Assembly: GCA_024403275.1 (NCBI GenBank) | Contig: JAKSSD010000014.1 | Location: 1-45,916 of the forward strand | DNA from: Lachnospiraceae bacterium | GTDB taxonomy: Bacteria; Bacillota; Clostridia; Lachnospirales; Lachnospiraceae | Direction: 5' to 3' | DNA: 45,916 nucleotides | In this document: positions 1 to 45,916 of the stretch, piece after piece | How positions within the stretch are numbered: the stretch's first letter is position 1 | Layout: each line of letters opens with the position of its first letter | Made by a program: the position numbers and the translations under genes | Notes under the pieces: model-generated | Seen by the model: only the letters and a program-made list of their open reading frames with translations | The model's database searches: none | Told to the model about the DNA's origin: nothing

Positions 1-39
1 GCTTCTCTTCAGCACGGCACAAGCCTTATTTTTCATTAC

Positions 40-449
40 GTACGGAGGAATATTGAATTTCCCGATTCTCTCCGTACTCCACTACCTATTCCAAACAAGT
101 TGTACGGAGATTTTGGCTTTTCACCCATTTCCTCCGTACCAGCTCCTTCTTGACCCTCACTACGTACGGAGGAATATTGGATTTCCCGGTTCCCTCCGTA
201 CTCCACCACCTATTCCAAACAAGTTGTACGGAGATTTTGGCTTATCTCCCATTTCCTCCGTACCCGCACAACACTGACGCCCACCACGTACGGAGGAATC
301 CTTCTTTTCCCGATTCTCTCCGTACTCCACTACCTATTCCAAACAAGTTGTACGGAGATTTTGGCTTTTCACCCATTTCCTCCGTACCAGCTCCTTCTTG
401 ACCCTCACTACGTACGGAGGAATCCTTCTTTTCCCGATTCTCTCCGTAC
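40..449. repeat. Tandem array of alternating inverted 8-mers, 62-bp period
   Basis: The 8-mer GTACGGAG occurs at 40, 102, 164, 226, 288, 350 and 412. Its reverse complement CTCCGTAC occurs at 70, 132, 194, 256, 318, 380 and 442. Each orientation therefore recurs every 62 bp without exception, and neighbouring sites start 30 or 32 bp apart. The sequence between sites alternates between two versions, giving a 124-bp higher-order repeat. Each forward/reverse pair could form an 8-bp stem with a 22-base loop. Short ORFs across the array have no ribosome binding site and I treat the stretch as non-coding. Positions 1-39 lack the 8-mer, so the left end of the array appears to be inside the window. 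The right end runs into the apgM terminator. Confidence 0.9.
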
Positions 450-468
450 TCCACTACCTACACACAAA

Positions 469-498
469 AAAAGGCACGAACCAAAGTTCGTGCCTTTT
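469..498 (-). terminator. Rho-independent terminator after apgM
   Basis: A perfect 9-bp stem (GGCACGAAC at 473-481, GTTCGTGCC at 486-494) has a 4-base loop and is flanked by A and T runs, so it could work in both directions. It lies about 70 bp downstream of the apgM-like stop codon on the minus strand. Confidence 0.85.
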
Positions 499-567
499 TA
501 TTAAACTGTCAATCTCATAGAATTCATCTATCAAAATCAAGTAATTAGTCTATCCAGATTAAGGAAT

Positions 568-1776
568 TTATTTATCAATCTCAAGGAAATGATTCATAAG
601 TAAGTATCCTTCATCGAAATAATTTTCAGTTTCTTTAGCATTCTTCTCGCAGTAGTTAACACCACCCTCAACTTCCATTGTTGAATCATATAACATATAC
701 GGAACTGCATCTGAAGTATGTGTACGAAGTCTTACTGGTGTTGGATGATCAGGAAGTACAAGAAGTCTGAAGTCTACGTCGCGTCCCTGAAGTTCTTCTA
801 CTAATGGTCCAACAATATATGAATCGATATTTTCAATTGCCTTAATCTTTCTTTCGTAACTTCCCTGATGTCCCATTTCATCTGGAGCTTCTACATGGAT
901 GTATACGAAATCATTTTCATCTTCAAGAAGAGCCTTAACAGCTGCATCCTTCTTACCTGTATAGTTTGTGTTAAGGCCACCATTTGCGCCCTCAACCTCA
1001 ATAACATTCATCTTGGCACCGATTGCTATACCCTTAAGAAGGTCTACTGCTGAAATCATAGCGCCAGTCTTACCTGTCTTTGTATAGAAATCATCAAGAA
1101 TTGGCTTAGTACCTGCACCCCAGAACCAACAGCAGTTAGCTGGATTAAGACCTGCTTCTTTTCTTGCCTTGTTAATAGGATGATCCTTAAGAATTCCATA
1201 ACTTACTTCCATCATCTTACGAAGCATAGCATCTTCTGGGAGATATTCTCCTACTACTCTGCCAAGTACATCGTGAGGAGGTGTAAGCTCTACAACCTTA
1301 CCCTCTTTCCAGATAAGGCAGTGACGATAACTTGTTCCTACATAGAATTTATAAATCTCATTCTCAAGTTCAGCTTTAACTGCATCAAGTAAGATTGCTG
1401 CATCTTCTGTTGAAATCTCGCTTGCTGAATGATCAATAATTGTCTGCTGTTCAAAAGGAACGTCTTCCTCTGAAATAGTAACCACATTGCATCTGATAGC
1501 AACATCAGTATCTTCCATATCTACACCGATGCTTAAAGCCTCAAGTGGAGAACGTCCTGAATAATAAATCTTTGGATCATAACCAAGAACTGAAAGATTT
1601 GCTGTATCTGATCCTGGTTTCATTCCCTTAGGAATAGTATGTACCATACCAATTTCTGAAACTCTTGAAAGAGTATCAATATGTGGTGTTTTTGCTACTG
1701 CAATAGGAGTTTTGCCTTCCAATTCATCGATTGGTTCATCAGCCATTCCATCTCCGAGCATTACAATGTACTTCAT
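568..1776 (-). CDS. apgM: Cofactor-independent phosphoglycerate mutase-like protein, proposed homoserine kinase
   Basis: This 402-residue protein belongs to the archaeal-type, metal-dependent phosphoglycerate mutase branch of the alkaline phosphatase superfamily. Visible signatures are the N-terminal LGDGMAD with metal ligand D9, the GSDTANLS segment with the likely phospho-accepting serine at about S62, and late metal-ligand motifs EAPDEMGHQG and LPDHPTPVR. A subfamily of these proteins in Bacteroides and Clostridia is annotated as a proposed homoserine kinase because it clusters with threonine genes. Here it lies 19 bp downstream of homoserine dehydrogenase in one transcript, which fits that role. 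Start: ATG with a GGAGG site. Substrate choice (3-phosphoglycerate or homoserine) cannot be settled from sequence. Confidence 0.85.
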   Translation of the reverse strand: MKYIVMLGDGMADEPIDELEGKTPIAVAKTPHIDTLSRVSEIGMVHTIPKGMKPGSDTANLSVLGYDPKIYYSGRSPLEALSIGVDMEDTDVAIRCNVVTISEEDVPFEQQTIIDHSASEISTEDAAILLDAVKAELENEIYKFYVGTSYRHCLIWKEGKVVELTPPHDVLGRVVGEYLPEDAMLRKMMEVSYGILKDHPINKARKEAGLNPANCCWFWGAGTKPILDDFYTKTGKTGAMISAVDLLKGIAIGAKMNVIEVEGANGGLNTNYTGKKDAAVKALLEDENDFVYIHVEAPDEMGHQGSYERKIKAIENIDSYIVGPLVEELQGRDVDFRLLVLPDHPTPVRLRTHTSDAVPYMLYDSTMEVEGGVNYCEKNAKETENYFDEGYLLMNHFLEIDK

Positions 1777-1795
1777 AACTTTCTTTAAGCCTCCA

Positions 1796-3004
1796 TTAGA
1801 ACATTCGAACGTAGTTGATTACATCTTCACCAAATGTTTCTACTACTTCGATAAATTTATCTTCTGTCATTTCTTTTGTTACAAATCCAGTTTCATCAGA
1901 AGCTTCATCAATATTAACTGTATTTTCAATTTCAAATGAAGCTGCAAATTTATCTTTAGCTGCATTGTTTACACGTACGAAATATGCAAATTTCTTATCT
2001 GCATCTGTAGCCATCTCAATAGCTTCATCTTTCCAGATACATGGAACATTCTTTCCAACATTCTTTGCACACTCAACAATATCAGCAACTACTGCAGAAG
2101 CTGTAGCAAGCTTACCAGCACCACGTCCGTAGAACATAACGTCCTCGACCATGTTACCAGTTACCATGATTCCATTAAATACATCTCTTACTCCGTAAAG
2201 AGGACTCTTTGCAGATACCATAAATGGTGCAACAAGTGCAAGGCATTTACCATCTAAATCTTTACTAATACCAAGAAGCTTAATTGAACGACCAAGTTCT
2301 GCTGCATACTTGAATTCCTTTGTAGTAATCTTTGTAATACCTTCTGTCTTGATATCTTCGTAGTTAACTGTCTTTCCCATATATAAAGAAGTAAGGATAG
2401 CAATCTTTCTACATGTGTCGTAACCACAAACATCTGCTTCAGGATTCTGCTCAGCATAGCCAAGTCTCTGAGCTTCCTTTAAGATTTCATCATAATCACA
2501 ACCTTCTTCATCCATCTTTGTAAGCATGAAGTTAGTTGTACCATTTAATATACCAATAATGCATTCAATATGTTCTGCTGTAAGGCATGTCTGTAAAGGA
2601 CGAATAATAGGAATACCACCACCTACACTAGCTTCAAACATATATGAACAGTTATTCTGTTCCGCAATTTTAAGAAGCTCTGGTCCATGAGCAGCAACTA
2701 AGGCCTTATTTGATGTACATACACTCTTACCGTTTTCAAGACAAGCCTTTGTAAATGTGTAAGCTGCACCAGTTCCTCCCATAGTTTCACAAACTATGCT
2801 CACTTCTGGATCCTTTACAATGATATCAAAATCGTGAATAACCTTATCTTCATAAGGGTCACCAGGGAAATCTCTTAAATCAAGAATGTACTTGACTGAC
2901 ACCTCATCGCCTGAATTATTCGCGAGTTCTTTCTTATTTCTTCCAATGATTTCTACAACACCGCTACCTACTGTGCCGTAGCCTAAAACAGCAACATGCT
3001 TCAT
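1796..3004 (-). CDS. hom: Homoserine dehydrogenase
   Basis: Reduces aspartate semialdehyde to homoserine with NAD(P)H, at the branch point to threonine and methionine. The protein (402 residues from the chosen start) opens with a Rossmann motif, GYGTVGSG, and contains the family segments GGGIPIIRPLQ and GILNGTTNFML. A longer reading frame would begin at 3046, but the ATG at 3004 sits directly behind an AGGAGA ribosome binding site and starts MKHVAVLGYG as in homologues, so I chose it. The tail after about residue 350 is short compared with forms that carry a full C-terminal ACT domain. It is co-transcribed with the apgM-like gene from a promoter at 3050-3078. Confidence 0.95.
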   Translation of the reverse strand: MKHVAVLGYGTVGSGVVEIIGRNKKELANNSGDEVSVKYILDLRDFPGDPYEDKVIHDFDIIVKDPEVSIVCETMGGTGAAYTFTKACLENGKSVCTSNKALVAAHGPELLKIAEQNNCSYMFEASVGGGIPIIRPLQTCLTAEHIECIIGILNGTTNFMLTKMDEEGCDYDEILKEAQRLGYAEQNPEADVCGYDTCRKIAILTSLYMGKTVNYEDIKTEGITKITTKEFKYAAELGRSIKLLGISKDLDGKCLALVAPFMVSAKSPLYGVRDVFNGIMVTGNMVEDVMFYGRGAGKLATASAVVADIVECAKNVGKNVPCIWKDEAIEMATDADKKFAYFVRVNNAAKDKFAASFEIENTVNIDEASDETGFVTKEMTEDKFIEVVETFGEDVINYVRMF

Positions 3005-3024
3005 ACACTTTTCTCCTCTAAATT

Positions 3025-3035
3025 GGCAAATTGCC
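3025..3035. promoter_or_regulatory. Small palindrome in hom leader
   Basis: GGCAA-A-TTGCC is a perfect 11-bp dyad between the predicted -10 box and the hom ribosome binding site. It could be an operator or be fortuitous. No T-box or riboswitch-like structure is evident in this short leader. Confidence 0.3.
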
Positions 3036-3049
3036 ACGAATAACAATGT

Positions 3050-3078
3050 ATTATACCATCCAAGCCCTCATTTTGCAA
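3050..3078 (-). promoter_or_regulatory. Sigma-A-type promoter of hom-apgM
   Basis: On the minus strand TTGCAA (3073-3078) and a perfect TATAAT (3050-3055) are separated by 17 bp. The promoter lies between the terminator of the upstream gene and the hom start. Confidence 0.75.
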
Positions 3079-3097
3079 CATTTCCTACTTACTACTA

Positions 3098-3133
3098 AAT
3101 ATAAAAGACTCCTTCCATTATTAAGAAGGAGTC
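3098..3133 (-). terminator. Terminator after the DUF6062-like gene
   Basis: A 9-bp perfect stem, GACTCCTTC (3107-3115) with GAAGGAGTC (3125-3133), is followed on the minus strand by a T-rich tract. It begins a few bases after the stop codon at 3141. Confidence 0.8.
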
Positions 3134-3140
3134 CTCTCTA

Positions 3141-3911
3141 CTATTTTTTCTGCTGATATACTGGGTCCGCTGGATATGAACCTTTAAGCTTTTGCATTCC
3201 TCTTTGAATTGCATCCTTGGAATTCTTCCAGTCCGCATCTTTATTCCTGTAATCAAACTTCTCAACTAGCCATGATACATCTTCCTGAAGTCTTTCCATA
3301 TTCTCTTTCATAAGAGGGAAAAGCATCGCGAAAAATTCTTCCTTTTGCTTATCATTAAGTCTTGTTTCTGCTGCCTCGCAAACATCGCCAAAATGAGTGA
3401 GACAAAAGCCCTTTGATTCTTTAACCTTCTGAACAAATTCAGGATCCTTTTTATACATAACGAAAAAGGTATCCAAATATCTTTCATACATTTCATTGAA
3501 AGAATTGCAAATATAACATGAATCTTCCTTAGTTCTTACCCATGCAGCCACAGAATTCTTCATTTCCTTCTGACCTGATGATTTAGAGAACTTAGATAAT
3601 ATAGAAGTTTTACCTGGCTTGTAAGCATCCATTTCCTTACTCATCTGATGTCTCATTTCCATATAATGAGTCTTAAGAATCCATGCATTTCCAAGGGTAT
3701 TTCCATAGTCAAACATTTTTTTGAAATGTGCTCTGCAAAAGCCTGCCTTGTCAGTCTTCTCTCTCATATCCGCTTCCATATAAGAAGAGCCTGAACCAAG
3801 AACTAAATCAAGTAAATCCTGTTCAACGTCTCTCTCGACGAAGCAGAATGGACACTCATCTTTAGCATTCATGGCATCATTCATTGGTATAGTATACAAT
3901 TTTTCTTTCAT
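3141..3911 (-). CDS. DUF6062-like protein with duplicated Cys/His site
   Basis: A 256-residue soluble protein of unknown function that resembles the DUF6062 family common in Lachnospiraceae. Eight putative metal ligands form two matching sets: C20/C23 with C59/H62, and C132/C135 with C170/H173. Each set is C-x2-C, then 34-35 residues, then C-x2-H, which suggests an internally duplicated zinc-binding module. There is no signal peptide or membrane segment. Start: ATG after AGGAGA. It follows the beta-CASP hydrolase gene by 44 bp with no terminator between, so the two are probably co-transcribed; a terminator follows it. The family call is from memory of the pattern, and the function is unknown. 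Confidence 0.7.
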   Translation of the reverse strand: MKEKLYTIPMNDAMNAKDECPFCFVERDVEQDLLDLVLGSGSSYMEADMREKTDKAGFCRAHFKKMFDYGNTLGNAWILKTHYMEMRHQMSKEMDAYKPGKTSILSKFSKSSGQKEMKNSVAAWVRTKEDSCYICNSFNEMYERYLDTFFVMYKKDPEFVQKVKESKGFCLTHFGDVCEAAETRLNDKQKEEFFAMLFPLMKENMERLQEDVSWLVEKFDYRNKDADWKNSKDAIQRGMQKLKGSYPADPVYQQKK

Positions 3912-3955
3912 CTGTTGTCTCCTAACATCAGCTAACCATTATGGTAGGCTTTATT

Positions 3956-5557
3956 TTATCTGTCCCATTTATCGCACAGTGAATTAATCTGGTCTGCAAA
4001 TTTAGCAAGGTCTTTATTAGTTCCACCCTGATTATGCTCAATAACCTGAAGCAATCTGTTTCCAGCAGCAAGCAATCTTGCAAATACTTCTGTAACTCTC
4101 TTTGAAGGATCGCGTTTCTCCACTGGCTTTGGATATGCCTCATGTTCAACTTCATCAGCCATAAGATCATATACAGTACCGCTAAATGGAGCATAAGTTT
4201 CATATCCATATTCATCATGAAGACAATCTGCAAAAATATTACATACTGAATCTTCACCATGTACAATAAATACTTTATCTGGCTTTCTTGAGAATGCCTG
4301 AATCCAGTTAATAAGACCGCCTTTATCAGCATGACCACTAATGCCTGCCAAAACCTTTATCTCAGCATTTACATTTATTGGTTCACCAAAAAGTCTTACC
4401 TCATCTACTCCATCTACAAGAATTCGGCCTAATGTACCAACCGCCTGATAACCTACAAAAAGAATTGTACATTCATCTCTCCATAGATTATGTTTGAGAT
4501 GATGTCTGATACGGCCAGCCTCGCACATACCTGAAGCCGAAATAATAACCTTCGGTTCAGCATCAGCATTAATATATTTAGATTCCTCTGAAGTAATTGT
4601 AAGCTCAAGTCCTGGGAATACCAATGGATTGATTCCCTGTCTTACAAGAGCCATAGCCTCTTCTGAGAAACAGTTATAAATGTTTTTCTGGAATACCTCA
4701 GTTGCCTCAACTGCAAGTGGTGAATCTACATATACCTTAAATCCTTCGTGACCTTTAATAAGGTTATCTGCTTTAATCTGTCTCAAGAAATAAAGCATTT
4801 CCTGAGTACGGCCAACTGCGAAAGAAGGAATTACAACATTTCCACCACGATCAAAGGTTTCCTGAATAATATCTGTTAATTCTTTTACATAATCTGGTTT
4901 CTCTGCAGCATGATATCTGTCACCATAAGTTGACTCCATAACTACATAATCCGCATCAGATGTATATGATGGGTCCTTAAGAATTGGATCATTTACATTA
5001 CCAATATCACCAGAGAATACAAGCTTCTTAGTAACATCATCCTCTGTTAACCAGATTTCAATACTTGCAGAACCAAGAAGATGACCTATATCTGTAAATC
5101 TAAACTGAATACCATCGCAAAGATCATACTGAGCATTATATGCAAATGGTAAAATCTTTCTGATAACACCTTCTGCATCTTCCATCGTGTAAAGTGGTTT
5201 AACATCATACTCAGCACCACGTTTTGCCTTACGACTCTTCCACTCTGCTTCCTGCATCTGAATATGTGCACAGTCACGAAGCATTATGCTACACAAATCT
5301 TTAGTTGCTTCTGTAGCAATAACTTTTCCTTTAAATCCTCTTGCATACAATAATGGCAATAAACCTGAATGATCAATATGAGCATGTGTAAGAAATACAT
5401 AATCTACGTCACTTGGTTTACAGGGCAATTCAGCATTTTCATATACATTAACACCCTGTTCCATACCATAATCTACAAGAATCCATTTGCCGCATGCCTC
5501 AATAACATGACAGCTGCCTGTAACTTCATGATCCGCCCCAATAAAATGAAGTTTCAT
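3956..5557 (-). CDS. Beta-CASP metallo-beta-lactamase-fold hydrolase, RNase-like
   Basis: A 533-residue protein of the CPSF/Ysh1-like branch of metallo-beta-lactamase enzymes, which typically process RNA. The metal-binding motif HAHIDH lies at residues 58-63, with a later GHLLGSAS segment. The beta-CASP part shows YVDSPLAVEAT, the ISASGMCEAGR motif, and a C-terminal VHGE metal-ligand motif. The protein carries about 80 residues beyond a minimal family member, ending in a basic and acidic tail. There is no secretion signal, so it should act in the cytoplasm. Start: ATG behind AGGGGG. A near-consensus promoter lies at 5612-5640. It heads a likely two-gene operon with the DUF6062-like gene. The exact substrate is unknown. 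Confidence 0.85.
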   Translation of the reverse strand: MKLHFIGADHEVTGSCHVIEACGKWILVDYGMEQGVNVYENAELPCKPSDVDYVFLTHAHIDHSGLLPLLYARGFKGKVIATEATKDLCSIMLRDCAHIQMQEAEWKSRKAKRGAEYDVKPLYTMEDAEGVIRKILPFAYNAQYDLCDGIQFRFTDIGHLLGSASIEIWLTEDDVTKKLVFSGDIGNVNDPILKDPSYTSDADYVVMESTYGDRYHAAEKPDYVKELTDIIQETFDRGGNVVIPSFAVGRTQEMLYFLRQIKADNLIKGHEGFKVYVDSPLAVEATEVFQKNIYNCFSEEAMALVRQGINPLVFPGLELTITSEESKYINADAEPKVIISASGMCEAGRIRHHLKHNLWRDECTILFVGYQAVGTLGRILVDGVDEVRLFGEPINVNAEIKVLAGISGHADKGGLINWIQAFSRKPDKVFIVHGEDSVCNIFADCLHDEYGYETYAPFSGTVYDLMADEVEHEAYPKPVEKRDPSKRVTEVFARLLAAGNRLLQVIEHNQGGTNKDLAKFADQINSLCDKWDR

Positions 5558-5611
5558 ATTTTGCCCCCCTATATTAATTTACGACTTTAATATCTATAAA
5601 TAGATATTATT

Positions 5612-5640
5612 ATTATAGCATTTTAAGCCTTGTATTTCAA
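5612..5640 (-). promoter_or_regulatory. Promoter of the beta-CASP hydrolase gene
   Basis: Minus-strand TTGAAA (5635-5640), 17-bp spacer and TATAAT (5612-5617). The leader that follows contains an 8-bp inverted repeat AATATCTA/TAGATATT (about 5589-5608). Confidence 0.75.
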
Positions 5641-5674
5641 ATTTGTTTTTATAATATGAAACCTCATTTTATAT

Positions 5675-7006
5675 TTATTTTTTAAGTTTTTCTGGCAGTA
5701 GCGGATTATCTTTCATACGACTTCTATTTATCTCTTCTGAATAATCTGCATCATATTCAACTCTTACCGCCATAATTACCATTCTGTTTGTTTTATTTCC
5801 ACTTTTTTCCTTTGAACAACTAGAAAGAGTAAGATATGTATCCTCTATCCCTCTGTCAATGGGGACCTCGAACCAGTTTCTTGCCTCCACATTTTCCATA
5901 TAAGCCTTAAACTCCTTTTTCGAATTGAATTCACAATCCTCGTCATAATTAAATGCATTTTCATCTTCATTGCACACTAAATAATAGGCAAATATAAGCC
6001 ACTTGCAGTTACCCTTATCTGTAACTGTTTCTATGTAAGGATGCTCTTTATAGTATTCAATATCCTCATACTGACAAAGGCTTCCAAACACATCATTATC
6101 ATCAAGCCTATGCCCGTAAATAACGCTGTTGCCACCACTTTCTTCAATATCATCATAAGATTTGATAAATGGCACTCCATGGCTATTGTATTCCCTATTT
6201 AAATCATGCCACAAATAGAACCCATCATCACTGCTTCTCATTAAAGGATGATTAAGCTTACTTCCATCTATTCTTATAAGACCATAAACCTCATCATTTA
6301 GCTTCCTGTAATCATTTAAAAGCTTAACGTCCTTCTTTACCTTCGTAAAAAAAGCATCCTGGTTTTCATCAATCACCCTTTCTGCCTCATATTCATACTT
6401 AGCTACTATTCCATTCTTCTCATTTCTAATAACATAAACTGCAAGCTTCCCTTCATCGCTATTCTTCCAGTAGGAATCAACTATAGATAATCTGCCAGTA
6501 TTCAAACCCGCTAAAGAGGTAATCGTACTCTCATGTCCTTCCCACTCTGGCTTATTGCTGTCCACCTTCAAAAAATCAAGATCATACATTTCCTCTTCAT
6601 TATCGTCAGTCACAAGAATTTCAAATTCAAATTCCTCAATCCAGGATTTTTCCTTATCTACCCCTGTTTCAACTAACCTGGCAATTATATTTTCATCCTC
6701 ACAGGAAACCTGATTATAGCAGGCTACTGATTTGAATTCTAAAACCTCATCCTCATTTTCCAGATAGTCATAATCAACAAGCTTAACCTTTTCCTTCTTA
6801 AAGCTTGCCGCTTCTGAAATGTTTGTGTCGTTAATTTTCTTATTAAAAACCAGATTTTCTATCCTTTTAAAATTATTAATAACATTTTTTGCCTGATACG
6901 TATCCGTTCTTCGATTAATAACATTACAAGCAGTTAACGTCATAACAATGAAAAAACTCGCAATAACAATTTTCTTAAATTTATTTTTTCTTGTCTTTCT
7001 TCCCAT
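5675..7006 (-). CDS. Class B sortase with lipobox-like N-terminus
   Basis: A 443-residue sortase; the transpeptidase domain occupies roughly residues 235-420. Catalytic residues are visible: H299 in YGH, C397 in TLSSC, and R408 in NRMVIMAVRV. The LSSC form replaces the usual T in TLxTC. Class B is supported by the insertion between the His and Cys motifs and by the overall length. The first 27 residues are basic, then hydrophobic, then LTAC, which matches a lipobox with C27; most sortases instead keep an uncleaved membrane anchor. About 200 residues of charged, unassigned sequence precede the catalytic domain. The gene overlaps the end of the SpaA-like gene by 26 bp, so that protein is the probable substrate. 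Confidence 0.85.
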   Translation of the reverse strand: MGRKTRKNKFKKIVIASFFIVMTLTACNVINRRTDTYQAKNVINNFKRIENLVFNKKINDTNISEAASFKKEKVKLVDYDYLENEDEVLEFKSVACYNQVSCEDENIIARLVETGVDKEKSWIEEFEFEILVTDDNEEEMYDLDFLKVDSNKPEWEGHESTITSLAGLNTGRLSIVDSYWKNSDEGKLAVYVIRNEKNGIVAKYEYEAERVIDENQDAFFTKVKKDVKLLNDYRKLNDEVYGLIRIDGSKLNHPLMRSSDDGFYLWHDLNREYNSHGVPFIKSYDDIEESGGNSVIYGHRLDDNDVFGSLCQYEDIEYYKEHPYIETVTDKGNCKWLIFAYYLVCNEDENAFNYDEDCEFNSKKEFKAYMENVEARNWFEVPIDRGIEDTYLTLSSCSKEKSGNKTNRMVIMAVRVEYDADYSEEINRSRMKDNPLLPEKLKK

Positions 7007-9818
7007 TTTTTAATAACCCCACTGAAACGATTAACGCGATAAGAAGTAAACCTGCTCCAAGAATATATTTTTTGTTAAAGCCATTATTCTCATCAATAAG
7101 AATTGAATAACCCTCAACACCATTATCATCTGTCTGATAATTATTCTTTATTACCTTCTTTGAGGACACACCCTTAACTATGGTCTTTCGTTTCTTATCT
7201 TTCTTCTCTTTTGGCAGCTTTTTATCATGAATGGTTATCTCTGAAACCAGTTTTTGCAGGTTTTCCTCATTATCGAAATTCACCATGAACTCTTCTTCAT
7301 TTATTTCATATCCTTCAGGTGCAACTATTTCTTTTACAATATATTTGTTTTTTGTTAAATCAAGATTAAACTTTGAAATTCCTTGATCATCCTTATTGGA
7401 GACTCCTAAGAATTCACCAGATTTTACAATTACATCACCATCCATATTTTTAATATCTTCTCCAGCATAAATTGCAAAATAAGCCCCTTTTAGTCTCTCA
7501 TTTGTATCCTCATCAACCTTGTTTACAAGCACCTCATAACGTTTTCTAACGTTCTCTACATTAATATATTTGCTGCTATCAGATTGACCTTTTATTGAAA
7601 ATTCTTTAATAGAATCATCTTCCATAAAGCCATCTGGAACACTTATTTCTTTAATATAATAGTCACCAATAACGAGCGGTTTCTTATCTGAAGAATAACA
7701 AGCCTCGCCATTTTCATCCGTAATTATGCTCGCGATGAGGGTATCCTTTTCATAAGCTACTACTCTTTTACCCTTCTCATCCTTACTTCCATCAGGTAAA
7801 TAAATATCATTTTTCGCATAAATCCCAAATTCAACTCCATCAAGTGGCACGTATTTATATACAAATACTGCATTTGATCCTTCCTTTTCATCTCCTATCT
7901 TTACCTCTGACAATTTTTCTCCGGTTTTCTTGATATACAACTTCCCTTTAACTGTTTCGTTCTTAAAATCTACGGATATTACATTCTCTTTAATCTTCTC
8001 ATCATAAACACTTTTACTATCCTCATTTATTTCTATCTCAACATTTTTGTTGGCCAACACATAACCCTTTGGAGCTGTTTTTTCTTCAATTCTATATTTT
8101 CCTGCCTCAAGATATACTGAGCTATAAGCATGGCCATCAGGTCCCGTTTTTATATTTTCCTCAACGTATTTACCTCTGGTAAGATCATAAATACTAAAGA
8201 CTGCATTTTGATCACTATTTAAGCAAATTAGCTTTTTAGAAGTCTCATCAACCTTGTTAATTCTAAATTTAATTTTATAGTAATCGTCCGGTATATTCAG
8301 TGTTTTGTCAATCATACTACTAATTCCACTATCAATAGTCACTTCATAATCATCAGCCGCCAAATAATTCTTAGGAACCACACTTTCATGCACAATATAA
8401 GTGCCGTAGGGTAAATCTATCGTTCTTAAATATCCATTTGAGTCTGTATAAAGAATCGTTTCACCCTTACTTCCTATAGGCAAAGGATTAGAATTTTTAT
8501 AATCATATTTACCATTAACAATCCTCATATCAGATTTAAGATAAACACTAAATCCAGCTCCCTTTACCTTTGTATTCCTATCACCCGATTTGTATTTAAC
8601 TATTTCAATTGGAGCCATAATAATGTCATCACTAGCAGACACCTTAATCTCCATAGCCGTTGCCTCTCCTTGTGGAAGCTTTAATTCCGCCTCGATAATC
8701 TGATCATTTAACTGATAACCCTCTGGTTCTTTTGATTCTACTAGGTAATATTTGCCTGCATGAAGGCCATTTATTTGTCCTATACCACTTTCATTTGTAG
8801 TAATTGTCGCAATATAATCATCTTTTTCGTAGAAAATTCGCCCTGTAAGCTCATTTTTAATAGTTTCCTTCGCATATAACTGATATTCGCTCCCCTTTAA
8901 ACTCGCATTTCCCTTAAAACTATCATTTCCTCTTGAATCAGATTTTTGGAAGAAAAGACTGCCAAGTATTTCATCATCATACCTTTCCAAGCTTTGATTA
9001 TCCGATAAAGATACCTTTATAACCGAATTATCTAATTTATATCCTTTCGGAGCGCTTGTTTCCTTAATGTAAACATATTTATCACTCTTTTCAAACTCAG
9101 CTATAGTCTTTCCATATCCATCCGTTTTAGTCATCGTTTTAATAAGTACCGTGCAGTTTTCATCTTCATAAATTGAATATTCTGCTCCTGGAAGGCAATC
9201 TTCATTTATATCCTTCTTGGTAATCTCAATCTGTATTTTCCCTGGTTTTCTCGAATATGACGCCAGATATCCAATATCCTGATAAGAATTAAATGTGGCG
9301 ATTTTTACAGTCCCCTTGAAGTCCGTTTCCCAGGCTGCTCTTACAAAATCTCCTAATCCACAGGCTTCAAACTGTTCATCTGTTAAACCTGTGATGTCAT
9401 TAATGGTATTGTTCATCTGGGCGTTACTCATATAGGCATATCCTGCAGCAATATGCGTATATATATACCGCTCCTTCTCCGACGCTCCAGGGAAATAAAT
9501 CGGCGTCAAATCATTCGGTCCGCCATATCCACAAGCTAAAACCTTAACGAGAAGTGGATATCCATCGCTTCCTTCTGAACTTATTTCCTTAGCCTCATAT
9601 GTACCATTGGAAGTTGGTCCAAGTTTAGGCTGTAAACAATAAGCGAGTTTACCATCCATATAGAAATAATGCGTCATATAAGTGAATCCATTTGGATATT
9701 TTAAACCCTCTCCGACAGTTACATTTACGCTCTCTGCCCTTGCCGTAATGGACGAAAGCAACACAAAAAGACCAATAAGTATGGTCAGACTTTTTCTTAA
9801 AGCCTTAAAAATCTTCAT
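6981..9818 (-). CDS. SpaA/Cna-B-type surface protein (pilin-like adhesin)
   Basis: A 945-residue secreted wall or pilus protein. Residues 1-28 form a signal peptide ending ARA. An N-terminal thioester-domain-like segment follows: C61 in YCLQP, and a later YTHIAAGYAY in which H122 sits where thioester domains usually have glutamine. Six Cna-B/SpaA-like domains then run at about 190-275, 285-390, 400-500, 512-605, 625-745 and 755-855. Most contain a YxI-type strand, KE or EE, and an AP-x-GY-like closing turn. The C-terminus has one hydrophobic segment and a Lys-rich tail, but no LPxTG. Start: ATG after AGGAGG, with a strong promoter about 100 bp upstream. The class B sortase gene overlaps its 3' end. 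Confidence 0.85.
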   Translation of the reverse strand: MKIFKALRKSLTILIGLFVLLSSITARAESVNVTVGEGLKYPNGFTYMTHYFYMDGKLAYCLQPKLGPTSNGTYEAKEISSEGSDGYPLLVKVLACGYGGPNDLTPIYFPGASEKERYIYTHIAAGYAYMSNAQMNNTINDITGLTDEQFEACGLGDFVRAAWETDFKGTVKIATFNSYQDIGYLASYSRKPGKIQIEITKKDINEDCLPGAEYSIYEDENCTVLIKTMTKTDGYGKTIAEFEKSDKYVYIKETSAPKGYKLDNSVIKVSLSDNQSLERYDDEILGSLFFQKSDSRGNDSFKGNASLKGSEYQLYAKETIKNELTGRIFYEKDDYIATITTNESGIGQINGLHAGKYYLVESKEPEGYQLNDQIIEAELKLPQGEATAMEIKVSASDDIIMAPIEIVKYKSGDRNTKVKGAGFSVYLKSDMRIVNGKYDYKNSNPLPIGSKGETILYTDSNGYLRTIDLPYGTYIVHESVVPKNYLAADDYEVTIDSGISSMIDKTLNIPDDYYKIKFRINKVDETSKKLICLNSDQNAVFSIYDLTRGKYVEENIKTGPDGHAYSSVYLEAGKYRIEEKTAPKGYVLANKNVEIEINEDSKSVYDEKIKENVISVDFKNETVKGKLYIKKTGEKLSEVKIGDEKEGSNAVFVYKYVPLDGVEFGIYAKNDIYLPDGSKDEKGKRVVAYEKDTLIASIITDENGEACYSSDKKPLVIGDYYIKEISVPDGFMEDDSIKEFSIKGQSDSSKYINVENVRKRYEVLVNKVDEDTNERLKGAYFAIYAGEDIKNMDGDVIVKSGEFLGVSNKDDQGISKFNLDLTKNKYIVKEIVAPEGYEINEEEFMVNFDNEENLQKLVSEITIHDKKLPKEKKDKKRKTIVKGVSSKKVIKNNYQTDDNGVEGYSILIDENNGFNKKYILGAGLLLIALIVSVGLLKNGKKDKKK

Positions 9819-9922
9819 AAATACCTCCTGAAATTTATACTCTAAGAAAAATATGTCAATTATTTCAGACCTTATAGTCTATTTTTATGGGAATCATCTT
9901 AAGATTTTAGGATGTGAGATTT

Positions 9923-9951
9923 AATATACTTATCTTTATCCTCAATGTCAA
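9923..9951 (-). promoter_or_regulatory. Near-consensus promoter of the SpaA-like/sortase operon
   Basis: Minus-strand TTGACA (9946-9951), 17-bp spacer and TATATT (9923-9928). The predicted leader is about 100 nt, long enough for regulation, but I recognise no riboswitch in it. Confidence 0.8.
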
Positions 9952-9970
9952 CTGACATTTTGTACAAATA

Positions 9971-10025
9971 AAAAAAGTGCCCAAGATGAAAACTTTCCTC
10001 AAAAGCCCATGCTTACGCACTTTTT
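9971..10025 (-). terminator. Long-loop terminator after the 5-formyl-THF cyclo-ligase gene
   Basis: A 9-bp stem (AAAAAGTGC at 9972-9980, GCACTTTTT at 10017-10025) encloses a 36-base loop and is followed on the minus strand by a T run. It is the first hairpin after the stop codon at 10047. Confidence 0.6.
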
Positions 10026-10046
10026 ACTTATCAATACCGTTTTTTA

Positions 10047-10592
10047 TTATCCTTCAATAATTACCATATCCACATCCATATCATGTGAATCTCTTGGCAA
10101 ACATCTTGTAAGACATTCCATATAACAGATTCCTGCTGTAGTTATATTTTTATCAAGATTCTTACATAAATACTTATCGTAATAACCCTTGCCATATCCC
10201 AAGCGATAGCCTTCTTCATCAAATGCCAAGCCTGGTACAAGCATAAGATATTTCTTATTCTTATAAACAATCTGAGGGCACTCGATTTTAGGCTCCATAA
10301 CATTGAAACTGCCCTTTTCAAGCTCTTCCTCGATATCCACCTTATAGAATTCCATCTCTTCTCCATTTACCCTTGGGAAATAGAAATTCACCCTGTCTGA
10401 AAGTTCATCAAAAACCTTGCTTACATCAACCTCACCCGCAAGTGGTGAATAGGTTAAAACATGCTCATAACCCTCATTTTCAATAACTTCAATAATCTTT
10501 TCGCATATCACTCTGGAAATTCTTTGCTTGTCCCAATCTGATATATTTTTTCTTATATTTTTAAAATTATTTCTTGCTTCCGTTTTGGTCAT
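10047..10592 (-). CDS. 5-formyltetrahydrofolate cyclo-ligase
   Basis: ATP-dependent conversion of 5-formyl-THF to 5,10-methenyl-THF (YgfA/FAU family) in one-carbon metabolism. The diagnostic C-terminal nucleotide-binding segment is present: VPGLAFD, then RLGYGKGYYDKYL. An N-terminal basic helix with TKTEARNNFK is also typical. Length (181 residues) is normal. The open frame can begin two codons earlier at a GTG (10598), but ATG at 10592 has GGGG at suitable spacing and fits homologues. It is the last gene of a likely operon with dtd, the dehydrogenase and the EamA transporter; 11 bp separate it from dtd. Confidence 0.9.
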   Translation of the reverse strand: MTKTEARNNFKNIRKNISDWDKQRISRVICEKIIEVIENEGYEHVLTYSPLAGEVDVSKVFDELSDRVNFYFPRVNGEEMEFYKVDIEEELEKGSFNVMEPKIECPQIVYKNKKYLMLVPGLAFDEEGYRLGYGKGYYDKYLCKNLDKNITTAGICYMECLTRCLPRDSHDMDVDMVIIEG

Positions 10593-10603
10593 ATTCACCC
10601 CAA

Positions 10604-11053
10604 TTAAATTATTTCTTTTGAATCAAGTACAATTGTAAATGGCCCGTCATTTAAAAGTTCGACCTTCATATCTGCCCCGAAAATACCAGTCTCTACCTTC
10701 CAGCCAGTGTTACGGCACTCGCTAACAATATACTCATACATCTGATTAGCCATATCAGGCGCACCAGCGTTGATAAACGATGGTCTGTTGCCCTTTTTGC
10801 AGTCTGCATAAAGTGTAAACTGAGAGATAAGAAGCAGCTCTCCATTCACATCTTCAAGTGACAAATTAGTCTTTCCATTCTCGTCCTCAAAGATTCTCAT
10901 ACCCAACATTTTTCTAACCATTTTATCTGCGATTTCTTTGGTATCATCATTTGAAACGCCAATAAGCACCATAAACCCTTTACCTATCTGGCCGTTAACT
11001 TTTCCTTCTATAGTAACTTTTGCATTTGTTACTCTCTGAATTACAAATTTCAT
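10604..11053 (-). CDS. dtd: D-aminoacyl-tRNA deacylase
   Basis: Removes D-amino acids wrongly attached to tRNA. The 149-residue protein shows both DTD signatures: SQFTLYAD near residue 80 and the C-terminal NDGP segment (the NxGP motif that forms the chiral pocket in trans). It starts [13 protein letters not shown] like most family members, behind a GGAGG site. Complete and of normal length. It acts in the cytoplasm as a dimer, which is known for the family and not visible here. Confidence 0.95.
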
Positions 11054-11087
11054 TTATTCCTCCAACACTTCCTACATTAATTACTTA

Positions 11088-12047
11088 TTAGTTAACTACA
11101 TTTGTAGGTTTTCCCTCAATAAATGCCTTCATATTATCATAAGCATAATCTACGCAACGTTGTCTCGCTTCAACGCTACCCCAAGCCAAATGTGGGGTAA
11201 TTATAAGCTTGTTTGAGTCTTTAATCTTCGATAAAGGATTGCTTAACTGAAGTGGTTCTTTCTCTATTACATCAAGGCCTGCAGCCTTAATCTCACCATT
11301 AATCAACGCCTCATACAGGTCACTATTATTAACAACCGGACCTCTTGCAACATTTATAAGAACTGCAGTATTTTTCATCATCTTCAATGCCTTAGCATCA
11401 ATAAAATCCCTTGTAAGATCACTCAAAGGGCAATGAATTGATAAATAATCTGATTCCTTTAATAAAGTCTCTTTATCCACCATTTCATACTCTGTAACTT
11501 TGCTTGTTCCAGTAACTGAATGGAATATAACCCTGCATCCAAAAGCAGTCGCAATCTTTGCAACCATTCTTCCAATATTGCCCATTCCAACTATTCCCCA
11601 GGTTTTACCTGCAAGCTCATAAAAAGGCACATCAAAATTAGAGAATCTGCTCTGAGCACTATATTCACCAGATTTAACATAATTGTCATAATGAGGAAGG
11701 CTCTGACTTAATGCAAGTGCAAGTGTAAATGTATGCTGTGCCACCATTTCTGTACAATAATTTATAACATTACATACAGGAATATCTCTGCTTCTTAAAT
11801 ACTTCAAATCACAGTTATCAAAACCTGTAGCAAATTCACATACAAGCTTAAGATTCTTAGCCTCTGCAAGGCTTTTCTCATTCATAGGCGATTTATTGGC
11901 CACAACAATATCTGCGTCCTTAGTACGCTCTATAACCTCTTCTATCGTAGTTGTATTAGGATATGCAACCACCTCACCAAGATTATTAAAAACATCTATC
12001 GAAGTATCTGGTCCAACACTATTTCTTTCAAGTACAACAATCTTCAT
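11088..12047 (-). CDS. D-isomer-specific 2-hydroxyacid dehydrogenase
   Basis: A 319-residue NAD-dependent 2-hydroxyacid dehydrogenase. The Rossmann motif GMGNIG is at 154-159. The catalytic set is complete: R235 in VARGP, E264 in IEKEP and H286 in TPHLAWGS. Candidate substrates in this family include hydroxypyruvate/glycerate, D-lactate/pyruvate and branched 2-oxo acids; sequence alone does not decide. It lies between the EamA transporter and dtd with short gaps (26 and 34 bp), so co-transcription is likely. The ribosome binding site (AAAGG) is weaker than in neighbouring genes. Confidence 0.85.
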   Translation of the reverse strand: MKIVVLERNSVGPDTSIDVFNNLGEVVAYPNTTTIEEVIERTKDADIVVANKSPMNEKSLAEAKNLKLVCEFATGFDNCDLKYLRSRDIPVCNVINYCTEMVAQHTFTLALALSQSLPHYDNYVKSGEYSAQSRFSNFDVPFYELAGKTWGIVGMGNIGRMVAKIATAFGCRVIFHSVTGTSKVTEYEMVDKETLLKESDYLSIHCPLSDLTRDFIDAKALKMMKNTAVLINVARGPVVNNSDLYEALINGEIKAAGLDVIEKEPLQLSNPLSKIKDSNKLIITPHLAWGSVEARQRCVDYAYDNMKAFIEGKPTNVVN

Positions 12048-12073
12048 TTATCTAACCTTTCATATACTCCAAA

Positions 12074-12916
12074 CTACAATACTGCAATCACTATACCCGC
12101 AATAATAATTGAGGCGCATATTAGTTTGTATCCTATATTCTTTTCCTTAAATATCAATCGTCCTGCTACAATAGTTACAATACAGCTACTCTGCTTAATA
12201 AGAGTCATAACCGATACTACTGAGGCTGGATTCTGATTAGCCACAAACAAAGCCTTATCAGCTATTACAAACATTATTGCAAGTATCCATATCCAGTAGT
12301 TTTTCAAAGCACTGAAAATCCTTACTCTCTCCTTGGATACTATAATATAAATCTCATAATACATTACCAGGAATAGCATATACCAAAACTGCAGCTGAGT
12401 GCTTGTAACAGTCTTAGTTAATATCTTATCCATAATGCCTGACATCGCATTAAATAAGCATGATAAAAGAGCAAAGATAACTATGCTTGTAGGCACCTTT
12501 TCATCCTTGGCTCCCTTTCTCCACTTAATCATAATAAGTCCGGTACATACTAAGACAAAGCCTATTATCTGTGGAAGCACCATTTTCTCATGAAGTATTA
12601 ATAAACTCATAAGAGTCGCAAATACTACTCTTGATAAATCAAGTATTCCATATAAGCTTATTGGCATTGATTTGATAGCCTTAAAAGACAGAATCCACGC
12701 CGCGAAAATAAGCAATGACTTAAATGCTATAAGAAACATTTCCTTCACTGGAACCCCACCTGCCATCGGCGCTGTAGGAATTACAAATATAAAGGACAAT
12801 GCTGTATAGACAATAAGTACTTCAATAACTGTATTCTTTTGTAATGATTTCTTTTTAACTATTTCTCTTGCACCCTTTAACAAGCCGTACAAAAGAACCA
12901 ACCAAACCCAGATCAC
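12074..12916 (-). CDS. EamA/DMT-family transporter
   Basis: A 280-residue membrane protein with about ten hydrophobic helices arranged as two similar halves, the pattern of drug/metabolite transporters. Examples are helices around MIWVWLVLLYGLL, LLIFAAWILSF, and the C-terminal IICASIIIAGIVIAVL-like end. The substrate is unknown. The start is a GTG at 12916, with GAGGG four bases before it; no ATG further in would keep the first helix. It is the first gene of the predicted operon leading to dehydrogenase, dtd and 5-formyl-THF cyclo-ligase. Confidence 0.8.
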   Translation of the reverse strand: MIWVWLVLLYGLLKGAREIVKKKSLQKNTVIEVLIVYTALSFIFVIPTAPMAGGVPVKEMFLIAFKSLLIFAAWILSFKAIKSMPISLYGILDLSRVVFATLMSLLILHEKMVLPQIIGFVLVCTGLIMIKWRKGAKDEKVPTSIVIFALLSCLFNAMSGIMDKILTKTVTSTQLQFWYMLFLVMYYEIYIIVSKERVRIFSALKNYWIWILAIMFVIADKALFVANQNPASVVSVMTLIKQSSCIVTIVAGRLIFKEKNIGYKLICASIIIAGIVIAVL

Positions 12917-12948
12917 TTTTCCCTCGTCGCAATATAAGCATAAATATA

Positions 12949-12975
12949 GGGCGTAAATATTATCAATTCACGCCC
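12949..12975 (-). terminator. Possible terminator after the dynamin-like gene
   Basis: GGGCGT (12949-12954) pairs with ACGCCC (12970-12975) across a 15-base loop, and the following minus-strand sequence is T-rich but lacks a clean T run. It lies just past the stop codon at 12990. Confidence 0.4.
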
Positions 12976-12989
12976 CCATTTACTTTTAA

Positions 12990-15563
12990 TTATTCTTCGT
13001 CGTTTTCAGCAACTGACTCGCTATCGCTGATTTCTACAGGATTATCTTCCTTATCCTCACCCCAGATCTTCATGTTGAGCTCTTTATCCTTCTTCTCAAC
13101 AAGATCAAGAACTGCTTTAGCCTTAGCCTGTTCTTCACTTGCTTTCTTCTCATCTTTGATGAGTAATTCAAGATTTGAAGAAATCATATCAATGTTATTC
13201 TTGAATTCCTGAACAAGTTCTGCTGTCTTATCAATAGCAACCTTAGTAATTTCTTCAATATATGAATCAAACTGAACCTTAGTTGTATTTGCAAACATTG
13301 TCTCAACGTCATTCTTGTATGACTTCTTATCATTTGTTGAGAAAATGAAGATCGCTTTCTGCTTGTTAATATATTCATCCATCTTAAGTGCCTTAAGGCT
13401 TGATGGAGGAACCTGTGTATCAGCAACATTTGTGATTCTCTTGATAATCTCTTCATCAATGCCCTTGTAACCAGAAATCTTCTTAACAATGATTCCCTTA
13501 AGTTCATCGATCTGCTGCTGTAAGATACGTCCACGATTGTTCTTGTAGTTATCATCAATTTCCTGTAAGTATCTGTTGAGTTCATTTCTGATAATGTTAT
13601 TCTTCTCTTCAAATACTTCTGGGCGTAATGCAATCCATTTCATCTTATCAGCAATTTTACCTGCCTGAATCTGACGGTTGCCCATTACTGTATATAACTG
13701 ATTGATATCATCAATCTGGAATACCATATTTTCTGTTGTCATATTCTGAAGGTAATCAGCATAAGCATTATCAATGTCCTGAACCATATTTGTCTTCATT
13801 ACAGTGATGTTACGCTCGATTTCTTCTTTAGATAATCTAGCCTGATTCTCAATAACTTCATAGTCTTCACGGATGAAATCTACTACGCTCTTGATGCCAT
13901 CATATAAGCCTTTAGCCTTAACAGCCAATGCATATTTTCTACCGTACTGGATGATTTCCTTCTCGATAGCATACATACCAGAGTTAACGTAGATTCTCTG
14001 AAGAATTGGGTAAAGACTTGAATCTTCAGGATTGTTACACTTCTTAAGTTCTTCATTACATTCCTTAATAAGTGCCTTTGTCTCATTATCTGATCTTGCA
14101 AGCTTATCAAGCTTGAAGTACATACCTGTATCAACATCTGCCTTAGCCTCTTCACCTCTGAATGGATCTTCAACAGGCTCGTTGTTAATCTCGTTCTTAT
14201 GGTTAGCAAGCCATCTTCTTTCATCCTCTGTATCGATGTTATTACCGATAGCTTTTGAAATATATGCAGCCTTAGATGATACGAAGAAAAGTCTTTCCTT
14301 TGATAAATCAATCTGCTGAGCTTCTTCGTTATAAATCTTATCTGTTTCCTTAAGAGTTACTTCAACTTTCTTCTTCTTTAAAAGAAGTAAGTCTGCAAGT
14401 GACTTTGTATCTGCCTGGTTAATAACATGAAGTGAACGTGTTAAATCGATTGTAGTTGACTCATTCTCCTTGTTGCTTGAATTAATCAAGTTGTAAAGAA
14501 TTGAGTTACCTGTACCTTCCATCTTAGTTGGCTCATAAAGAACAATAAGAATAGAATTAGTCTGCTGAGCAAGAGCTTTCTGTAAAACAAGAAGATGCTC
14601 ATTAGAATTAGAATCTGTACCAGGTGTATCATAGAATGTGAAGTTAATATTCTCGTCTAATGGAATAGGATAATCAACTTCAATAATTCCATCGATATAT
14701 TCGTCATTTTCATCATTAATTGCATTTGGAATGTCATTTAATTTCTTGAGAATCTGATATAACTGCTCATGCTGCTGAAGTCTGAACATGATAGCTGAGT
14801 TAACCTCTGAATTAATCTTCTCACGAATAATCTCACATTCACCGTCTGCCTGGAATGCAAATTTCTTCTTTTCTTCATCCCAAGTAATATGAGCATTGAT
14901 TGCATTATCGTTGTTCTCTTCGCCACCTTTTTTGATAACGAATGAAACAGCAGGCTTCTTAGAATTCTTAATTCTGAACATCTTAGCTGTTTCTGAATTA
15001 ATACTCTCTGGAAGAATTCTCTTACCAATCAAAGCATTGATAAATGTAGACTTACCTGATGAGTATGTACCAACAAGACAAAGATTAACATCTGAATTAT
15101 TAAGCTTTTCCTTCTTGCCTTCAAACTCACTTCTTCTTTCAAGGAATGATTTCTTAATATCAGAATTCTGTAATTCCTTGTCAAATGTATCAAGTGTATC
15201 ATCACAGAATTCAGCGATTGCTGTATAGATATCAGTAACTGATGGAAGTTCGATAAACTGAGTTACCTTGAATCTATCTTCCTTAACTGATTTATTATAT
15301 TCTCTTACCTTCTTGATAAAGTCGTCGTAGTCAACCTTTGTTCCCTTAAATACAAGATTAACATTATCTCTTAAGAACTGTTCCCAAATATCATCAAAGA
15401 ACTTATTACCATGATTCTGAAGTAAGAATTCTCCATTGTCTGGACCATACTGATTGAGCCAAGGACACATAGCATATGGAATTTCTACGAACTCTCCTTT
15501 AGCCTTAGCAAGGAAACGAATTTCCTTTTTCACAGGATGATACATTATCATTAATTCTTTCAT
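12990..15563 (-). CDS. Dynamin-like GTPase
   Basis: An 857-residue large GTPase. The G1 loop GTYSSGKST is at 165-173, G3 is DTPG (about residue 305) and G4 is NQAD (about 385). A preceding region of about 150 residues is unassigned, and long helical, coiled-coil-like segments follow the GTPase domain, ending in an acidic tail. Bacterial dynamin-like proteins remodel or stabilise membranes, and some protect against phage; nothing here shows which applies. No clear transmembrane hairpin is visible. A longer frame opens at 15611, but ATG 15563 is preceded by GGGGAGG and is preferred. It has its own promoter at 15622-15650. Confidence 0.8.
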   Translation of the reverse strand: MKELMIMYHPVKKEIRFLAKAKGEFVEIPYAMCPWLNQYGPDNGEFLLQNHGNKFFDDIWEQFLRDNVNLVFKGTKVDYDDFIKKVREYNKSVKEDRFKVTQFIELPSVTDIYTAIAEFCDDTLDTFDKELQNSDIKKSFLERRSEFEGKKEKLNNSDVNLCLVGTYSSGKSTFINALIGKRILPESINSETAKMFRIKNSKKPAVSFVIKKGGEENNDNAINAHITWDEEKKKFAFQADGECEIIREKINSEVNSAIMFRLQQHEQLYQILKKLNDIPNAINDENDEYIDGIIEVDYPIPLDENINFTFYDTPGTDSNSNEHLLVLQKALAQQTNSILIVLYEPTKMEGTGNSILYNLINSSNKENESTTIDLTRSLHVINQADTKSLADLLLLKKKKVEVTLKETDKIYNEEAQQIDLSKERLFFVSSKAAYISKAIGNNIDTEDERRWLANHKNEINNEPVEDPFRGEEAKADVDTGMYFKLDKLARSDNETKALIKECNEELKKCNNPEDSSLYPILQRIYVNSGMYAIEKEIIQYGRKYALAVKAKGLYDGIKSVVDFIREDYEVIENQARLSKEEIERNITVMKTNMVQDIDNAYADYLQNMTTENMVFQIDDINQLYTVMGNRQIQAGKIADKMKWIALRPEVFEEKNNIIRNELNRYLQEIDDNYKNNRGRILQQQIDELKGIIVKKISGYKGIDEEIIKRITNVADTQVPPSSLKALKMDEYINKQKAIFIFSTNDKKSYKNDVETMFANTTKVQFDSYIEEITKVAIDKTAELVQEFKNNIDMISSNLELLIKDEKKASEEQAKAKAVLDLVEKKDKELNMKIWGEDKEDNPVEISDSESVAENDEE

Positions 15564-15589
15564 GAATTGCCTCCCCGAACTAATTTTGA

Positions 15590-15608
15590 TGTTAATTTCC
15601 CCAATTAA
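15590..15608 (-). other. Hairpin in leader of the dynamin-like gene
   Basis: GTTAATT and AATTAAC flank a C-rich loop, between the predicted promoter and the ribosome binding site of the dynamin-like gene. It may stabilise the leader or be an operator. Confidence 0.4.
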
Positions 15609-15621
15609 CATATTCTAATAC

Positions 15622-15650
15622 ATTATATACTTTAGACTGATAAAAATCAA
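15622..15650 (-). promoter_or_regulatory. Promoter of the dynamin-like gene
   Basis: Minus-strand TTGATT (15645-15650), 17-bp spacer and TATAAT (15622-15627). The -35 box overlaps the ung stop codon. Confidence 0.7.
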
Positions 15651-16324
15651 ATTATATTCTCAATTTGCCAGTCAATTTCAGCAAGATTATTTGCTCTCAA
15701 AAATTCATTTGCCTGGCTGAAGTGTTTACAACCAAAAAATCCGCGATAAGCAGATAACGGCGATGGATGCGGTGCCGTTAAATACAGGTGATTTGGATTA
15801 TTCAGAAGTTCCTTTTTCTTAATAGCTGAACTGCCCCAAAGCATAAATACTATAGGCCTGTTCTGTTCATTAAGAATCTTAATAGTAGCATCCGTAAACT
15901 GTTCCCATCCAATCCCCTTATGAGACTGAGGTGAATGAGCTCTTACCGTAAGTACAGTGTTAAGTAAAAACACTCCCTGTCTTGCCCATTTTTCCAGATA
16001 TCCGTTATTAGGAATGTAGCAGCCCAGATCATCAGAAATCTCTTTGTAAATATTCACTAACGATGGAGGCGTATCTACACCTGCTTTTACAGAGAAACAC
16101 AAGCCATGCGCCTGATTAAAATCATGATATGGATCCTGCCCAATTATTACCACTTTAACTTCATCCAAAGGAGTAAAATGATAGGCATTAAATATGTCCT
16201 GCTTGGGTGGAAAAATCTGATGTTCTTTATATTCTTCTATAAGTTTTTTATAAAGATTAATATAGTAATCCTTGTTAAATTCAGGCTTTAACGCCGCTTC
16301 CCATTCTCCTGTAATAGGTGGCAT
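15647..16324 (-). CDS. ung: Uracil-DNA glycosylase (family 1)
   Basis: Excises uracil from DNA to start base-excision repair. The water-activating motif GQDPYH is at 62-67 (catalytic D64), and the minor-groove loop HPSPLSAYRGF starts at H186. Length, 225 residues, is normal. Start: ATG after GGAGG. It lies 9 bp after hisF, so it appears to be the last gene of a hisH-hisF-ung transcript, a functionally unrelated grouping that is probably a matter of convenience. Confidence 0.97.
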   Translation of the reverse strand: MPPITGEWEAALKPEFNKDYYINLYKKLIEEYKEHQIFPPKQDIFNAYHFTPLDEVKVVIIGQDPYHDFNQAHGLCFSVKAGVDTPPSLVNIYKEISDDLGCYIPNNGYLEKWARQGVFLLNTVLTVRAHSPQSHKGIGWEQFTDATIKILNEQNRPIVFMLWGSSAIKKKELLNNPNHLYLTAPHPSPLSAYRGFFGCKHFSQANEFLRANNLAEIDWQIENII

Positions 16325-16333
16325 GCTTCCTCC

Positions 16334-17095
16334 TTAATATCTTACTGGAATACCCTCATTAGCAAGATATTTCTTAACTTCCATAATCTCAAGCTCTTTA
16401 AAGTGGAATAGGCTTGCAGCCAATGCCGCATCTGCTTTTCCAAGTTCAAAAGCATCTTTGAAATGTTCTAATTTACCAGCTCCGCCAGAGGCGATTACTG
16501 GAATAGATACGTTTTCAGCTACCATTCTTGTAAGCTCATTATCATATCCGTTCTTAGTTCCATCACAATCCATACTTGTAAGAAGAATTTCACCAGCTCC
16601 AAGTTCGCAGGCCTTCATTGCCCACTCAATGGCATCAATACCCATATCAACTCTTCCACCATTTTTGAAAATGTTCCAGCCTGAACCATCTGCTCTTCTT
16701 TTAGCATCTATGGCAACAACTACGCACTGTGAGCCAAATTTATCAGCAGCCTCAGCAATAAGATTAGGATTCATGATTGCTGCTGAATTAACAGCCACCT
16801 TATCAGCTCCCTCTCTTAAAATCTTCTTGAAATCATCTACTGTTCTAATACCACCACCAACAGTAAATGGTATAAATACGCTCTCCGCTACTGCTCTAAC
16901 CATATCAACCACAGTATTTCTCGCATCTGAACTTGCTGTGATATCAAGGAAAACAAGTTCGTCAGCGCCAGCCTTATCATAAGCGAGAGCACATTCTACA
17001 GGATCACCTGCATCTATCAAATTAACAAAATTAACGCCTTTAACAACTCTGCCTGCATTTACATCCAGACATGGAATAATTCTTTTTGTATGCAT
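16334..17095 (-). CDS. hisF: Imidazole glycerol phosphate synthase, cyclase subunit
   Basis: Uses ammonia from HisH to convert PRFAR to imidazole glycerol phosphate and AICAR in histidine synthesis. A (beta/alpha)8 protein of 253 residues with the catalytic aspartates D11 ([12 protein letters not shown]) and D130 (VVAIDAKRR). The phosphate-binding glycine segments TVGGGIR and ASGGAGK are present. The start codon lies one base after the hisH stop codon and its ribosome binding site (GGAGG) is inside the end of hisH, pointing to translational coupling. No other his genes are in the window. Confidence 0.97.
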
Positions 17096-17704
17096 TTATG
17101 CCTCCAGGAAATTATTTAAAATCTTAAGTCCGACTGTGCTGCTCTTTTCCGGATGGAACTGAGTAGCATAAATGTTACCTGTTTCTATTGCGGCATGAAT
17201 TGTAGCACCATATTCACTTGTTGCAGCAACCACATTCTCATCATCCGCCTGAAGATAATATGAATGGACGAAATACACATAGCTTCCTTCATCTACGCCC
17301 TTAAAAAGTGTACTTTCTTTAGGAAAATGTAAAGAGTTCCATCCCATATGAGGAATTTTTCTGTTATCCCCTTCTGGAAGTCTTACAATCTTACCAGGAA
17401 CGAGGCTTAAGCCTTTAACTCCAACACCCTCTTCACTTGAATCAAATATAAGCTGAAGCCCAAGACAAATGCCCATAAATGGCTTCTTTTCCTCAAGTAC
17501 AAGTTCTCTTATAACTTCTGTAAGTCCATATTCATTTAACTTGCCCATAGCATCTTCAAAAGCACCAACGCCTGGTAGAATAAGCTTGTCTGCTTTTTTC
17601 AAAAGATCAATATCTCTTGTAATCACACATTCATATCCAAGCTTGTTTACTGCCTTTTCAACACTCTTAATATTACCGGCATCATAATCAATAATAGCTA
17701 TCAT
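17096..17704 (-). CDS. hisH: Imidazole glycerol phosphate synthase, glutamine amidotransferase subunit
   Basis: Class I glutaminase that feeds ammonia to HisF. The triad is visible: C80 in GICLGLQ, H184 and E186 in QFHPEKS. The 202-residue length is normal, and the oxyanion-strand segment LPGVGAF is present. It lies 16 bp downstream of the charged membrane protein gene and abuts hisF, so the HisFH complex is made from one message. Confidence 0.96.
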   Translation of the reverse strand: MIAIIDYDAGNIKSVEKAVNKLGYECVITRDIDLLKKADKLILPGVGAFEDAMGKLNEYGLTEVIRELVLEEKKPFMGICLGLQLIFDSSEEGVGVKGLSLVPGKIVRLPEGDNRKIPHMGWNSLHFPKESTLFKGVDEGSYVYFVHSYYLQADDENVVAATSEYGATIHAAIETGNIYATQFHPEKSSTVGLKILNNFLEA

Positions 17705-17720
17705 TATTTAGTCCCCTGTG

Positions 17721-19559
17721 TTAGTTATTTATTTCAGCCTCTTCAGGAAGCAAATCTTCAATTGTATCATCTGTAACTTCTTCTGAAGACTCATCATTTC
17801 CGTTTTGATTGTCTGAAACTCCTGTTACAGATTCAAAATATTTCTCAGCACCAATATAGTATTTCTGACCTGAAATAAGATTATCTACAGCTACTGTATA
17901 ATATACTTTCTTTGCCTTACAGATTGCTTCAATATCCTCTTTCTCAATGCCATATTTCAAAGAAATCTTCTCATCGATTTCTTCTTTTTCAACACCTAAC
18001 TCATTAGTAATATTGAGAAGCTTGGCATCTACATACAAATTGTCGCACTCCTTTCGAAGTTCAAACATTGCATCGCAGATTTTCCTCTCATCACCCATAA
18101 GTTCATAAGCCTCAATCTTGTCCTTGAGAAGCGTTATTCTATACATCAAAGATGCTTTCTTAAAAATAAGCTCATCAGACTTACTAAGTCTCATTCCATA
18201 AAGCTTATTACTTGCAGTTTCATAATCGCCCTTGTAATAAGCAATTCTCGCCTCGTTTTTGGCAAGAAGTCTTGTTCCACCTACACAAAGCACCATTATA
18301 AGACCAAGCAAAGTCAGGCAGAATGCAGCAGTAAATATAATGCCACCCTTCTTGATATTTGACTTCTCCTGTGGTTCGTCCTTGACCTCTTTAGCCTTTG
18401 GAGCTTTCTTAGGCTTCTTTTCTTTTTTCTTCTTGTCCTTCTTGTTTGATTTCTTATCTTCTTCGTCAAGCTCTGCTTCTATTGAAGCATTATCCTTAGC
18501 CTTGCCTTTAGCCTTTTTATCGTTCTTTTTCTTCTTGTCTTTTTTGCCCTTTGACTCTTCTGCCTCTTCCTTAGGAGCCTCCTCATCGCTTTCATCATCT
18601 TCAGTTATAAATCCAAAGATTTTAGCAAATAAACCTTTCTTCTCTTTAGGTTCTTCCTGTCCTTGTGAAGCATCAGCTCCTTCAGCTTTATCTTTCTTTT
18701 TCTTCTTTTTCTTTTCTTTTTTCTTCTTGCCTTTTGCTGTTTCTTCGGCTTCTCCCTCTTTCGCAGGATTATCAAGATCTTCTATATCCATAGGCCCTAA
18801 ATTATCATCTACACCATCTAACATAGATAACAATTCATCATTAATAGCCTCATTATTTTCAGATTTATTAATGAGCTCATTAATCTCAGCAAGATCACTA
18901 TCCTGTGAATAATCAGGTTCATTTAATGTAGCTACGCTCTCTTCCTTAGCCTGCTTCTCAACATCTGCTAAAAGCTCATCCACATTTTCAAGATTAGCAA
19001 GGAAATCATCATCGCTTGTTGAAATAGAATCAAGTCCACTAATCGCTTCATCCATTTCGCTTAGCCCTGCTTCTGTTGCTTCTGAAACAGAATCTTCTTT
19101 TGCAGCTTCTTGAGTTTCAGACTCGTTAGCTACAGTTTCTTCTTTTGTAGTATCATTTGTTTCAGCTTCTTTAGTATCTGCCTCATCAGCATTTAACAAT
19201 CTTTCAGCTTCTTCCGGATTCTCTGCATATTTATCAATTCTGTCCTGAAGTTCCTTTGCAGATACTGTTCTTTCAGGATGAACATCAGATACGTCTGAAA
19301 GAATTGCATCAATCTCGTCCATATCTATTAATTCTTCCTGAAGAATTTCTTCCTCTTCAACTTCATCAAAGTCAGGCATCTGGTTTTCAAAATTATCATC
19401 CGGAATGGCATCCAAAAAAGCCTCTTCCGGCGCTTCTCCTTCGCCAGCGAGGATATCCTGTAAATCCATATCTTCCGCTAATTTCAATTCTGCCATTAGC
19501 TTTTCAACTTCATTATCATTTGCTATTTCATCATTTAATGAATTCTCATCCAAAGCCAT
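17721..19559 (-). CDS. Charge-segregated single-pass membrane protein, function unknown
   Basis: A 612-residue protein I do not recognise. Residues 1-270 are strongly acidic and low in complexity. Residues 276-400 alternate Lys-rich blocks (around 278-291, 338-355 and 370-390) with acidic stretches. One transmembrane helix spans about 406-428, and residues 433-580 form an ordered, probably helical domain with a repeat-like YYKGDYETA segment. With positive charge before the helix, the long charged region should be cytoplasmic and the C-terminal domain outside. Start: ATG after AAGGAG. It lies between cheV and hisH and appears to lead into the hisH-hisF-ung transcript. No function is inferred. 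Confidence 0.7.
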   Translation of the reverse strand: MALDENSLNDEIANDNEVEKLMAELKLAEDMDLQDILAGEGEAPEEAFLDAIPDDNFENQMPDFDEVEEEEILQEELIDMDEIDAILSDVSDVHPERTVSAKELQDRIDKYAENPEEAERLLNADEADTKEAETNDTTKEETVANESETQEAAKEDSVSEATEAGLSEMDEAISGLDSISTSDDDFLANLENVDELLADVEKQAKEESVATLNEPDYSQDSDLAEINELINKSENNEAINDELLSMLDGVDDNLGPMDIEDLDNPAKEGEAEETAKGKKKKEKKKKKKKDKAEGADASQGQEEPKEKKGLFAKIFGFITEDDESDEEAPKEEAEESKGKKDKKKKNDKKAKGKAKDNASIEAELDEEDKKSNKKDKKKKEKKPKKAPKAKEVKDEPQEKSNIKKGGIIFTAAFCLTLLGLIMVLCVGGTRLLAKNEARIAYYKGDYETASNKLYGMRLSKSDELIFKKASLMYRITLLKDKIEAYELMGDERKICDAMFELRKECDNLYVDAKLLNITNELGVEKEEIDEKISLKYGIEKEDIEAICKAKKVYYTVAVDNLISGQKYYIGAEKYFESVTGVSDNQNGNDESSEEVTDDTIEDLLPEEAEINN

Positions 19560-19591
19560 AGCCTGCTCCTTAAATACTTACTTTTAAACGT

Positions 19592-19616
19592 AAAAAGCCG
19601 AGATATAATCCCGGCT
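19592..19616 (-). terminator. Terminator after cheV
   Basis: AGCCG (19596-19600) and CGGCT (19612-19616) form a short stem followed on the minus strand by a T5 run, immediately after the cheV stop codon. The next gene starts only 33 bp further on, so partial read-through is possible. Confidence 0.65.
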
Positions 19617-19621
19617 GTTAT

Positions 19622-20518
19622 TTACTGCGTTACCGCTGCATCAACCTCTTTAACAAGATTTACAATTTCAGGTTTTGATAACTGCGCTGTTGCACCAAGT
19701 GCTTCACCTTTTCTTCTCATTTCTTCATTAACAAGCGAAGAGAATATAATTACTGGAAGTGATCCCAATTCTGAATCATCTCTTATAAGCTTAAGCAGTC
19801 TGTGTCCATCCATTCTTGGCATCTCAATATCTGTTATAACGCATCTTGCCACATCAGATATTGTACCGCGTTCCTTAGCTTCCTTAAGAATCATCCAGGC
19901 TTCTTCACCATTTTCACAGCTAATAACATTTGTATAGCCTGCTCTGTTAAGTGAATCCTTAACAAGCTTGTTAAGAAGAACTGAATCCTCTGCAAAAAGA
20001 ATAGGAATAGCGTTTCTATCTCTTTCACCAAGTTCATTTAAGTCTGAAACTTTAATTCCTGTGCTTGGATTAATATCTGCTACAATCTTTTCAAAATCAA
20101 GAATAATAATCAATTTACCATTGATATTTACAATACCTGTTGAAACGCTGTCGTTTACATTTGAAAATGTTGCTTCAGGTTTCATAATCTGTGTCCAGGA
20201 TACTCTGTGAATACCAATTACATTTTCTACATGGAATGCTATATCCAACTGATTGAAATTAGTTACAATGAAAAGTCCGCCTGGTTTGCTTTCGCCTCTC
20301 TGAAGACAGTTTGAAAGGTCAACCGCTGTAATCATTGTATCTCTTGGCATAAATATACCTTCAATACTAGGATGTGCATTTGGCACTGGTGTTACCGGCT
20401 GATAGTTAATAATTTCTCTAATCTTAGCCACATTAATTCCGTAAGAATTACCTGCTATTGTAAATTCTAGAACTTCAAGTTCATTAGTTCCATTCTCAAT
20501 TAGAATCTTGCTCTCCAT
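19622..20518 (-). CDS. cheV: Chemotaxis coupling protein CheV (CheW-REC)
   Basis: Links chemoreceptors to the CheA kinase and can be tuned by phosphorylation. The CheW-like domain is at about 12-150 and the receiver domain at 172-298. The receiver has its acidic pair E177/D178, phospho-acceptor D230 in ITDIEMPRMDG and K282 in SKPE. At 298 residues it is a normal CheV. Start: ATG after GAGGTGA. No cheA or cheW is nearby; a chemoreceptor gene at 43179 is the only other chemotaxis gene in the window. Confidence 0.93.
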   Translation of the reverse strand: MESKILIENGTNELEVLEFTIAGNSYGINVAKIREIINYQPVTPVPNAHPSIEGIFMPRDTMITAVDLSNCLQRGESKPGGLFIVTNFNQLDIAFHVENVIGIHRVSWTQIMKPEATFSNVNDSVSTGIVNINGKLIIILDFEKIVADINPSTGIKVSDLNELGERDRNAIPILFAEDSVLLNKLVKDSLNRAGYTNVISCENGEEAWMILKEAKERGTISDVARCVITDIEMPRMDGHRLLKLIRDDSELGSLPVIIFSSLVNEEMRRKGEALGATAQLSKPEIVNLVKEVDAAVTQ

Positions 20519-20563
20519 ATAGTCACCTCACCCAATCTGTATCTTCTCAACATCATAAAGAAA

Positions 20564-20593
20564 ACACGCGTTTATTATACCATAAACGCGTGT
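20564..20593 (-). terminator. 12-bp perfect hairpin between tRNA-Pro and cheV
   Basis: A perfect 12-bp stem (20564-20575 with 20582-20593, containing ACGCGT) has a 6-base loop and a T-rich minus-strand flank. It lies 25 bp past the tRNA 3' end and fits a tRNA terminator. Confidence 0.7.
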
Positions 20594-20617
20594 AAAATCA
20601 TAGATAAATATAAAAAA

Positions 20618-20692
20618 TCGGAGTGACAAGATTTGAACTTGCGACCTCTGCCTCCCTAAGGCAGCGCTCTAGCCAAACTGAGCCACACCCCG
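20618..20692 (-). tRNA. tRNA-Pro (anticodon AGG)
   Basis: Folds as a full cloverleaf: acceptor CGGGGTG/CACTCCG with one G-T pair, D stem GCTC/GAGC, anticodon stem CTGCC/GGCAG with loop TTAGGGA, and T arm GCAAG-TTCAAAT-CTTGT. The anticodon is AGG, at 20655-20657, so the wobble base is A34. CCA is not encoded. A consensus-like promoter lies just upstream. Confidence 0.93.
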
Positions 20693-20721
20693 ATTCAAGT
20701 CCTTTCAGACTTGCAACGCTA

Positions 20722-20750
20722 ATTATACTTAAGCCCTATTTAATAGTCAA
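20722..20750 (-). promoter_or_regulatory. Promoter of tRNA-Pro
   Basis: Minus-strand TTGACT (20745-20750), 17-bp spacer and TATAAT (20722-20727), about 30 bp before the tRNA 5' end. Confidence 0.8.
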
Positions 20751-20764
20751 GTTTTAATTCAAGC

Positions 20765-20832
20765 GTAAATATCCCTTTATTTAAGGCTTATTTCTCCTGT
20801 AAATATTCCTTTATTCAAGGCTTATTTATTCT
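20765..20832. repeat. 34-bp tandem duplication
   Basis: Two adjacent copies (20765-20798 and 20799-20832) start GTAAATAT and share CCTTTATT-AAGGCTTATTT, with a few substitutions. The second copy's AAGGCTT (20817-20823) can pair with AAGCCTT (20838-20844), followed by a T5 run on the plus strand, so the end may act as a weak terminator. No gene is visible in this stretch. Confidence 0.6.
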
Positions 20833-20878
20833 GAAAAAAGCCTTTTTATAATAATGTGTATAACGTCATAACGTTATA

Positions 20879-21460
20879 TCATTGAACTTCTTCAGTGCCT
20901 GTCTCAGAACTTGCATCCCCAGCTTTAAGCATTTTGATTTCATCCTTAAAAGGCTTTGCATTCTGCATTGCTCTAGCAGTGAAAACAATTGCAACCACAT
21001 GAATTGCGATCTTGCAAAGAGCTATAAATCCAACTACCAGTAAAAGCAACAATGTAATAAGCTCAGATGTACCAGGATAAGCTATTTCCTTAGCACTTCT
21101 AAACAAAACTACACCAATGAAAACAAGTACTACTTCCCATAATGCATATAAACCCATACTAACCATTGCGCCTATAGCCTGCTTCACTGCCATCATTATT
21201 TCATATACAAGAAAGATTATGAACCCAACAATTGTCATAGGAACAAAAAAGAATGAATATACGATTATTATTCTTCTGACGATCCAAGGGAAAGCAGAAC
21301 CTCCGCCTATTAGAACAATCGCAAGCAAAATAATGCCTATTAATGTCATAATAAATGGTTCAAGCACTGATAATCTACCAATGATTAACCATGGATGTCT
21401 GTACTCTTTGTTTATTTTCTTTTTCAGTTCTTTTATACGCAATATATTTTTCTCTTCCAT
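20879..21460 (-). CDS. Small multi-pass membrane protein, function unknown
   Basis: A 193-residue protein with a short basic cytoplasmic N-terminus and about four to five hydrophobic helices between residues 25 and 165, ending in an acidic tail. I recognise no family motif. Start: ATG after GAGG. It follows a second small membrane protein gene by 18 bp, and both follow engB, so the three are probably co-transcribed. The two membrane proteins do not look clearly homologous to each other by eye. Confidence 0.65.
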   Translation of the reverse strand: MEEKNILRIKELKKKINKEYRHPWLIIGRLSVLEPFIMTLIGIILLAIVLIGGGSAFPWIVRRIIIVYSFFFVPMTIVGFIIFLVYEIMMAVKQAIGAMVSMGLYALWEVVLVFIGVVLFRSAKEIAYPGTSELITLLLLLVVGFIALCKIAIHVVAIVFTARAMQNAKPFKDEIKMLKAGDASSETGTEEVQ

Positions 21461-21478
21461 ATTTTTCCTCTAAACTAT

Positions 21479-21961
21479 TTATACAAATAATAAAATCAAA
21501 CTTGTCAATAACGATACAACTATAAAAATAGCCACTCCTATTATATCAATAGCTAGTGTCAGTCCACTTGGAATACCTGCTATCAATGAAAGCTTAAAAA
21601 CTTTGTTCATGTTTAAGCTTTTTAATTCTTTTCTATTAAAAATAGCATTAAGCATAAATACTAATAATACTATAGAGATAAAGCTTAATACCAAACCAAT
21701 TGCCAGGGCTACTATAAATATTATAACCGCACCTGTAACGCCTAATACATAACTTAACATCTCATTAATAAAATCTCCGCCGCTATTTGCTGCACCTACA
21801 CCACCTAGAAGCATCGATATAATGCATCCTAAAATGCATCCAATCTCTCCAAATAAATTAAGAAGGAACAAAACAAACAAAGCTATATCAAAGCCAAAAA
21901 ACACGTTCCATTTCTTTCTCAATCTTTTTGCTTCCTCTTCTCCCCAGTATCTTTCTTCCAT
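21479..21961 (-). CDS. Small multi-pass membrane protein, function unknown
   Basis: A 160-residue protein. A charged N-terminus (MEERYWGEEEAKRLRKKW) is followed by about four hydrophobic helices and almost no polar tail. No family is recognised. Start: ATG after GGGAG. It begins 26 bp after engB and is followed closely by another membrane protein gene, so a shared transcript is likely. Confidence 0.65.
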   Translation of the reverse strand: MEERYWGEEEAKRLRKKWNVFFGFDIALFVLFLLNLFGEIGCILGCIISMLLGGVGAANSGGDFINEMLSYVLGVTGAVIIFIVALAIGLVLSFISIVLLVFMLNAIFNRKELKSLNMNKVFKLSLIAGIPSGLTLAIDIIGVAIFIVVSLLTSLILLFV

Positions 21962-21987
21962 AATTCTCCCTTTCTTTACACTTTATT

Positions 21988-22587
21988 TTATGCCTCGTCA
22001 TTCATACTAAGATATTCATCAACAATACTATAAATATCTTCAAGTCCTGATTTATTCTCTGCCGAGAAAGGAATAATTGTACTTCCTTCAACACACTTAA
22101 GAGTCTTTCTAATCAACGCAACCTGTTTTTGCGCAGCACCCTTTGAAATCTTGTCTGACTTAGTAGCTATAATAATTGGCTCAAATCCATTAGCCAATAT
22201 CCAGTCATACATCTGCTTGTCATTAGCACTTGGCTCATGTCTAATATCTATAAGTAAAAATACTACTTTAAGCTGAGGTGATTTCTTAAGATATCTCTCA
22301 ATCATCTTGCCCCATTGTACTTTGACCGATTCAGTCACTTTTGCATATCCGTATCCTGGCAGATCCACCAAATACATTTCATCATTAATATTGTAATAAT
22401 TAATAGTCTGTGTCTTTCCTGGCTGTTGTGAAACCCTGGCATATGACTTTCTATTCATAAATGCATTTATAAGTGATGATTTGCCTACATTACTCTTGCC
22501 TGCAAATGCAAATTCCGGATGTGCATTGTTCGGTAACTTACTAGTTATTCCACATACTGTTTCCAAATTAACCGATTTAATCTTCAT
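21988..22587 (-). CDS. engB: Ribosome biogenesis GTPase YsxC/EngB
   Basis: GTPase needed for late assembly of the 50S ribosomal subunit. The G1 motif GKSNVGKS is at 30-37, with DLPGYG (G3) and TKSDK (G4). Length, 199 residues, matches the family. Start: ATG after GAGG. It is separated from the clp cluster by the inverted-repeat element at 22743-22892, although engB next to clpX/lon genes is a common Firmicute arrangement. Confidence 0.95.
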   Translation of the reverse strand: MKIKSVNLETVCGITSKLPNNAHPEFAFAGKSNVGKSSLINAFMNRKSYARVSQQPGKTQTINYYNINDEMYLVDLPGYGYAKVTESVKVQWGKMIERYLKKSPQLKVVFLLIDIRHEPSANDKQMYDWILANGFEPIIIATKSDKISKGAAQKQVALIRKTLKCVEGSTIIPFSAENKSGLEDIYSIVDEYLSMNDEA

Positions 22588-22742
22588 AATTAAAACCTCT
22601 ATATCCTCAATTAAACAAAACCGTTTAAACTATCTTCAATAATACCAAAACTACTAATATTTGTCTCTAAAAACAAAGTTAAAACTCCTAACGCCAATCC
22701 CGCCTCATTCCGGCAATTCCTTGCCCCTCGCTTGTATATCCT

Positions 22743-22892
22743 AAAACTTCTGCTGGCACGTATAGATTATAGCAGACCTTTTCACGCCGTCGGCACTTAG
22801 CGAGATTGTTTACAAATCGAGCTTAGTACCGCTACGAGCGTGAACAGAGCGAAAGCGTGTCTGCGGAATCTATACTGCCAAGTAGAAGTTTT
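22743..22892. repeat. Imperfect inverted-repeat element, possible structured RNA
   Basis: The left arm 22743-22768 (AAAACTTCT...TATAGATT) pairs with the right arm 22867-22892 (AATCTATA...AGAAGTTTT) with only a few mismatches. Inside, CAGAC (22773-22777) and CACGC (22783-22787) pair with GCGTGTCTG (22855-22863), and a GC-GAAA-GC tetraloop-like segment lies at about 22849-22856. The whole could fold into one long branched hairpin. It is more GC-rich than its surroundings, has no ORF, and lies between clpX and engB. It may be a mobile MITE-like repeat or an RNA; I cannot place it in a known family. Confidence 0.75.
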
Positions 22893-22903
22893 CCTCTTAT
22901 ACA

Positions 22904-22928
22904 CAAAAAGGGGCAAATAAATTGCCCC
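22904..22928 (-). terminator. Terminator after clpX
   Basis: GGGGCAA (22910-22916) pairs with TTGCCCC (22922-22928), loop of five, followed on the minus strand by T5. It lies 8 bp after the clpX stop codon. Confidence 0.9.
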
Positions 22929-22935
22929 CTGAATT

Positions 22936-24207
22936 TTATTTGTGCTTTACTATTGGTTTGGAAATTCCAAGAATGGAATCTTTTGTAATCCTGCACTCTT
23001 CGATAGTCTCGTCAGATGGAATCTCAAACATAACATCCATCATAACCTTCTCCATAATGGAACGAATACCACGAGCACCAGTCTTTCTTTCAAATGCTTC
23101 CTTTGCAATCTCTTCGATGGCATCATCATCAAAGAAAAGGTTAACATCATCAAGTTTAAATAATGCTGCATACTGCTTAATCATTGAGTTCTTAGGCTCT
23201 TTGATAATTCTCACAAGTGCCTCAGTATCAAGGCCATCAAGCGAAACAGTAATTGGAACACGACCTACAAATTCTGGAATAATACCAAATTTAACTAAGT
23301 CCTGAGGAGTAACTTCTTTAAGAATACTGCTCTTTTCCAATATATTTGATTTAACCATGTCAGCATTGAAACCAATGGTTTTCTGGTTCATTCTCTGTTC
23401 AATAATTGTTTCGAGGCCATCAAATGCTCCGCCACAAATGAAGAGAATATTTGTTGTGTCAATAGGAATAGTCTCCTGGTTAGGATGCTTTCTTCCACCC
23501 TGAGGTGGTACTGAAGCTACTGTTCCTTCAATGATCTTAAGTAATGCCTGCTGAACGCCTTCACCAGATACATCTCTTGTAATAGATACATTCTCGCTCT
23601 TCTTGGTAATCTTATCGATTTCATCGATATAAACGATACCATACTCTGCTCTTTCAAGATCATAATCTGCAGCCTGAATAAGCTTGAGAAGAATATTCTC
23701 AACGTCTTCACCTACATAACCTGCTTCTGTAAGTGTTGTAGCATCACAGATAGCAAATGGTACATTTATAATCTTAGCAAGTGTCTGAGCAAGATATGTC
23801 TTACCTGAACCAGTAGGTCCAAGCATAAGTAAATTACTCTTCTGCAATTCAACTCCAAGATCTGCTGGAGCCATTACTCTCTTATAGTGGTTATATACTG
23901 CAACTGAAAGAACCTTTTTAGCTTCTTCCTGTCCAATAACATAATCATCAAGGAATTCTTTAATCTGCTTTGGTTTTAAAAGATTAATCTCAAGGTCATT
24001 TTTCTTTGCACCCTGACCAAACATCTCATCCTCGAACTCGCTCTTATAATCAAAATTCATGATTTCATTACAAGTTCTAATACACTCATCACAGATATAG
24101 ATTCCATCAGGTCCTGCTATAAGCTGTCCAACCTGTTTCTGAGTCTTTCCACAAAAAGAGCATTTAATTTTAGAAGTCTTGTCGTTAGTTGTCTTTTTTC
24201 CTGCCAT
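22936..24207 (-). CDS. clpX: ATP-dependent Clp protease ATPase subunit ClpX
   Basis: AAA+ unfoldase that feeds substrates to ClpP. The N-terminal zinc-binding domain has C16, C19, C39 and C42. Walker A is GPTGSGKT (near residue 130), Walker B is IVYIDEIDK, and the sensor region GARGIR is near the C-terminus. Length, 423 residues, is normal. Start: ATG after AGGAG. The gene follows clpP by 7 bp and ends in a strong terminator, closing the tig-clpP-clpX operon. Confidence 0.98.
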
Positions 24208-24214
24208 AATACTC

Positions 24215-24805
24215 CTACTTATCTTCGCGAGAAGTGATTACGCTATCAATTAATCCATACTCACAAGCTTCATCAGCTGTCATCCAGTTATCACGATCTG
24301 TATCCTTTGCGATAACTTCAAGTGGCTGATTACAGTTCTCAGCAAGAATCTTATTTAACTTTTCCTTTGTATGAAGAATATGCTTTGCAGCAATTTCAAT
24401 CTCAGTTGCCTGACCTTGAGCACCGCCAAGTGGCTGGTGAATCATGATTTCAGCATTAGGAAGAGCCATTCTCTTGCCCTTTGTTCCACCTGATAAAAGG
24501 AATGCACCCATAGATGCAGCCATACCGATACAGATAGTAGAAACATCACATTTGATGTACTGCATTGTATCATAGATAGCCATACCAGCAGTTACTGAAC
24601 CACCTGGGCTATTTATATAGAGCTGAATGTCCTTTTCTGGATCTTCAGCTTCCAAGAAAAGAAGCTGAGCTACAACAAGTGATGCTGTAACCTCATTTAC
24701 TTCTTCTCCAAGGAAAATAATTCTGTCTTTTAATAAACGTGAATAGATATCGTAGCTTCTCTCACCACGACTAGTCTGTTCAATGACATAAGGTACTAAA
24801 CTCAT
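24215..24805 (-). CDS. clpP: ATP-dependent Clp protease proteolytic subunit
   Basis: Serine protease that forms the barrel under ClpX. The triad is at the standard places: S98 (GMAASMGA), H123 (MIHQPLGG) and D172 (DTDRDNWM). The frame is open six codons further upstream, but ATG 24805 has AGGAGGG at ideal spacing and starts [10 protein letters not shown] as in the family, giving 196 residues. The propeptide is minimal. Confidence 0.98.
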
Positions 24806-24826
24806 ATTGTTCCCTCCTATCAATCA

Positions 24827-26116
24827 TTATTTTTCTACAGCGTTCTCTGTTACGAAATCAACAGCCTTCTGCATAGCAAGATCTTTCTTGAATAATTCTT
24901 CTCTGCCGCCTAATAATGATTCTTTAACCTTATCTTCTTCAATACCGTAGCTCTCAGCAACCTTCTTGATTTCTGCTGCAAGTTCATCTTCTGAAACTTC
25001 AATCTTCTCAGCAGCAACGATAGCTTCGAGTACAAGCTGTGTCTTAATCTTCTTGATAGCCTGTGGCTTAATCTGATCCATCATCATCTCAGCATTTGAA
25101 CCTGTGTACTGGAAGTACTGCTCAATGTTCATGCCCTGATACTGAAGTCTCTGAGCAAACTCATCAAGCATTTCTCTCTGCTGTGTAGCAACCATCATAT
25201 CAGGGATATCCATCTCTGAAGCTTCGATGATAGCATCAACAACTGCATCTTCTTTAGCCTTCTTAGCATCATCTGCCTTCTTCTCTGCAAGGTTCTTCTT
25301 AACTGATTCCTTGTATTCAGCAAATGTGTCATAGCTTGAAACATCACTAGCGAAATCATCATCGAGTTCAGCAAGCTGCTTCTCTTTGATTTCGTTAATC
25401 TTACACTTAAATACTGCTGGCTTTCCAGCGAGTTCTGCATTCATGTATCCTTCTGGGAATGTTACATCAATATCAAAATCTTCACCCATTGTCTTACCAA
25501 TAAGCTTCTCTTCGAAGTTATCGATGAATGAATGTGAACCAATCTCGAGTGGATAGTTCTCACCCTTGCCGCCTTCAAATGCAACACCATCAACAAATCC
25601 TTCGAAATCAAGTGAAACTGTATCGCCATCCTGAACTGGTCTCTCAACGCTTACGATTCTTGCTGCGTTCTGGCGCTCTGTTTCGATAGCTGCATCAACT
25701 TCTTCATCTGTTACATCAACAGCTGCCTTCTCAACTTCAACTCCCTTGTAGTTACCAAGCTTAACGTCTGGCTTAAGAGCAACTTCTGCTGTGAATACGA
25801 ATGGCTTGCCATCTTCAACTTCCTGAATCTCGATCTTTGGAGCTGAAACGATATCAAGTTCCTTTACTGCTTCATCATATGCATTAGCATAAGCATCTGG
25901 AATAATGATATTAGCTGCATCATCATAGAATACTTCCTTGCCATACATTTTCTCAACTACGTTCTTTGGAACCTTACCTGCTCTGAAACCAGGAACAGAA
26001 ATCTTCTTTTTATTTTTCTGATATGCTTTTTCGCAAGCTGCTGCAAATTCTTCAGCAGGTACGTCAATAGTTAATTTAGCGATATTTCCTTCAAGTTTTT
26101 CAATTTTTAAACCCAT
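24827..26116 (-). CDS. tig: Trigger factor
   Basis: Ribosome-bound chaperone and peptidyl-prolyl isomerase. The ribosome-docking signature GFRAGKVP starts at G43, an FKBP-type domain covers about 160-245 (DGDTVSLDFEGFVDG), and a long helical C-terminal chaperone region follows. An upstream in-frame ATG (26161) gives a 15-residue extension. I chose ATG 26116 because AGGAG lies about 11 bases upstream and homologues start there. The promoter at 26168-26196 drives the tig-clpP-clpX operon. Confidence 0.97.
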   Translation of the reverse strand: MGLKIEKLEGNIAKLTIDVPAEEFAAACEKAYQKNKKKISVPGFRAGKVPKNVVEKMYGKEVFYDDAANIIIPDAYANAYDEAVKELDIVSAPKIEIQEVEDGKPFVFTAEVALKPDVKLGNYKGVEVEKAAVDVTDEEVDAAIETERQNAARIVSVERPVQDGDTVSLDFEGFVDGVAFEGGKGENYPLEIGSHSFIDNFEEKLIGKTMGEDFDIDVTFPEGYMNAELAGKPAVFKCKINEIKEKQLAELDDDFASDVSSYDTFAEYKESVKKNLAEKKADDAKKAKEDAVVDAIIEASEMDIPDMMVATQQREMLDEFAQRLQYQGMNIEQYFQYTGSNAEMMMDQIKPQAIKKIKTQLVLEAIVAAEKIEVSEDELAAEIKKVAESYGIEEDKVKESLLGGREELFKKDLAMQKAVDFVTENAVEK

Positions 26117-26167
26117 TTTTTTGTAATCTCCTTTCAAAAAGATGTGGTAGTCCACAATCAATTGATA

Positions 26168-26196
26168 ATTATATCATAATCAAGTTGTTTTGTAAA
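26168..26196 (-). promoter_or_regulatory. Promoter of tig-clpP-clpX
   Basis: Minus-strand TTTACA (26191-26196), 17-bp spacer and TATAAT (26168-26173), about 50 bp before the tig start. No CtsR-like or CIRCE operator is evident beside it. Confidence 0.75.
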
Positions 26197-26209
26197 AGAA
26201 AACTTAATA

Positions 26210-26758
26210 CTACTCACAAAATACAATTGCTTTCAAAAGTTCATCTGCTGTTTTCTTATCAATTATTCTTTCAATAATCTTTGCTGCAAACAAAATAGCT
26301 GTTCCCATTCCTCTTGAGGTAATTACATTTCCATCTTCAGCTACTGGTACATATTCTACCTCTGCACCCATTAATTCGCTCTCAAACCCCGGGTAACAAA
26401 CTGCTTTTCTTCCCTTAAGATAGCCTCTGTGTCCAAACACTGATGGAGCAGCACAGATAGCACAAACTAATTTGCCACTCTTGTAAGCCTTATCCATTTC
26501 CTTCATAAGTGTTTCATTCGCTTCGAGGTTTTTAGTTCCAGGCATTCCACCAGGAAGAACGAGGCATCCGTATTCATCAAAATTAGTATCAGCAAGCACC
26601 TTATCAGCTTTAACCTTAACTCCGTGTGAGCTTTCCGTATCGAGTGTATCTCCTGTTGAAATAACATCGATTTCAATCTTCGCTCTTCTAAGCATATCAA
26701 CTACTGTAAGTGCTTCGATTTCTTCATAACCCTTAGCAAGAAAAATTGCTGCTTTCAT
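26210..26758 (-). CDS. DJ-1/PfpI family protein
   Basis: A 182-residue DJ-1/ThiJ-like protein. The reactive cysteine is C102 in CAICAAP, and an acidic residue at 14-15 (EEIEAL) and the LPGG loop near residue 70 fit the family. Members act as deglycases, chaperones or redox-sensitive proteins; the role here is open. Start: ATG after GGAGG. It lies between the solute-binding-like lipoprotein, with a terminator in between, and tig. Confidence 0.85.
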   Translation of the reverse strand: MKAAIFLAKGYEEIEALTVVDMLRRAKIEIDVISTGDTLDTESSHGVKVKADKVLADTNFDEYGCLVLPGGMPGTKNLEANETLMKEMDKAYKSGKLVCAICAAPSVFGHRGYLKGRKAVCYPGFESELMGAEVEYVPVAEDGNVITSRGMGTAILFAAKIIERIIDKKTADELLKAIVFCE

Positions 26759-26785
26759 TGTAATCCTCCTCTGTTAACCGAAAAT

Positions 26786-26806
26786 TGCCTCCCGTATTGG
26801 GAGGCA
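26786..26806 (-). terminator. Terminator after the large lipoprotein gene
   Basis: A perfect 8-bp stem, TGCCTCCC (26786-26793) with GGGAGGCA (26799-26806), has a 5-base loop and T4 on the minus strand, about 20 bp after the stop codon at 26828. Confidence 0.8.
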
Positions 26807-26827
26807 GTTTCCTTAATCTAATATTTT

Positions 26828-29377
26828 TTATTTCTTTTCATTTACATATATCTGAAGTCTTGACTGAATAACGCCTGCAACTTCCTTAGCACTCTTTTGT
26901 CCCTGGAAGTAAGCTGATGTTTCTTCTGTAAGAATATTAAGAAGCTCTTCATCATAACTATATGAAGTTTTTACTGATGTAATGAAATCTTTAATTTCCT
27001 GAGCCTTAGCATCTGTAATTGGATGAATTGTATATTCTGTATCGCCAATATAATATGTATCATCATATTCAACCTTTTCACCATTTTCGTCAATGTAGGA
27101 TGGCTTTTCTTTAGCTTCTGCAATCTGCTTATCAAGCTGAGACTCTAATGTAGCAAGATCCCAGTGATTCTGCTCATAGTATTCTTCTGTAAAGCATGAA
27201 GAAATGAAATCCCAGGCAGCTGCTTTGTTCTTACTCTTTGCAGAGATGCCCATAGACTGGTATGGATAAACCATTGCTCCATCACTGTCGCCAAATTTAA
27301 GTCCTGTAAATACTGTCTCTTCGCCAAACTGACTTTCTGAAGTATAGTTGAAATCTCTAAAGTTATAAATTGAACTTATTGTCAAAAGATTTTGCTCACT
27401 TCTCATTACTGTCTGGTATGCATTCCAATCGTAATTCTCCCAGTAATCTTCAGGAATCTCGTTTGGATATGTCTTAGCATACTCTAAAAGAGATATAAAT
27501 TCTGGAGAATCGAAATTACATTTTCCAGTCTTTGGATCAAGGAATGAGTCCATTGAGAATGTCATAAGTTCATAAAGAACTGAATCCGATGTATATTCAT
27601 TCGAGAATGCTTTATTTCCCGTCTTAGCTTCCCAGGCAAGAATATCGTCCATTGTAAGTTCACCATCATATAATGATTTCTTCATCTGGAATGCTATAAC
27701 CGAGAAGTTTGGAAATACTACATAGAGCTTGTCTCCATCAGCATACATTTCCTGAGCTGTTTTAACCAAATCACCCTTTTGTAATCCGCTTGGATTTGCT
27801 TCCATTTCTGGAGTAAGATCTGCAAATACACCCTTATCAATAAGGTTATTTATATCCATTCCCCAGCTAGGAACAATGATATCTGCTGCGTTTCCTGTTG
27901 TAAGGTCTGTATAGAATCTCTTTGTACCAGCTGAATAGTCATCATCACTATTATACTGAGAATAATCTACAAGCTTAATCTTATACTGATTACTTGCTTT
28001 GTTATAGCTGTTAACTCTTTTTGCAATCTCATAATCAAGGCCATCAGCCGCAATAGTAATAACTTCTTTGTCGATTACCTGATCTGCTGGAACCTTCTTA
28101 TAAATAACAATTTTTTGTTCATTTGTATCATTGTCATATATCAATGTTACAAATCTGTCTTCGCTTATAAAGTAAGCTCCGTTGAAGTCATAAACATTAA
28201 TATCTGAATCGTAAAAGCTAACTATTTCCTTTGATGTTGTATCTTCAAGATTCATAGCTCTTATTGATGTCTGATTAGAGAAATAAATATCATATCCACC
28301 ACCTGTGTAGATACCTTTTCTCTTAGTCTCTTCGCTACATTTCAAATCTGTAAGATTTCCCTTTGCATCAAGTGCACTGAATTTCCAGCTATCCTTATAA
28401 TTATCACCAGTTTTTTCGTAATTAGTGATTCCTATAACTACCTGACCATCACCTGTTGCTGTCATTGTATCGCACCAGTAATCATTGCCATTTGCAATCT
28501 TCTTTAAATCACATACTGCAATCTTATTTAATTCCTTGTCATAAATGTCAACTCTGTCTTCACTCTGAGCATAGAAGTTTCCATCTTTATCAATAGCAGT
28601 TTGTGAAATATAGAACCAGCTATCACCCTCAACTGTACTATCAATTGTAGTTTCCTTTAGCAACTGACTATTGAGATCATACTTTCTTAAATAGTATGAT
28701 TCGTCGCCAGTATTATAATCATAAGTAGCAACTATGACAAATAATTCGTTATTCTGACTAATCTGAATAAGTGATCCTGATGCATTTTCACCGTAATTAA
28801 GAATTACTGGTTGGTGTTGCTGCATATCAGATCCATTTGTAAATGATGATACTGAAATCTCATAATGTGAGCTTGGCATGAAATCAGTGTCACCATAAAA
28901 ATCTCCATCATCATAATTATCGCCTTCAAATTCTTCGAATACACCGTTTTCATCAGCGTAATCGCCATTTCCTTCTTCTACAAAAGAATCATCTGGTTCT
29001 GCACCATCTTTTGGCATAGGCATAACTTCAACGCCTTCGACAGGAATATCCACGCCATCACCAATGAATTCTTCATCATAAACATACAAAGGATTTAAGA
29101 GCCACATTTTACCATTAGCATATTTGATAACGTAATCTCCACCATTATAGCCACCATAGTAATCGAAGCCACCGCCCTCCCCAATAACGATTTCTTCATC
29201 TACAGTAAATACGGCATCTTTATTAGTTACTAATGCCTCTTCAAGCGCGTTTCCGCCCTTATTTCCACCATTCCCAGTCAATATTTTTGAAAATAAATCT
29301 TTAGGAGATGTGCAGGCTGTAAGCGACAAAATCATTGTTGCACTTAAAGTTAATGCAGTTAATTTTTTTAAGTTCAT
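26828..29377 (-). CDS. Large lipoprotein with solute-binding-like C-terminal half
   Basis: An 849-residue lipoprotein: the N-terminus is basic then hydrophobic and ends in the lipobox LTAC with C22. Residues 50-160 are acidic and Gly/Asp-rich. Residues about 180-440 show repeated beta-strand patterns with Y/W/G (propeller-like). From about 440 onward the sequence resembles family 1 extracellular solute-binding proteins (IITIAADGLDYEIAKR-like start; YPYQSMGISAKSKNKAAAWDF). No ABC permease or ATPase gene is nearby, so transport is not assured and sensing or scavenging is possible. Start: ATG after AAGGAG. It is much longer than a standard binding protein (about 400-550 residues). Confidence 0.7.
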   Translation of the reverse strand: MNLKKLTALTLSATMILSLTACTSPKDLFSKILTGNGGNKGGNALEEALVTNKDAVFTVDEEIVIGEGGGFDYYGGYNGGDYVIKYANGKMWLLNPLYVYDEEFIGDGVDIPVEGVEVMPMPKDGAEPDDSFVEEGNGDYADENGVFEEFEGDNYDDGDFYGDTDFMPSSHYEISVSSFTNGSDMQQHQPVILNYGENASGSLIQISQNNELFVIVATYDYNTGDESYYLRKYDLNSQLLKETTIDSTVEGDSWFYISQTAIDKDGNFYAQSEDRVDIYDKELNKIAVCDLKKIANGNDYWCDTMTATGDGQVVIGITNYEKTGDNYKDSWKFSALDAKGNLTDLKCSEETKRKGIYTGGGYDIYFSNQTSIRAMNLEDTTSKEIVSFYDSDINVYDFNGAYFISEDRFVTLIYDNDTNEQKIVIYKKVPADQVIDKEVITIAADGLDYEIAKRVNSYNKASNQYKIKLVDYSQYNSDDDYSAGTKRFYTDLTTGNAADIIVPSWGMDINNLIDKGVFADLTPEMEANPSGLQKGDLVKTAQEMYADGDKLYVVFPNFSVIAFQMKKSLYDGELTMDDILAWEAKTGNKAFSNEYTSDSVLYELMTFSMDSFLDPKTGKCNFDSPEFISLLEYAKTYPNEIPEDYWENYDWNAYQTVMRSEQNLLTISSIYNFRDFNYTSESQFGEETVFTGLKFGDSDGAMVYPYQSMGISAKSKNKAAAWDFISSCFTEEYYEQNHWDLATLESQLDKQIAEAKEKPSYIDENGEKVEYDDTYYIGDTEYTIHPITDAKAQEIKDFITSVKTSYSYDEELLNILTEETSAYFQGQKSAKEVAGVIQSRLQIYVNEKK

Positions 29378-29415
29378 TTCTTTTCTCCTTCCCCGTTAAA
29401 AAAATAACATACGTG

Positions 29416-29444
29416 ATTATATACCATATTGCTATAAATGTATA
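29416..29444 (-). promoter_or_regulatory. Possible promoter of the large lipoprotein gene
   Basis: A perfect minus-strand TATAAT (29416-29421) lies 17 bp from TATACA (29439-29444), a 4/6 match to the -35 consensus. Confidence 0.5.
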
Positions 29445-29453
29445 TACACCACA

Positions 29454-32400
29454 CTACTTAATTATTTCTTCACCGTCATCCGAAATGCTGTAAAGACCTT
29501 TCTGTTCACCATAGCATATAGCTTCTCTCACAGACTGATTAAGAGCTGCGGACAATTTTTTAACGCCGAAAAATTCTCCAGTTTTTCTGATACAGTCTTC
29601 CATTGCAATTCTTTCATTTGCATATACTATCTCGGTAACAGCATTTACAATTTCCTGCTTGCAGATTTCATTTATAGGTCTTGCATTCTTTGAATCTGCT
29701 GGAATTCTGTAAATGTCATAAGCCTCCATATCCTGACCTTTAAGCCAGTAGAAAGTCTCGCCAGCACTCATGTTTACATTAATAAGGTCGTCCTTAACCA
29801 GACCATCTAACAATTCTACGATTCGGTTTTCTGATTTTGTGGACATTTTTGTAATTTCATAAGCAGCCATTACTTTTCTCATCAATGCCTTTTTCGCAAT
29901 TGGAGCTTCTACATTCATGATATTTTCAATCTCTCTCATAATTCTCTTATCATGACCACGGCTATAGAAATCTTCATTGTCGCCAAGAATATTTACAGAA
30001 TAAATTTCAAGTTCTCTTCTGTTTGGATGTGCATCCTCTTCAGTTTCAACCTGATTTTCAATTAAAGCTTCTTTAATTTTCTCTTCGTTAGCTTCTTTCT
30101 TTTCTTCTTCCCATGGCTCGTCTGTCATGGACTTTTCTATAGCTGCCACAATCTTTTCGTACTCTTTATCTTCTGTATCGAACCAGTCGAGAGTCCAAAC
30201 TCTGTGAAGCTTCCATCCAAGTCCCTTTAATACCGAAGGTTGAAGAATATTTCTATCCCTTGCAAGCTCGCTGTCATAATAATTCTCTCCATCAAGAAGA
30301 ATACCAAGACAATATTTATTCTCATCCTTAGGATCTACAATACCTATATCAAGACGGAACTCACTTGAACCAACATTAAGATTTGCCTTGTAGCCATCCT
30401 TTCTAAGTCTGGCCTTAATAGCTTCAGCCACATCGCTGTTTCTCTTCTTAATAAGTTCATTTCTTGCAAATAAAGCATTCTTGCCATGTGCAGCAAATTC
30501 AAGGAATCCCTTAAGACCTATTACACCTTCCGCCTGAGTTCTTTGTATATCAATCTGCTCTGGACGAATTGTTGAATAAATAAGCATCTGCTTTCTTGAT
30601 CTTGAAATAGCAACATTAAGTCTTCTCCAGCCACCATCCTGATTAAGTGGACCAAAATTCATGCTCACCTTTCCTGTCTCATCAGGTCCGTAGCAGATAG
30701 AGAACATAATTACGTCTCTTTCATCACCCTGTACATTTTCGAGATTCTTTACAAATATAGGCTCTTCCATTCCCTGAGCATAAATCTCAATTTCTGGCTC
30801 CTTATGAAGTTCATCCTGAAGTAAATCTTCAATATAAGCCTGCTGAACCTGAGAGAATGTAACTACACCGATAGACTCTTTTCTTCTCTTTTCATCCTTA
30901 AGTCTGGTCATAATCTCAGCAACAATTGCCTCAGCCTCGGCTCTGTTTACCTTCTGACGGCCCCTTTCATAGGCTCCATCCACCTGAATCAATTTAACTT
31001 CACTTACAAGGTCATTTGGTGAAGGGAATGTGTAAAGTTTGTTATCATAATATTTAAGGTTACTGTAAGCAATAAGACTTTCATGTCTTGAACGATAATG
31101 CCATAAGAGGTGTTTACTTGGCATTGATACTGCCAAACAGTCATCAAGAAGACTTTCCATGTCATTATATTCATAGGTTTCTTCATCCTCATGATTAGTC
31201 ATGAAGAAGCTTGTAGGAGGAAGCTGTTTTGGATCACCTACTACAATTACATTTTCACCTCTTGCTAATACACCTACTGATTCAGAAGTAGGAAGCTGTG
31301 ACGCCTCATCAAAGATTACCAAATCAAATTTAGGGAATGATGGGTCAATATACTGAGCAACTGAAATAGGGCTCATAAGCATACAAGGACACATCTTTCT
31401 AAGAAGTGTTGGAATCTCGTTGAATAACTTTCTAATTGGCATTGCACGAACACCTGATTTAATAGCCTTTTGAAGAATTCCCATAGCTGAAGAAGCAACA
31501 ATATTGTCGCTAATCTTAGGAATATTCTCTGATAATCTGGCTGCAACTTCTTTTCTTGTAAGTTCTTCAAATTCATCATTTACAGCTTTAAATCTTTCAA
31601 TAACTGCAGTAAATGATGAGCCGTTAAAGCCCTTCAATACCTCTGATTCATTAATAGCTTTAAGCGCTGCTGCCTTACCAAAATTAGCCTTAAATGCATC
31701 TGTGAGTTCACTTGCGTAAAGACTTCCATTTCTAACTGCCTCAAAAGCTTCACCAAGGCCAGCATCTTCAATCTTTTTCTCGATAGAACAAAGAGATGAA
31801 TAGCTTCTCATTTCTTCTTTATTATCAAGAGCGATATTAATATCATCTCTCATTGTCTGAATATAATCGTTTGCATCATTAAATGCTACAAGCTTAAGAC
31901 CATATGAAGACATAAGCTTTGACTCACTGATTGCTACATTTTCACTCTTAGCTATATAGTCAGCCAGATTATCTCTTTTATCCCCATTAAGTGCTGCTAC
32001 AATCTTACCTGTTAAAGCTTCTGCATCTTCCTTATCTGGGCAAAGACTTATTGCCTTGACAAACTGCTCAATCTGCTCAAGTTTAACTTCAACCTGATCC
32101 CAGTCAGTATTTTCTTCTCTATAGAGGTCGCCAACAATTTCCTTCATCAAATCATCAAGAACACACTTCTTTTCAAGTTCCTTATATTCCTCTATCTGAA
32201 GGTAAATATCTGATAAATTGTCTTCCTTGATGCTTGCTGGATTTACAGCCATAAATCTCAATTCCTTGAGAAGGCTATTAATCTCCATTTTCTTAGCCAG
32301 AGCCCATTTACCCTGTGCTGTTACAAGTCTGTTTCTCGCACTTGCTATATCGTATGCAAATATTTCATTCTTATATGATTCCTTAATGGTTTTCTTCATG

Positions 32401-35276
32401 GAATCAAGAGTTTTATTCTCTGCAATCTTTCCATAAATCTCATTCTTAAGATTTTCATATTCTTCCAGGGTATCAAGGCAAGCTGGAAGATTCTTAATAT
32501 GCATACCCTTCTTAAGAGCCATCTCAAGCCAGGTAATATAGTCGCGAGTATACTTTCTGTCACTTTCAATTCCAATATTTAACAAGGTCTCATTAAGACT
32601 AGTCTTAAGTAATGCTAAATTTTCCCTGAATGCTTCAAGTTCTTTAACCCAATTATCTCTTACTTCCTGTGAGTAATTCTCAATCACATAAGATTTAAGA
32701 GGATGCTCTGTAACATCTCCAATCTCATTAACGACTACATAATAATCTTCAAGAAGCTCAACTATTTCTGAATATTTATTCGCATCAATAGTATCAACAA
32801 ACTCATTTGAAATCTGGATTTTACCTGCAAGCTCTGCATTACTTTCATAATCACCTATAAGCTCATAAACACTTCTATCGCACTTAGTTTTACCATGAAG
32901 CGCTATAACTATATCATTAAGCTTATTTCTTAATTCATAGAGCTCATCTGCCTTTAATGCATATTTATCATTATGTCTTCTGTCAGCTTCCTTTAAGCTT
33001 CGCTCAAGCTGTGCAAGAACCGCTGATTTCTGTGCCTTATTAGAATGAAGTTCAAGGCAGAATGCCCCTAAGCCAACCTTCTCTAAACGATTCTGAACAA
33101 CAGAGAGAGCTGCCATTTTATCAGCTACAAATAATACGCTCTTTCCCTGATATAAAGCATTTGCAATCATATTGGTAATAGTCTGTGATTTACCTGTTCC
33201 CGGAGGTCCATGAAGGACGAAGCTCTCTCCCATAGAAGAAGCCTGTATAGCCTTCATCTGTGAAGCATCCGCTGAACATACTACTGCCATATCTGATGGT
33301 TTAACTGTTGAATCCAAATCTTCAATAGAATCAAAATCAACTGGCTGCCACTCAAGCTGTCCTGATAAAAGACTCTTAACTACCTTATTGCCAAGAATAT
33401 CCTCTGATCTATTCTTAAGATCATTCCACATGATAAATCTTGAGAATGAGAACACTCCCACAAATGCATAATCCAAAACATCCCAGTGGGCTTTTGACAT
33501 AACTGATTTTCTTATTGTATTAAGAATCAACTGAATATCAATTCCATTCTCATCTACTGGAAGTGGATCAAGTCCACCTATATCCATACCAAAATTTTGT
33601 CTCAAATATTCAAGCATGGTAATATTTATCATTGATTCCTCATCACGAATTCTTATATGATAAGCCTTATCCTGTAATTTCTTAACAACATCTACAGGAA
33701 CAAGAATCAATGGTGCATATCTTTCTTTTTCTGAAATATCACTCTCATACCATTTAAGGAATCCAAGAGCCAGATAGAGCGTATTTGAACCATTCTCTTC
33801 AAGACTTAATTTAGCCTGTCTTGAGAGTTGCTTCATTGAAACCTCAAGATCTCTCTCATTTAAGAAAGCTCTCACTCTGTTAGCCTTAAAATCATCCTCT
33901 TCTGATGCCTTAAGGTATTCTCTTATTTCTCCTATATTAAAAATCTTGCTTTCCTCTGGTTTAAGAGTTCCCTCACCCTTAAATGGATGTACGCTTAAGG
34001 ATTCGCCCTGATTTAATACATCCTCAAATCTTGCAATATCACTTGATGCAAGCTGAACAAAGCTCTTAGTAACTCTGAAATTAATAAGTGGATTTCTAAG
34101 GGATAAATCAAGAAGCTTTCTCTCCCACATTTTCTGCTTAGTCATTACATTTTCAACTGCCTGAGCATTAATTCCTGCTGTTGAAAGTTCCTTAGGCATT
34201 TCAGTTTTTTCTTCAACCTTGAATTCAACTACCTTGTAGCTTCCATCCTCTAATACTCTGCTTGGAAGAGGTAAAATCTTATTTCCACGACATCTCTTGA
34301 TATCAATAGCCATTTCAAAATCCAAAGCCTGTTCAATCTTAGCCTGAGCAGCCTTTGTTGCCTCTTCAAATGACATAGATGAACCTACTGCCAAAGCAGT
34401 ACACTCAACTAACATTATTTCATCTATACCTGCCGCAATTCTCTTACTAATAGCTGCAGGATCTTCCTCAATACAATCTGGGAATGTCAAATCCTCCAGC
34501 CAGCATCCAACATAAGCATGGCCCTTCATAAGCATAATAAGTGGATTAAGTCCCATTGCTTCAAGAATAGATGCCATAAATGTTGTAAGATCAAGGCAGT
34601 TACCAATCTTTTGAGCGATAATTTCATCTGCTGTTCTTATTCTCTGTCCGATTTCTTCAAAAGAAGCCTGTCCAACTGCATAAGCAATTCCTTCTTTTCT
34701 TAAAACCTCATAAGCTGCTGCCATCTGATATTTAACTGTGTTCTTATTCTGTGTCTGATATCCAGTAATGCTTGGTGTCTGTTTCCACTCCTCTAACTGC
34801 TTAATGCAAAGAGGTAAAATATTACTTACATCAGAATGATTAGGCATTACAAATGAAGCCAAATATTCAGGATTTTCAGCCATTCCACCCCACTGATTAT
34901 ATGGAAGAATCTCTATTGTTTCCGTGGTCTCATAAATGACTTTGTCCTCATAATTTCCTTCTTCATTTTTAACTCTGGCCACAACGGAAAAAAGAAGGTT
35001 GCCAACAACCTTCTCTGTAATATTAGCCAGATAATCTCCATTTACTTCCACATCCAATTCGCTAACTTCAATCTTTGCTCCTGCGTTGAAGTTAGTTACT
35101 GTAGTTTCCTTTACAGTTGCAAAATCAGGTGAAGACTCCATTCTAAGGATTACATCTCCATAGTCCTCTTCAGTATCATTGCTAAGTCTTATGTACTGAA
35201 TAGTCTTAACACTGTTTTTTACCAAAGCATAATTAATACTTTTTCTGTGTGAAACAAGCATGTTGATATCGCTCAT
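29454..35276 (-). CDS. DUF4011-type SF1 helicase with transglutaminase-like and Vsr-like nuclease regions
   Basis: A 1940-residue multidomain protein. A transglutaminase-like fold is suggested by C227 (GNCLDLTTF) and H253 (KGHAYVGCWL). A DUF4011-like segment follows from about 380 (WERKLLDLSLRNPLINF). The SF1 (UPF1-like) helicase has Walker A GPPGTGKS at 690-697, Walker B FDEASQLP at about 1323, GDPKQLPP, and motifs VQGDERDV and NVAISRSR. A Vsr/MTES_1575-like nuclease segment is centred near 1660 (FRLDIGI, DGENYYDS, WKLHRVWTLDWF), and a DUF3320-like region lies near 1780-1850. Such proteins are suspected of roles in anti-phage defence or nucleic-acid quality control; neither is shown here. 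Start: ATG after GAGGAG, 14 bp after the HD-GYP gene. Confidence 0.85.
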   Translation of the reverse strand: MSDINMLVSHRKSINYALVKNSVKTIQYIRLSNDTEEDYGDVILRMESSPDFATVKETTVTNFNAGAKIEVSELDVEVNGDYLANITEKVVGNLLFSVVARVKNEEGNYEDKVIYETTETIEILPYNQWGGMAENPEYLASFVMPNHSDVSNILPLCIKQLEEWKQTPSITGYQTQNKNTVKYQMAAAYEVLRKEGIAYAVGQASFEEIGQRIRTADEIIAQKIGNCLDLTTFMASILEAMGLNPLIMLMKGHAYVGCWLEDLTFPDCIEEDPAAISKRIAAGIDEIMLVECTALAVGSSMSFEEATKAAQAKIEQALDFEMAIDIKRCRGNKILPLPSRVLEDGSYKVVEFKVEEKTEMPKELSTAGINAQAVENVMTKQKMWERKLLDLSLRNPLINFRVTKSFVQLASSDIARFEDVLNQGESLSVHPFKGEGTLKPEESKIFNIGEIREYLKASEEDDFKANRVRAFLNERDLEVSMKQLSRQAKLSLEENGSNTLYLALGFLKWYESDISEKERYAPLILVPVDVVKKLQDKAYHIRIRDEESMINITMLEYLRQNFGMDIGGLDPLPVDENGIDIQLILNTIRKSVMSKAHWDVLDYAFVGVFSFSRFIMWNDLKNRSEDILGNKVVKSLLSGQLEWQPVDFDSIEDLDSTVKPSDMAVVCSADASQMKAIQASSMGESFVLHGPPGTGKSQTITNMIANALYQGKSVLFVADKMAALSVVQNRLEKVGLGAFCLELHSNKAQKSAVLAQLERSLKEADRRHNDKYALKADELYELRNKLNDIVIALHGKTKCDRSVYELIGDYESNAELAGKIQISNEFVDTIDANKYSEIVELLEDYYVVVNEIGDVTEHPLKSYVIENYSQEVRDNWVKELEAFRENLALLKTSLNETLLNIGIESDRKYTRDYITWLEMALKKGMHIKNLPACLDTLEEYENLKNEIYGKIAENKTLDSMKKTIKESYKNEIFAYDIASARNRLVTAQGKWALAKKMEINSLLKELRFMAVNPASIKEDNLSDIYLQIEEYKELEKKCVLDDLMKEIVGDLYREENTDWDQVEVKLEQIEQFVKAISLCPDKEDAEALTGKIVAALNGDKRDNLADYIAKSENVAISESKLMSSYGLKLVAFNDANDYIQTMRDDINIALDNKEEMRSYSSLCSIEKKIEDAGLGEAFEAVRNGSLYASELTDAFKANFGKAAALKAINESEVLKGFNGSSFTAVIERFKAVNDEFEELTRKEVAARLSENIPKISDNIVASSAMGILQKAIKSGVRAMPIRKLFNEIPTLLRKMCPCMLMSPISVAQYIDPSFPKFDLVIFDEASQLPTSESVGVLARGENVIVVGDPKQLPPTSFFMTNHEDEETYEYNDMESLLDDCLAVSMPSKHLLWHYRSRHESLIAYSNLKYYDNKLYTFPSPNDLVSEVKLIQVDGAYERGRQKVNRAEAEAIVAEIMTRLKDEKRRKESIGVVTFSQVQQAYIEDLLQDELHKEPEIEIYAQGMEEPIFVKNLENVQGDERDVIMFSICYGPDETGKVSMNFGPLNQDGGWRRLNVAISRSRKQMLIYSTIRPEQIDIQRTQAEGVIGLKGFLEFAAHGKNALFARNELIKKRNSDVAEAIKARLRKDGYKANLNVGSSEFRLDIGIVDPKDENKYCLGILLDGENYYDSELARDRNILQPSVLKGLGWKLHRVWTLDWFDTEDKEYEKIVAAIEKSMTDEPWEEEKKEANEEKIKEALIENQVETEEDAHPNRRELEIYSVNILGDNEDFYSRGHDKRIMREIENIMNVEAPIAKKALMRKVMAAYEITKMSTKSENRIVELLDGLVKDDLINVNMSAGETFYWLKGQDMEAYDIYRIPADSKNARPINEICKQEIVNAVTEIVYANERIAMEDCIRKTGEFFGVKKLSAALNQSVREAICYGEQKGLYSISDDGEEIIK

Positions 35277-35290
35277 TTTATTCTCCTCTT

Positions 35291-36925
35291 TTACATTGAT
35301 GCTTCTTTTAGATTTTTAAAGAATATATCCAGTATATATCCCTCGAAATGAGAGTCCTTCTCTTCCATCATGATTTCCTTTGCCTTTTCATGGCTAAAAG
35401 CTTCCTTATAACTTCTCTCAGAAGTAAGGGCATCGTAAACATCCGCTACCGCCATAATTCTTGCTGACAAAGGAATTTCTTCAGCCTCCAAGCCCTCAGG
35501 ATAACCCGTGCCATCCCATCTTTCATGATGATAAAGAGCAATATTTTTTGAAATACTAATATATTTATCTGACTCTACCTGCTTAAGCGAAGATGTAATA
35601 ATATTGGCACCGTTAACCGTATGCTTCTTCATTATTTCAAATTCTTCTGCATTAAGCTTACCCTTTTTACCAAGAATCGTATCAGGCACTGATATCTTAC
35701 CTATATCATGAAGTGGCGCTGCATTTATTATTATAGAAGCAGTCTCTTCATCAATTCTATCCTTATACTTGCCTTCTTTTCTTAAGGCATCGACAATTAT
35801 TTGAACGTAATCCTTGGTGTTTTTGATATGAGAACCTGTATATCCATCTCTGGCTTCAACCATGTCCGCCATTGACAAAATAACCGAAGACTGAATTCTC
35901 ACAAGATCTCTTTCCTTCTTATTTACCTCAGACTGAAGATTCATATTAGTCTTATAGGAATCCGTAACATCCTTGAAGAAATATACCTCTCCCCTGTGTT
36001 TCTTACGAATCACAATCTGCATTGTGGATACTTCGTAAATCTTTTTCTTGCTATGAATTATTTTTTCTTTCCTTGGGTCGATCAAAAGATCATCTAAGGT
36101 TCTTATTCCAGATACCTCTAATTCATTGAAAAGATCTTTCGCTATACCGTTATAGTAAAAGATTTCCTTATTATCTTCCATAACAGCTATGATTCCTTCA
36201 TCTATTGCATCAATCATGTACTGCTTAACAACCTCAAGGCTTTCAAACATATTGAATTCAATCATACATATAAAGAAGATAATTCCATCAATAAGGAAAG
36301 CTAAGGATGTCGTATCATATCCATTTGTAAGCTTTAAGTTAAATGCAAATAATGCAACTAAAGAAATTACTGAAATAAGGATAATACATATAAGCTGTTT
36401 TTTCTCTTTTGTTGTCTTGATATATCTGATTCTTCCTATTGCTACCGAGCACACAATCAGCTGATAAATAACTGACTGCGCAATAAAAGCAAACCATAAT
36501 GGACCATGAATATACTTATTATGTGGGAAAAATCCGCTATCACTAACAAAAATTCGGTCTATATAAAACAATGAGTTGAAATCACTAGTTGCTACAAGTG
36601 CAAATACTGCAAATGCAGATACATATACAAATACTATTAGTATCCTCTTAAATTTCACCTGACAAAGCTGCAGAGAGAATAAGAACATAGAGGCACATAT
36701 AAAGGGCTTACCTAAATACGTGACTATAGTTCCATAAAAGCACAAATCTCCATTTGAGCTTATCATTTCAAGAAGGTAACCTACATTATTTACAATTATC
36801 GCAACTGCACATATAAAGAAATAAATGTGATCACTGCTTGACCAGTATTTAACTATGTAATAAGCGATAACAAACATCAAAAGAATACTTGTTATCTGAA
36901 TTACTATTAACGCTTCGTGCATCAT
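35291..36925 (-). CDS. HD-GYP domain protein with multi-pass membrane sensor
   Basis: A 544-residue protein. About seven transmembrane helices lie in residues 5-225, of the type found at the N-terminus of some histidine kinases. A PAS-like segment (IDEGIIAVMEDNKEIFYYN) follows at about 237-330, then a short coiled coil, then an HD-GYP domain at about 345-540. Metal-site motifs HDIGK and HHERWDGTGYPEGL are intact, so cyclic-di-GMP phosphodiesterase activity is plausible. Two adjacent ATGs (36925 and 36922) are both usable behind AGGA. It has its own promoter and probably shares a transcript with the large helicase, though a functional link is not established. Confidence 0.85.
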   Translation of the reverse strand: MMHEALIVIQITSILLMFVIAYYIVKYWSSSDHIYFFICAVAIIVNNVGYLLEMISSNGDLCFYGTIVTYLGKPFICASMFLFSLQLCQVKFKRILIVFVYVSAFAVFALVATSDFNSLFYIDRIFVSDSGFFPHNKYIHGPLWFAFIAQSVIYQLIVCSVAIGRIRYIKTTKEKKQLICIILISVISLVALFAFNLKLTNGYDTTSLAFLIDGIIFFICMIEFNMFESLEVVKQYMIDAIDEGIIAVMEDNKEIFYYNGIAKDLFNELEVSGIRTLDDLLIDPRKEKIIHSKKKIYEVSTMQIVIRKKHRGEVYFFKDVTDSYKTNMNLQSEVNKKERDLVRIQSSVILSMADMVEARDGYTGSHIKNTKDYVQIIVDALRKEGKYKDRIDEETASIIINAAPLHDIGKISVPDTILGKKGKLNAEEFEIMKKHTVNGANIITSSLKQVESDKYISISKNIALYHHERWDGTGYPEGLEAEEIPLSARIMAVADVYDALTSERSYKEAFSHEKAKEIMMEEKDSHFEGYILDIFFKNLKEASM

Positions 36926-36946
36926 TTTTTATCCTGCCCATTTAAT

Positions 36947-36975
36947 TTTATACTTTTAAAATTAAAACCGAACAA
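36947..36975 (-). promoter_or_regulatory. Promoter of the HD-GYP/helicase transcript
   Basis: Minus-strand TTGTTC (36970-36975), 17-bp spacer and TATAAA (36947-36952). It lies between the 63-bp repeat array and the HD-GYP start. Confidence 0.55.
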
Positions 36976-37025
36976 ATCCCAACTTCTACGCAATCTATTA
37001 ACTCCCTATTTACAAAAGTGTTCCT

Positions 37026-37478
37026 ATGGTCCATTTCCCTCGGAAGTTACAATTTTGGACCATTTCGTACTATAGCTTTCACTTATTCATGGTCCATTTC
37101 CCACGGATGTTACAATTTTGGACCATTTCCTACTATAGTTTTCACTTATTTATGGTCCATTTCCCACGGATGTTACAATTTTGGACCATTTCGTACTATA
37201 GATTTCACTTATTTATGGTCCATTTCCTACGGATGTTACAATTTTGGACCATTTCCTACTATAGTTTTCACTTATTTATGGTCCATTTCCCACGGATGTT
37301 ACAATTTTGGACCATTTCGTACTATAGATTTCTCTTATTCATGGTCCATTTCCTACGGATGTTACAATTTTGGACCATTTTGTACTATAGATTTCTCTTA
37401 TTCATGGTCCATTTCCCACGGATGTTACAATTTTGGACCATTTCGTACTATATATTTCTCTTATTCATGGTCCATTTC
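37026..37478. repeat. Tandem array of alternating inverted 7-mers, 63-bp period
   Basis: ATGGTCC starts at 37026, 37089, 37152, 37215, 37278, 37341, 37404 and 37467: exactly 63 bp apart, seven full units plus a partial one. In each full unit TGGTCCA is followed 29 bp later by its reverse complement TGGACCA (first pair 37027 and 37056), then 34 bp to the next unit. Units are nearly identical, with scattered changes. Because 63 is divisible by three, plus-strand frames stay open across the array, but I see no ribosome binding site and regard it as non-coding. It fills the gap between the HD-GYP promoter and the uridine phosphorylase gene. Confidence 0.92.
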
Positions 37479-37618
37479 GAAAGTATATTTAGATTTTAGT
37501 ACCATTAGTCATGCATGCAGATTTATAAGTCTGCATTATAAAACACAGGAATGTAAAAAGGGACTCTATTAATTTATAAATATACTTCTTAGTTTATCTG
37601 TTTAGAAATATGAAAACC
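37479..37618. other. AT-rich spacer with small inverted repeat
   Basis: Apart from a 7-bp inverted repeat (ATGCAGA/TCTGCAT, about 37515-37536) I see nothing clear here. The repeat lacks a T tract on either side, so a terminator for the uridine phosphorylase gene is not convincing. Confidence 0.4.
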
Positions 37619-38395
37619 CTATTTTGAAGCATTCTTTCTGTCCATAAGGATTACCTTGCGCATTGCTTCCACACTTACCTTAACTGCTGCTGAAGTATCC
37701 TCACTCATAGTCTGATCAAGGCCTGCTGCCTCTCTCTCCTGATTCCAAATAACATGGAAACATGAACCGCATCTGCATTTCAATGCTGAACCAACTACGA
37801 ATATTGCAGCAGATTCCATTTCAGAAGCCTTAACACCAAGTCTCTTCCATGCTTCCCATTTCTCAAGAAGCTCATAAGAAACAGGCATTTTTTTAGGTGA
37901 ATGCTGTCCATAGAATGAGTCCTTACACTGAACAACGCCTACATGAGTTTTCTTTCCCAATTCCTCTGATGCTTCTCTTAATGCCAATGTAAGATCAAGG
38001 TCTGCAACTGCTGGGAACTCGATTGGCGCATATTCGCAGGATGTATGCTCATATCTGATAGCTCCTGTTGCTACAACAATATCTCCGGATTTTACATCTA
38101 AATCAATTCCACCGCATGTACCTGTTCTTATAAATGTATCTGTTCCAAGATTATGCAATTCTTCAACAGCAATTGAAGCCGATGGACCACCAATACCTGT
38201 AGAGCAAACTGTAACCTTTTCGCCCTCAAGATATCCTGTATATACATTAAATTCTCTGTTATATGCTACCTGTTTAGCGTCATCAAGAAGTGCTGCTATA
38301 TGTGGAACTCTTCCTGGATCTCCTGCAAGAATCGCATACTTTCCAACATCTCCCTCAACACAATGAATATGAAACTGTTTCTCCATCTCCTGCAT
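37619..38395 (-). CDS. Uridine phosphorylase-like nucleoside phosphorylase
   Basis: A 258-residue PNP/UDP-family enzyme that cleaves nucleosides with phosphate in salvage. The phosphate-binding N-terminal segment [10 protein letters not shown], the GTCGGI loop, the [11 protein letters not shown] segment and the ribose-binding [14 protein letters not shown] motif are all present and favour uridine phosphorylase over purine enzymes. Start: the ATG at 38395 has AGGAGG at good spacing; a second ATG three codons in is too close to its own GGAG. No other nucleoside genes are adjacent. Confidence 0.9.
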
Positions 38396-38451
38396 AATGT
38401 AACCTCCTAAATTTAATTCCCAATTTTATATTTGATATTTACCTATATCAT

Positions 38452-39342
38452 TTAGTTAATCGATTTTTTCATTTTCGAATTTATCATATTGAGCACCCTT
38501 TTTTTATCGGTACTCCATCCTGGTTCAATTAACAAATCCGCTGGTCCATCACCAGTCATCCTGTGAACAATCACATCTTCTGGCATCATTTTTAATATCT
38601 TAACCACAAGGTCTGTATACTCTTCCATACTGAATATTCGAAAATGCACACTATTATATATATCGGCAAGTTTCGTGTTTTTCAACACATGAAGAAGTTG
38701 AATTTTAATACCAAAAGGCTTAATTTTCGCAATATACTCAGCTGTTTCAAGTATATCCTCATCAGTCTCCTCAGGCAAACCTGCTATCATATGAACTATT
38801 GTTTTTATTCCAAATTTTTCAAGTAACTCAAAAGATTTTTCAAAATCCTCAAGTGTAAAACAACAATTCATTGCTACCCTGCTTTTATCATGAATTGTTT
38901 GAAGTCCTATTTCCACCCAAACAGGTTTAATCGCATTTATTGAAGCCAGCTTTCTAACTAAGCTTTCATCTATACAATCAGCTCTTGTCGCTATCGAAAT
39001 AACCGCTATATCTTCTCTTTTAACCATTTCATCAAGGTTTTTTTCAAAATATTCTCTTGTGAATTTATCAGTAAAATAAGTATTAGTATGGCTTTGAAAA
39101 TAAGCTATGTATTTATCTCCGTTAAATTTGTTGATTACCTTTTCCTTGGCTAAATCTATTTGTTCATCAATAGTTTTTTCATCAAGGCGTACAGCAAAAT
39201 CTCCTGAACCTCCTTCTGAACAAAAATAACATCCACCAATGCCCTTACTTCCATCTCTGTTTGGGCAGCTCGCACCTAATTCAAAGGACAATTTATATAA
39301 TTTTTCTCCAAATTCTTGTCTCAAATAATCATTAAGAAACAT
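38452..39342 (-). CDS. YhcC-type (TIGR01212-like) radical SAM protein
   Basis: A 296-residue radical SAM enzyme of unknown reaction. The cluster cysteines are C26, C38 and C41 in CPNRDG...GGCYFC, the wide spacing that marks the YhcC branch. Later family segments include SHTNTY, WVEIGLQT and HMIAGLPEE. The ribosome binding site is weak (GAGAG). It follows the methyltransferase gene by 39 bp and may be co-transcribed with it. A tRNA-modification role is sometimes suspected for relatives, but nothing here proves it. Confidence 0.88.
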   Translation of the reverse strand: MFLNDYLRQEFGEKLYKLSFELGASCPNRDGSKGIGGCYFCSEGGSGDFAVRLDEKTIDEQIDLAKEKVINKFNGDKYIAYFQSHTNTYFTDKFTREYFEKNLDEMVKREDIAVISIATRADCIDESLVRKLASINAIKPVWVEIGLQTIHDKSRVAMNCCFTLEDFEKSFELLEKFGIKTIVHMIAGLPEETDEDILETAEYIAKIKPFGIKIQLLHVLKNTKLADIYNSVHFRIFSMEEYTDLVVKILKMMPEDVIVHRMTGDGPADLLIEPGWSTDKKRVLNMINSKMKKSIN

Positions 39343-39381
39343 ATCTTTTCTCTCTATTAATCTCTTATATTTAAGTTACAA

Positions 39382-40098
39382 TTACTGCCTGAGAATAATA
39401 TGATGAAAGAATGCAATATCCCTAAATTCATTAATATTCTCTGCTTTACACTCGAGCTTGTACATATTTTCTAACCATTCGTCACTGCTTTTAAACTCAT
39501 TTCTTTGCAATCCAAAAAACATACGTAATCCATATATATTCTCTATCTTAAGTCTTTGATGGCTATACTCTTCTAGTTCATAATCATCATATTCATTTAT
39601 TGTTCCAAAATTTACAGAATCAACATTTTCATTATCTAAAAGCTTCATCGCCTCATCGACACTATATTCGAACACTGCCTTCTGCATTATTTTTCCAGCT
39701 TTATTATGTTTAATAATAGAAATAAAACCGTCCCTATTAAGAAGTCTGCTAAACTCCTGTAATAATTCTTCTCTTTCATCAATATACTCTAAGACATTGT
39801 GACATATTATCATATCAAAAGATTCACCTGGCATTTGTTTCAACACATTGAGATCACCGTTAATCTGCTGATAATCATTTTCTGAAAAACGACTCTCTAT
39901 CATTTCTTCATTTGGTTCAACCGCAATCACTTCATTATTTTTAGCAAAATGATTTGCTGTATATCCAAAACCACTTCCAAAGTCAAGAATTCTCTTTCCC
40001 TGGCATTCAATATTATGCCATGCCAGCTCGTAAAACAATTTGCCCCATGGCGTTTTCATATATTCATAATATCCTTGAACATTCACTTTTTCGCTCAT
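39382..40098 (-). CDS. Class I SAM-dependent methyltransferase
   Basis: A 238-residue methyltransferase. The SAM-binding motif I is RILDFGSGFGYTANHF (near residue 40), followed by VIAVEPNEEMI and the motif IV-like MIICHNVLEYI. The substrate is not predictable. Start: ATG after GGAG. It faces away from the divergent arsR-ATPase operon and a possible promoter is at 40212-40240. Confidence 0.85.
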   Translation of the reverse strand: MSEKVNVQGYYEYMKTPWGKLFYELAWHNIECQGKRILDFGSGFGYTANHFAKNNEVIAVEPNEEMIESRFSENDYQQINGDLNVLKQMPGESFDMIICHNVLEYIDEREELLQEFSRLLNRDGFISIIKHNKAGKIMQKAVFEYSVDEAMKLLDNENVDSVNFGTINEYDDYELEEYSHQRLKIENIYGLRMFFGLQRNEFKSSDEWLENMYKLECKAENINEFRDIAFFHHIILRQ

Positions 40099-40211
40099 TA
40101 TTCTTCTCCATTAATTCATATTTGGTGAACATACTAGAAATCAAACCTATTCTTTTAAATGATAATCAAAGCCATACATCTTCTTATATTTGTTGATTAA
40201 TCTCTACATTA

Positions 40212-40240
40212 ATTCTACTCGAAAAACCATTCATTTCCAA
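40212..40240 (-). promoter_or_regulatory. Possible promoter of the methyltransferase gene
   Basis: Minus-strand TTGGAA (40235-40240), 17-bp spacer and TAGAAT (40212-40217), back to back with the metal-operon promoter. Confidence 0.45.
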
Positions 40241-40259
40241 CTTTTTTTCAATTTAATTA

Positions 40260-40289
40260 TTGACAGTTGAACAATTGTTCAACTATAAT
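40260..40289 (+). promoter_or_regulatory. Metal-responsive promoter with embedded ArsR-family operator
   Basis: Consensus TTGACA (40260-40265) and TATAAT (40284-40289) are separated by 18 bp, and those 18 bp are exactly a perfect palindrome, GTTGAACAATTGTTCAAC. The TGAACA-n-TGTTCA core is the known type of SmtB/CadC/ZiaR operator. A bound repressor would cover the whole space between the two boxes. The transcript should start near 40296. Confidence 0.92.
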
Positions 40290-40321
40290 GCAATCAGATA
40301 AAACAATTATGGAGGAAAACA

Positions 40322-40678
40322 ATGATTGATAAAGAAGTAACCTGTGACTGTAACATCATTCACGAAGATACAGTTAACAAAGTAAAGCCACTCGTTCTTG
40401 ATAACGATACCAGCGAACAACTCGCTTTATTTTATAAGATTTTTGGGGACGCTACCCGCATCAAGATTCTTTCAGCACTTGATGAATCTGAAATGTGCGT
40501 ATGCGATTTAGCTTCAGTACTTGATATGACTAAATCAGCCATCTCACATCAGTTAGCAATTCTTAAAAGAGCATCACTGGTTAAATACAGACGCGAAGGC
40601 AAGGAAGTTTACTATGCACTTGCCGACGAGCATATCAAAAAAATACTTGAAATGGGTTTCGAACACATTTCAGAATAA
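40322..40678 (+). CDS. ArsR/SmtB-family metal-sensing repressor (CadC-like)
   Basis: A 118-residue winged-helix repressor. Cysteines at 8, 10, 59 and 61 (CDC and CVC) correspond closely to the C7/C11/C58/C60 cadmium/lead site of CadC. The recognition helix is near KSAISHQLAILKRA, and the wing is YRREGKEVYYAL. It should release the operator at 40266-40283 when Cd, Pb or Zn binds, de-repressing itself and the ATPase. Start: ATG after GGAGG. The ATPase gene begins 10 bp after its stop codon. Confidence 0.92.
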   Translation: MIDKEVTCDCNIIHEDTVNKVKPLVLDNDTSEQLALFYKIFGDATRIKILSALDESEMCVCDLASVLDMTKSAISHQLAILKRASLVKYRREGKEVYYALADEHIKKILEMGFEHISE

Positions 40679-40688
40679 GGAGTTTATT

Positions 40689-43019
40689 ATGAGCAAAGAT
40701 ATCGATAAAGAATTACTTGAAGAACATGAACATGAAGAACATTGCTGTTGTGGACATGATCATGACGACCACGGCGAAGACTGCTGTTGTGAACACGAGC
40801 ACGACCATGATGATGATTGTTGTTGTGGACACGATCACGACGACCACGACGAAGACTGCTGTTGTGGACACGATCATGACGACCACGACGAAGACTGTTG
40901 TTGCGGACATGATCACGACCACGATGATGACTGTTGCTGTGAACACGAGCACGACCATGATGATGATTGTTGTTGCGGTCACGATCACGACCACGATGAT
41001 GATTGTTGTTGCGGTCACGATCACGAAAAGAAACATAAGCACTCACATCATTCTGGATGCAGTTGCTGTTGCGAAGATGATGACGATGACGACGATGGAT
41101 GCGGTTGTGGCCATGATCATTCATCTTCTAGCCACAAGCCAATGATTATAAGACTTGTTATTTCAACCCTTCTTCTTATAATCGCGGTTGTTATTACCAA
41201 ATTAATGGAAGGAAATATTCTTCCAGCTGCATTATTTATTCCATCATTACTTATATTTATCGCTTCGTACATAATTATTTCCTACAACATTCTTATCGAA
41301 GCTGTTGAAAATATAATCCACGGACACCTTCTCGACGAGAACTTCCTTATGGCAGTTGCTTCAATCGGAGCCTTTTGCATCGGCGAATATTTCGAGGCAG
41401 TCATAGTAATGATTCTCTTTCAGTTAGGTGAAATGTTACAGGGAATTGCAGTTAAGAAGAGTCGTTCTAACATCAAATCTCTTATTAATTTAAGACCTGA
41501 TTACGCTAACCTTAAAAAGGAAACAGGTGTAGAAAAAGTTGCTCCTGAAACAATCAAGGTCGGTGATATCATTTGCATCTACCCAGGTGAAAAGATTCCT
41601 CTTGATGGCGTTATTACAAAAGGTTCTTCTTCAATCAATACAGCTAATCTTACAGGAGAAAGTCTCCCACAGGAAGTTAAAGCAGGCGACTCAGTTCTTT
41701 CTGGTTGTGTAAATGGTGGCGGTGAATTAGAAATCGAAGTTACAACATCTTTTAGTGAATCAACTGTTTCTAAGATTCTTAATCTTGTGCAGAATGCTTC
41801 ATCAAATAAATCAACATCTGAGAACTTTATTCGTAAATTCGCAAAGATTTATACTCCAATTGTAGTAGCCCTTGCATTAATCATTTGTACAATCATTCCT
41901 TTGATTATCAGGATGCCAGAGCTTACTCTTTTGCAGAATTACTCTTTCTGGATTCACAAAGGACTCTCTTTCCTCGTAGTTTCCTGTCCATGTGCACTGG
42001 TTATTTCTATTCCACTTAGTTACTTTGGTGGTATTGGTGGTGCATCAAGAAACGGAATCCTTGTAAAGGGAAGCAACTACCTCGAAGCCCTTTCCAATGC
42101 AGGCATAGTTATCTGGGATAAAACAGGTACACTTACAAAAGGTAACTTCAATGTTGAAAAAACTGTAAGTGTACTTGATGAATTTAGCGATGAGGATCTT
42201 TTAAAAATTGCAGCTCACCTTGAATGTCACTCACCTCATCCAATCGCTAAATCAATTGTTGATAAATATAACGGCAATATCGATGAATCCCTTCTTTCTA
42301 ATGTAAATGTCATTGATGGAAAAGGAATTTCTGGTAGATATGCAGATTATAATATTTTAATTGGAAACGAAAAAATTATGGAAGGCCTTGATTGCATCCT
42401 TCCAAATGACGAAGTTGGTACATATTGCTACTTAGCTATTGATGGTAAATATGCAGGTTACCTTCTTATAAATGATCAGACCAAAGATGATTCAAAGGAA
42501 GCTCTATTAACTCTTAAATCTCTTGGAATCAAAGAACATGTAATGCTAACTGGAGATTTGGAAGCTGTAGCAGATAAAGTTTCAAACGAACTTGGAATAG
42601 ACAAACATTTCTCAAAGCTTTTACCTCAGGATAAGGTTGAAAAGGTTGACGAAATAATTAATAACAAATCTGGCAAGGAGGCAATTATCTTCGTAGGAGA
42701 CGGTATGAATGATGCCCCTGTTCTTAAACGTGCAGATATTGGTGTTGCAATGGGAGCTTTGGGTTCAGATGCCGCTATCGAAGCAGCTGATGTAGTATTA
42801 ATGAATGACTCACCAGCAAGTCTTGCCAAAGCAGTAAAAATAGCCAAGAAGACACATAGAATTGCTATCGAAAACATTATCTTTTCAATCTGCGTAAAAG
42901 TTTTAGTAATGATTCTCATCCTTCTTGGATGGAGCAATATGTATCTTGCAGTATTCGCAGATGTTGGTGTTTGCTTATTAGCAATACTTAACTCAACAAG
43001 AACACTCCGTTCTAAATAA
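40689..43019 (+). CDS. P1B-type heavy-metal ATPase with Cys/His/Asp repeat tail
   Basis: A 776-residue efflux pump, CadA/ZntA-like. The core is complete: metal-channel motif SCPCAL (about 432), phosphorylation site DKTGT (about 477), CHSPHP, the GDGMNDAP hinge and about eight transmembrane helices. In place of an N-terminal HMA domain, residues 19-150 hold eight CCC-x-H-x-H units, each followed by an Asp/His-rich segment, plus a final CSCCCEDD block: about 30 cysteines. An upstream in-frame ATG (40614) lies inside the repressor gene and was rejected; ATG 40689 has AAGGAG. Cd, Zn and Pb are the likely substrates. Confidence 0.93.
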   Translation: MSKDIDKELLEEHEHEEHCCCGHDHDDHGEDCCCEHEHDHDDDCCCGHDHDDHDEDCCCGHDHDDHDEDCCCGHDHDHDDDCCCEHEHDHDDDCCCGHDHDHDDDCCCGHDHEKKHKHSHHSGCSCCCEDDDDDDDGCGCGHDHSSSSHKPMIIRLVISTLLLIIAVVITKLMEGNILPAALFIPSLLIFIASYIIISYNILIEAVENIIHGHLLDENFLMAVASIGAFCIGEYFEAVIVMILFQLGEMLQGIAVKKSRSNIKSLINLRPDYANLKKETGVEKVAPETIKVGDIICIYPGEKIPLDGVITKGSSSINTANLTGESLPQEVKAGDSVLSGCVNGGGELEIEVTTSFSESTVSKILNLVQNASSNKSTSENFIRKFAKIYTPIVVALALIICTIIPLIIRMPELTLLQNYSFWIHKGLSFLVVSCPCALVISIPLSYFGGIGGASRNGILVKGSNYLEALSNAGIVIWDKTGTLTKGNFNVEKTVSVLDEFSDEDLLKIAAHLECHSPHPIAKSIVDKYNGNIDESLLSNVNVIDGKGISGRYADYNILIGNEKIMEGLDCILPNDEVGTYCYLAIDGKYAGYLLINDQTKDDSKEALLTLKSLGIKEHVMLTGDLEAVADKVSNELGIDKHFSKLLPQDKVEKVDEIINNKSGKEAIIFVGDGMNDAPVLKRADIGVAMGALGSDAAIEAADVVLMNDSPASLAKAVKIAKKTHRIAIENIIFSICVKVLVMILILLGWSNMYLAVFADVGVCLLAILNSTRTLRSK

Positions 43020-43033
43020 ATCCTATTAATTAC

Positions 43034-43074
43034 AAAGAGCCACTGAAGATTTTAAATCCTCAGTGGCTCTTTTC
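43034..43074 (+). terminator. Terminator after the metal-resistance operon
   Basis: An 11-bp perfect stem, AGAGCCACTGA (43036-43046) with TCAGTGGCTCT (43060-43070), is followed by T4. It lies 16 bp past the ATPase stop codon. Confidence 0.92.
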
Positions 43075-43084
43075 ATTCAACTTA

Positions 43085-43178
43085 TATTACTAAAACATTA
43101 AGCTTCAACTTATATTTCTAACGTAGAAAGTTTCTGCTAATATTACTAATTTATAAAACTTCAACTTGTATTACTAAT
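43085..43178. repeat. Degenerate short direct repeats
   Basis: Variants of CTTCAACTT-TATT and ATTACTAATTTATAAA recur two to three times between the ATPase terminator and the chemoreceptor stop codon. Convergent genes meet here; no clear chemoreceptor terminator is visible. Confidence 0.4.
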
Positions 43179-44771
43179 TTATAAAGTAAATACAGATGTC
43201 TTTTCCATCAAGCTATTAGCACAATGTTTCATAATTTCTGTATTATCAGAAATATCAGATACAATAGCTGTAACCTCTGTTACAGAAGCACTTGTCTGCT
43301 GTGTAGAAGCTGCATTTTCCTGAGCAATCGCTGTAAGGCTTGATACGATATCAATAACATTTCCACGAGCTTCATCAAGTTTCTCTGCTTTTCTTTCAAT
43401 GCTCTTAACACTATTACGTGTTTCTTCAATACCAACACGAACCTTATCAAAAGCTTTATCTGTATTCTCAACCATCATATCCTGTTCATCAATGATGGCC
43501 TTAACTTCATTCATAGAAGTAACTGCCTTTTCTGAATCTGATAAAAGGTTAGTTACTATTTCTGCAATAACTCTAGCAGATTCATCAGACTGTTCTGCAA
43601 GCTTTTGAATCTGATTTGCTACTACTGCAAAGCCACGTCCTTGCTCTCCTGCTCTAGCCGCTTCGATAGAAGCATTAAGTGACAAAAGATTAGTTTCTTC
43701 AGCAATATTAGCAATCATGTCTGTTGCTTCCTGAATTCTTAACGCAGACTCATTGGTTGTATTAGTCTGAGCAAAAATCACATCAATTGCTCCCTTAGTC
43801 TTACCATTAATCTCCTTAAGTTTAACAAGAATATCAGTAGCCTCTAAACCAGCATTTAACATCATACTGGTCTGTTCATCAAGGTTATCAACCTCATACT
43901 TGGTTTCTTCGATCATGTCACCAATAACCTTAACATTATCCGTTGCATTCTGAGTCTCTGTAGCCTGGCTAGTTGCACCATCTGAGATTTCAAGTACCGC
44001 TGTATCAATCTGTCCAATAGCATTTGTTGTCTGTGAAGCTTCGTCGCTGATTTGCTCTGCTGCTGTAACAACAGACTCACCCTGCTCAATAATAGCACCA
44101 ATAACCTCACGCATCTGACCACGAAGATTAAGAACTGCTCTCATTATCTTACCGATTTCATCTTTTCTGTGCTGAACTCTCTTCTCAACCTTAAACTGCA
44201 AATCGCCCTCTGCAATCTTATCCAAAGTATCAACAACAATATGTAAGCATCTAGTAATACTATTAAGTAAAATAACCTCAACTACCAAGCATACTAACAT
44301 ACAGATAAATACAGCAATAAACATATTAAGTACTATCTTGGTTGCACTTGCTGTTGCCTCTGAAAATGGCATAAGAACAATAATTGTTAAATTTTTACTT
44401 GGATAACGAAGAACTGTGCATTTATCCTTATTAACCTTCATTTTATGAGCAAACAAATAGTTACCCATATAGTCAATATCAAGACTTCCATCTTTTAAAG
44501 AATCATCTGAAACTGCAAGAATATCACCCATTTTATCAGTTACAATGATTTGATATTCGTTATAACTTTCAACCAGTTTTTTCATAGTAGCTTCAGTATT
44601 CGAAGAAGAATCAATCGCCGCTGCAATCGATATAGCTGCGGCCTTCATTCCCTTTTCAACATCATGGAAAATGATGCTTCTTACGGAAATTGTTCCCGCT
44701 GAAACAAGTACTAATAAAATAATAACTAGTGGTATGATATAAAGACATAGTAACTTAGTTTTCAACTTCAT
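43179..44771 (-). CDS. Methyl-accepting chemotaxis protein
   Basis: A 530-residue chemoreceptor. The first membrane helix is at about 8-30, followed by a single-Cache-like extracellular domain (about 35-140), a second helix (about 145-172), a HAMP region to about 225, and a long helical signalling domain. The conserved hairpin tip that contacts CheA/CheW contains [21 protein letters not shown]. It should work with the CheV encoded at 19622. Start: ATG after GGGGAG. It has its own promoter at 44819-44847. The ligand is unknown. Confidence 0.95.
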
Positions 44772-44818
44772 ATTCGTTCTCCCCCATACTATGAAAAATC
44801 ACTTAAAATATAATGAAT

Positions 44819-44847
44819 ATTTTACTTTTTTTATGCATTTTTGTCAA
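44819..44847 (-). promoter_or_regulatory. Promoter of the chemoreceptor gene
   Basis: Minus-strand TTGACA (44842-44847), 17-bp spacer and TAAAAT (44819-44824). It is of sigma-A type; I see no sigma-28 motif of the kind that often controls chemotaxis genes. Confidence 0.7.
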
Positions 44848-44858
44848 ACAATGACTAC

Positions 44859-45806
44859 TTACATTTTATCGACTAAAATACGCTGATTAATAAGAAATTC
44901 ATTTATACTTTTTGATTTAATAAGCTTTTTATAAGCATTTTTTTCTATATTAAAAGGAGGATTATCATCCAAATCCATAATCATAAATCCCCATATTTCC
45001 TTCATTTTATGAAGAACAGGAACATCACCAGAGAAAGCTTCCTTATAATCAAGACATAAATCATTTAAAAACTCCAATAAAATCTCCTTTGAATCTCTTC
45101 CTTCACCATTAATTTCTGAAGCTAAAGAAGGATTTCTAAGAAGACCTCGCCCTATCATAATAGCTTTAACATTTGATTTATCCTGAAACTCTTTGTAATA
45201 ATCATCTACTTTAAAAATATTACCATTATAAATAAGAGGATTCTTACTATTATTTAACGCATATTCAAAAACATCATTATGTGGAAATCCGTTATAGAAT
45301 TCATTCTGGACTCTGCAATGTAATATAAGATTTTTCAGTTCATACTTATTATATATAGAAAGAATCTCTTCAAATTCATCAGGATCATTAATACCAATTC
45401 TGCTTTTGATAGAAATATCACACTTTTTACTTGAAAAAACTTCATATAAGAAATTATCTAATAAATCTAAATCAGAAAGAATTCCTGCGCCTCTTTTTCT
45501 TGTTGTAACTGTTTTGGAAGGACAACCAAAATTAAGATTAATCTCTTCATAGCCAAATTCCATTATTAAGGGTTCAATCTGTAAATATTCCGAAGCCTTA
45601 TTAGTCATAACCTGAGGAATAACTCTTAATCCTCTATTCGAATCTGGATGAATATCTTTAATTTCCTTATTAGTTAAACCGCATTTTTCATGAGCCATAA
45701 TGAAAGGAGTGTAGTACCTGTCTATGTATTTACCGAAATAAGAATTAAATCTATTTCTAAATACATAACCAGTAATACCTTCCATTGGAGCAAAGTAAAT
45801 ATCCAT
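44859..45806 (-). CDS. tRNA-dihydrouridine synthase
   Basis: FMN enzyme that reduces specific uridines in tRNA. The 315-residue protein starts MDIYFAPMEGITG, typical of the family, and carries the catalytic cysteine in NLNFGCPSKTVTTRKRGAG, then KSRIG and LHCR flavin/tRNA-contact segments. It looks closest to the DusC-like or unassigned bacterial branch. The frame opens at 45842, but ATG 45806 with GGAG at good spacing is the better start. It follows a tRNA-Leu gene directly, a fitting but possibly accidental neighbour. Confidence 0.93.
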   Translation of the reverse strand: MDIYFAPMEGITGYVFRNRFNSYFGKYIDRYYTPFIMAHEKCGLTNKEIKDIHPDSNRGLRVIPQVMTNKASEYLQIEPLIMEFGYEEINLNFGCPSKTVTTRKRGAGILSDLDLLDNFLYEVFSSKKCDISIKSRIGINDPDEFEEILSIYNKYELKNLILHCRVQNEFYNGFPHNDVFEYALNNSKNPLIYNGNIFKVDDYYKEFQDKSNVKAIMIGRGLLRNPSLASEINGEGRDSKEILLEFLNDLCLDYKEAFSGDVPVLHKMKEIWGFMIMDLDDNPPFNIEKNAYKKLIKSKSINEFLINQRILVDKM

Positions 45807-45831
45807 AAAATCTCCATTTTTAGATAAAATA

Positions 45832-45859
45832 AAAAGAAACACTTGAAAGTGTTTCTTTT
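45832..45859 (-). terminator. Terminator after tRNA-Leu
   Basis: A 12-bp stem (45832-45843 with 45848-45859, core GAAACACT/AGTGTTTC) has a 4-base loop and a T-rich minus-strand flank. It begins 3 bp after the tRNA 3' end. Confidence 0.8.
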
Positions 45860-45861
45860 CG

Positions 45862-45916
45862 TGCCGGCGACCGGAATCGAACCGGTACGGGAGGTTAGTC
45901 CCGCAGGATTTTAAGT
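45862..45916 (-). tRNA. tRNA-Leu (anticodon TAA), 3' part, cut by window edge
   Basis: Visible on the minus strand are the anticodon loop CTTAAAA (anticodon TAA at 45911-45913), the 3' half of the anticodon stem TCCTG, a long class II variable arm CGGGA/TCCCG, T arm ACCGG-TTCGATT-CCGGT and acceptor strand CGCCGGC plus A73. CCA is not encoded. The 5' part lies beyond the window. Confidence 0.92.

Follow-up and report, generated by a model that had tools for sequence, protein, structure and literature searches.

Candidate two-part system of helically phased repeat arrays and a PD-(D/E)XK-type protein family in a Lachnospiraceae genome

The window analyzed here (the whole stretch of 45,916 nucleotides, i.e., the entire contig C46 of genome G000; GenBank JAKSSD010000014.1) carries two tandem arrays of short inverted cores which, together with a nuclease-like gene adjoining related arrays elsewhere, look like an undescribed two-part system. 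Judged from sequence, the arrays probably represent the DNA half and a PD-(D/E)XK-type protein the other half of a REPIN/RAYT-like system, in which an unrelated enzyme would read phased double-stranded sites.

The two arrays of the window

Array 1 (40..449, unstranded) consists of 7 units of 62 bp with 14 alternating inverted GTACGGAG cores, all 14 exact, which are located at 40, 102, 164, 226, 288, 350 and 412 on the plus strand and at 70, 132, 194, 256, 318, 380 and 442 on the minus strand (start-to-start steps of 30 + 32 bp). Chance would yield 0.16 matches to GTACGGAG across the window, compared to the 14 found in array 1. TRF reports a 124-bp period (87 % matches), which allows the alternative view of a 124-bp dimer with two unit types. 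Since the window is an entire contig, array 1 lies at a contig end. It is flanked by a gene for 2,3-bisphosphoglycerate-independent phosphoglycerate mutase (568..1776, minus strand) and begins immediately past the T tract of this gene's intrinsic-terminator-like hairpin (466..499, minus strand; recognized from the sequence and the array flanks). In the closest named relative (L063), the phosphoglycerate mutase gene is directly followed by an aspartokinase-like gene (named from its translation), with no array in between; the aspartokinase neighbor was not found in the searched stretches of the own genome. By eye, array 1 showed neither shared ends nor target duplications, and its edges fade into degenerate units; few arrays of its family have both flanks, since contig ends cut most of them.

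Array 2 (37026..37474, unstranded) is composed of 63-bp units with 15 alternating TGGTCCA/TGGACCA cores in GGACCA-N27-TGGTCC spacing (sites at 37027-37474; steps of 29 + 34 bp, period 63). The array-2 word is matched 24 times in the window (3.1 expected), 15 of these matches being inside array 2. As the core TGGWCCA is nearly identical to its own reverse complement, its 'orientation' hangs on one central base. The array resides in a MITE-like element of 563 bp (37002..37564, unstranded) with inverted ends CTCCCTATTTACA and (reverse complement) GTCCCTTTTTACA, bordered by an apparent 8-bp target duplication TCTATTAA (left copy 36994..37001, right copy 37565..37572, both unstranded and read by eye). 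A second copy of the element is present on contig C57, where the 8-bp duplication reads TAAGAATA (by eye). Thus, the terminal inverted repeats, two copies and differing 8-bp target duplications that characterize MITEs were all found, the duplications by eye. GGACCA-N27-TGGTCC occurs seven times in array 2, twice on C57, once on C79 and nowhere else in the ~385 kb of own DNA examined. As the element around array 2 possesses ends and target duplications of its own, an ordinary transposase may have moved the array-2 family.

The original prediction of two arrays with about seven units each, a period of 62-63 bp and opposite-facing cores is exact, with 14 and 15 alternating sites at periods of 62 and 63 bp. 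Likewise, the arrays were correctly described as dissimilar: they share no core, and their spacers are unrelated.

Array distribution, helical phasing and the adjoining protein family

Relatives of array 1 occupy about 18 places in the own genome, 16 of them at contig ends. The reservation that the two arrays might be the only ones, or that their periods agree by chance, does not hold. Among 151 array-1-family sites, the core is exact in 144 and spacers are conserved to 83-91 % per column, figures to be read with the selection at ≤2 mismatches in mind, which favors conserved cores. The arrays often lie directly behind the terminator of the preceding gene; the longest extend over about 900 bp with 30 sites. 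The length differences within two orthologous array pairs are approximately 62 and 124 bp, i.e., whole units. Twelve arrays in G000, flanked by 14 genes of at least 100 aa, display a single polarity, the gene on one side having the array at its 5' end; this count omits L153 (marker absent) as well as L150 and L151 (flanking ORFs <100 aa). Congeners possess arrays of equivalent layout with other cores. The strict array-1 pattern (three cores) was found in none of 144 relatives and at no locus in GTDB contigs. Wider spacing limits gave two more 4-site matches, one in L190 (position 17346, with a period of 59) and one in L154 (position 3338, with a period of 62 and unequal halves), both judged to be chance. 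Most genomes are drafts, with arrays at contig ends.

Unit lengths cluster near 53, 63, 74 and 85 bp, corresponding to whole helical turns. For 22 core-distinct arrays, periods are phased at a modulus of 10.5 with R=0.89 (p about 2e-8), ill-fitting periods (e.g., 60, 103) being retained; for 45 arrays, R is 0.805 at this modulus and 0.841 at the best-fitting modulus of 10.95 (this count, like the tree, excludes genes with <90 matched profile positions). The suggestion that the arrays may be scaffolds for a regularly spaced DNA-binding protein gains support from these near-whole-turn periods.

The genes adjoining arrays encode an unnamed standalone protein of ~265 aa with a C-terminal PD-(D/E)XK-type nuclease domain. 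This domain is matched by the PADLOC models PDC-S68 (best-model E 6e-26 to 8e-30 in all five members scanned) and HEAT_CxxC_PDDEXK (E<0.1 in four of the five, best 2.7e-7), and the candidate catalytic residues E165, P194-D195 and E210-H211 are invariant across 19 members. Profile homology and the conserved acidic motif place the family in the PD-(D/E)XK nuclease superfamily as a predicted member. Searches of Pfam and NCBIfam yielded no family (best matches at chance level, E 0.0039 and higher), those of PHROGs weak matches only (best E 0.0017) and sequence searches of the PDB no match (best E 0.068 and 0.86). The family is patchily distributed (43 of 145 genomes), with two paralogous genes in the own genome (on C99 and C79). 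On 7 plasmids, the matched part never exceeds 77 % of the protein and consists mostly of the domain; the genes concerned are annotated as AAA ATPases or helicases, or carry no annotation. On viral contigs, the eight matches confine the domain to long ORFs of 747-1353 aa, and two scans that used single full-length proteins as queries gave no relative. Of three phage records, an unverified one of faecal origin covers 93 % of the protein and a second one 69 %; no array was found in phage record MT839528.

An array of at least 6 alternating inverted sites is present within 800 bp of 44 of 71 family genes (identified by protein search), compared to 0 of 936 pieces of 800 bp (arbitrary, mostly coding DNA rather than matched intergenic regions) and 0 of 140 shuffled flanks. 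These chance and shuffled controls led to rejection of a chance origin of the arrays. In 29 cases the array is located upstream, often no more than about 100 bp from the start codon, and in 15 downstream. No 6-site array accompanies the remaining 27 of the 71 genes and 5 of 9 further ones, and the available flanks of ten domain-only homologs contain none. In family f8, arrays lie 3' of several members and were not found with others. With many arrays and many cores adjoining one protein family, the proposed class of elements built by a common mechanism is supported.

In the own genome, a GTACGGAG array lies directly 5' of the C99 gene (C99:6984-7268, same family as array 1), and GGACCA-N27-TGGTCC, the spacing of array 2, is found upstream of the C79 paralog. 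In the preferred reading, array 1 belongs to the C99 and array 2 to the C79 paralog. The anticipated change of core from locus to locus stands only in part: cores do differ, but they change per cognate gene and are not locus-specific, the identical core recurring at several loci within one genome. TACGGGY arrays away from the gene, the only ones counted (the gene-adjacent array being excluded), occur in 4 of 5 congeners with a TACGGGY-core gene versus 3 of 26 other genomes. G007, G009 and G026 have TACGGGY arrays with no gene detected; in G026, however, the array is the last feature before a contig break and can be aligned to the region next to the gene in G005, so that the gene may be unassembled. 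In G020 and G015 the own-core array is solely gene-adjacent, and G025 has a gene near-identical to that of G004 without an exact AAGCATCA array.

Among seven close proteins, same-core pairs are at least 71 % identical in residues 32-80 and different-core pairs at most 57 %, whereas residues 131-265 reach up to 96 % identity despite different cores. In this set, residues 32-80 are thus seen to track the core at the sequence level, while the nuclease domain does not.

Proposed system and alternative explanations

The N-terminal region of the ~265-aa protein probably reads the core, and the protein would bind the cores as a series of sites with alternating orientation along one side of the double helix, spaced about three turns apart in the 62-63-bp families. 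More speculatively, nicking or cutting could start recombination by which whole units are gained or lost and, now and then, new arrays arise; the arrays would thereby spread as non-autonomous repeats depending on the protein, a dependence like that assumed between REPINs and RAYTs. Whether this amounts to a new genomic symbiont, i.e., a PD-(D/E)XK family with an exchangeable ~50-residue recognition segment that preserves and propagates helically phased arrays of its own, with a separate DNA word for every lineage and with segment and core changing together, is evenly balanced.

Alternatively, the arrays could be operators by which the protein regulates its own gene and a regulon, the scattered arrays being other control regions. 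The upstream position of 29 of the 44 arrays, often close to the start codon, and the single polarity of the 12 G000 arrays relative to the 14 genes beside them agree with such a role, but arrays of up to about 900 bp and 30 sites, their frequent location right after the previous gene's terminator, the 15 arrays 3' of the gene and the invariance of the candidate catalytic residues in 19 members render it unlikely. Similarly improbable is a defence module, with the nuclease held on chromosomal arrays and acting on incoming foreign DNA, recognized by either the presence or the absence of the core. While patchy distribution and the resemblance of the domain to HEAT_CxxC_PDDEXK and the C-terminus of the PADLOC candidate PDC-S68 fit defence, the large PADLOC proteins share the domain only, an unsystematic look identified no constant partner gene, and the mobile-element matches are mostly partial (≤77 % coverage on the 7 plasmids, 747-1353-aa ORFs in the eight viral-contig matches, 69 % in one phage record and 93 % in the unverified one from faeces).

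An array of guide or hairpin RNA (CRISPR-, TIGR- or REPIN-like), its cores folding as RNA or single-stranded DNA hairpins, is very improbable. The inverted cores of six window units do out-fold shuffles (z -1.9 to -4.5), but this is expected of any inverted pair; near-whole-turn unit lengths would serve no obvious purpose in single-stranded form, no Rfam family matched the arrays of the window and of six loci at the gathering threshold, and spacers within an array are near-copies, unlike those of CRISPR. Least credible of all are ordinary minisatellites or MITE cargo resembling each other by chance: array 2 does lie within a MITE-like element and slippage often expands tandem repeats, but the association with one protein family, the matching of cores and the quantization of periods argue strongly against it.

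Comparison with known systems and significance

The preferred reading, a REPIN/RAYT-like pair of arrays and PD-(D/E)XK-type protein, draws on the likeness to REPIN/RAYT (REPtron; BIME) in the species-specific short conserved core, inverted pairs with less conserved spacers, scattered extragenic copies and a dedicated enzyme gene adjoining some copies; of the features typical for REPINs, the conserved inverted pair, less conserved spacer and scattered extragenic copies were found here. Further likenesses are regular tandem arrays in one genome, with one orientation per side of that genome (PMC3116915), and co-evolution of enzyme and repeat (PMC8266576). However, the REPIN/RAYT enzyme is of the HuH type in contrast to the PD-(D/E)XK type here, and the present arrays differ by their 7-8-bp core, near-whole-turn unit lengths and the common occurrence of long arrays. 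A RAYT as array neighbor was considered and rejected: Y1_Tnp occurs in G000 only at C129:14016 and C93:14049, not beside arrays (C129 has a lone array piece at the opposite contig end, about 14 kb away; C93 has no array-1 match), and in G005 all eight Y1 matches are contig-end fragments, none beside the listed arrays. By eye, no GTAG/CGTC tag with a palindromic REP hairpin of 20-40 bp was found; the cores are 7-8 bp, mostly not self-palindromic and without any tag common to them, hairpins forming only between neighboring cores.

The PADLOC candidates PDC-S68, PDC-S69 and HEAT_CxxC_PDDEXK have a homologous C-terminal nuclease domain, but PDC-S68 models comprise 1202-1273 positions versus ~265 aa here, and the 10 domain-only homologs are without arrays in their available flanks. 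MITEs resemble array 2 in inverted ends and 8-bp target duplications, neither of which was seen for the array-1 family, and the core layout also occurs in arrays outside MITE-like elements. Free-standing homing endonucleases are likewise encoded by small standalone genes close to the sequence that the nuclease recognizes, but they have one site, which is destroyed, whereas many tandem sites are kept here. In CRISPR and TIGR-Tas a repeat array also adjoins a nuclease gene; the present arrays differ in alternating inverted cores, near-copy spacers and periods near whole turns. Searches of the open-access PMC literature, PMC8266576, PMC3116915 and PMC3733652 included, found no description of the system.

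The findings link a group of so far unexplained tandem repeats of bacteria with a single unnamed protein family and show that phasing to the double helix constrains how repeats evolve. They offer some twenty core-distinct natural protein-array pairs (22) for deriving a recognition code, as well as an independent system for the question raised by REPINs of how a single enzyme suffices for small repeats to persist and spread. On the practical side, assemblies seem to break at these arrays, 16 of the 18 array-1-family places being at contig ends. If the genomic symbiont proves true, it would provide a natural code, open to reading, that relates a short stretch of protein to a site of 7-8 bp, as well as a counterpart of REPIN/RAYT, selfish or domesticated, that operates on double-stranded DNA.

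Arrays with a common layout and different cores

Both arrays of the window proved to be organized as stated in the original prediction, i.e., with opposed cores in alternating orientation at periods of 62 and 63 bp. Array 1 (40–449) comprises 14 exact GTACGGAG sites that face alternately one way and the other (period 62) and may alternatively be described as a 124-bp dimer built from two 62-bp unit types; array 2 (37026–37474) comprises 15 sites, TGGTCCA and TGGACCA by turns (period 63). Across the whole window, the bare word GTACGGAG occurs 14 times (0.16 expected) and that of array 2 24 times (3.1 expected), 15 of the latter inside the array. The window represents the complete contig C46 of a 2.47-Mb genome (G000) in 179 contigs. 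Most relatives of its phosphoglycerate mutase carry a Lachnospiraceae label; the closest (89 % identity) belongs to the metagenome-assembled genome Tb.RUG.345.

Other features of the window include (i) a 1940-aa protein (29454–35276, minus strand) with DUF4011, AAA helicase-type, MTES_1575 restriction-type nuclease and DUF3320 domains, which may be a large helicase-nuclease acting in defence, (ii) a 945-aa, probable surface protein (6981–9818, minus strand) with a thioester domain (TED_2) and repeated SpaA folds, (iii) a tandem repeat (36 and 75 bp; 40746–41026) in the N-terminal part of a P-type ATPase ORF, judging by its consensus probably His/Asp/Cys-rich and perhaps metal-binding, and (iv) four AT-rich 28-bp tandem units (43076–43186) at the 3' end of an MCP-type chemotaxis receptor gene.

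The strict array-1 pattern was found in none of 144 relatives, nor in the GTDB species collection (own or very near records perhaps not included). Scanning congener stretches by layout instead of sequence revealed the array-1 architecture in congener G005 with the core GCGCGTAG/CTACGCGC (period 63) and a second core, TACGGGT/ACCCGTA (period 62), bearing out the supposition that the arrays form a class with shared layout and differing cores. In the first layout scan (half-spacings 22–45; window, 329 kb of own and 313 kb of congener DNA, three G005 loci), chains of at least 4 alternating sites were all at period 62–63; locally shuffled DNA and the 788 kb of named loci surrounding the mutase gene yielded none. 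G005 also harbours eight Y1-type (IS200/IS605-like) transposase fragments (L376, L381–L386 and one more), all at contig ends, representing an assembly-breaking insertion sequence; none lies beside arrays.

A nuclease-domain protein encoded beside the arrays

On contig C21 of G005, two array types each adjoin their own paralog of a 265-aa protein. Relatives were detected by protein search in 43 of 145 genomes, including 14 of the 31 of the genus, the own genome among them. The members scanned gave no match to any Pfam or NCBIfam model. The C-terminal half matches the PADLOC nuclease models PDC-S68 (five members, best-model E values from 6e-26 to 8e-30) and, more weakly, HEAT_CxxC_PDDEXK; a profile alignment (128 columns, 99.9 %) also relates it to the C-terminal domain of eight long ORFs on viral contigs. 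E165, P194-D195 and E210-H211 do not vary among 19 members. In a phylum sample, 15 of 398 genomes yielded a match, full-length in only 5, all from the organism's own taxonomic family (own genome included), and to the domain alone in the other 10. Full-length members are also present in family f8 of the same order.

Genes were collected by protein search and 800 bp per side scanned for alternating inverted 8-mers, one mismatch permitted. An array of at least 6 sites accompanies 44 of 71 family genes (29 upstream, 15 downstream) and 4 of 9 further full-length members. Of 936 control pieces (800 bp) of named loci, none had at least 6 sites and 20 had at least 4; no array of at least 6 sites appeared in 140 shuffled flanks, and none lies beside the 10 domain-only homologs. 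Genes devoid of such arrays (27 of 71 and 5 of 9) are accounted for in part, but not fully, by flanks cut short at contig ends. Association of gene and array is thus very likely. In G128, a genome from a related taxonomic family, 17 matches to the protein family were counted; at the 13 of these loci that were inspected (L259–L271), arrays where found are located 3' of the genes, mostly with longer units (64–103 bp).

The own genome contains two family genes, on contigs C99 and C79. On C99, a GTACGGAG array immediately precedes the ribosome-binding site of the gene. The C79 gene starts ~186 bp from the contig end, and this stretch contains GGACCA-N27-TGGTCC, identical to array 2 in core and gap with an unrelated spacer. 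A search of ~385 kb of own DNA located the motif 7 times in array 2, twice on C57 and once on C79, and nowhere else. Judged by these sequence matches, both window arrays have predicted corresponding genes, array 1 that on C99 and array 2 that on C79.

Proposed core recognition, and helical phasing of array periods

TACGGGY arrays are present in 8 of the 31 genomes of the genus, 5 of which possess a gene that is itself accompanied by an array with this core. Such arrays occur away from the gene in 4 of these 5 genomes (not G020) versus 3 of the 26 others (G007, G009 and G026), with a hand-computed probability of 861/169,911 (about 0.005). The family gene of G026 may be unassembled, since the array of this genome, located at a contig end, can be aligned with the region next to the gene in G005. 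Arrays with AAGCATCA are restricted to G004 and G015, both with the gene, and are the gene-adjacent ones in G015 and mostly so in G004; G025 has a near-identical gene, yet lacks an exact AAGCATCA array.

Seven close proteins are associated with the cores TACGCGC, TACGGGC or TACGGGT. Over residues 32–80 (limits set post hoc, the pattern having first been noticed by eye), identity is 71 % or more between proteins with the same core and does not exceed 57 % between those with different cores, whereas over residues 131–265 different-core pairs share up to 96 % (G023, TACGGGC, versus G005, TACGGGT). This contrast acts as a natural recombination test for the part that would read the core. At one array locus orthologous in three congeners (L333, L334, L339), some units carry TACGGGC in G023 and TACGGGT in G005, as though the cores followed the genome's own protein.

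Array loci are in part orthologous between species; in 2 of 4 aligned pairs the cores stay in register and the lengths differ cleanly by about 62 or 124 bp, and repeats muddle the alignment of the other 2. Periods of arrays with at least 6 sites cluster near 53, 62–64, 72–75 and 83–86 bp, besides single cases of 60, 95, 103 and 106. Modulo 10.5, the Rayleigh R is 0.78 for 44 arrays and 0.89 for 22 distinct-core arrays (p about 2e-8, inflated by relatedness); the 45 arrays of the tree set yielded 0.805 at 10.5, with a best modulus of 10.95. On the 75-protein tree, however, turn classes including 'none' need at least 25 changes, and the 7-turn label alone needs 5 gains or losses. Such whole-turn steps suggest that one face of double-stranded DNA is bound, and disfavour a reading as RNA, although neighbouring cores can fold together as hairpins.

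Spread of the arrays and likeness to known systems

Array 1 has similarity matches at 24 places in G000 (E ≤ 0.001, including itself and one hairpin-only match), which were grouped by hand into about 18 arrays on 16 contigs. Since 16 of these arrays are located at contig ends, certain pairs may represent a single array in two halves. G000 contains 58 exact copies of the two-core unit (backward control 0). Cores are exact at 144 of 151 sites, picked allowing up to 2 mismatches, and spacers are conserved at 83–91 % per column. Unit types are common to arrays at different loci with 77–93 % identity, which points to descent from one ancestral array. Array 2 has a single relative, on C57; both copies have the same, mutually inverted ends and each its separate 8-bp flanking duplication (read by eye), therefore this family probably moved as a transposon-like unit.

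The G000 arrays are intergenic, often immediately behind a terminator. For 12 arrays the orientation could be scored and a neighbouring gene encodes at least 100 aa; all 14 of these genes have one and the same direction with respect to their array, a polarity that may stem from either replication direction or transcription. In one Pseudomonas genome, tandem REP arrays likewise hold one orientation per genome half (PMC3116915).

Array 1 has spread through G000, its pattern being absent in 30 congeners and its cognate gene single. Such multiplication alongside a gene that stayed single renders mobilization of arrays by the nuclease plausible, a step to which we give an even chance. Many copies with one cognate gene resemble REPINs with one RAYT, but the enzyme differs from that of this REPtron system, to which the arrays accordingly do not belong. 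No description of such a gene–array system was found in the open-access PMC literature, and to that extent the system is new. Regulation or defence could alternatively be the role of protein and arrays, in place of a protein–array repeat system. Taken as a whole, these sequence patterns are best read as a protein–array system with core-specific binding, an interpretation we regard as fairly probable.
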